Below the pieces are notes generated by a model, which saw only the letters and a program-made list of their open reading frames with translations, made no database searches and was not told the origin of the DNA. Source: a virus. From it: a stretch of 29,444 nucleotides of DNA. The first letter of the stretch is position 1, and every line of letters starts with the position of its first letter. Below, piece after piece: positions 1-29,444 of the stretch. The translations under genes were made by a program, and so were the position numbers. The stretch lies in the IMG/VR virus record IMGVR_UViG_3300040801_005433, positions 1 to 29,444 of that record. One strand, written 5' to 3'.

Positions 1-141
1 GTTGGGGATTGGGACAGAAAGACAGACGAGTTGTTTATGGCGGAAAAGGTTGTATACCGCTCCGCCGCAACAAGAAGTGGTAATGACAAAGATTACAACA
101 GCAAAAGTAAAGCCAAGGAAGTCCTGATAATGAACTATTGA
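1..141 (+). CDS. C-terminal fragment, probable D12-class adenine methyltransferase
   Basis: An open frame enters from the left edge and stops at TGA 139-141, giving 46 visible residues. The end of the protein, KAKEVLIMNY, resembles the usual C-terminus of D12-class (Dam-like) N6-adenine methyltransferases, where a short Arg/Lys/Ser-rich tail is followed by a sequence like EVLIxNY. An upstream SAATRSGN segment fits the same reading. The catalytic DPPY and the SAM-binding motifs would lie outside the window, so the assignment rests only on this tail. The neighbouring gene is also methyltransferase-like, which fits a DNA-modification or anti-restriction block. It could instead be an unrelated protein that shares a basic tail. 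Confidence 0.4.
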   Translation, partial: VGDWDRKTDELFMAEKVVYRSAATRSGNDKDYNSKSKAKEVLIMNY

Positions 142-145
142 GCAA

Positions 146-172
146 CCCCGCGTAATCATTCAGTTCTTTTTT
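146..172 (+). repeat. Post-gene repeat, copy 1 (CGTAATCATT box)
   Basis: Directly after the first stop codon, CCCCG is followed by CGTAATCATT, then CAGTTC and a run of six T. The CGTAATCATT-CAGTTC-T6 stretch (22 nt from 151) is repeated exactly at 1460-1481, and its first ten bases recur at 1125-1134. It is not an obvious hairpin, so the T-run does not make it a standard intrinsic terminator. The rest of the gap, to about 267, is AT-rich and shows no convincing promoter. Confidence 0.7.
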
Positions 173-280
173 ATACTTTTATAGTAATACCTACTGAAGA
201 AGTTAGAAGGATTCTGTTAGATGATGGGAAGCATATCAAAATAGAAGACTTGAATAGACTTATTATTGGAGAACAAGAAC

Positions 281-1129
281 TTGTCAATAAGTAAAGCAAC
301 AAAACCAACAGGCAACAAAAGAAAGACAGGAAAAGAACAATACTATACCAAGAAAGATGTTGCGTTTGAGTGTCTAAAACATCTATCCTTCACCAAGGAT
401 GATTGTTTCCTTGAACCTGCTGGTGGAACAGGAACATTCATAGAAGCACTAAAACAAAAAGGCATTCCAACCAAACAGATAATCTCTTACGATATTGAAC
501 CTAAGCATCCCAATGTAATAAAGGGCAACTTTCTTGAACAAGAGATAGAAAATAAAAACCTAATAACAATCTCCAATCCACCATTTGGGAGATGTAATAG
601 TCTATCAAAAAAGTTCTTTAATCATTCTGCTAAGTTCAGTAAAACAATAGCATTCATTGTCCCCAAGTCTTGGAGGAAGTGGTCAGTCTTAAACTCTCTT
701 GATCCTTATTTTCATTTAATCAAAGACATAGACTTGGGTATGAGATGCTTTGAAGATGACCAAGGAAATTTGTTTGAAGGAGACTATCTCTCAACCATCT
801 TCCAAGTCTATGAAAGAAGACCAGAAAAGAGAAAAAAGATTATTATTCAAGATAGAGGATACATTACCAAAGTCAAGGATCCCAAAAAAGCAGATATAGC
901 ACTGACTGTCTTTGGATGGAGTTGCGGTAAAGTTTTAGAGGAATTCCCAAGAGTTCCCAATACTACGCTAATGTTTCTGAAGGTAAAAGATAAAAGCGTT
1001 GTTCAAGCATTGAAGGAAGTTGACCTGAGCATCTATTATAAGAACGTATCATACACTTATGCTCTCTCAATACACGAAATCAACGATGCTTTGAACGGGT
1101 ATTATGATAATCACAACAACCCCACGTAA
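281..1129 (+). CDS. DNA N6-adenine methyltransferase-like protein
   Basis: A SAM-dependent methyltransferase fold is supported by a glycine-rich motif I, LEPAGGTG (residues 44-51), an acidic residue in SYDIEP (Asp71), and the catalytic motif IV NPPFG (99-103), typical of amino-methyltransferases acting on adenine in DNA (less often other nucleic acids). An EQYYTKKDVA segment before motif I is also common in such enzymes. The start chosen is TTG at 281, because GGAG at 268-271 sits 9 nt upstream. A TTG at 266 would add five residues but has no ribosome binding site. The product is 282 aa. The gene looks visibly more A/T-rich than the structural genes and may be recently acquired. A role in protecting phage DNA from restriction is inferred; the target sequence cannot be read. 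Confidence 0.8.
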   Translation: MSISKATKPTGNKRKTGKEQYYTKKDVAFECLKHLSFTKDDCFLEPAGGTGTFIEALKQKGIPTKQIISYDIEPKHPNVIKGNFLEQEIENKNLITISNPPFGRCNSLSKKFFNHSAKFSKTIAFIVPKSWRKWSVLNSLDPYFHLIKDIDLGMRCFEDDQGNLFEGDYLSTIFQVYERRPEKRKKIIIQDRGYITKVKDPKKADIALTVFGWSCGKVLEEFPRVPNTTLMFLKVKDKSVVQALKEVDLSIYYKNVSYTYALSIHEINDALNGYYDNHNNPT

Positions 1130-1134
1130 TCATT
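1125..1134 (+). repeat. Post-gene repeat, copy 2 (CGTAATCATT box)
   Basis: The ten-base box CGTAATCATT overlaps the stop codon (TAA 1127-1129) of the methyltransferase-like gene and is preceded by CCCCA, as in copy 1. The CAGTTC-T6 part is absent here. A sigma70-type promoter starts 14 nt later. Confidence 0.6.
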
Positions 1135-1147
1135 GCGATAATAGTTG

Positions 1148-1175
1148 TTGACATTCACCACACCCTTGCTATAAT
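1148..1175 (+). promoter_or_regulatory. Consensus sigma70 promoter
   Basis: A perfect -35 box TTGACA (1148-1153) is separated by 16 nt from a perfect -10 box TATAAT (1170-1175). TGC directly before the -10 box gives an extended -10. It lies 42 nt upstream of the lipoprotein ATG and reads on the + strand. Such a match suggests strong transcription by unmodified host RNA polymerase, independent of phage factors. Confidence 0.85.
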
Positions 1176-1191
1176 CATACTATAATCAACA

Positions 1192-1209
1192 GGGCAAAGC
1201 CCGGAAAGG
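1192..1209 (+). promoter_or_regulatory. Hairpin leader before ribosome binding site, copy 1
   Basis: GGGC (1192-1195), loop AAA and GCCC (1199-1202) form a compact stem-loop directly abutting GGAAAGG (1203-1209), the likely ribosome binding site of the gene starting at 1218. AACA precedes the stem. The same arrangement occurs before the genes at 1566 and 2087, with the stem kept although its sequence changes. Confidence 0.6.
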
Positions 1210-1217
1210 TCAGAACA

Positions 1218-1454
1218 ATGAGAACCCTAATCACAGCAGTCTTGGCAGCGCTGTTTCTCTCAACCGGATGCGCAGGATTTCAAGGCTATTCTTACAGCCC
1301 CAATTCAACCAGAGAAGTGATGACGGGGATTTCACAAGGTCTTAATTCAGCAGGCTGTCATATGAACAAAGGCATCTTGGTTCGGGATGCGTATGGAAAT
1401 GTTCATTGTCAAACTCCACAAACCCCTACAGTAAACGTTTTTCATTATCGCTAA
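1218..1454 (+). CDS. Putative small lipoprotein
   Basis: This 78-aa protein begins with a basic MRT, a hydrophobic stretch (LITAVLAALFL) and STGC, consistent with a type II signal peptide with Cys18 as the lipidated residue. Ser rather than Leu at -3 is slightly atypical. The mature part is about 60 residues, with two further Cys and no recognised domain. It has its own consensus sigma70 promoter and hairpin leader, unlike the structural genes. Phage lipoproteins of this size can act in superinfection exclusion or as outer spanins. A constitutive-type promoter favours the first, but this is inference; the protein is not Pro-rich as many Rz1-type spanins are. Confidence 0.7.
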   Translation: MRTLITAVLAALFLSTGCAGFQGYSYSPNSTREVMTGISQGLNSAGCHMNKGILVRDAYGNVHCQTPQTPTVNVFHYR

Positions 1455-1455
1455 A

Positions 1456-1482
1456 CTCCCGTAATCATTCAGTTCTTTTTTT
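1456..1482 (+). repeat. Post-gene repeat, copy 3 (CGTAATCATT box)
   Basis: Directly after the lipoprotein stop codon, CTCC leads into CGTAATCATT-CAGTTC-T7. The 22 nt from 1460 are identical to copy 1 at 151-172. A sigma70-type promoter begins 12 nt downstream. Confidence 0.7.
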
Positions 1483-1493
1483 GAAATAAACCC

Positions 1494-1521
1494 TTGAATT
1501 ATTCAGACCCCCTGCTACAAT
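1494..1521 (+). promoter_or_regulatory. Sigma70-type promoter
   Basis: TTGAAT (1494-1499), a 16-nt spacer and TACAAT (1516-1521), with TGC directly before the -10 box, reproduce the spacing and extended -10 of the promoter at 1148. It reads into the gene starting at 1566. Each hexamer has one mismatch (-35) or one change (-10) from consensus. Confidence 0.75.
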
Positions 1522-1536
1522 AAGAGTATAACAACA

Positions 1537-1556
1537 GAGGGAAACCTCGGAAAGAA
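1537..1556 (+). promoter_or_regulatory. Hairpin leader before ribosome binding site, copy 2
   Basis: GAGG (1537-1540), loop GAAA and CCTC (1545-1548) form a stem-loop abutting GGAAAGAA. Compared with the other two copies (GGGC/GCCC stems), both stem arms have changed together so that pairing is kept, which argues for an RNA structure. AACA precedes the stem again. Confidence 0.6.
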
Positions 1557-1565
1557 GAAAAGAAG

Positions 1566-2045
1566 ATGTCAAAAAATGCATTCGCAAGCAAACTCGGAAT
1601 TAAGCTGAAGGATCTATCACGCATTCAAAGGGCAGTTTTTAACGTTGTAGAAGAAGAGTATTACGGTAATAAGCTTAGTGAACACTATGAGGAATTAAAA
1701 CAATTGCGTTGCGAAAAGTTCTTCGATGAAGATGAATTGCAATATGTGTTTAAGCAAATCAATTTCTTATCGGCAGCTGAATACTGTATTATAGCGGCAC
1801 CCGCCGAAATCGATGCCGACACAACGATCAACTGTTTAATAAACCGGTTATGGGAAGCGGTTCATGCGCATAATGAAGAAATGGTTGAAGAGTTTTTGGG
1901 GGAGCTGAAACGAGCAGATAATCAGGCTACTAAAACACGCGAAGTCATTGAAGACTATTCTTTTGGTCACAAGGAAATCGCTTGTATCTTGGCTGATTAC
2001 GTTTGCCAGAAAAACCACGCGGCTGCTGTTCAAGCCGCTGCGTAG
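1566..2045 (+). CDS. Hypothetical protein, 159 aa
   Basis: The protein is soluble and mostly helical in appearance, rich in charged residues. It has Glu/Tyr-rich stretches in the first half, scattered Cys without a CxxC pair, and a C-terminal AAAVQAAA tail. No family is recognised. It is transcribed from the promoter at 1494 and has the hairpin leader. The gene starting at 2087 follows after 41 nt with its own hairpin leader and no visible promoter, so the two are probably one transcript. Placement among early-type accessory genes suggests a host-takeover or anti-defence role, but nothing in the sequence shows one. Confidence 0.7.
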   Translation: MSKNAFASKLGIKLKDLSRIQRAVFNVVEEEYYGNKLSEHYEELKQLRCEKFFDEDELQYVFKQINFLSAAEYCIIAAPAEIDADTTINCLINRLWEAVHAHNEEMVEEFLGELKRADNQATKTREVIEDYSFGHKEIACILADYVCQKNHAAAVQAAA

Positions 2046-2059
2046 AATTCATACTAACA

Positions 2060-2076
2060 GGGCATTGCCCGGAAAG
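2060..2076 (+). promoter_or_regulatory. Hairpin leader before ribosome binding site, copy 3
   Basis: GGGC (2060-2063), loop ATT and GCCC (2067-2070) form a stem-loop abutting GGAAAG (2071-2076), 10 nt before the ATG at 2087. AACA precedes the first arm, as in the other copies. Confidence 0.6.
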
Positions 2077-2086
2077 AGAAAAGACA

Positions 2087-2254
2087 ATGTCATTCGAACA
2101 AGAGCTGGAACTTTTTGCAGGAGACCTGGAGATTGAGCTTGGTCAAAGCTTCATGAAAGAATATGAAGAGTGGGTGGCAGCCCATGAACACGAGGCACGT
2201 GACGGCAACACTGAAGAACCTGAGGGCATAGCAGCCCCGTCAGCAGCGTTTTAG
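2087..2254 (+). CDS. Small acidic hypothetical protein, 55 aa
   Basis: The start at 2087 is chosen because GGAAAG of the hairpin leader lies at the right distance. A longer frame from 2003 would overlap the preceding gene and lacks a ribosome binding site. The product is strongly acidic (many Glu) with a helical first part and a C-terminal IAAPSAAF. The codons of that tail lie inside the first copy of the repeated intergenic element, so its sequence may be dictated by the RNA/DNA element. No family recognised. Very acidic small phage proteins are often inhibitors that mimic DNA; here that is speculation. Confidence 0.65.
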   Translation: MSFEQELELFAGDLEIELGQSFMKEYEEWVAAHEHEARDGNTEEPEGIAAPSAAF

Positions 2255-2281
2255 ATGAACCAGGCAGCATAGGACCCCCCC
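2222..2281 (+). repeat. Intergenic structured element, copy A
   Basis: The segment contains AGCAGCCCCGTCAGCAGCG, then TTTTAGATGAAC, CAGGCA and a final C7 run. It matches copies C (17201) and E (28465, - strand) over some 35 nt. The stop codon of the 55-aa gene is the TAG inside TTTTAG. The outer stem is reduced to GGG pairing with CCC, and no T-run follows, so this copy is not a good intrinsic terminator. The conserved leader box seen after other copies is missing. Confidence 0.6.
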
Positions 2282-2394
2282 ACCACTAAACCTCCCCACA
2301 AAGCCCCTGACAAACCAAAACCTCCGAGACAAGAAAAAAAGAAATGCATTTCAGTTCCCTAATTAAGGCATCACCCGGGGAGACAACATCCACA

Positions 2395-2718
2395 ATGGAA
2401 ACAATGAATGTTTTTGCGATGGTTTCTTCAATCTTCGGAGTTGCTTCTATTATTGTTGGGTTTTTTCTCAAGGTGCAATCAAACATACAGCAGCTGGAGG
2501 CTCGCTTAAGGGCAGAGTTTCGCGGCGACATGGAAAAAATCTCTGTTAAAATGGATGCAGAGTTGCGCATAATCAATGATAAACTTGAAATGATAAGAGA
2601 ACTGCTCTATAGTCACACCCTCAGTTGTCCAATGCGCAACAAGCCACAACCATACATTAGCGAAACTGCTAGAAGCAAAGCAACATTACATTCCATCCGG
2701 CAAGGGGAGGATGAGTAG
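2395..2718 (+). CDS. Small single-pass membrane/coiled-coil protein
   Basis: After a short N-terminus, one hydrophobic segment (VFAMVSSIFGVASIIVGFFL) is followed by a long charged coiled coil with heptad-like spacing (QQLEARL through MIRELL) and a polar tail. The start is uncertain: ATG at 2395 has GGGGAG 12 nt upstream, ATG 2404 is also possible, and ATG 2344 would add 17 residues without a clear ribosome binding site. The topology (one membrane helix then coiled coil) is seen in phage spanin-like and holin-associated proteins and in many small unknown phage proteins. No other lysis gene is visible in the window. Assignment to lysis is only a possibility. Confidence 0.55.
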   Translation: METMNVFAMVSSIFGVASIIVGFFLKVQSNIQQLEARLRAEFRGDMEKISVKMDAELRIINDKLEMIRELLYSHTLSCPMRNKPQPYISETARSKATLHSIRQGEDE

Positions 2719-2835
2719 TGTTCCATTAATTTCCATGTTCCACAAGCTGCGGAACACAAAAAGCAGACATTTGTCTATAATTACAGCAATTTATCAGCAA
2801 CCCGATAAAGAAAGAAGCAGAGGGGAAAAATCACA

Positions 2836-3249
2836 ATGGCATTCAATATTAAGCCGAAAACGCAGAACAAGACAGGACGTTTTTCAAAACACACATCGGA
2901 TGCATCAGTCACCCCCATCAGGGTACCCAACGAGCCTGCCAAAGCCCTGACAGAAACAACACTCATTTACGATAGACCGCCGGAAGTAGCAGAATTATTG
3001 ACAGAATTACGATGCCTTATTGGAGCATCGATGATAAGCCTACGTGGAATATCAGACCCCCTCGAATTGACAAGAGCCATAGCATCCATTTCCAAGTCCA
3101 TTGCTGTTGCTGTAAACTTCGAAGACAAGGCATCAAATGACAATGACGCAGAAGCAACAGTAGCCAAAATGATTAGAGCAGAAATGGATTCAATTGCAAC
3201 CAGCGGTATTGCAATGCTGCCAGAAAGGAAGAAGAACAATGAAGAATAA
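2836..3249 (+). CDS. Hypothetical protein, candidate small terminase subunit
   Basis: This 137-aa protein has a basic, low-complexity N-terminus (NIKPKTQNKTGRFSKHT) followed by a mainly helical region from about residue 48. AGGGGA at 2821-2826 lies 9 nt upstream of ATG. It sits two genes before the large terminase, the position often held by the DNA-recognising small terminase, and its length is in range. No helix-turn-helix is obvious by eye, so the call rests on position alone. It overlaps the next gene by 11 nt, indicating translational coupling. In the 117 nt before it there is a GTTCC/GGAAC inverted repeat (2738-2755) and an isolated TATAAT (2776) without a good -35 box. Confidence 0.55.
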   Translation: MAFNIKPKTQNKTGRFSKHTSDASVTPIRVPNEPAKALTETTLIYDRPPEVAELLTELRCLIGASMISLRGISDPLELTRAIASISKSIAVAVNFEDKASNDNDAEATVAKMIRAEMDSIATSGIAMLPERKKNNEE

Positions 3250-3679
3250 AGAATCACTATACATCATAACAAAAGCACTGCCAGTGCACCTGCCATTCAT
3301 CTACAACTCATTTGTGCGCTCAAAAACTCAACAGGACAAGACACCGCACATCCGACGCAAAGAATACAAATGTATGCTTGAACATACCTTTGGCACCATC
3401 ATGTCCAATGATAAGACGGAATGCTTTGTTGCCTGTGACCCTGAGGACCCATCACAACTATTCGGATGGATTGCCTTCATTGACGACAATGTGATTTGGG
3501 CTCATGTTAAACTTGCCTTCCGGAAAAAGTATGGACTAGCCCAATCATTGTTTGACAAATTTGAGAATTCGCTTGACAAGGGCAAAACACGATACTTTTT
3601 ATTTTATTCAAATTACTATAAAAAGAAAAAGGTATCATACGTTCAAACCCCAGCACCATGCATGGCAACGTACCTGTAA
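3239..3679 (+). CDS. GNAT-like phage protein upstream of terminase
   Basis: The 146-aa product contains the pattern FGWIAFIDDNVIWAHVKLAF followed by RKKYGLAQSLF, which resembles motif A of GNAT acetyltransferases (a beta strand, then R/Q-x-x-G-x-A/G binding acetyl-CoA pyrophosphate). The glycine loop is degenerate (RKKYGLA), so catalytic activity is uncertain. Similar GNAT-like proteins are found next to terminase genes in some short-tailed phages. The start overlaps the end of the preceding gene by 11 nt, and the stop is 1 nt before the terminase start, so the three genes form a coupled unit. The C-terminal third is Lys/Tyr-rich. Confidence 0.6.
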   Translation: MKNKESLYIITKALPVHLPFIYNSFVRSKTQQDKTPHIRRKEYKCMLEHTFGTIMSNDKTECFVACDPEDPSQLFGWIAFIDDNVIWAHVKLAFRKKYGLAQSLFDKFENSLDKGKTRYFLFYSNYYKKKKVSYVQTPAPCMATYL

Positions 3680-3680
3680 C

Positions 3681-5033
3681 ATGAGCATTCTTGATCAATT
3701 GACGGAGGAGCAGGCATCATACATTTATGCCATGGACTCCAACGGTCGACCAGAGCAGATTGTGGGTTACATTGCTCCACGTGATAGTGGCAAAACCTAC
3801 GGTGCCCTATTATACGCAATCTACGTTGTGCTTACGCATCCAAACATTCGGGTGCGTTACATTGCCCCAACCTATCGCCAGGCATGTGACACTGCCCTGC
3901 CTATCCTGACGGACATACTCAACAAATTTGGTTTAAACAAATCCATGGAGGTGCTGACAGGATTGCCTGGTTTAAAGTATCCGCTGGGTGATAACCTGAT
4001 TCAAATCTATGGAGCAGACCAAGATAAACTTCATGATAGATTCCGTGGTCCTCACAACACACAACTCATCATCATCGATGAAGCACAGGAATGGGAATCG
4101 GACATTGACAAACTCATCAACCGCGTTCTCATTCACACGCTCACAGACACAGGGCGCATCATAATCATGGGCACACCGGGAGATACTGCGGACACGTTCT
4201 TTCATAAGGCAACAACAAATCGGATTCCATACGTGCGCACAATCCAGGGAACACCACTCTGTAATCCCCACACCTACACGCGTGTTAAGGAAAGGATGGA
4301 CAAAGCCAAGCGGGCAAATCCAAACATTGCTGAGGAACCATGGTATCAACGAGAGTTCTTGGGACAATGGGTTGCCGACGATAGAAGAAGAGTCTACAAT
4401 TACAACGACTTCAATCTAACCAGCGTCATCCCGGCAGCCAAGGACATCATCTTAGGAATTGACTTCGGATACAATGACCCAACAGCATTCACCCTATGCT
4501 TTTCAACCGGACATGAACTCTATTACGTCGATGCCAAAGAACAGACAGAAATGTTGCTTCAGAACCACATTGAAATTATGACAACGTACATGAATGAGTT
4601 CCCGGACATCTATCTAGTGTGCGACCCGGGTGGAACATCCAAGGCATTGATTGAAGAATTGCGACGAAACCATGACATCCCTCTAATACCGGCAGTTAAG
4701 GTGGACAAGCTAGGAAAGATTGCCTCATGGAACAAAGACGCGTCCTTGGGCATAATTAAAATCATTGACAGCGAATCTAACTTGTTCCGGAAAAAGACAG
4801 ATAACCTAGTCTGGAGAACAGTTGGAGGAAATGTCAAAATGACACCGGATGACCATGTTAATGATGCCGGTCTATACGCCTACAACTTTTGGAAACAAAA
4901 TCTATACACACCCAAGGAAGAGGAAGTAGAAAAACTAACCCCACAACAAGCAAAAGAACTTAAGATTCAGAAATACATGGACAAACTAAGCCAACCACCC
5001 AAGAAGCCATTGGGTTTTAAAAGGAGTTATTAA
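3681..5033 (+). CDS. terL: Large terminase subunit (TerL)
   Basis: This is the ATP-driven DNA packaging motor, docking on the portal and cutting concatemers. In the 450-aa product, the Walker A motif PRDSGKT lies at 33-39, Walker B plus catalytic Glu LIIIDEAQE at 129-137, and the coupling motif IIMGTPG at 161-167. The C-terminal RNase H-like nuclease is marked by Asp261 (GIDFGYNDP), Asp315 (VCDPGG) and the Asp cluster at 390-395 (DDHVND). The start at 3681 follows the GNAT-like stop by 1 nt. An upstream extension to 3552 would overlap that gene fully and is rejected. The portal gene follows after 2 nt, so the two are translationally coupled. All hallmark residues are present. Confidence 0.95.
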   Translation: MSILDQLTEEQASYIYAMDSNGRPEQIVGYIAPRDSGKTYGALLYAIYVVLTHPNIRVRYIAPTYRQACDTALPILTDILNKFGLNKSMEVLTGLPGLKYPLGDNLIQIYGADQDKLHDRFRGPHNTQLIIIDEAQEWESDIDKLINRVLIHTLTDTGRIIIMGTPGDTADTFFHKATTNRIPYVRTIQGTPLCNPHTYTRVKERMDKAKRANPNIAEEPWYQREFLGQWVADDRRRVYNYNDFNLTSVIPAAKDIILGIDFGYNDPTAFTLCFSTGHELYYVDAKEQTEMLLQNHIEIMTTYMNEFPDIYLVCDPGGTSKALIEELRRNHDIPLIPAVKVDKLGKIASWNKDASLGIIKIIDSESNLFRKKTDNLVWRTVGGNVKMTPDDHVNDAGLYAYNFWKQNLYTPKEEEVEKLTPQQAKELKIQKYMDKLSQPPKKPLGFKRSY

Positions 5034-5035
5034 AC

Positions 5036-6844
5036 ATGTCGACATACTGGTACGATAAGGAATTGGAGAGTTGCACGAAGGCAGAGTTAGCCTGGACGCT
5101 TTATGAACATCTATACAAAACACAAACACCCAGACTGGACAGGTGGCAGCGCTACACCTCACAATACAACGAAGAGCCCTGCTATGGATTCTCACCACTG
5201 TCGGCGCCATTGAACCACTTCAACCTATTCGAGAATGAAACACCGTCATACAACGTGACAGCAATCTGTGTTGATACCTTAACTTCACGTCTTGCAGCAA
5301 ATGACCCATCCTACAAAATCATCACAACGGAAGGTCCTGAGTCCTTGCAAATGATTGCGTCCCAATTGGAGCAGCTAGCAACGGGCATCATGCACTCATG
5401 CCATGGGTCAGCAGAAACCGCGCATGCTCTGAGGGATTGCTTCATCTATGGAATCGGTTATGTCCGGACCTACATTGATAATCAACAGATCTGCATTAAG
5501 CGCAAGCATCCGGCGCATGTTTTTGCCGACAACTATGCCGACTGCAATCCACAAACAATCTACATTGTCAACTACATTTCGAGAGAAGAGTTAATTAAAC
5601 AATTCCCAGACAAGAAGGAAGCAATCCTGACGCTTAACGCGTTTCGTGGAAGAGAAGAAGAGGTGGCAGCTGATGGTGATAACATTGGCGCCATCCCAGA
5701 TCTGATTGAGGTGTTGGAAGCCTACAAGCTTGGGACCCAAGAAAACCCGGGCTGTTATGTTTGCTGTGCCGGCAAGACGTGCCTGATTGATGTGGAGTAT
5801 ACCAAGCAACACTTCCCAGTTGTTCCAATTCGATTTGAGCATCCAATCAATGGCTATTATTCAAAAGGCTTGGCTGCCAGGCTGCGAGACATTCAGGTAC
5901 AAATTGACATGATTACGGATCTGATTGGCAAGAACATTGACATGTGGTCAATGCCCTACATGCTGATCGATCGTTCTACAAAGCTAGATCAAGAGGATAC
6001 GTGGGTGTCGAATGAATACGGGCGCTTCCTTAGGTTTACAGGGCAACCGCCAGTGCACGTCAAGAACGAGGGCATCAGCGAGCAGGTCATTCGTTATTTG
6101 GGCGAGCTATACAACAAGGCTTTTGAGATTGCCAGGCTGTCACAACTAGCAGCGGGTGGTAGAAAGCCTGCAGGCATTGACAGTGGGATTGCATTGCGGA
6201 CGTATCACGACATTGAAACGCAAGGATTTGCAGATCTATCCAAGCGATACTATAACTTCTTTTCGGAGGTGACCAAATGTGCTTTGTCCTGCGCAGGAGA
6301 TTTGGCAAAATCCACGCCAGGCAAGAAAGTAAAAACAATCTACAATCACAACAATACGGACGTCATTAAAGAGATCCCATTGAGCGTATACAACAAGCTT
6401 GATCAAAGCTCCTACGTCATCCGCGCCTACAATGGTTCGAACCTTCCCAACACTCCAGCAGCCAAGCTTCAAATGGTAAGGGAACTCTTACGTGATGGAA
6501 TCTATGACCCCAAGGAAGCCCGGGAAGCATTGGACATGCCGGACATCGAAAAGAACATCAGCATTGAAACAGCAAATGTCAACTACATTAAGAGCACCAT
6601 TGAAAAGATGATTGAGACCAGCGAATACATTAGACCTGAACCACTGTCCGACCTAGCCTATGCTAGCCGGATTGCTAAGTCATACTACCTTAACATGCAA
6701 TTGAAAGATGAACCAGATGAGACATCGCTCAACTTGCTGGAAACATACGTACGTGAATGTGAAGACTTGATGGAACAAATGGCACCCCCAGCACCTCCAA
6801 TGCCACAGGGTGCACCTCAGGGCGGACCACCAATGCCACAATAA
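5036..6844 (+). CDS. Portal protein
   Basis: The 602-aa length, position after the large terminase, and the early segment SYNVTAICVDTLTSRLAAND (about 71-90) are typical of dodecameric phage portals, which form the head vertex for DNA packaging and tail attachment. Mid-protein, a run of charged helices (DIQVQIDMITDLIGKNIDMW) is typical of the clip/stem region. The C-terminus (about 580-602) is Pro/Gln/Gly/Met-rich (MAPPAPPMPQGAP) and probably disordered. The acidic scaffold gene follows, which supports the assignment. There are no signs of truncation. Confidence 0.92.
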   Translation: MSTYWYDKELESCTKAELAWTLYEHLYKTQTPRLDRWQRYTSQYNEEPCYGFSPLSAPLNHFNLFENETPSYNVTAICVDTLTSRLAANDPSYKIITTEGPESLQMIASQLEQLATGIMHSCHGSAETAHALRDCFIYGIGYVRTYIDNQQICIKRKHPAHVFADNYADCNPQTIYIVNYISREELIKQFPDKKEAILTLNAFRGREEEVAADGDNIGAIPDLIEVLEAYKLGTQENPGCYVCCAGKTCLIDVEYTKQHFPVVPIRFEHPINGYYSKGLAARLRDIQVQIDMITDLIGKNIDMWSMPYMLIDRSTKLDQEDTWVSNEYGRFLRFTGQPPVHVKNEGISEQVIRYLGELYNKAFEIARLSQLAAGGRKPAGIDSGIALRTYHDIETQGFADLSKRYYNFFSEVTKCALSCAGDLAKSTPGKKVKTIYNHNNTDVIKEIPLSVYNKLDQSSYVIRAYNGSNLPNTPAAKLQMVRELLRDGIYDPKEAREALDMPDIEKNISIETANVNYIKSTIEKMIETSEYIRPEPLSDLAYASRIAKSYYLNMQLKDEPDETSLNLLETYVRECEDLMEQMAPPAPPMPQGAPQGGPPMPQ

Positions 6845-6890
6845 CAGCTCCGCAAGACTAAAGACAATGGAGCATAAAGGAGAAAAAACA

Positions 6891-7862
6891 ATGGAAGAGC
6901 TAGCAACAGAACAAGTCGTAGATGTAGTTGAAAAAGAACCGGTTGATCCGCTGGATACCTACATGCAAGAAGATGTTGATGCCATAGTTGCCGGAGAAGA
7001 CAAGCAAGAGCAGGACCTGGCAGATGAACTTAGAGCAGATAACGAGCAGGAAGCGCAAGGCGAAGAAGCACAAGAAGAAGTCAAGCAAGAACCGGTTGAG
7101 CCTGAACCAACAGCATCCGAAAAGTTCAAAATGCTCAAAGAACAGGATAAGCTCAAAAGACAGACCGAGCTTAAGGTCCGAGAGGTTCAGCACCGTTATA
7201 AACAGCTCGAAGAACAAACAAAAACAATCTATGGCGAGCTTCAGAATTACAAGAACGCCATGGCAGCAATTCAACAGAATCCACTGGCTGCCCTTCAACA
7301 AATGGGCTATACCCAGGACATGATTATTGAGCAGCTAGCATCCGGAGAATACCAAGCACCACAACAACAACAGGGTGACCCCAGGGTTGAGATGCTTGAG
7401 CAAGAGCTCCGGAGTTTCAAGCAACAAGCAATCCAGCAAAAAGAGCAGCAAGAGATTGCCGGCGTATACAATCAGTTTGCCAAAGCATGCTCGGAGGTTG
7501 TTAGCAGCAACCCGGAAGCCTATGAAATGATTACAGAAACACCCAGAGCGCTAGAGTTGGTTCATGATACAGCCGAAGCCTATTACAATCAGTATGGACA
7601 GGTGCCGGAACTTAAGGAAGTTATTGATCACGTTGAACAGCATCTTGTTAACCAGGAAGCCCAACGCTTAGAACGTTTGAAAAATAAGAAAAAGCTAAAC
7701 TCTTTTTTTACTCCGACTCAACAGCAAACCCAAGAACGTTCTACACTTAAGCCATCATTAACACCAAACAGCGGTGTTAGTCAACCTTCACCGAAGAAGA
7801 TCGAAGATCTCAGTGAAGAGGAGTTGCTACAGTATACGCTTAGCCAATTGAAGGAAGATTAA
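6891..7862 (+). CDS. Scaffolding protein
   Basis: The 323-aa protein is highly charged, with a Glu-rich first third (about 1-80), Gln-rich coiled-coil segments in the middle and a basic patch near the C-terminal third (LERLKNKKKLNSFF). It sits between portal and major capsid, the usual place for the scaffold that guides procapsid assembly and then leaves. ATG 6891 is chosen because AAAGGAG (6876-6882) lies 8 nt upstream. ATG 6867 has no comparable site. The frame could open further upstream but would overlap the portal gene. No protease motif is seen, so scaffold release without cleavage by a fused protease is inferred. Confidence 0.88.
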   Translation: MEELATEQVVDVVEKEPVDPLDTYMQEDVDAIVAGEDKQEQDLADELRADNEQEAQGEEAQEEVKQEPVEPEPTASEKFKMLKEQDKLKRQTELKVREVQHRYKQLEEQTKTIYGELQNYKNAMAAIQQNPLAALQQMGYTQDMIIEQLASGEYQAPQQQQGDPRVEMLEQELRSFKQQAIQQKEQQEIAGVYNQFAKACSEVVSSNPEAYEMITETPRALELVHDTAEAYYNQYGQVPELKEVIDHVEQHLVNQEAQRLERLKNKKKLNSFFTPTQQQTQERSTLKPSLTPNSGVSQPSPKKIEDLSEEELLQYTLSQLKED

Positions 7863-7868
7863 AAAAAC

Positions 7869-7991
7869 ATGTTTAAATCATACATAATGTATGAGCCACT
7901 GCTTCAATCCGTTAAAGCCCGAAGGTTATCTCGATCGAGTGAGAAGCGACAGCCATCGAAGAAAAAGTTACAACGACTTTTAAGCGCTTAG
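7869..7991 (+). CDS. Possible small basic protein, 40 aa
   Basis: A short open frame lies between scaffold and capsid: MFKSYIMYEPLLQ followed by a strongly basic Arg/Lys/Ser-rich part ending in KKKLQRLLSA. GGAAG (7853-7857) lies 11 nt upstream, a weak site. A second ATG is at 7887. The frame contains a perfect 10-bp palindrome CTCGATCGAG (7930-7939) and ends over a second one, TAAGCGCTTA (7981-7990), so the stretch may instead be a regulatory RNA leader of the capsid gene. There is no family recognition. Confidence 0.35.
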   Translation: MFKSYIMYEPLLQSVKARRLSRSSEKRQPSKKKLQRLLSA

Positions 7992-8041
7992 TCAGCACCA
8001 ACACCAAATCATTCATTTAAATCTCAGGAGAGAAAAACAAA

Positions 8042-9283
8042 ATGGCAAACAACACTCGGTCAAGTGCCGAAAAGGTTTTAAAAAACTATTACAACGGCAC
8101 CAAAATTCAAACACTCGTTTTTGGTTCGGAAGAGCGACCATTTCTTAAAATGTTGTCTTCTAGAACCGTCAAGAACCCCTTTGGTTTAACCTTCCCCCTA
8201 CCTGTAACCTACGGTCAAGGGCAAGGTCGTTCTGCTACATTCAGTGATGCGCAAGGCAACGCAACTGCTACCAAGTATCAAGCGTTTGCCCTAAGCCCTG
8301 TTAACAACTACCAAGTTGTTACAATGGATGGTCCCCTTCTTCGGTCCATCCAAAGTGAGCCCCAATCATTCATTCGGTCAATCCGGGAATACATGGATGA
8401 AGGTTTAAACAACCTTTCCAATAACCTTGAAGTAGACCTCTTTGGTGATGGTAGCGGTGTAATAGGTCAATTGAGTGGCAGCACTGACGCAACAACCATA
8501 AGTCTAGAGAATGCCTATGACGCTCGTAACTTTGAGGTAGGTATGTCTTTGGATTTTGCTGCTAGCACTAGTGGTTCTATCAACAACAGTGGCACCCCGA
8601 CAGTTACTGCTGTTAACGTTGCTGCTGGCACTGTCACGCTAAGCGCAACACCAAATTCACTCAGTGTTGCTTCCGGGAGCTACATCTTCGCTGAGGGTGA
8701 TGCCCAAGGTGGAGGTACTTCTCAGAAGAAGCTTGTAGGTCTTGGCGGCTGGCTGCCGGTAGTCGCTCCAACTTCCGGAGATAGTTTCTTTGGTGTCGAC
8801 CGGTCAGTCTACCCTGCGCGTTTGGCTGGTGTTCGTTACGATGGTTCAAGCTTGGATGTTAGGCTAGCCATCAAGAATGCTTCTCATGAACATGCTCGGG
8901 TTGGAACTGGACGTCCAACCATCGCCCTAATGAGCCCAACAACTTGGTCGGTACTAGATGAAGAACTGACAACCAACACCAGACGTCAAGAAGGTGGAAA
9001 AGCAATTGAAGGCTTCAGTTCAATTGAGGTCCTGGGAGCAAAAGGTCCCATTCAGTGTATCGCAGCTCCTTCCTGCCCGGATGGTGTGGTCTATTGTCTA
9101 GATCCTAGCTCCTGGTTGTTGGCGCACAATGCCGAGGCTCCAGTGTTCATCATCCAAGAAGACGGACTTAAGATTCAACGACATGCTTCCGAGGATGCCT
9201 TCGAACTACGCTGTGCTTCTCAAGTCCAACTTGGATGTCGGGCACCAGGTCGCAACTTCGTTGTTAAGGTCACCAGTTCTTAG
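8042..9283 (+). CDS. Major capsid protein
   Basis: This 413-aa protein follows the scaffold. AGGAG (8026-8030) lies 11 nt upstream, and a strong terminator lies behind the gene, both expected for the most abundant virion protein. The N-terminal part (about 1-35) is a helical NTRSSAEKVLKNYY segment. A helix rich in Asn/Leu (MDEGLNNLSNNLEVDLFGDG, about 118-137) resembles the spine helix region of HK97-fold shells. Residues of about 160-230 form a beta-rich insertion with TVTAVNVAAGTVTLS-type strands, as in coat proteins with an insertion domain. Family assignment is from context and pattern rather than from catalytic motifs. Confidence 0.9.
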   Translation: MANNTRSSAEKVLKNYYNGTKIQTLVFGSEERPFLKMLSSRTVKNPFGLTFPLPVTYGQGQGRSATFSDAQGNATATKYQAFALSPVNNYQVVTMDGPLLRSIQSEPQSFIRSIREYMDEGLNNLSNNLEVDLFGDGSGVIGQLSGSTDATTISLENAYDARNFEVGMSLDFAASTSGSINNSGTPTVTAVNVAAGTVTLSATPNSLSVASGSYIFAEGDAQGGGTSQKKLVGLGGWLPVVAPTSGDSFFGVDRSVYPARLAGVRYDGSSLDVRLAIKNASHEHARVGTGRPTIALMSPTTWSVLDEELTTNTRRQEGGKAIEGFSSIEVLGAKGPIQCIAAPSCPDGVVYCLDPSSWLLAHNAEAPVFIIQEDGLKIQRHASEDAFELRCASQVQLGCRAPGRNFVVKVTSS

Positions 9284-9309
9284 CGATAATTAACGAATTT
9301 GGTTACTAG

Positions 9310-9346
9310 CCCGCCTGATTAGCCTGTGCTAGCAGGCGGGTTTTTT
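9310..9346 (+). terminator. Strong intrinsic terminator after major capsid gene
   Basis: CCCGCCTG (9310-9317) pairs perfectly with CAGGCGGG (9333-9340), with a small inner AGC/GCT stem, and a T6 run (9341-9346) follows. It ends or attenuates transcription 27 nt after the capsid stop codon. The sequence differs from the repeated intergenic elements. Confidence 0.9.
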
Positions 9347-9361
9347 ATAGGAGACTGATTA

Positions 9362-9547
9362 ATGGAAGACGAAAAGAAAAAAGATGGACTGGTCATTGCT
9401 CTAGGAATGGGTCCTAAGAAGGGCGAAGGGGAGGAAGAAGAAGAGAGCGAAGGGGTCAATCACAAAGAACTGGCAGAGGAGATGCTGTCGGCTATCAAAG
9501 ATGATGACGCTGATGCCCTGGCAAAGTTTCTTAAGAACATAATGTAA
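9362..9547 (+). CDS. Small acidic protein, 61 aa
   Basis: The protein has a short KKKDGLVIALGMGPKKG segment, a run of Glu (EGEEEEESEG) and a helical C-terminus with an acidic patch (AIKDDDADALAKFLKNIM). AGGAG lies 9 nt upstream. Its position between capsid and head-tail adaptor, flanked by two terminators, suggests a minor head or assembly factor, but no family is recognised. Being bracketed by the terminators at 9310 and 9560, it is expected at a lower level than capsid unless read-through or a separate promoter serves it. Confidence 0.7.
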   Translation: MEDEKKKDGLVIALGMGPKKGEGEEEEESEGVNHKELAEEMLSAIKDDDADALAKFLKNIM

Positions 9548-9559
9548 CATCAAAACGTG

Positions 9560-9623
9560 GGGGTCCCTGCCTGCTCAGAATCGCTTTTAAGAATAACCAG
9601 GCATCATAGGGACCCCTTTTTTT
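9560..9623 (+). terminator. Intergenic structured element, copy B (intrinsic terminator)
   Basis: The outer stem GGGGTCCCT (9560-9568) pairs perfectly with AGGGACCCC (9608-9616), followed by T7. An inner stem GCCTG (9569-9573) pairs with CAGGC (9598-9602). The 24-nt apical loop TCAGAATCGCTTTTAAG is shared with copy D at 27463, although a terminator needs no fixed loop. The similarity to D begins upstream at CATCAA, right after the stop codon. Confidence 0.8.
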
Positions 9624-9624
9624 A

Positions 9625-9654
9625 AACGCTGTTAGAGAGCCTCTGAGGGAGAAA
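9625..9654 (+). promoter_or_regulatory. Conserved leader box, copy L1
   Basis: AACGCTGTTAGAGAGCCTCT followed by GAGGGAGA lies between copy B and the ATG at 9658. Related boxes precede the genes at 17298, 19420, 27550 and, on the - strand, 28433. The 3' part supplies the ribosome binding site, but the AACGCT-TAGAGAG part is conserved beyond what translation needs. Confidence 0.6.
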
Positions 9655-9657
9655 TAA

Positions 9658-10329
9658 ATGTCATTAACATCAGACTTGATTGTTGCCATCCGGGATTACG
9701 AAGTTGACGAAAACTACTTGGACGACGATGCCTTGACAAGATACATTCAGAGGAGTTATACCCGGCTCTACAACAGCATTGTTCCCCAATACCCGAAGCG
9801 CTTCGAGGTCAGCGGGTCACTATCCATAACTGCCGGTGATGTCGACGGTGTTTCATTGCCATCCGATTTTTGGTCAATGACGCAAGTGGAAGTTGCCGAC
9901 AGCAGGTCACCAACCGGTTATTCCGACATAAGAAGAGTTAACCGCAACAACAGAAATGACCATCACCCCCTTCAAGTCTCCGACATAAGAGATTTAGAAT
10001 ACGATGTGAGAGCAAACAAACTTTTCGTTTATCCTCCATCGGAAAGCGTCAGCATTAGAATTTGGTATGTGCCTGTTGAACCAGCAGACCCTTCAACGGT
10101 CATTCAAACAATCCCCAATCATTTTGAATACTTGCTGTGGGATGTCATTGTTCAGCATCACATTGGGACAGAGGAACAATTCGGAGCCTTCAAGGCGGTT
10201 AAGAGTGAAGCAGAAATGATTATGAGGATGGCATTGGATGTTCCCTATGACAATGCTAGCAGCATGCGCATGAACAGCAGAAAAGAGTATAGACACCAAG
10301 ATAGGATCTATAGAAATGGACGATACTAG
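9658..10329 (+). CDS. Head-to-tail adaptor (connector) protein
   Basis: This 223-aa protein is placed between the capsid and tail-hub genes. Its architecture resembles adaptors of short-tailed phages such as P22 gp4-type proteins: an N-terminal helical part (LTSDLIVAIRDYEVDENYLDDDALTRY), a beta-rich middle with a LFVYPPSESVSIRIWYVP strand pair, and a C-terminal helical bundle (PNHFEYLLWDVIVQHH and following helix). Such proteins form a ring under the portal. It is preceded by element B and leader box L1. The following gene overlaps its end by 14 nt. Confidence 0.75.
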   Translation: MSLTSDLIVAIRDYEVDENYLDDDALTRYIQRSYTRLYNSIVPQYPKRFEVSGSLSITAGDVDGVSLPSDFWSMTQVEVADSRSPTGYSDIRRVNRNNRNDHHPLQVSDIRDLEYDVRANKLFVYPPSESVSIRIWYVPVEPADPSTVIQTIPNHFEYLLWDVIVQHHIGTEEQFGAFKAVKSEAEMIMRMALDVPYDNASSMRMNSRKEYRHQDRIYRNGRY

Positions 10330-10657
10330 CAAAAGACTGTCCAACATTGAAATTGAATTACAGAAATTCAATGCTGCGCTTCCAATCAAGCAGGAGGTGT
10401 TGTTGCAAGATACCGTTCTTCAGCCAAAGCGACTCTATCTTTACAATTCATCCAAGAGTCCAACGTTTACCTTGCCCAATGCCCCAATTGGCAACAAGAT
10501 TGAGCTGATTCAAGTTGCCGGCGGCACAAACACAGCACAAATCTTATTTGCCGGCGGCTTCATTAATGATCAGACGGCTTTTAACGTTGGTGGAGCAGAT
10601 TTTGCATGGACAAGGCTGATAAAAATCTCAAACACTCAGTGGGTTATAGATTTATAG
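10316..10657 (+). CDS. Small virion-associated protein, 113 aa
   Basis: The start overlaps the end of the adaptor gene by 14 nt. The first ~25 residues look like a short coiled coil (SKRLSNIEIELQKFN). The rest is beta-rich with Gly/Asn turns (LYLYNSSKSPTFTLPNAPIG, QVAGGTNTAQILFAGGF) and ends in WVIDL. A short coiled coil followed by a compact beta domain is common in trimeric virion attachment or fibre-tip proteins. The tail-hub gene follows after 13 nt. No family is named with confidence. Confidence 0.65.
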   Translation: MDDTSKRLSNIEIELQKFNAALPIKQEVLLQDTVLQPKRLYLYNSSKSPTFTLPNAPIGNKIELIQVAGGTNTAQILFAGGFINDQTAFNVGGADFAWTRLIKISNTQWVIDL

Positions 10658-10670
10658 GAGATTTAAAACA

Positions 10671-13600
10671 ATGCCTTTAAAAAAACAAAATCTCTATCTT
10701 CCGCTTGGTGCTTTTGCCATCAATACCGATGAGAACCCGCAATCACCAAAAACAAACAGCCTGTTGACCTGCATTAATGCCGAATACCCTAGGTCAAATC
10801 TCATTTCGAAAAGAAAAGGGTATGAATCGCCAACCAACAGCATCGATGCTTGGGGTTTTAGTCCATTCGTTACATCATGGCAAAACAAAACCCATGGATT
10901 ATCCGGAAGGTTGTTTTATTATCGCGATGATGTTCAGGACATTCGGTCTTATTCGGGTGATGTAAACGCTGTCGACAGTTCAGAAGCAACAATTCCAATA
11001 ACAAGAAGAGATTTAAACTTTTACGTAGATTTAGCACAGATAGACAATGTGACCGCTGTAACCTATGTGTCATTTAATGGCACAACGTACGATACGCAAG
11101 TTGAAACGTTCTTTGAGGACACAAACGTGCCAATTGCTCAAACAACAATTGTGAGCAATGCAGCATCTCCAATACCTGCCAAGCTTGCAACCGGTCAGTC
11201 ACTGATTCAACTTTACATTAATGATTCCGGCACGTTAAAAACGATGAACATCGACTCGGGGTTCGGAACGTTTGGAACGTATGAGGCAGTTGTTGGTGCA
11301 CCTGCCGGGAATGACTTTAACATCAGCCTGGACCTTACTTCAACAGCGCAGGATCCAACAGCCTCCATAGCAATTGCCTATGTCAATGATACGTCAAGCA
11401 GTTTCAATTACGTCATAACAAAAGCAGACACACCTGCCAGCGCATCATTCACTGTCAATGTGTCCGGGTCTTCAACAACGCCCAAGATTCATAACATCGC
11501 AACATGGACATCAACAGACACATCAATCGCAACCACTAGTGGAAACCGGTTTAGCCTGGCGTGGTATGAGGAAGACACAACAACTACTAGCGCTTCGATT
11601 TACATCAAGCAATTTGACACATCCCTCAACGAAACAGTAGCCCTCAACACCATCAAAACAATTGACGGGGAGGCAACGTTTAAACCATTGGGCATAACGG
11701 GCTGTGAGTATACCAACAGAACAAACATGGTGTGGTATTCTTACGAGGACCTGTCGAACAACATCCCTAGGGTTGATTACGGTTCGTTCTTTGACGATGC
11801 TGCTGGTGGCAGTTCAGTCAATGACTACGGTCTTTACTACAATCGATGTCGCCTGGCAACTAAGGCAGCATCCTTCGGAATTCAAAACAACCTTGACTGT
11901 TTCGTTGGTGTCTATACTGAAAGTTGGGGATTACAGACAACTCCGATGACCCAGCGCAATCTAATCTGGACATCAACGTTCGATGAACAAAAGAAAATAA
12001 TAGGCAAGAATCTTTACGGCAAATTCGGACAAGAAACCGGTTCATTTGGTATGCTTCCGACAGTTCAGCCGGTAGGCAATGATGACCTAGCGCTTATGCC
12101 AAATTACGTATGTGCCGGAGCCTCCTTGACACAACTAGAGAATAGTTTCGACATCAATAACATCTATAGTTTCAATAAGATAGAGTTAAACCTGGCAAAC
12201 ACAGATGAAAGTTCAATCTATCTTAAACCAGTCTCAACAGATCGAGTTTTATTCGTTCCCGGGTCAATCCCACTGGAATCTGATAGTGGTTACGTCTACG
12301 AGCAAGGCTTCCTTCTCTATCCGGAGCCAATTGGTGTAACGGATACAAACACTGTTAGCGCCAGTATGGGAACGGGATCCTACCAATATATTGCTGTCTA
12401 CGAATACATGGACGCCTATGGAAACATCCATCAATCCGTGCCATCACAGGCTGCCAGTGTCAACGTGTCCAACAACAGCGTTTCGGTTCAGGTGCCGGCA
12501 TTATCACACACCATCAAGCAAGGGGCAGTCTGCGCAATCTATAGGACAGAGGAAGGACCCGGGCAGGTTTTTTATAGGGTTGGCTCGGTGACAAATGACC
12601 CCGATGAACAACTGCTCACATTTTTGGACACAAGATCCGATGATGACATCAACTCAAACAAAACCCTCTACACTGGAGGTGGTATTGGGGAGGTATCCAA
12701 CAGTCCCCCAACATCAACAAGGATTGTGGAGATTTTTCAGAATCGCTTGTTCTATGTCGACAGGAATAATGGAGAAACAACAATCTACTACACCAAAGAA
12801 TTCATCGATGGTGAAGGAACAGGATACAACAGCAACGAATTCAGAATTGCGACAGCAGAGGGTGAGATTGTTGGTCTTAAGACATTGGCTAACTACCTGA
12901 TTATCTTCAAGGAAGACCGAATTCTTGCCACCCAAGGACGTGGTTATGATGTGTTGGGCTCGTCCGACAGAAGCTTCGAACCACCTTCAAGACTTGGAAC
13001 AAACATCGGGTGCACCAACAGAGCTAGCCTTGCTAGCACACCGGTTGGCATTATGTTTCAAACAAAAGATTCAAACATCTATCTTCTTACTCCCAGCCTG
13101 TCATTACAACCGGTTGGAGACCCCGTGCTTTATTGGCTTGAACGTTCGACAATCCTTGACACAGCAGTTAACCCTGCGAAAACACAGGTTTATTTCCTCA
13201 CCAACAACGACTATAGTTTTATGTACGATTGGAGTCAAGGGAAGTGGTCGCTATGGACTGTCAATGGAAGAAGGTGTGACGTCAACAATGGCAATCTGGT
13301 CTGGTCAGAATCTGGCACACTCTACAGGCAGTCGACCGGTTCCTATGATGATGCCGGATCCGATCAATCGCTCACAATTGACACCGGCTGGATTGACCCA
13401 GAAACATTGGGAGGATGGGCAAGACTCTACAAGGCAAATGTCTTGGGCTATAATGAGGTGGGGGAGAACACAAGACAACTTAACTTCAAACTGGCTTATA
13501 ATTACGACAAGGCTTGGAGCAGCAACTATAGTTATGATCTGACAGAATTCAACAATCGATTGATGAGCGGCTCCAACAGAAACATGTCAGCCTCTTTTGA

Positions 13601-13847
13601 TTATACAGAACACATGGATCCGGATACGTCAATAACTGAAGATTACAACAGGGATGAGGCAACAATAATTGAACTTCACCCAGATAGGCAGAAAGCAACA
13701 TCGTTCAGAATAAGGATGGAGGATGTAGGCACCGGTGAAGCAAACGTCGCAAGTGCCGGTTATAGTCTGACCGGATTGAACCTTAACGTTGGCATCAAGC
13801 AAGCACCTTATGGTAGTCGTAACAACCGCAAGGCTAGCAAGGAATAG
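10671..13847 (+). CDS. Tail hub/nozzle (DNA-stabilisation type) protein
   Basis: This 1058-aa protein follows the adaptor, as the P22 gp10 / T7 gp12-like tail hub does. The N-terminus (NLYLPLGAFAINTDENPQS) resembles hub proteins of this class. There are repeated beta-propeller-like blade patterns, notably in the last third: IVEIFQNRLFYVDRNNGE, then LANYLIIFKEDRILATQG, NIYLLTP and VYFLTNN with a WSQGKWSLWTVNG segment. An Ig/fibronectin-III-like domain is suggested at about 560-665 (YQYIAVYEYMDAYGN, VCAIYRTEEG). It is about twice the size of P22 gp10, so extra domains are inserted. It probably closes the portal channel and carries the fibres. The propeller reading is inferred by eye. Confidence 0.75.
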   Translation: MPLKKQNLYLPLGAFAINTDENPQSPKTNSLLTCINAEYPRSNLISKRKGYESPTNSIDAWGFSPFVTSWQNKTHGLSGRLFYYRDDVQDIRSYSGDVNAVDSSEATIPITRRDLNFYVDLAQIDNVTAVTYVSFNGTTYDTQVETFFEDTNVPIAQTTIVSNAASPIPAKLATGQSLIQLYINDSGTLKTMNIDSGFGTFGTYEAVVGAPAGNDFNISLDLTSTAQDPTASIAIAYVNDTSSSFNYVITKADTPASASFTVNVSGSSTTPKIHNIATWTSTDTSIATTSGNRFSLAWYEEDTTTTSASIYIKQFDTSLNETVALNTIKTIDGEATFKPLGITGCEYTNRTNMVWYSYEDLSNNIPRVDYGSFFDDAAGGSSVNDYGLYYNRCRLATKAASFGIQNNLDCFVGVYTESWGLQTTPMTQRNLIWTSTFDEQKKIIGKNLYGKFGQETGSFGMLPTVQPVGNDDLALMPNYVCAGASLTQLENSFDINNIYSFNKIELNLANTDESSIYLKPVSTDRVLFVPGSIPLESDSGYVYEQGFLLYPEPIGVTDTNTVSASMGTGSYQYIAVYEYMDAYGNIHQSVPSQAASVNVSNNSVSVQVPALSHTIKQGAVCAIYRTEEGPGQVFYRVGSVTNDPDEQLLTFLDTRSDDDINSNKTLYTGGGIGEVSNSPPTSTRIVEIFQNRLFYVDRNNGETTIYYTKEFIDGEGTGYNSNEFRIATAEGEIVGLKTLANYLIIFKEDRILATQGRGYDVLGSSDRSFEPPSRLGTNIGCTNRASLASTPVGIMFQTKDSNIYLLTPSLSLQPVGDPVLYWLERSTILDTAVNPAKTQVYFLTNNDYSFMYDWSQGKWSLWTVNGRRCDVNNGNLVWSESGTLYRQSTGSYDDAGSDQSLTIDTGWIDPETLGGWARLYKANVLGYNEVGENTRQLNFKLAYNYDKAWSSNYSYDLTEFNNRLMSGSNRNMSASFDYTEHMDPDTSITEDYNRDEATIIELHPDRQKATSFRIRMEDVGTGEANVASAGYSLTGLNLNVGIKQAPYGSRNNRKASKE

Positions 13848-13858
13848 GGGAACAAATA

Positions 13859-16654
13859 ATGAGAATAGGTTATAAAAAATCACACCCGGGAGCTCCGGAT
13901 CCAAACAAGCCACGTGGGTACGATCAAGCGGAAATTGATCCTCAATTTTGGTACCTAGATGATAGTGGAAAAAGAGCGCATATGCGATTCGGTACCGAAG
14001 TTGGCGTATACGATAATCCTAGCACACCAGGATCCTTTAAGGATTCCAATTGGGTTCTCGATCCGCAAACCGGCGGCTATACAACAACAGAAGCTGCGCT
14101 AGCCTACAACGATATGATGAAAGCCTATGACGATGATTTTATGTTGGAAAATAACGTTACTCTAGGCGATTGGAGAGAGCAAACCCTAAACTCACCACAA
14201 AACACCTATTCGTGGCGCGATATCCAGGATATATACCGGTACGGACAAGACCTACGTCAGCCGAAGCCAATTACTTCACAACCGGCTCAACAACAGACGT
14301 CGAATGGTGCAGCTGCATCACCAGGCGACCCAGCAGTTGATTGGCGTGATATCAATCAAGACCAACGAAGTTCAAGGTACCTTGCTGCCGGTGCACCATT
14401 ATGGCAACAGGATTTAGGTTTTAATCAAAACCAGTCAATCCAACCCTTCATGGAAGGTGCTCAGAACATTTCCGAAAGAGGGGACTTTTACAATCAAGGG
14501 CAGGATCTGGCACTATCCAACAGAGCAGATTTTCAACAGGGCGCCTTGGAAGGACTCAGAGAATTCAGCGAGGGTGATAGGAGTGTTGTTGCAGCGCAGA
14601 ACCAACTTAACCGTCAAGCGCTGGCTTCACAATTGGCTGCCGGGCTAGCCGGTGGTAAGTATGACCCAAATCAACAGCGTCAATTGACCAATGCCTATGT
14701 TCGAGGAGCAACCGAAATGGGAAGGCAGGGTGAGATTGGTGCAATGCAAGAGCGCCAGCAAGCGCTTCAGAACATGCTTCAAGGTGCTGGTCAGGTAAGA
14801 GGTCAAGACATCCAAATGTTGAGCCAAGCACAGCAAGAAGCCCAACAATTACGGGGACTTGACGTAACCAAACAGCAACTAACCCAACAGTTCCTTCAAA
14901 TGGGCTTGGGTCTAGATGCGGCAAACAGAGCAGCCGAACAAGAATTGGTCAAGATGCAAGAGGCAGCCTATCAAACAGAAAAAGCAAGAGAGGTCGCGCT
15001 GGCAAACAAAACCCAATATAACGCACCTGGAACAAACTGGGGAGGCGTGATAAGCGGGATTGGGAGTCTCGCTGCTGGACTGGGAATGGTATTCTCAGAT
15101 CCCAAAACTAAGAAGAACGTTGACTACATCACAGCATCACCAGGTCCGCTCAAACAAAACATTGAAGAACAAGGTAAGGAAAAGAAAAGCAATCCTTTTC
15201 AGTTTAACGACGATGCCGGAACAACCGACTGGAACAGGGGTTATGCTCAATCCAATTGGGACATTGCTGGTGCCGGCAAGTTCTTCAACAAGGAGGTGAA
15301 ATCTCCAACACTTACACCACAGCAGAGCATCGCTGTTAGACCAACGTTTTATCAGGAAAGATTGCCAGTGCCAAAGGTAGCTGTTGAACCACCGCCTGCT
15401 CCTGTTATGCAACCACCACCTGCTCCGGAACCCGAACCAACACCTGCGCCAATGCCAATTGCTCAGCCCGAACCAACACCTGCGCCAATGCCTGCGCCAA
15501 TGCCTGTTCCGGAAGGCGGGGGAGAATGGGGCACTCGGGAAACGCTAGCTAAAAAAGCAGCCGAGAGGGAAAAGCAACGGAAGGCTCAAGAATACGAAAA
15601 CCTCCCTGCTTTTATTAAGAACATGATGAGGCTCAATCCACCGCCTCAATCAAAACCCTACACCCCTAAACCTATCCCCACCGATGGACGATGGAGGGCA
15701 GACTCTCTGGCGGTGGCACAAGCAGCAGCAGAAAAAGCAAAGAAGCAAAAGCAAGCAGATATCTACAGGAAATACGGAACGCTTGTTGGTTCAGATCCCA
15801 AGACCAAAAAGAATACAGAATACATCACAGCATCACCTGGACCACTTAAGAACCTAATGGAAGGTGGCAAGCTTGAACTGCAAGACTGGTTGAACTACAA
15901 CTCAACCTCCCTGGCACAGAAACAATCAGCACTATCCAATTTTGATACAAGTCTTAGCCCAAAGCCACTTCAAACAGGTCCATCATTTGATGTGCCAGAT
16001 TTGGATGTGACACAACCTTACAGACCCCCTTCAATTGACGAAGCTCCGGATGGCATCTCGAACAAGGACCTAGCGCTAGGGCTGGGATTAGGCGTTGGCG
16101 GAATAGGGCAGATTGTGGGTGGCTTTACAGAGAGCCCACAAGAAAGACTGCAAAGGCAACAACTACAAAATCAATCAAATCAAAACTATGCTAGCCAATA
16201 CGCAAACATTACAGGGCAGAGATTGGCAGGTCTTCAAGGACCAGGTTCATTTAGATCTGCAATTGCCTTGAGCGACCCAAAGAGCAAGAAGAACGTAAAA
16301 GAGATTGATGGGCTCTTGGGTGATTACCTCAACAAAACCAAACCGGTCCAATTCGAGTATAAGAACCAGGGCAAGTATGGAGAAGGCAGAAGAACAGGGG
16401 TAATGAGCGATGACCTTGCAAAATCTGCCCTAGGTGACGCAATGACCATCACAGACCCAGAGACGGGTTACGATATGCTCAACCAGGATCCAAGGCTGAT
16501 GAATCCATTGCTGATGGCATCTGATGCTCTACTAAACCAGCGAATCAACAACCTTGAACAACTGTTAAAAGGGTCAAACAACAGCGATCCAATTTTGGAA
16601 GATGTTGACAAAGAAAAGATGATAAAAGAATATCTGAAACAAAGCAACCGCTAG
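13859..16654 (+). CDS. Ejection-type virion protein with S74-like C-terminal domain
   Basis: 931 aa. After an N-terminal region with Trp/Tyr/Gly (about 1-150), residues 200-390 are Gln/Ala-rich helices, as in DNA-ejection proteins, followed by a Gly/Ala hydrophobic segment (GGVISGIGSLAAGLGMVF, about 395-412). SDPKxKKN motifs start at Ser413, Ser645 and Ser805. The third (NVKEIDG and, downstream, GVMSDDLAKSALGDA, ending ALLNQRINNLEQLL) resembles an intramolecular chaperone/peptidase S74 domain, usually self-cleaved at the Ser. The first two share DYITASPGPLK-like flanks and look truncated. A Pro/Glu-rich linker lies at about 510-553. The domain normally trimerises fibres, but in short-tailed phages it also ends internal virion proteins. 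Confidence 0.75.
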   Translation: MRIGYKKSHPGAPDPNKPRGYDQAEIDPQFWYLDDSGKRAHMRFGTEVGVYDNPSTPGSFKDSNWVLDPQTGGYTTTEAALAYNDMMKAYDDDFMLENNVTLGDWREQTLNSPQNTYSWRDIQDIYRYGQDLRQPKPITSQPAQQQTSNGAAASPGDPAVDWRDINQDQRSSRYLAAGAPLWQQDLGFNQNQSIQPFMEGAQNISERGDFYNQGQDLALSNRADFQQGALEGLREFSEGDRSVVAAQNQLNRQALASQLAAGLAGGKYDPNQQRQLTNAYVRGATEMGRQGEIGAMQERQQALQNMLQGAGQVRGQDIQMLSQAQQEAQQLRGLDVTKQQLTQQFLQMGLGLDAANRAAEQELVKMQEAAYQTEKAREVALANKTQYNAPGTNWGGVISGIGSLAAGLGMVFSDPKTKKNVDYITASPGPLKQNIEEQGKEKKSNPFQFNDDAGTTDWNRGYAQSNWDIAGAGKFFNKEVKSPTLTPQQSIAVRPTFYQERLPVPKVAVEPPPAPVMQPPPAPEPEPTPAPMPIAQPEPTPAPMPAPMPVPEGGGEWGTRETLAKKAAEREKQRKAQEYENLPAFIKNMMRLNPPPQSKPYTPKPIPTDGRWRADSLAVAQAAAEKAKKQKQADIYRKYGTLVGSDPKTKKNTEYITASPGPLKNLMEGGKLELQDWLNYNSTSLAQKQSALSNFDTSLSPKPLQTGPSFDVPDLDVTQPYRPPSIDEAPDGISNKDLALGLGLGVGGIGQIVGGFTESPQERLQRQQLQNQSNQNYASQYANITGQRLAGLQGPGSFRSAIALSDPKSKKNVKEIDGLLGDYLNKTKPVQFEYKNQGKYGEGRRTGVMSDDLAKSALGDAMTITDPETGYDMLNQDPRLMNPLLMASDALLNQRINNLEQLLKGSNNSDPILEDVDKEKMIKEYLKQSNR
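15431..15504 (+). repeat. Tandem repeat coding for Pro-rich linker
   Basis: CCCGAACCAACACCTGCGCC begins at 15431 and again at 15467, a 36-nt (12-codon) period, with a further CTGCGCCAATGC copy after 15490. It encodes PEPTPAPMP repeats in the ejection-type protein. The identical codons suggest recent duplication, and such linkers vary in length by slippage. Confidence 0.8.
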
Positions 16655-16665
16655 GAGATTTTAAA

Positions 16666-17196
16666 ATGCCAGATCGAAACAAGAAACGAGATGAAGAATT
16701 GCTTAAAAAACTTTTTGCGTACAAAAAAAAGAAACAAATGGCGCGACCCGGAAAGGTCGACAGTGTCATCGATGATGTTCTTGGACCGCTGAGAGATTCA
16801 AAGAGCCCACTGATGGATGACCTTCCAAGAAACGTTGCCAAGGAAGAGCTCAAGCCATTGCGTGATGCCGGCGATCGATCAGATCTGCTTTTTCCGTTGA
16901 CAAGAAAGGGTTCATTCCTAGGAGAGCCAATGGAAGAGCTGGATTCGCTGCGCAGAGCCGGCAAGGAGGATCCATTGCTCAACGAACTGAGAGGGCGCGA
17001 TCAAGCAATTGACGACCTTGAGAGTGAGGAAACAACAGACGTGCTCCGGAGCCTAATTGGTGGTGGTGGGGGACTGATGAGCGGCAGACGTTCAGCCCCA
17101 GATGATTTGGGCACAATGAGAGCGCCATCGTCAGGCAGGAGTCAAAGAAACAGGCAAGACTACCTTAGGTTCCTTAAGGCGTTGTCAGACATCTAA
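16666..17196 (+). CDS. Charged repeat protein, 176 aa
   Basis: No family is recognised. The N-terminus is very basic (RNKKRDEELLKKLF, KKKKQ). Residues 37-108 hold three imperfect copies of a PLR-D-(x)-LL unit: DVLGPLRDSKSPLMDDL (37-53), EELKPLRDAGDRSDLLFPL (60-78) and EELDSLRRAGKEDPLLNEL (90-108). A Gly-rich stretch (GGGGGLMSG, about 132-140) and a basic Ser/Arg segment precede the C-terminus. TAGGAG lies just upstream, overlapping the preceding gene's stop. Lying between ejection-type genes, it is probably a virion protein that may bind DNA or a partner through the repeats. Confidence 0.65.
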   Translation: MPDRNKKRDEELLKKLFAYKKKKQMARPGKVDSVIDDVLGPLRDSKSPLMDDLPRNVAKEELKPLRDAGDRSDLLFPLTRKGSFLGEPMEELDSLRRAGKEDPLLNELRGRDQAIDDLESEETTDVLRSLIGGGGGLMSGRRSAPDDLGTMRAPSSGRSQRNRQDYLRFLKALSDI

Positions 17197-17200
17197 TCCT

Positions 17201-17265
17201 AGGGGTCTAGCAGCCCCATCAGCAACGTTTTAAATGAACAAGGCATCCTATCCATCCTCTTTTTT
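17201..17265 (+). repeat. Intergenic structured element, copy C
   Basis: Starting 4 nt after the stop codon, AGGGGTCTAGCAGCCCCATC continues with AGCAACGTTTTAAATGAAC, AAGGCATC and a final T6. It is nearly the same as copy A and, over its first 25 nt, as copy E. The outer stem is weak here (AGGG with TCCT), although the T-run remains. Confidence 0.65.
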
Positions 17266-17267
17266 AA

Positions 17268-17293
17268 AAGGCTCTGGGAGGCTCTGAGGAGAG
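17268..17293 (+). promoter_or_regulatory. Conserved leader box, copy L2
   Basis: AGGCTCTGGGAGGCTCTGAG followed by GAGAGA precedes the ATG at 17298. It contains GGCTCTG twice and keeps the GGCTCTGAGGAGA core of the other leader boxes. Confidence 0.55.
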
Positions 17294-17297
17294 AAAA

Positions 17298-18824
17298 ATG
17301 AACGACGACGAATTCTATCCATTCGAAGAAGATGAGGAAGAGCCACTAGATCCCATGGGGCAAACTGTAGATCCACGGGCTGCAGCTGCTATCGAAGCCG
17401 AGGAGCTAGCAACATCCGGTCAGTTTGCGGGGCGCCCCATAGACACTATTAACGCTGCCAGGGAAGTGTTACGCCAAAGAAGCGCTAATGCTGCCGAATT
17501 GCTTGGGTCGGTCAGCAAGGGTAGCGCGTTAATGGGTGGTGGATGGAGTCCAACATCCGGGATTAGTTTAAAGGAATACCAAGATGCTGTACGGCAAAAG
17601 GAAATTTCCGAGAAATTTATTAAAGATATCGATAACGTTATAGCAAACAAGCAAAGTTTTGAAGACGTCGCTGAAAGGGAGGAACGCAAGAAGTTCAACA
17701 CCTCAATTGAGCAAAGCGTTGATGACCCTCTATCTGGCATGTCATCGTACGAAGCAATGCCGAATATACCGGAAAGACCTTTGCCAAACATGTCATCCTA
17801 CAATAAAGCGCTGGAAGAATTGCAACAACAACAACAGACAAGAATTGAAAAGCTTGGTGGCAAAGGGAAGAAACTTAAGGAAGCATACGACAAGGGCTTC
17901 GAAGCATATAACAATGCCATAAAAACATTAAACAACTTCAAGATTGATCCCGACAGTGTTGCCAACAGCATGGGTAGAACTCAAACAATAATGATGGGCA
18001 TTGCAATGGGACTCGAACGCGCCGGCAATTTCATCTCCAAAAACCCCAATGGACCAACCATGGTTGCTGACCTTTTGGCACGTGAACAAAAGAAAGATTT
18101 GGAAAGGCAGAAGTTTCAATATCAACAACAAATCCAACAAGTTGCGCGAACAGAACAAGACCTTGATCGAGCTGCCAGGCAATGGGATGATTTAGAAAAA
18201 CAATTGGACCAATCACAAAAGGCGGCTATGAAGCTTCAATTGATGGATTTAGCAACAAAACATCCAGGAGCGCAACTTGATCTTGCCAAGACCGCAGCAC
18301 AAATTGATGCGATTAATACACAAAACGTTTTTAATCAGGCATCTATGTCCACTAAGGCAGCCGACATTGGTCCACCACCTCCGGATAAGATCTTGGAAAA
18401 GATGTCAACTAGAAAGAATGTGCTTAGCGAAGTTGGCAACCTTATTAAAGAGGCGAAAGAACTGGATAAGGAAGCAGTTGCCTACCCTGTTCAGAAATAT
18501 TGGCCAAACTCGGATGCTGCCAGATATCGCAAAAAACTTGAACTGTTCTCGGTTGAATTGAGAAAGGCAAAAGAATCCGGCGTTATGACCGAACAAGATT
18601 TCAAAAGATACAGCACACTACTAGATGCAAAAACAATAACAACCAGCGAAATCATTAAACGCCTTAGTGATCTGGAAAGGACCCAACAAAAAGCATACGA
18701 TTCAACGTTGAAGGTTTTTAGCAAAAAGTTTCCTTCACTGCCATACTACCTTCAAGACGAACAAGACAAGGAGTTGCCCAGGCAGCCTCTTAAGGTACCA
18801 AGTAAAAAAAAAACTCAAAAATAA
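17298..18824 (+). CDS. Internal virion (ejection) protein, 508-aa form
   Basis: An acidic N-terminus (DDEFYPFEEDEEEPLDP) is followed by Ala/Gly-rich and coiled-coil regions. Long Gln-rich helices lie at about 255-340 (QKFQYQQQIQQVARTEQ, AARQWDDLEKQLDQS), as in proteins ejected with phage DNA to form the trans-periplasmic channel. The gene ends at TAA 18822 shortly after ten A (18804-18813), read as Lys-Lys-Lys-Thr. A -1 shift on this run continues into the transglycosylase frame. So this is likely the short product of a two-product gene, although a homopolymer error in the assembly could also make the two frames one. Confidence 0.75.
   Translation: MNDDEFYPFEEDEEEPLDPMGQTVDPRAAAAIEAEELATSGQFAGRPIDTINAAREVLRQRSANAAELLGSVSKGSALMGGGWSPTSGISLKEYQDAVRQKEISEKFIKDIDNVIANKQSFEDVAEREERKKFNTSIEQSVDDPLSGMSSYEAMPNIPERPLPNMSSYNKALEELQQQQQTRIEKLGGKGKKLKEAYDKGFEAYNNAIKTLNNFKIDPDSVANSMGRTQTIMMGIAMGLERAGNFISKNPNGPTMVADLLAREQKKDLERQKFQYQQQIQQVARTEQDLDRAARQWDDLEKQLDQSQKAAMKLQLMDLATKHPGAQLDLAKTAAQIDAINTQNVFNQASMSTKAADIGPPPPDKILEKMSTRKNVLSEVGNLIKEAKELDKEAVAYPVQKYWPNSDAARYRKKLELFSVELRKAKESGVMTEQDFKRYSTLLDAKTITTSEIIKRLSDLERTQQKAYDSTLKVFSKKFPSLPYYLQDEQDKELPRQPLKVPSKKKTQK
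18804..18813 (+). other. Slippery A10 run (candidate -1 frameshift or slippage site)
   Basis: Ten consecutive A at the end of the 508-aa gene. A -1 ribosomal shift, or one extra A from RNA polymerase slippage, moves reading into the transglycosylase frame. The frame-0 stop codon follows 9 nt later. Confidence 0.6.
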
Positions 18825-19384
18825 GCAAGGAGCAGGTTGAACAAATCATTAATGATGAGCTTAAGCAGAATCGTTATACAAACCTTAACCCTAGATTAAT
18901 CCATGAACGAATCAAATACGAAAGTGGCTACGACTCAGCAGCAAGAGCAAAACCACAACGTTGGAAGTCTTCGGTGGATCCGTCGGGAAAGATTTATGGG
19001 AGTGAAATAGGCTTGCTACAATTATCCCCAACGTCACGTGAGAGGTTTAACCTGACAGAGGAACAAGCAATGGATCCAAAAACCAACCTCAAGTATTCAC
19101 TCAAGATTTGGGACAACTGGGCAAACAAGTTGTTTGATTCAGCTGAACAAAAACCCAACAGGACAGAGAGGGATGTTTGGTCTTGGTTGGTCACATCGGT
19201 AGGTCCAGGTGCCACCCGTAAACTGCGGGAACTTAATGGTGGTTATGGTTTGCGCAACCTTCAACGACTAATTTCCAACGAAGACATTTTAAATGCGCAC
19301 AAGAAATCCTTCGGCACTCAATCCCCGAAGCTAATTAATGCTAGAATTCGGAAAGCATTAGAAGTGGCAAGGAGAGCGAAATGA
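18806..19384 (+). CDS. Lysozyme-like (SLT) transglycosylase domain, -1 frame extension
   Basis: The open frame starts at 18806 after a stop (18803-18805) and has no ATG, GTG, TTG or CTG before GTG 18974. Its SLT features begin earlier: catalytic Glu in IKYESGYD (GAA 18920-18922), then GLLQLSPTS, DPKTNLKYSLKIWDNW and VTSVGPGATRKL, matching motifs of GH23-type lytic transglycosylases that open peptidoglycan during ejection. An SLT domain is also found in T7 gp16. A start at 18974 would lose the Glu. A -1 slip on A10 (18804-18813) gives a fusion of about 695 aa (505 + 190) with the Glu at about residue 542. AAGGAG (18827-18832) might alternatively serve a non-standard ATC/ATT start at 18845/18848. 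Confidence 0.8.
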   Translation, partial: KKNSKISKEQVEQIINDELKQNRYTNLNPRLIHERIKYESGYDSAARAKPQRWKSSVDPSGKIYGSEIGLLQLSPTSRERFNLTEEQAMDPKTNLKYSLKIWDNWANKLFDSAEQKPNRTERDVWSWLVTSVGPGATRKLRELNGGYGLRNLQRLISNEDILNAHKKSFGTQSPKLINARIRKALEVARRAK

Positions 19385-19411
19385 AAGACGCTTACAGAGC
19401 CTCGAGGAGAG
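19385..19411 (+). promoter_or_regulatory. Conserved leader box, copy L3
   Basis: AAGACGCTTACAGAGCCTCG leading into AGGAGAG lies between the transglycosylase stop and the ATG at 19420. It matches L1 and L5 (ACGCTTA-AGAG). Here it appears without the larger structured element, so the two can be used separately. Confidence 0.6.
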
Positions 19412-19419
19412 AATAAATA

Positions 19420-22080
19420 ATGCCCGAGAAGAAGAAAGTCCAGTACCAACTTCAGCCCGATGGTACTGTCAATGTCAAGAAGAATGGTGAATACTTTTCC
19501 TTGCCTGAAGAGGATGCTTTTAAGGCAATTGGTCAGGGGATTGTTGAGGCAGTAAGCGATGAAGAGGCTTACCGGTATGACTACACGAAAAGGCTAGAAG
19601 AGGAGGCATCGGAGTCTCCGATTAGATCTGCACTTGAGGGCGCTGCCAGGTCGATCACCATGGGTGCCAGTGACTGGGTGTTGGGTAATACCATCTATGA
19701 TACAAAAGAAGAAAGAGATGCTGCCCTAGCAAGAAGCGAAACGCTTGCCGGTGGTATTGGCGAGATTGGGGGAATGTTTGTACCAACCGGTGTTGCAGGA
19801 TTGGCAGGAAAGGGAATCAAGAGCATTAATGCCACCAGCAAAGCAGCCAGAGCGGCTAGGGCAGCTGCCGGGTTTGCAGCAGAGGGTACAATTGCTAGCG
19901 CTGGACAGGAGATTGCCAAGGAGGCTTATGGCGCCGAAGGAAGCCTAGGCAACGTTGCAACGGGTGCTGGATTATCGGCAGCAGTTGGTGGCACAATGGC
20001 TACCATCGGAAAACTGACCAAGTATGGTCTAGACAAGGCAACGAAAAGTGTGGTCACCAAAAAGGAGGTCTTAGCCAAAGGTACCGGTAAACGCTACGGC
20101 ACTTCGACAAAAGAGCTCCAAAAGATTCTGGACAAAGATGGAGAGGCTGCGCTAAGGAAAAGACTTGAGGACCTGGAAAAAGCAAACATAGCCCGGGGAA
20201 AGCCGGCTGTAAATGTGTATACACCAGCTGATGTCGTAGAAAAAGAAACAGCCGAATTCGCACAAGAGATGGCAAGCTCGTTTAGCCAGATGGCTAGCAA
20301 AGCAAAACTTGCCGCAAAAAACGCATTTAAAAGTCCGAAAATGTCCGCTGTTGAATTTCGTCCTGCGGGTCAGCGTGGCTTACCATACAATAAAAACGTG
20401 CATGTCGATTGGTCCCTTCAAGCCAAAGGAGAAGCTGCCAAGAGCTTTAAAGCAGCAATCGACGTTGATAAGGCTTTGCCACCATGGGCAGCGCTGGCAG
20501 GTGGTTTTTATTATGGCGGATTGCCTGGAATTGCTGCTGGCTTTGTTGCGCGAAAACTTGCCAAGGTTGGTATCGACAAGCTGGCAGGAATGACCATCAA
20601 AGAGTCAACAATTAACGCAATTGCCAAAACCTACAGCCTAGCATCCCAGGGAGCAGCATGGGCAACTGCGGTTCTAGCAGCCCCAAAAGCCATAGATTCC
20701 AACAACTTAAAGGAAACAAGAGCCTGGCTTGACCTTCAGGATAATACTGACCCCAACGTTGCAGCAATGAAGTTTGCTGACAGCATTGGCAACCTTGAAA
20801 ATGCCATTCACTATTCTTTTAGTCCAAATAAAGTAATAAATGATTTTGCCAATCCGGATAACATCAACAAAAAAAACCTGGATGTTTTAAGTGTCGTCCA
20901 ACCCGAAATCTATCAGGACCTTAAGGAATACGCAAACTCAATCAACGTTGAGGGCATAACCGGAAAGAAGCTTGACAAACTCAACCTGATCAGGTCGCAC
21001 GTCATAACATCCGATTACACCCCAGCGCTAACAAACCCAAAATCAGCATCAGACATTGCCAAGATAATGAACATCACAAAAGCAATGGACACGATGTTTA
21101 CGCCAAGCGTGATGGAGAACATAGAGATTCTTAAGGCAAGAAACAAGATTAAAAAAACGCTTGAACAACTTCCACCAAACGTTAAAGACCAATTGATGGG
21201 AATGAGCCAAACGTATGCTGCCGGTGAAGAGCCGGATGTCTATCAGGTTCAGAGTTTGGACGAGGCAGCATTCACTTCTTCCGGAATTAAGAATGCCTCC
21301 TCAATGGCAAAGCAAATGTCCCAACTTCGCATTGGACCTTCACAGAAGAAACTAACCGGTTTAGGATTCCTCAATGCTTTTTCTTCCGGAGCAGAACCTT
21401 CACAGCAAGGAAAGATTGCGGAAGGCTTAGCCAAGCAAATCATCAGTAACAAGGACAGCAGGTTAAAATCACTTGACGTAAAGCCTCTTTTAAAATCACA
21501 AAAGATTAAACTACCCAATGATTTCAAGGAGATAGTGAACGGCATTGATCCTGATGTTATTGCTGGCTATGCGCAAGGCGCAGCAACCATCGCAGATCCA
21601 AATGAGGTGGAGAATCCTTCCGAACTTGGCAACAAGGCAGCAGATCAATTGGGGCTGTTGAAAGAATACTCTGTGAAGGTCAGGGATAAGAAAAGGTTCA
21701 ACGAAATTGCGCAGTCAATCTTGGATCCAAGAACAATCCTGTCACGTTTGGATAACAACAGTTCAACCATGGATGACGTTGTGATTTTCAACCAGCTATT
21801 TCCGATTGCCGCGCGGCAGATAACCTTTTCGGTGAATGAACTTTTGGATGAACATTTCAGCAACATCGCAAACGGCAAAAAGTCCCTATTTACTAGGAAA
21901 GTCAAAAACAACCTAGCAATTTGGTCACCACTAGGAAATAGACCCCAACAACAGTCACCCATGGGAGCACCACCAGCGCAACAGCAACCGACAGCAGACG
22001 TCGACAAAACCGTGGCAAGGTCAGAAATGCCAAACATGAACGAAACGCCAATTGAAAGGGCTTCGAAAAACATTTCTTAG
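19420..22080 (+). CDS. Large internal virion/ejection protein, 886 aa
   Basis: Two hydrophobic, Gly/Ala-rich zones stand out: about 105-205 (AGGIGEIGGMFVPTGVAGLAG, AARAARAAAGFAAEG and AAVGGTMATIG) and about 350-425 (PPWAALAGGFYYGGLPGIAA and AAWATAVLAAP). These could insert into membranes, as expected of proteins that leave the virion to form the DNA-ejection channel. The remainder is helical and charged; the last 60 residues are Gln/Pro-rich and probably disordered. Position and size parallel T7 gp15/gp16-type genes, but no sequence family is claimed. The ribosome binding site is in leader box L3. Confidence 0.7.
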   Translation: MPEKKKVQYQLQPDGTVNVKKNGEYFSLPEEDAFKAIGQGIVEAVSDEEAYRYDYTKRLEEEASESPIRSALEGAARSITMGASDWVLGNTIYDTKEERDAALARSETLAGGIGEIGGMFVPTGVAGLAGKGIKSINATSKAARAARAAAGFAAEGTIASAGQEIAKEAYGAEGSLGNVATGAGLSAAVGGTMATIGKLTKYGLDKATKSVVTKKEVLAKGTGKRYGTSTKELQKILDKDGEAALRKRLEDLEKANIARGKPAVNVYTPADVVEKETAEFAQEMASSFSQMASKAKLAAKNAFKSPKMSAVEFRPAGQRGLPYNKNVHVDWSLQAKGEAAKSFKAAIDVDKALPPWAALAGGFYYGGLPGIAAGFVARKLAKVGIDKLAGMTIKESTINAIAKTYSLASQGAAWATAVLAAPKAIDSNNLKETRAWLDLQDNTDPNVAAMKFADSIGNLENAIHYSFSPNKVINDFANPDNINKKNLDVLSVVQPEIYQDLKEYANSINVEGITGKKLDKLNLIRSHVITSDYTPALTNPKSASDIAKIMNITKAMDTMFTPSVMENIEILKARNKIKKTLEQLPPNVKDQLMGMSQTYAAGEEPDVYQVQSLDEAAFTSSGIKNASSMAKQMSQLRIGPSQKKLTGLGFLNAFSSGAEPSQQGKIAEGLAKQIISNKDSRLKSLDVKPLLKSQKIKLPNDFKEIVNGIDPDVIAGYAQGAATIADPNEVENPSELGNKAADQLGLLKEYSVKVRDKKRFNEIAQSILDPRTILSRLDNNSSTMDDVVIFNQLFPIAARQITFSVNELLDEHFSNIANGKKSLFTRKVKNNLAIWSPLGNRPQQQSPMGAPPAQQQPTADVDKTVARSEMPNMNETPIERASKNIS

Positions 22081-22094
22081 AGGAGAAAGTATCA

Positions 22095-22475
22095 ATGTCT
22101 ATAACAGCAGAAAGCAAGCTTACAATGGACCGTAGAGAACGCTTAGCAACCAACGTCTCAGCAGCAACCAGCGTTATGAAGATTGCCAATAAATCCAAAC
22201 TCTCTGTCCACGTCATTATTGACAACACCGACGAGGTTGGGACAATCAACGTTGAGGTTGGAAATGATGGCACACATTTCAATGAGGTGTGGTATAAAGA
22301 TGAGAATGAGGTCCTTCAAACATCGGGTATCAGCGTAACCTCCGGCACCGACATCAACTTCCTTTATGATCCCCTAGAAACCAACGCCAAGTATCTAAGG
22401 GTTCGGTATACTAGTACCAGTGGCGGATCCGCCTCGAACTATCTTAATGTATACGTTAACGACAGTGCCAGGTAA
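22095..22475 (+). CDS. Small beta-rich virion protein, 126 aa
   Basis: A polar N-terminal helix (DRRERLATNVSAATSV) is followed by a compact beta domain with strand-turn patterns (LSVHVIIDNTDEVGTINVEV, GNDGTHFNEVWYKDENEV, YLRVRYTSTSGGSASNY). The GNDGTHFNEVW turn resembles galactose-binding-like beta-sandwich modules in phage structural proteins. GAGGAG lies 10 nt upstream, overlapping the preceding stop. It lies between ejection and fibre genes, so a tail or fibre accessory role is likely. No exact family is claimed. Confidence 0.65.
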   Translation: MSITAESKLTMDRRERLATNVSAATSVMKIANKSKLSVHVIIDNTDEVGTINVEVGNDGTHFNEVWYKDENEVLQTSGISVTSGTDINFLYDPLETNAKYLRVRYTSTSGGSASNYLNVYVNDSAR

Positions 22476-22484
22476 TCATTTCTT

Positions 22485-25400
22485 ATGGCTGCCGAACCTA
22501 TAAGAAAATCCAGACTTAACGGGAGTAGTGCCCGGCTTGGTCGACCAAGACTGAGATGGAAGTTTGATGATGCCGGCATTAGTCCGCCCATCTTCCAAGT
22601 GCTCGACCTTCAAGGGGCTAATGTTCCTTCAATTGACAACCTTGAACAAACCATAACCCTAAACAGCACCTCGATTTCCCCAGACTTTCTCTATACTGCC
22701 GACAATGCCACAATTTCTTCGTGGACAGCAACAGTCGGAACAAATTTAAGCATAATTGGCTCCGGTACGTACCCCGGAATAGATGCTGGGTCACCATTGT
22801 TTGGATCCGGTGATACTAGTATTCAATTTCAAGGAACTCCAGGAAACACTACAGGAACACGTAATGGCAAGGTCTATGCTGCCCCCAACACTTCATCCGG
22901 GGACATAACAACCGAAGACTACATCTTGGAAGGTGTCTTTGAATACCAAGCACCAGATCCCGGAGCAACGTCCAGCCCGCTAGCTAAGTGGCGGTTCACG
23001 GGGGGTTCTTTTGTTGGTTGGCAGATAGACACATTCAACAGCGGCGGTGGTCTTTTCTTGCGCGCCTATCACAACTGGAACACCGCCGATTATGCCCTTG
23101 TTCAAACTTCCGATGGCATTGCTAATGGCAATTGGTATCACGTCTTGGTCGCTGCGAACCGTGACGGTTTAGGCTATCTGTATGTCAATGGTGTGTTGGC
23201 TGCTAGTGCCAGTTATGTGAGCAGTGATGGTCTAAGCGCTACATCAAACGTTGCCCTTACCATAGGATCTATTTCCGATGGGCAAGCAAACACTCAACAT
23301 TCAGAGTATGGTGGCAAGGTTGCTTATGCTGCCATGTGGAAACAAAGCGATTGGCTAAGCGCATCACCACAGGCAGAGTTGGATTTGGTTGTTAGTGAGA
23401 GGTTCGCTAAGATGAGCGGCATCTACCCGCAATTGTCAACAGGAGCAGAACTACCCATAACATCAACCAGATCAACAGCGGAAACCATCAACGCTTGGGA
23501 TACATTCGGAGAGGACGAGGATACGTATACTGTAGGTCCGAACTGGATGGAAATCTGGAGAACAAGAGATGGAAAGACAGATAGGGACCTTGACGTTGTT
23601 AAATCCAACTCGTTTCCGAATAGTGAAGATTTTGATGGTGCTGAATGGAATACATTTCAATTAACGATAGACAGTAACCCAACGGTAATTTCAGCATCTG
23701 CTGATAACCTACAATTCCAAAGTTTAGATTTTGATATCGGTAGCCCGACACTGACAGCCTCTTTTGCCATTGGAGAAGCGACACCGACAACAGCGTCAGC
23801 GCTCACAAATGCAACCTATGAACGTGAAGTGGCTGGGGCAGTTACTGTCAATTCCACCGCGCCCTCTAACGGCTACATCCGCGCTGAAACAAAAAGAGAT
23901 GGCTCAGACGTTTTATTTACCGGATTGCTCATAGAAGAAGAAAGAACCAACCTAATAAACTACAGCAATGAAATGAACAACTGGGTGAAAGTGTCAGCCG
24001 GTATTTCTTCGAACGTTGCAACCTCGCCCGGTCTTGCTGTCGATGCCGATGGCATTGTGGCAAATTCGTCGGAGAGCACCCACTACATCAGAAACGACAT
24101 TACCGTCCAATCCAACGTCACCAACACCACCAGTGGTTATTTCAAAAAAGGCTCGCTTGATTGGATCTACTTAGCAGCTAGAGGTGGAACACGAGGACTC
24201 TACTTTAACATTGCTAACGGTACTGTTGGTTTTATTGAAAATGCTATAGACTATGGTATAGAGGACGTCGGCAATGGGTGGTATTATTGCTGGTTCTCTT
24301 GGCAAGACAATAACACTTCATCGAACGTTCGAGTCTATCCATCAGAGGGAGATCAAGATCAGATCTTTTCTGGTGATGATTCAACAGTTCAAACATACGT
24401 CTGGGGGATGCAGACCGAGATTTCATCAACTCCTTCTTCGCTAATACCAACGTTTGGAACAACAGCAACACGCAGCAAGGATAGGTTAACCTATGCCGGT
24501 GGGGACAAAAACATCAACAATGCAGATAGGACCGGTGCTGTTATGTGCGACGTGTTAATTAAAAACAAAGGCTCTAACCCGTCATATCTATTTACCCTGC
24601 TTAATAATACAACATCAACCGATTTCATCAGTGTTTATGCCGATGCCACAACTGGTGTTCCTATCGTTGAAACATCAGCAGCTGCCGGGAATCCCGGCGT
24701 TGTCACCGGCTCAACTGACATCTGTGACGGCACAATACATTCAATCACATTGGTATACCAAAACAACTCCCTATTGCTTTATGTTGATGGGGCTCAGGAG
24801 GGTACCGAAGACACATCCGTTACAATACCGGACAATCTAAATGAAATTTCCCTGGGTTCTGATAAGGATGGAAACAACCAACTCAATGGAGATGTTTCTG
24901 ATTTTAAAATCTATCGTACCGGAGTAGTGGATGTAGTTTACCGGAATATTCAAGCGGATGCTCTTGTTGGCAGCGCTGTTAACAACCGGCATGGAATCTT
25001 TACTGACCTAACTCCCTCAGACGACTGGCAGCACTTATTTGTTGCTTACGTTAAGCCAGGCAATCGTTCCGCGGTTAGGATTCAATCACAGAACCAGGCT
25101 GCAGCCAATGTTTGGGCTCAATTCAAACTCGATGGAACAGAAACACAAGCATCCCTAACCAGTGGAAATCTTACAGGAATCGCTACTGTCGAAGCGGTTG
25201 AGGATGGGTTTTACAAATGCACAGTTCCCTACAATGGTGGAACAGCAAACCACAGACACACCATTCAGGCAATTGATGATGCGGAAGTCGATGACGTGAC
25301 CTATCTTGGTGATGGTTCAACACCCGACATTTACATTGCCATCATGCAGCACGACTATTCGGAATCCTCGACAGGAAGGACAGTATCCGACACATACGTT

Positions 25401-25913
25401 CGGACCGAGGGAGGTGGCAGGACAGTAGGTGAAATAGCAAGAGGCTATTATTCATCCAGCCCATCAACGCTAGATTACAACGGAACCCTTAATGTTCCTG
25501 CAGGTGGAAGAGGCGCTGTTGCGTGTGATGTCCTAATTGAACCATCCTCAACCGGTTCAAGCGACCTTTATGTTTGGGCAATACACGATGACAAAACAGC
25601 CAGCGACCACATTATGCTTAGGGCAGATGCTACAACAGGTCTACCTATTCTTGACATAAACGCAACAGCCGGCACACCAGGAGCAATCACCGGCTCAACA
25701 AACATCTGCGATGGCATAAATCATAGCCTGACGGTGAACTATGTCAAGAATAATGTCCAAATGAAGGTCGATGGGGTGGTTGAGGGAACCATAACCAGCG
25801 TTACGATCCCCGATCACCTCAACCACATTACGCTCGGAACGGACAAATCGGGCAACAATCACCTTGAGGGTCTTCTCTGGAATTTCAAGGTGTATAACAA
25901 AAACAACCTATAA
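22485..25913 (+). CDS. Tail fibre with LamG and carbohydrate-binding modules
   Basis: A receptor-binding type protein of 1142 aa. A LamG/concanavalin-like domain lies at about 130-300 (WQIDTFNSGGGLFLRAYHNW, GNWYHVLVAANRDGLGYLYV). About 485-670 (EERTNLINYSNEMNNW ending TYVWGMQTEISSTPSSLIPT) is a carbohydrate-binding-like module widespread in phage fibres. A second LamG-like unit at about 683-815 (AVMCDVLI, ICDGTIHSITLVYQNNSLLL) is duplicated at about 1005-1138 (AVACDVLI, ICDGINHSLTVNYVKNNV), with a second binding-like module at about 825-975. The N-terminus (RKSRLNGSSARLGRPRLRW) probably attaches to the tail. The start is weakly supported: only AGG is upstream of ATG 22485. Confidence 0.8.
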   Translation: MAAEPIRKSRLNGSSARLGRPRLRWKFDDAGISPPIFQVLDLQGANVPSIDNLEQTITLNSTSISPDFLYTADNATISSWTATVGTNLSIIGSGTYPGIDAGSPLFGSGDTSIQFQGTPGNTTGTRNGKVYAAPNTSSGDITTEDYILEGVFEYQAPDPGATSSPLAKWRFTGGSFVGWQIDTFNSGGGLFLRAYHNWNTADYALVQTSDGIANGNWYHVLVAANRDGLGYLYVNGVLAASASYVSSDGLSATSNVALTIGSISDGQANTQHSEYGGKVAYAAMWKQSDWLSASPQAELDLVVSERFAKMSGIYPQLSTGAELPITSTRSTAETINAWDTFGEDEDTYTVGPNWMEIWRTRDGKTDRDLDVVKSNSFPNSEDFDGAEWNTFQLTIDSNPTVISASADNLQFQSLDFDIGSPTLTASFAIGEATPTTASALTNATYEREVAGAVTVNSTAPSNGYIRAETKRDGSDVLFTGLLIEEERTNLINYSNEMNNWVKVSAGISSNVATSPGLAVDADGIVANSSESTHYIRNDITVQSNVTNTTSGYFKKGSLDWIYLAARGGTRGLYFNIANGTVGFIENAIDYGIEDVGNGWYYCWFSWQDNNTSSNVRVYPSEGDQDQIFSGDDSTVQTYVWGMQTEISSTPSSLIPTFGTTATRSKDRLTYAGGDKNINNADRTGAVMCDVLIKNKGSNPSYLFTLLNNTTSTDFISVYADATTGVPIVETSAAAGNPGVVTGSTDICDGTIHSITLVYQNNSLLLYVDGAQEGTEDTSVTIPDNLNEISLGSDKDGNNQLNGDVSDFKIYRTGVVDVVYRNIQADALVGSAVNNRHGIFTDLTPSDDWQHLFVAYVKPGNRSAVRIQSQNQAAANVWAQFKLDGTETQASLTSGNLTGIATVEAVEDGFYKCTVPYNGGTANHRHTIQAIDDAEVDDVTYLGDGSTPDIYIAIMQHDYSESSTGRTVSDTYVRTEGGGRTVGEIARGYYSSSPSTLDYNGTLNVPAGGRGAVACDVLIEPSSTGSSDLYVWAIHDDKTASDHIMLRADATTGLPILDINATAGTPGAITGSTNICDGINHSLTVNYVKNNVQMKVDGVVEGTITSVTIPDHLNHITLGTDKSGNNHLEGLLWNFKVYNKNNL

Positions 25914-25925
25914 AGGAGAAACAAA

Positions 25926-26324
25926 ATGAGCGCGCTGAGCAACCACCTGGAGGACGCCCTAATGGCGGCAGTATACAAGGGCACTTCCTACACTACACCG
26001 ACAAACACCTACATTGCCTTGTTTAACAGCAACCCTGGCGAGGACAACAGCGGCACAGAATGTACAGGCTCTGGTTACGCACGCTATGAAATGGCATCAG
26101 GAGATTGGACAGCCATTAGTAATGGCTCCATCAGTAATGCCACAAACGTCAATTTCCCAGCAGCAACAGGTGTTGATTGGGGCACCATCAGCCATGTCGG
26201 AATTTACGACGCATCAACTGCTGGCAACCTTCTTCATTACGGTGCCCTGAATAGTTCCGTAACTGTTGAGAATAGCGATGTTTTTGTGTTTGCAGCCAAC
26301 CAATTGACTCTCACATTGGAATAA
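25926..26324 (+). CDS. Phage tail/virion protein, 132 aa
   Basis: The pattern TYIALFNSNPGEDNSGTECT, then GYARYEM, NATNVNFPAATGVDWGTISH, VGIYDASTAGNLLHYGAL and a C-terminal ANQLTLTLE is a recurring layout of small phage structural proteins encoded near tail fibres. The beta-rich content fits a virion component, but its precise place is not known. AAAGGAG lies 7 nt upstream of ATG. The next gene starts 6 nt after the stop. Confidence 0.7.
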   Translation: MSALSNHLEDALMAAVYKGTSYTTPTNTYIALFNSNPGEDNSGTECTGSGYARYEMASGDWTAISNGSISNATNVNFPAATGVDWGTISHVGIYDASTAGNLLHYGALNSSVTVENSDVFVFAANQLTLTLE

Positions 26325-26330
26325 GGGCAG

Positions 26331-27449
26331 ATGGCTTTAACAATCTCGTTTGTTAACAGCGGCATCACCAGCAGCACCGTTTCTTCGCTGACGGTACCAT
26401 TCGTCAATGCAGCGGAAGGAGACACGCTATACGCAACGGCTTATACACGTGATTCATCGGCTTCTCCAGCTGGGGTAACATGGGCTGGTAATGCTATGAT
26501 AGAAATCACCAGTTCGCGTGCTTCAGATGGTGATTTTGGTCCAAGAATGACAACCTACTATCACTACGTCACAGCCTCGCTTTCAAGCAGCGCAATTCTC
26601 ACCTTGGATGATTCCATGGATTATCCGCGCCTAGAACTCATTCGTGTGTCTTCAGCTGCTGGCGCAAGGGTGCTACCAATTGCCTCCAAGATTTTTGAGA
26701 TATTTCCTGGAAGTGGCGGAACGGTAACTGCTGGAGATTATGACACAGCGCTTGATGAGGGGGAAGACATAGCAGTCGTGGCTAACTTTTTCGGGATGGT
26801 ACCATTCACCATTGAGTCGTTCAACGGAGTAGGCTGGGGGACTGATGCCGTCCTTGATTTTAACATCATAGACACCAATCTCCGGGGCAACGCATTTTAC
26901 GTCGACAGCAGCAGGAATTACAATTACATTACATCGCTTGGTGCGAAGGACAACATCTTTGGGACAACACCGGAAAGACCCTTCCTATACCCAAAGGTTA
27001 GATTTTCAGTCAATGCTGGCGATTATGGTTACATCCTTACAACATTCCAGGTCGCACCCAACGAACTAACTGCCAGCTCTTCACCGACAGGTTCTGGTCA
27101 AGTAACCGGACAGGCAGGTAGACAGACATTCAGAACCGGTTCTTATCTTGGAACATCAACGCTAGCATCCTTAGGATCCATTTCAGCGCAAGCAGATCCA
27201 TTTGTTGGAGAGTCAACATTAATCTCGCTTGGCTCAAGAAGTCAACAAACATCATTAACAGGTGTTGGTTCGTTGTCATCCAATGGGCAGGATGTTGCCA
27301 ACAGGCAAGGTTCAGCAGATCTTGGTGGCACAGGATCAATTGATGTTAGTGGTCGCATCTTCTTCCCGCCATCATTCTTTGAACGAAACTTCCGCTCATT
27401 GAACCAACGCTATGCCAAACTCTACAAGAGGGTGGTTCGTCCACTGTAG
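26331..27449 (+). CDS. Putative fibre/structural protein, 372 aa
   Basis: The first two-thirds are beta-rich (ISFVNSGITSSTVSSLTVPF, VTWAGNAMIEITSS, LRGNAFYVDSSRNYNYITSL). The last third has repeated short Gly/Ser/Leu units (TASSSPTGSGQVTGQ, STLASLGSISAQ, STLISLGSRSQQ, TGVGSLSSNGQ, LGGTGSIDVSGR), spaced by about 15 to 20 residues, ending in a basic tail (RYAKLYKRVVRPL). The repeats suggest a shaft of stacked beta turns. Grouped with the LamG fibre gene, it is probably a second fibre or fibre-associated protein. The ribosome binding site is weak (AAGG only). Confidence 0.6.
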   Translation: MALTISFVNSGITSSTVSSLTVPFVNAAEGDTLYATAYTRDSSASPAGVTWAGNAMIEITSSRASDGDFGPRMTTYYHYVTASLSSSAILTLDDSMDYPRLELIRVSSAAGARVLPIASKIFEIFPGSGGTVTAGDYDTALDEGEDIAVVANFFGMVPFTIESFNGVGWGTDAVLDFNIIDTNLRGNAFYVDSSRNYNYITSLGAKDNIFGTTPERPFLYPKVRFSVNAGDYGYILTTFQVAPNELTASSSPTGSGQVTGQAGRQTFRTGSYLGTSTLASLGSISAQADPFVGESTLISLGSRSQQTSLTGVGSLSSNGQDVANRQGSADLGGTGSIDVSGRIFFPPSFFERNFRSLNQRYAKLYKRVVRPL

Positions 27450-27462
27450 CATCAACGTGAAG

Positions 27463-27520
27463 GGGTCTCAGCCTGCTCAGAATCGTTTTTAATAACAACC
27501 TGGCACTATGATGACCCCTT
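27463..27520 (+). repeat. Intergenic structured element, copy D
   Basis: GGGGTC (27463-27468) pairs with GACCCC (27513-27518); an inner GCC/GGC pairing surrounds TCAGAATCGTTTTTAATAAC, nearly the same loop as in copy B. The similarity to B begins at CATCAA right after the stop codon of the fibre gene. No long T-run follows. Confidence 0.65.
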
Positions 27521-27527
27521 AGATGAA

Positions 27528-27548
27528 AAAGGCTCCTGGAGGCTCTGA
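27528..27548 (+). promoter_or_regulatory. Conserved leader box, copy L4
   Basis: AAAGGCTCCTGGAGGCTCTG precedes the ATG at 27550. It resembles L2 (GGCTC-TGGAGGCTCTGA), and GGAGG (27538-27542) is 7 nt from the start codon. The frame upstream (ATG 27523) would run through this box and is not favoured. Confidence 0.55.
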
Positions 27549-27549
27549 A

Positions 27550-28068
27550 ATGAAAAAGTGTGAACGTTGTGAAGGGGAATTCAACGAGCGCTGCTTTGAC
27601 GGCAAGGATACCTGTCTTTGTTGCACACGAATTGATATTGACCTTAGGTTCCTTGAATCCGTTATGCCCTCATTGGCAGCGCAGATTGTTGAACTTTTAA
27701 ATCTCAACATCAGGGAAGGCAGTTTTAGCAACATTGCCGAGTGGGCAGAGATTTGGAAGGGCATCAAATTGGGCACCATTCAGCAGATGGAAGCAGAATT
27801 AATCTTTTACGTTAGGCGCATGTTCATAAACAAGTTTGAGGCAAGAATATATTCCAAGGAGAATAAGAGGTTGAAGTTGGATTTAAACAACATTTTCAAG
27901 TACTTGAACCAGGAGCGTCCAAACAAAGACAGCGAAATCTTTAACGTTGTTCCGTTAAGAAATTATGATTTACTTGATCCATTCATGTACAAAAAGGCTG
28001 TTCATTATTCCAACTGGACATTTCGCCACCGAGATCACATCATAGGCTCAGAAGAAGAGGAGAGTTGA
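27550..28068 (+). CDS. Zinc-finger-type hypothetical protein, 172 aa
   Basis: CxxC at residues 4-7 (KKCERCEGEF) and CLCC at 22-25 can bind zinc in an N-terminal finger of about 25 residues. The rest is helical and charged, with no recognised domain (LAAQIVELLNLNIREGSFS, IYSKENKRLKLDLNNIFKYL). ATG 27550 is preferred over 27523 because of its ribosome binding site. Element D and leader L4 precede the gene. It ends in a Glu-rich tail that overlaps the 3' end of the convergent - strand gene by 34 nt. The finger and its distance from the structural genes suggest nucleic-acid binding, but this is inference. Confidence 0.65.
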   Translation: MKKCERCEGEFNERCFDGKDTCLCCTRIDIDLRFLESVMPSLAAQIVELLNLNIREGSFSNIAEWAEIWKGIKLGTIQQMEAELIFYVRRMFINKFEARIYSKENKRLKLDLNNIFKYLNQERPNKDSEIFNVVPLRNYDLLDPFMYKKAVHYSNWTFRHRDHIIGSEEEES

Positions 28069-28433
28069 TTCTCGGCTTCTAGTGCTTTTTTCTCAGCCTC
28101 AATGCGGGCTCTGTTTGCCCTCCATCTGGCTAGGCTGGCTTCAAGTTCCTTTTCGTATTGAGGGCGTACCTTGTCAGCAAAATCCCTAATGATTTTCATT
28201 TCTTCTTCTGGCATCCAAAAATCACCGGCAAGCTGACATTCATTGCACAGCAGCAAATGACCATCACGCATCTTTTGATCCATGCGGAAGTCATCCCTTC
28301 CTTTTCTTTCCCCACAGGTTAGACACACTTTTGTTTTTTGATTTTTTCTTAAAAAATAATGACACTTCGGATAGCGAAATGCCCGCTTGCCTTTTTCAAT
28401 TGAGGTCTTTTTTTCTTGTTTATCTTTTTTCAT
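28035..28433 (-). CDS. Zinc-ribbon protein, 132 aa
   Basis: On the - strand, C37-x-x-C40 (VCLTCGERKGRDDF) and C63-x-x-C66 (LLCNECQ) with the GRDDF and DGH spacing form a short zinc ribbon typical of phage proteins that accompany HNH enzymes. The N-terminus is Lys-rich; residues 84-125 form a coiled coil (YEKELEASLARWRANRAR, EAEKKALEAENQ). Leader box L5 and element E lie directly upstream. The stop overlaps the end of the convergent + strand gene by 34 nt. A DNA-binding or HNH-helper role is inferred from the neighbouring HNH gene. Confidence 0.7.
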   Translation of the reverse strand: MKKDKQEKKTSIEKGKRAFRYPKCHYFLRKNQKTKVCLTCGERKGRDDFRMDQKMRDGHLLLCNECQLAGDFWMPEEEMKIIRDFADKVRPQYEKELEASLARWRANRARIEAEKKALEAENQLSSSSEPMM

Positions 28434-28455
28434 CTGAGAGCCTCTCTAAGCGTTT
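28434..28455 (-). promoter_or_regulatory. Conserved leader box, copy L5
   Basis: Read on the - strand, AACGCTTAGAGAGGCTCTCA precedes the ATG (28433). GAGAG and CTCTC form a short inverted repeat that includes the likely ribosome binding site GAGAGG. It matches L1 and L3. Confidence 0.6.
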
Positions 28456-28464
28456 TTTGTTTAT

Positions 28465-28524
28465 GGGGGTGCCTGTGGTGCCAGGTTCATCTAAAACGCT
28501 GCCGACAAGCCTGCTAGACCCCTA
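28465..28524 (-). repeat. Intergenic structured element, copy E
   Basis: Read on the - strand: GGGGTCTAGCAGGCTTGTCG, then GCAGCGTTTTAGATGAAC, CTGGCACC and a final ACCCCC. The first 13 nt equal copy C, and CATCnAATC upstream is shared as well. Outer GGGGT/ACCCC and inner CAGG/CCTG pairings are possible. It lies between two - strand genes, downstream of the one at 28544, so the orientation follows the genes as it does for the four + strand copies. Confidence 0.65.
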
Positions 28525-28543
28525 CGATTGGATGTTGATGTCC

Positions 28544-28864
28544 CTACCTCCATACGAAATTTCCCGGCACAATAATGGCTTTGCGTGTTGGTTCATCGGA
28601 CAGATCATAGCCAATCAGTTCTTGCTTGAGACGAATCTTCTTGATGGTGCGAGGTTGTGGTCCAAGTTGTTCAAGGATGTCATCCACCGGAACCCATTGA
28701 TGCTTGCGGGCGAACTGTAGTTCTGGTTCGTTATAGTAAGCCTCTAGCAGGGATTCATACATTCGGATCAATGCTCGCTGTCTACTGATCTCCGCTGGGG
28801 TGGTTGAGGCAAATAACTTTAAAAACTTCTCTGGCTTTTTCTTGGTCTTCTTTTTCTTCTTCAT
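28544..28864 (-). CDS. Basic hypothetical protein, 106 aa
   Basis: The start is taken at ATG 28862-28864 because AGGAG lies 7 nt upstream on the - strand; a longer frame to 28912 lacks such a site. The N-terminus is extremely Lys-rich (MKKKKKTKKKPEKFLKLF), followed by a helix (SRQRALIRMYESLLEAYYN) and a short VDDILEQLGPQPRTIKKIRL segment. The N-terminal 83 nt overlap the end of the HNH gene in another frame, indicating coupling. Element E follows the stop codon. The family is unknown; the Lys-rich tail suggests nucleic-acid contact. Confidence 0.6.
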   Translation of the reverse strand: MKKKKKTKKKPEKFLKLFASTTPAEISRQRALIRMYESLLEAYYNEPELQFARKHQWVPVDDILEQLGPQPRTIKKIRLKQELIGYDLSDEPTRKAIIVPGNFVWR

Positions 28865-29276
28865 TATTTTCTCCTGTTGAACTGATTGTAGCAGCGTCAT
28901 TCTTTTTGTCAAGGTATTCCTCTGATGTCATTATCCCCTTCTTGCTGTTACACGCGTGGCAGGCAGGCACCAGATTGCTGGCATCGTTGGTCCCACCTCT
29001 TGTTATAGGAAGCATGTGATCGATGGTGGCTTTGTCGGGCGAGCAGCCTTTTTCAAAAATCATCTCTTTGGCACAGTAATAACACAAACCCTCAAGCAGA
29101 TTGATGGTTTCAAGGTATACTTTTTTAGAAATAGGCTTGAGAATTCCTGCCTCGTAAAGTTCTCTATACTTGAGTTTCAGATTATTGTTGAGCAACTTCC
29201 ATGGATGCTTTTGGTAGTATTCCTTCATGTATGAGCACTTCCGATCCAGTCTTCTTCTCTTCTCTTTTGAAATCAT
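28782..29276 (-). CDS. HNH endonuclease
   Basis: An HNH nuclease on the - strand, 164 aa. The zinc-binding pair C65-x-x-C68 (LCYYCAKEM), catalytic DH at 86-87 (TIDHMLPITRGG), Asn101 (ASNLVPACHACN) and C106-x-x-C109 with the final Asn/His position complete a beta-beta-alpha metal fold. The N-terminus is basic, as in DNA-binding HNH proteins. AGGAGG, 8 nt upstream of ATG (29276), is a strong ribosome binding site. Alternatives are a free-standing homing-type endonuclease, a packaging-associated HNH, or a defence/competition nuclease. A weak promoter candidate (TTGGGA-15 nt-TATAAC) lies in the 50 nt upstream. The region 29277-29444 otherwise shows only AT-rich sequence. Confidence 0.88.
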   Translation of the reverse strand: MISKEKRRRLDRKCSYMKEYYQKHPWKLLNNNLKLKYRELYEAGILKPISKKVYLETINLLEGLCYYCAKEMIFEKGCSPDKATIDHMLPITRGGTNDASNLVPACHACNSKKGIMTSEEYLDKKNDAATISSTGENNEEEKEDQEKAREVFKVICLNHPSGDQ

Positions 29277-29444
29277 TGTTGATCCCTCCTATGTTATAAA
29301 TAGGATCCGACAATCCCAAAAGCACTGTTTTCAACAACTTTCTTTTCAATGATTCCCAGCACTTAGTAAAAAAAACGATTAAAGGTTGCTTTTTACCCTT
29401 GAAATCCTGAAAATAATATGTTATCATAAAATGCACAGAGATGA

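Follow-up and report, generated by a model that had tools for sequence, protein, structure and literature searches.

A repeated 75-nt element at gene-module borders of a virus genome, with a possible role in hairpin-type transcript control

The window analysed here is an entire virus record of 29,444 bases, and such records are often fragments. Its genes include a terminase, a P22-like portal, a major head protein, an SU10-type adaptor, Gp80 and a laminin-G tail gene; a search of the window for tRNA and tmRNA genes returned none. By the hand-made gene list used here, intergenic DNA amounts to 1,696 of the 29,444 bases (5.8%). Among the phage records searched, none is a close relative of the virus. 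Five copies (A-E) of an element of about 75 nt were found at the coordinates and on the strands given by a preliminary description of this DNA, and copy B is followed by a short gene leader.

2213..2285, + strand: copy A, A/C/E subclass; core at 2240-2266; overlaps the stop codon (2252-2254) of the open reading frame 2087-2254
9547..9622, + strand: copy B, B/D subclass; core at 9575-9603; strong predicted arm hairpin, then T7
9630..9657, + strand: gene leader after copy B; short hairpin AGAG-AGC-CTCT plus GAGGGAG
17189..17264, + strand: copy C, A/C/E subclass; core at 17219-17245; weak outer stem with two G-U pairs, then T6
27449..27524, + strand: copy D, B/D subclass; core at 27477-27505; strong predicted hairpin without a T-run
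28460..28535, - strand: copy E, A/C/E subclass; core at 28479-28505; 5-bp outer stem without a T-run; on the strand of the minus-strand genes

In leave-one-out nhmmer runs, each with a profile from the other four copies and the whole window as target, the held-out copy was recovered in all five cases, with E-values of 8.8e-12 (A), 1.8e-15 (B), 1.2e-15 (C), 1.9e-7 (D) and 1.6e-17 (E). The best background match across the five runs had E-values of 0.18-0.73. A covariance model built from all five copies and run on the window returned the same five, with the next match at E = 0.027. By both the leave-one-out profiles and the five-copy covariance model, a sixth copy is absent from the window. A pattern written from the five copies occurs at exactly five places in the window and nowhere in 100 shuffles; this test is circular, and the leave-one-out search is the test relied on.

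The most conserved part of the element is its 27-29-nt centre, TCRGNANCG-TTTTA-AAC-GGCA, which lies between the arms GGGGTC and (G)ACCCC. Averaged over pairs of copies, identity is 80% in the core (29 columns), 72% in the 5' arm and 70% in the 3' arm. It is lower in the spacer from the core to the 3' arm (columns 61-68; 42%) and in the flanks (56% and 34%), so the element has clear edges. The copies as a whole have diverged to 56-74% identity. The proposed division into two subclasses holds: CGTTTTAnATGAACnnGGCA is exact in A, C and E, with three exact matches in the window against 0.05 expected in shuffles, and B and D are 78% identical over 76 nt. The stretch GGGGTCTAGCAG, described earlier as shared, is exact in C and E only; copy A carries three mismatches, and B and D a shorter variant. 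Copies B and D also carry a 2-nt deletion ahead of the core and a 2-nt insertion within it, which keeps the GGGG-to-GGCA distance constant at 44 nt in both subclasses.

Each copy had been placed between genes and on the strand of those genes. All five copies, E included, match the strand of their flanking genes, an agreement that random orientation would give once in 32, and B-E are largely intergenic by the hand-made gene list (B 99%, C 89%, D 99% and E 100%). Copy A, however, is partly coding (42% intergenic): 42 of its 73 bases overlap the 3' end of the 55-codon open reading frame 2087-2254, and the TAG stop of this frame is part of the TTTTAG of copy A. Of 76-base windows placed at random, about 6% reach an intergenic share of 40% or more. 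In B-E, the modelled element begins at the upstream stop codon or no more than 9 nt from it, and the 3' arm ends about 31-41 nt ahead of a start codon. With module names that are partly inferred, copy A precedes the packaging/head genes, copy B separates head from neck/tail genes, copy C separates tail-spike-like from internal-protein-like genes, and copy D follows the fibre genes. The genes that follow D and E are short, and one is endonuclease-like. An ordinary terminator at 9300-9345, about 200 nt upstream of B, folds with a z-score of -4.6, better than any copy. Leaders like that at 9630..9657 precede the ATG codons at 17298, 27550, 28433 (minus strand) and 19420. This leader motif, a small hairpin plus a Shine-Dalgarno sequence, is a separate module; ATG 19420 has the leader without the element.

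Support for describing the element as structured is mixed: the consensus fold and copies B and D favour it, but covariation does not exceed that of shuffles and A, C and E fold no better than shuffled sequence. Fold z-scores against shuffled sequence are -3.2 for B, -3.9 for D, 0.5 for A, -0.7 for C and -0.6 for E. Of 500 column shuffles, 14 match the alifold consensus energy and the other 486 fall short of it, and 90% of the cells pair in the named 12-pair structure, compared with 37-63% when the partners are slid. Copies B and D are predicted to fold as one long hairpin, and the hairpins predicted for A and C are small and local; the predictions also include a weak GUUU/GAAC hairpin, confined to A, C and E. 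The modelled stem is strong in B and D, partial in C and E, and nearly absent in A. The outer stem of B, earlier counted as 9 bp, has 10 bp in the predicted fold, and the T7 run reported after it is present. Two of the five copies have a T-run after the stem (T7 in B and T6 in C), which is absent in A, D and E.

The covariance check that had been proposed for the pairing gave a covariation score that 448 of 500 shuffles reach, a comparison of low power with five sequences. In an arm-swap analysis by duplex folding, the cognate combination ranked 52nd of 120 for the whole stem and 94th, 100th and 12th for its outer, inner and middle parts, respectively; arms that hardly vary among only five sequences leave the test with little power. 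Three wobble cells are G-U on the sense strand and three are A-C cells that would pair on the other strand, so wobble pairs do not discriminate between the strands. The evidence on arm pairing is mixed, and the pairing is a predicted one.

Relatives of the virus were sought at several levels. Megablast of bases 1-25000 against phages returned no relative, tblastn of the terminase and capsid at 1e-5 returned none, and a portal search at E <= 1 returned none. Terminase searches (E <= 10 and E <= 0.5) found only T5-like and other distant terminases, with 20-35% identity among the matches listed. No relative was confirmed in scans of IMG/VR with the capsid, terminase and portal or of genome contigs with the terminase; a terminase alignment of five rows retrieved 80 loci from IMG/VR, with identities of 20-27%. 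Gp80 matches 185 phage records, and the six examined (five of the top six and H10) are differently organised, so Gp80 is no lineage marker.

The element itself was sought by pattern in four IMG/VR scans, which gave 0, 1, 4 and 2 stretches, and in genome contigs, which gave at least 117. The match of the scan with a single stretch was rejected as an ordinary terminator with a TAGCAG loop that adjoins a tape-measure-like gene. Among 121 pattern matches listed (4 from the third IMG/VR scan and the 117 listed from genome contigs), 118 fall within frames that run for 100 codons or more without a stop, a sign of chance matches in coding sequence. The three outside long frames are L007, L008 and L158, of which L007 is a gene boundary with a Shine-Dalgarno sequence and an ATG. 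The covariance model found no match at E <= 10 in the two stretches of the fourth scan (L216 and L217). Over 91, 82 and 37 loci, its best E-values were 0.045, 0.0045 and 0.002, all in distant or pattern-selected loci; the best matches of the 82- and 37-locus runs (L178 and L179) lie inside open frames of 105 and 380 codons and were rejected. At E <= 1, four of five whole genomes gave weak matches (best 0.41). At E <= 0.001, 0 of 369 and 2 of 291 whole genomes matched, and both matches were rejected because they lie inside open reading frames of 564 and 379 codons. Blastn of copies E and B against phages with distant settings gave best E-values of 0.7 and 4, respectively.

The expected occurrence in relatives was not borne out: no homologue was found in phage records, IMG/VR, genome contigs or the sampled whole genomes. 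The preliminary description had staked its reading on support for pairing and on occurrence in relatives; the former is weak, and the latter is absent, no usable relatives having been found. The element is without a description in the literature searched, mostly at listing level, and its absence from print is not claimed. The element family may be wider than seen.

Simple intrinsic termination does not explain the conservation of the loop, as had been argued earlier, because a T-run follows only B and C, and conservation is higher in the core than in the arms. Since no other part is as well preserved, the core is probably recognised by something. Conserved, complementary arms and a variable spacer between the core and the 3' arm fit a hairpin better than a plain promoter, and the T-runs after B and C and the strong predicted stems of B and D fit an effect on transcript ends. 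The arm pattern, the T-runs and stems and the conserved core together lead us to favour, tentatively and at somewhat less than an even chance, a hairpin-type element that controls transcript ends or read-through at late-module borders and carries a sequence-specific loop for a putative factor. As signals, the copies probably determine the distance over which transcription continues.

In the mechanism proposed for this hairpin-type element, each copy would be transcribed along with the surrounding genes and act as RNA at the module border. The GGGGTC and GACCCC arms would pair into a hairpin, conjecturally also in A, C and E, and the 27-29-nt centre would form an apical loop bound by a sequence-specific factor that is probably phage-encoded. 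After the upstream module, the hairpin may end, pause or expose the transcript, and the loop factor would set the amount of transcription that continues into the next module. Stem strength differs between the copies, so read-through would differ as well. Against the hairpin reading, covariation is not above shuffles, swapped arms pair equally well, A, C and E fold no better than shuffled sequence, the T-run is missing in three of the five copies, and an ordinary terminator already lies upstream of B. No loop-binding factor was identified; a single candidate gene was modelled, and the model was uninformative. A more specific version is distinctly unlikely: the element would be a lineage-restricted new cis RNA whose loop is read by a putative phage factor at every late-module border, with polymerase re-licensed or stopped per module and arm strength setting the output of each module.

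The main rival, and a serious if somewhat unlikely one, is that the element is recognised as DNA, as a late promoter or operator specific to the phage. GGGGTC and CGYTTTTA, at a spacing of 16-18 bp, would start the transcription of the downstream module, and the reader would be a phage sigma factor, an activator-modified host polymerase or a phage polymerase. Sequence alone cannot separate the hairpin-type control element from such a promoter. Each copy stands ahead of a gene module, at a similar distance from the start codon in B-E (31-41 nt), and the conservation is mainly of primary sequence, with arms that lack covariation. No convincing sigma-70 site was seen between the late modules: the best intergenic or leader sites, at 1148 (12/12), 1494 (9/12) and 28912 on the minus strand (11/12), are outside the late region, and the remaining sites of 10 or 11/12 are inside open reading frames (2585, 13426 and 22219, and 13238 and 25747 on the minus strand). 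The strong terminator before B would also make a new promoter useful. However, by eye the element has no recognisable -10 or single-subunit-polymerase promoter signature, the supposed two-box spacing differs by 2 bp between the subclasses, and the complementary 3' arm beyond the variable stretch is left unexplained. A T7-like promoter was dropped because conservation is lowest in the stretch that follows GGCA. The roles listed in the preliminary description did not include a phage-specific promoter.

An RNA processing site, at which an RNase III-like or other endonuclease would separate the mRNAs of adjacent modules, is improbable. The sense-strand position between co-directional genes and the strong stems of B and D suit such a site, but RNase III sites require a long double helix; a long duplex is impossible in A and C, and none of the five copies has a long uninterrupted helix. 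Spread of a small selfish or mobile repeat (MITE-like or homing-associated) within the genome would account for the repetition, the complementary ends, the vicinity of HNH and zinc-finger-like genes and the position of D and E ahead of short genes, one of them endonuclease-like. This origin is nevertheless quite improbable, given that all five copies are in gene orientation and diverged with a conserved core, that target duplications are absent by eye, and that the IMG/VR and genome-contig pattern scans gave no convincing other copy. Duplication of a gene-plus-element unit in D and E was rejected because the proteins encoded after these copies could not be aligned (E 2.9). A shared C-terminal peptide was also rejected; one reading frame is common to A, C and E, but C and E place it differently with respect to the gene upstream. 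The earlier suggestion of a put-type RNA, which would bind RNA polymerase itself and make it resist terminators, is very improbable: the length is similar to that of put (about 75 versus about 70 nt), and a sigma-70-like promoter precedes A and E by some hundreds of bases on their strand, but the five copies share no two-stem-loop fold, and the position of B, C and D far inside the late region is wrong for put.

A phage must balance its head, tail and other proteins even without an evident late-promoter set. If the hairpin-type reading is true, a conserved loop with graded stems at module borders would be a compact way to balance module output and would point to a novel RNA- or DNA-binding factor. 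If the element is instead a promoter, it would define the late-transcription signal of this virus group.

Among known systems, intrinsic (Rho-independent) terminators resemble the element in having a GC-rich inverted repeat between genes, and copy B has a strong predicted hairpin followed by T7; unlike them, the element has a conserved loop of 27-29 nt, a T-run in two of five copies and a weak stem in A, C and E. Lambda-type nut sites (boxA/boxB) are repeated RNA sites in phage operons, as the present copies would be, and CGYTTTTAA loosely recalls the boxA consensus; in contrast to nut, no stable boxB-like hairpin is predicted in common for the five copies, and B-D are not near promoters. The RNase III processing sites of T7 are likewise repeated sense-strand sites between phage genes, but A and C lack the long duplex. 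Phage-specific late promoters of the P2, T4 and T7 types are repeated, oriented and upstream of gene modules, as is the element, but its conserved stretch is longer, its arms are complementary and no matching consensus was seen. HK022 put is about 70 nt long, with two stem-loops and two copies near early promoters (PMC9378689). Put and the element are both sense-strand cis elements of about 70 nt repeated in one phage genome; put has its two stem-loops by early promoters, whereas the present copies lack such a fold and lie at module borders. When the window was scanned with Rfam 15 (E <= 5), the only matches were two of lncRNA type, both under the gathering score and neither of them at a copy. 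We place the element among the repeated cis-acting control elements of phages, as a variant without an Rfam match.

The gene of a lysine-rich 106-residue protein lies directly before copy E, one of five related ~75-nt elements (copies A–E) at gene-module borders, and is a candidate for the gene of the factor, a putative phage-encoded reader of their conserved loop. A near-consensus promoter, identified by sequence match, stands upstream of this gene. The predicted structure model of the protein is uninformative. The domain of an HNH endonuclease has further matches, below the curated cut-off, to the HNH domains of IscB and Cas9d.

28544-28864 (-), lysine-rich protein gene
28885-28912 (-), promoter TTGACA-16-TACAAT
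28782-29276 (-), HNH endonuclease

A strong ordinary terminator (fold z -4.6) is located directly 3' of the major head gene, ~200 nt upstream of copy B.

9300-9345 (+), terminator

At the left end, two of the three copies of a CCCCRCGTAATCATTCAGTTCTTTTTT-like repeat, which may be a regulator site, are positioned immediately 5' of sigma-70-like promoters (sequence matches). Each AACAGGGCAAAGCCCGGAAAG-like leader forms a short hairpin followed directly by the Shine-Dalgarno sequence, and the stems vary with complementarity maintained (GGGC/GCCC, GAGG/CCTC and GGGC/GCCC).

139-172, 1113-1146 and 1448-1481 (+), CCCCRCGTAATCATTCAGTTCTTTTTT-like repeat; the latter two precede promoters
1148 (+), promoter TTGACA-16-TATAAT
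1494 (+), promoter TTGAAT-16-TACAAT
1185-1217, 1531-1565 and 2056-2086 (+), AACAGGGCAAAGCCCGGAAAG-like leaders of genes 1218, 1566 and 2087

Genes further along share a CGCTKTTAGAGAGCCTCTGAGGAG-like leader with a small hairpin.

9630-9657, 17266-17297, 19385-19419 and 27527-27549 (+), CGCTKTTAGAGAGCCTCTGAGGAG-like leader
28434-28450 (-), CGCTKTTAGAGAGCCTCTGAGGAG-like leader

The CGCTnTTA at the start of this leader may bear a loose resemblance to boxA.

Follow-up and report, generated by a model that had tools for sequence, protein, structure and literature searches.

A ten-adenine run at the end of a phage ejection-protein gene may join a lytic transglycosylase domain to a minority of its products by polymerase slippage

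An uncultured, short-tailed phage known from an IMG/VR virus record of 29,444 bases (the whole of which was analysed and is referred to here as the window) carries a run of ten A residues, A10, at the point where the gene of a putative ejection protein of 508 aa (p508) overlaps a second coding frame, in the −1 register, that specifies a predicted lytic transglycosylase domain. We propose that slippage on a true A10 may give rise to the normal p508 and, in smaller amounts, to a protein of about 695 aa that joins p508 to this SLT domain, and we assign to this reading a probability of roughly 0.45. That some joined protein exists, either through slippage or through an artefact or a length variant of the run, seems probable. 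The broader idea, that the dose of enzyme in the injection machine is set by polymerase slippage, which would endow a fixed minority of the proteins with a C-terminal lytic transglycosylase, is put forward tentatively, at somewhat under even odds.

The putative ejection cassette is read in the order p176 (16666-17196), p508 (17298-18824) and p886 (19420-22080), all on the plus strand, as are the other features described below. Family searches gave no match for p176 or for p886, and database searches gave no clear family match for p508. By position only, p176, the small protein before p508, occupies a gp14/gp7-like slot, its gene order having been compared with that of the relatives and with the cassette order given in a review (PMC8954989). 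Likewise, by gene order only, p508 would correspond to the gp15/gp20 slot and p886, the next ejection protein (EjB), to the gp16 slot of podovirus ejection cassettes; the order of p886 is kept in the relatives, and its gene has its own Shine-Dalgarno (SD) sequence (GAGGAG) and ATG. The comparison of p508 with the mid-cassette ejection protein EjA of six relatives by hhalign yielded an E-value of 3.8e-5 over 64 columns, and the core that they share, with the pattern IDP...GIA..L...N..M...D..QK, is conserved in residues 208-274 of p508 (17919-18119). This similarity identifies p508 as a homologue of EjA, which is found in about 70 distantly related phages, and, together with the order of the cassette, it agrees with the ejection-protein setting that the first-pass annotation had proposed. 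Several EjA proteins of the relatives are 512-569 aa long and end where p508 ends, so p508, with its 508 aa, is full length at its own TAA (18822-18824), and the idea of a truncated p508 gene was rejected. The link between the EjA of the relatives and T7 gp15 or P22 gp20 is one of gene order only. In the same region, p931 (13859-16654) is an S74-type chaperone protein that contains a motif like SDPKTKKN three times; it is longer than most S74-slot proteins of the relatives and looks internally duplicated. Further downstream, 22485-25913 encodes a tail-fibre-like protein of 1142 aa with three laminin-G/concanavalin-type stretches.

Exact-peptide scans of IMG/VR with p508, the SLT domain, TerL, MCP and the stabilisation protein detected no close relatives, and neither did tblastn and megablast searches against named phages; a TerL profile scan was swamped by unrelated terminases, and a scan of genomes with the stabilisation protein returned nothing. 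A degenerate DNA pattern derived from the stabilisation-type protein (10671-13847) retrieved 43 syntenic records, a small alignment retrieved 31 loci, mostly further records, and an MCP alignment retrieved five MAG contigs. About 70 records show the same order of TerL, portal, coat, adaptor, stabilisation protein, S74-type protein, EjA and EjB, at 22-38% identity. In the 36 relatives with both genes, EjA and EjB are spaced by −83 to +20 nt and no SLT intervenes, and about 30 proteins from the ejection slots of the relatives gave no SLT match when scanned with Pfam; in the window, the gap between the two genes measures 595 nt (18825-19419) and contains the SLT domain. Given that EjA abuts EjB in the relatives without an SLT, the domain is a lineage-specific insertion directly behind EjA and not a torn-off end of p508. 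An SLT between EjA and EjB was found in no relative, so these genomes offer no comparison of the A-run and the frame offset. The SLT copies seen in six of the first relatives, and one further match below the cut-off, are located close to the terminase or far away from the cassette and look endolysin- or lysozyme-like, which corresponds to a different arrangement; a 26-aa SLT-like match in L233 was spurious, and a gene of HTVC033P of similar size and in a similar slot was unrelated.

Some features of the relatives are recorded here in their own right. Microcystis phage Mae-JY35 (L006), an isolated freshwater cyanophage, has the same cassette order at 11021-15724 (S74, 121 aa, 459 aa, 655 aa); its portal is weakly related, and the phage would be useful as a cultured model of the group. 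The S74-slot gene carries an A10 in L248 (12142-12151) and an A9 in L245 (5349-5357) at the same codons (KARQKK[NS]YA[DE]GGVVEP), and in L248 it has an additional A11 at 12818-12828. These frames are open despite the runs, which may represent a slippage site or only lysines coded by AAA. In L166, an A8 at 17459, close to the end of the coat gene, marks the point where two short frames, of 101 and 139 codons, meet.

At its 3′ end, the p508 gene reads AGT AAA AAA AAA ACT CAA AAA TAA, for a protein that terminates in VPSKKKTQK. A TAA at 18803-18805, to which the T ahead of the A-run contributes, precedes the −1 frame, which is open from 18806 to a stop at 19382-19384. The two frames thus overlap by about 18 nt (18806-18824), a stretch that contains A10 and has coding sequence on both sides. 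The first-pass annotation had placed the run at 18804-18813, near the SKKKTQK end of p508, and the −1 frame at 18806-19384; we rechecked the sequence and the open reading frames and found these coordinates right, and our own count of the fusion that would result from one inserted A or from a −1 shift is also the 695 aa that had been estimated. No other homopolymer in the window is as long as A10, the next being three runs of A8 that break no frame, and A10 is the only run of 8 or more that links two long frames there. Since only about 0.35 runs of ten or more A are expected by chance in 29 kb, the position of A10 inside the 18-nt overlap is no accident of composition: the chance of its falling there is about 1e-4 and rises to a few in 1000 once the Lys-rich tail of p508 is allowed for. 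The run has the properties of a poly-A slippage site, namely at least nine A residues in the sense strand and an added A that joins two coding frames.

The codon listing also bore out that the −1 frame has no ATG, GTG, TTG or CTG before the GTG at 18974, as had been claimed; ATA at 18821, ATC at 18845, ATT at 18848 and ATC at 18899 and 18911 are present. This GTG, the first NTG codon, is located 3′ of the catalytic-type Glu codon at 18920 and was rejected as the true start for this reason. The ATA at 18821 was discarded because it has no ribosome site, and TTG 18837 and ATG 18852 and 18855 belong to the p508 frame.

That the −1 frame is a gene, coding from about 18827 onward, has good support. 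The segment 18827-18973, which lies 5′ of any NTG start, obtained a codon-usage score of +11.0, versus −9.2 and −65.4 for the other frames, and none of the off-frame windows of the phage's own genes scored as high; the frame has 192 open codons, whose usage is normal along almost all of it. The product (P0001, 192 aa) matched the Pfam SLT family (PF01464) from residue 25 with an E-value of 0.003 and 17.5 bits, a score below the gathering cut-off of 21.3. An AlphaFold model obtained with five distant SLT sequences reached a moderate pLDDT of 67, with one helix over residues 8-22, and the top 43 Foldseek matches to this model were all lytic transglycosylases, with E. coli MltE in first place and a best E-value of 2e-3. 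To guard against bias from the five added sequences, a single-sequence fold was also made; its confidence was 57.6 and its first 13 Foldseek matches were all MltE, with E-values of only 0.06-0.22. A PDB profile search with an SLT alignment owed its matches mainly to the other SLT sequences in it, and it was left out of the evidence.

E39 (18920-18922), within KYESGYD, aligns with the catalytic Glu of five SLT proteins and shows the E-S/T motif; the G-x-x-Q-[LIV] motif is present as GLLQL (19010-19024), with G69 and Q72 invariant in the alignment, and the late Y-N-x-G motif aligns as LNGG, in which the N and G are kept and the Tyr is absent. Motifs, codon usage and fold matches agree, with the Pfam score below its cut-off, on the SLT-type domain that the first-pass annotation had read in this frame, and they indicate a predicted MltE-like lytic transglycosylase of the SLT type (PF01464/GH23).

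How the two frames might be connected can be outlined as follows, and here we infer from the sequence the slippage itself, the ratio of the products, their presence in the virion and the role in cutting murein. Most copies would be the plain 508-aa EjA. The likeliest slip would be the addition of an A to the transcript by the RNA polymerase, producing an A11 mRNA, to which a ribosomal −1 shift on A_AAA_AAA may contribute. In the minor form of about 695 aa, the MltE-like domain would be joined to the C-terminus of EjA through a Pro/Lys-rich linker, and the few copies that carry it, packaged into the virion alongside plain EjA, would cut through the murein as the ejection tube forms. As p508 is a complete EjA, the production of two proteins would keep the normal one intact. 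If this is true, the virion holds a substoichiometric enzyme that does not require a separate gene, and the case is a warning for annotators, who would call such a locus a truncated gene followed by an orphan lysozyme or would discard an ORF that has no start.

In favour of slippage, a shift can join the frames nowhere but in the 18 nt that contain A10, coding begins just past the p508 stop and before any NTG, and the modelled helix 8-22 extends upstream of the ATC codon at 18845. Against it stand the absence of any relative with an SLT at this place and the lack of a downstream stem-loop: for structures without pseudoknots, the minimum free energy of the RNA 3′ of A10 was no better than that of shuffled sequences (z −0.8 to +0.9). 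No RNA polymerase gene was recognised in the window. The first-pass annotation had admitted either a ribosomal −1 shift or polymerase slippage; with no stimulatory RNA structure present, slippage by the RNA polymerase is the likelier of the two and fits better, and the ribosomal alternative is the part that loses ground.

A programmed −1 ribosomal frameshift of the dnaX kind would use A_AAA_AAA at 18806-18812, a heptamer of the X_XXY_YYZ type that lies in the right frame (frame 0), with a TAAGG (18791-18795) that ends 10 nt upstream of it as a possible SD-like stimulator. In E. coli dnaX, the ribosomal shift takes place with an SD sequence and a stem-loop. At the locus studied here the downstream structure is missing, and in coding DNA rich in purines an SD-like match of 5 nt says little. 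Ribosomes of E. coli are known to slide along runs of A, but in a cell-free E. coli system they needed at least 11 A to do so (PMC4363877). We consider this mechanism quite unlikely, and the probability accorded to it overlaps that of the main reading. The same two products would be formed, and only the slipping machine differs.

The two-gene appearance could also be a homopolymer indel, so that most genomes would have 11 (or 8) A and a single gene for a 695-aa EjA-SLT protein. The break in frame sits exactly on the sole long homopolymer, where indels of sequencing, PCR and replication fall, and a joined EjA-SLT protein reads naturally. However, no other gene of the window is interrupted, even where it contains a run of A7 or A8, and the A9, A10 and A11 runs of L245 and L248 stay in frame; from these runs, although they are few, it seems that assemblies of this kind handle A-runs. 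Moreover, about 1.76 Mb of the relatives' sequence contains no run of 8 or more that parts two long frames, apart from one short A8 case, and p508 does not look torn, the EjA of the relatives sharing its end point. If the run were in truth A11, slippage on it would give both products anyway. For these reasons, we regard an artefact or length variant as somewhat unlikely, although it and the stand-alone gene described next are strong rivals of slippage. A stand-alone SLT gene that starts at ATC 18845-18847 (or ATT 18848), with ribosomes binding at AAGGAG (18827-18832) and perhaps re-initiating past the p508 stop at 18822, appears unlikely; A10 would then be merely the Lys-rich tail of p508. This start had been mentioned by the first-pass annotation, and the case for it is stronger than was implied there. 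The 12 nt between AAGGAG and the ATC are close to the SD spacers of the phage itself, which mostly measure 9-11 nt from GGAG to ATG, an AGGAG would fall by chance on any of the four suitable positions in about 0.5% of cases (background of 0.0012 per nt in coding DNA), and the Pfam match, from residue 25, falls wholly inside the product started at ATC. Nevertheless, no ATG, GTG or TTG with a ribosome site is available to such a gene, only the ATC or ATT after AAGGAG; starts of this type are rare, and each of the 15 genes listed for the structural region of the window begins with ATG. In addition, the ATC corresponds to residue 14, and its product would be predicted to lose half of the first helix (8-22). 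Each of the readings in which the domain is expressed leaves one coincidence unexplained: for the stand-alone gene it is A10, and for slippage it is AAGGAG at a near phage-typical spacing before an ATC, a coincidence of about 0.5-3%. Finally, the SLT could be a decaying remnant, an enzyme gene acquired between the two ejection genes that has since been deprived of its start codon and is silent, in line with the lack of a standard start, the marginal Pfam score and its absence from the relatives. The 192 open codons with normal usage over nearly their full length, and the retention of the catalytic Glu and of GLLQL, make this very improbable.

The elements of the slippage reading are already known singly, namely virion-protein domains added by frameshift, poly-A slippage and ejection proteins that cut murein; a limited literature search turned up no case in which slippage adds a lytic domain to a fraction of the ejection proteins. 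Transcriptional slippage is known at runs of nine or more A. The T7 RNA polymerase inserts residues at A runs very readily, and the host enzyme needs runs of 8 or more (PMC6260861). The closest likeness is with tssM1 of Citrobacter rodentium, in which an A11 of tssM leads to both length forms, the long one amounting to 20-25%, and both are needed (PMC4256274). There, as here, the poly-A lies just before the stop of the shorter form, and, as is proposed for p508, an added A gives the extended one, so that both come from one gene; tssM1, however, is a bacterial T6SS gene with A11 whose behaviour was shown by RNA and protein work, in contrast to a phage ejection protein with A10 that is known from sequence. 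A dnaX gene with an A9 yields two products through transcriptional slippage, and many bacterial genomes avoid runs of 9 throughout (PMC1088944). In dnaX, however, slippage shortens the protein. The rcsD gene of Yersinia pestis, with a natural AUU start and its ribosome site below a frameshift (PMC10191623), resembles our locus in that the domain behind the frame break could be translated alone from a rare start; it differs in being a host gene with a real frameshift mutation.

Among phages, the coat proteins of T7 (10A/10B), T3 and A2 (reviewed in PMC5009743) carry a −1 frame domain on a fraction of the virion proteins. In those cases a ribosomal shift acts on capsid genes and adds an Ig-like or other domain, whereas here an enzyme would be added to an ejection protein at an A10 that lacks structure. 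Lytic domains move among ejection proteins, being part of gp16 in T7 and of the gp15-like gp35 in K1E (PMC8954989), and these resemble our case in having a lytic domain, of the SLT type in T7, within a podovirus ejection cassette. They are, in contrast, in-frame fusions present in every copy, and the SLT of T7 forms the N-terminus of gp16; in the phage described here, the domain lies in another frame and follows p508, a gp15/gp20-like protein by its position.
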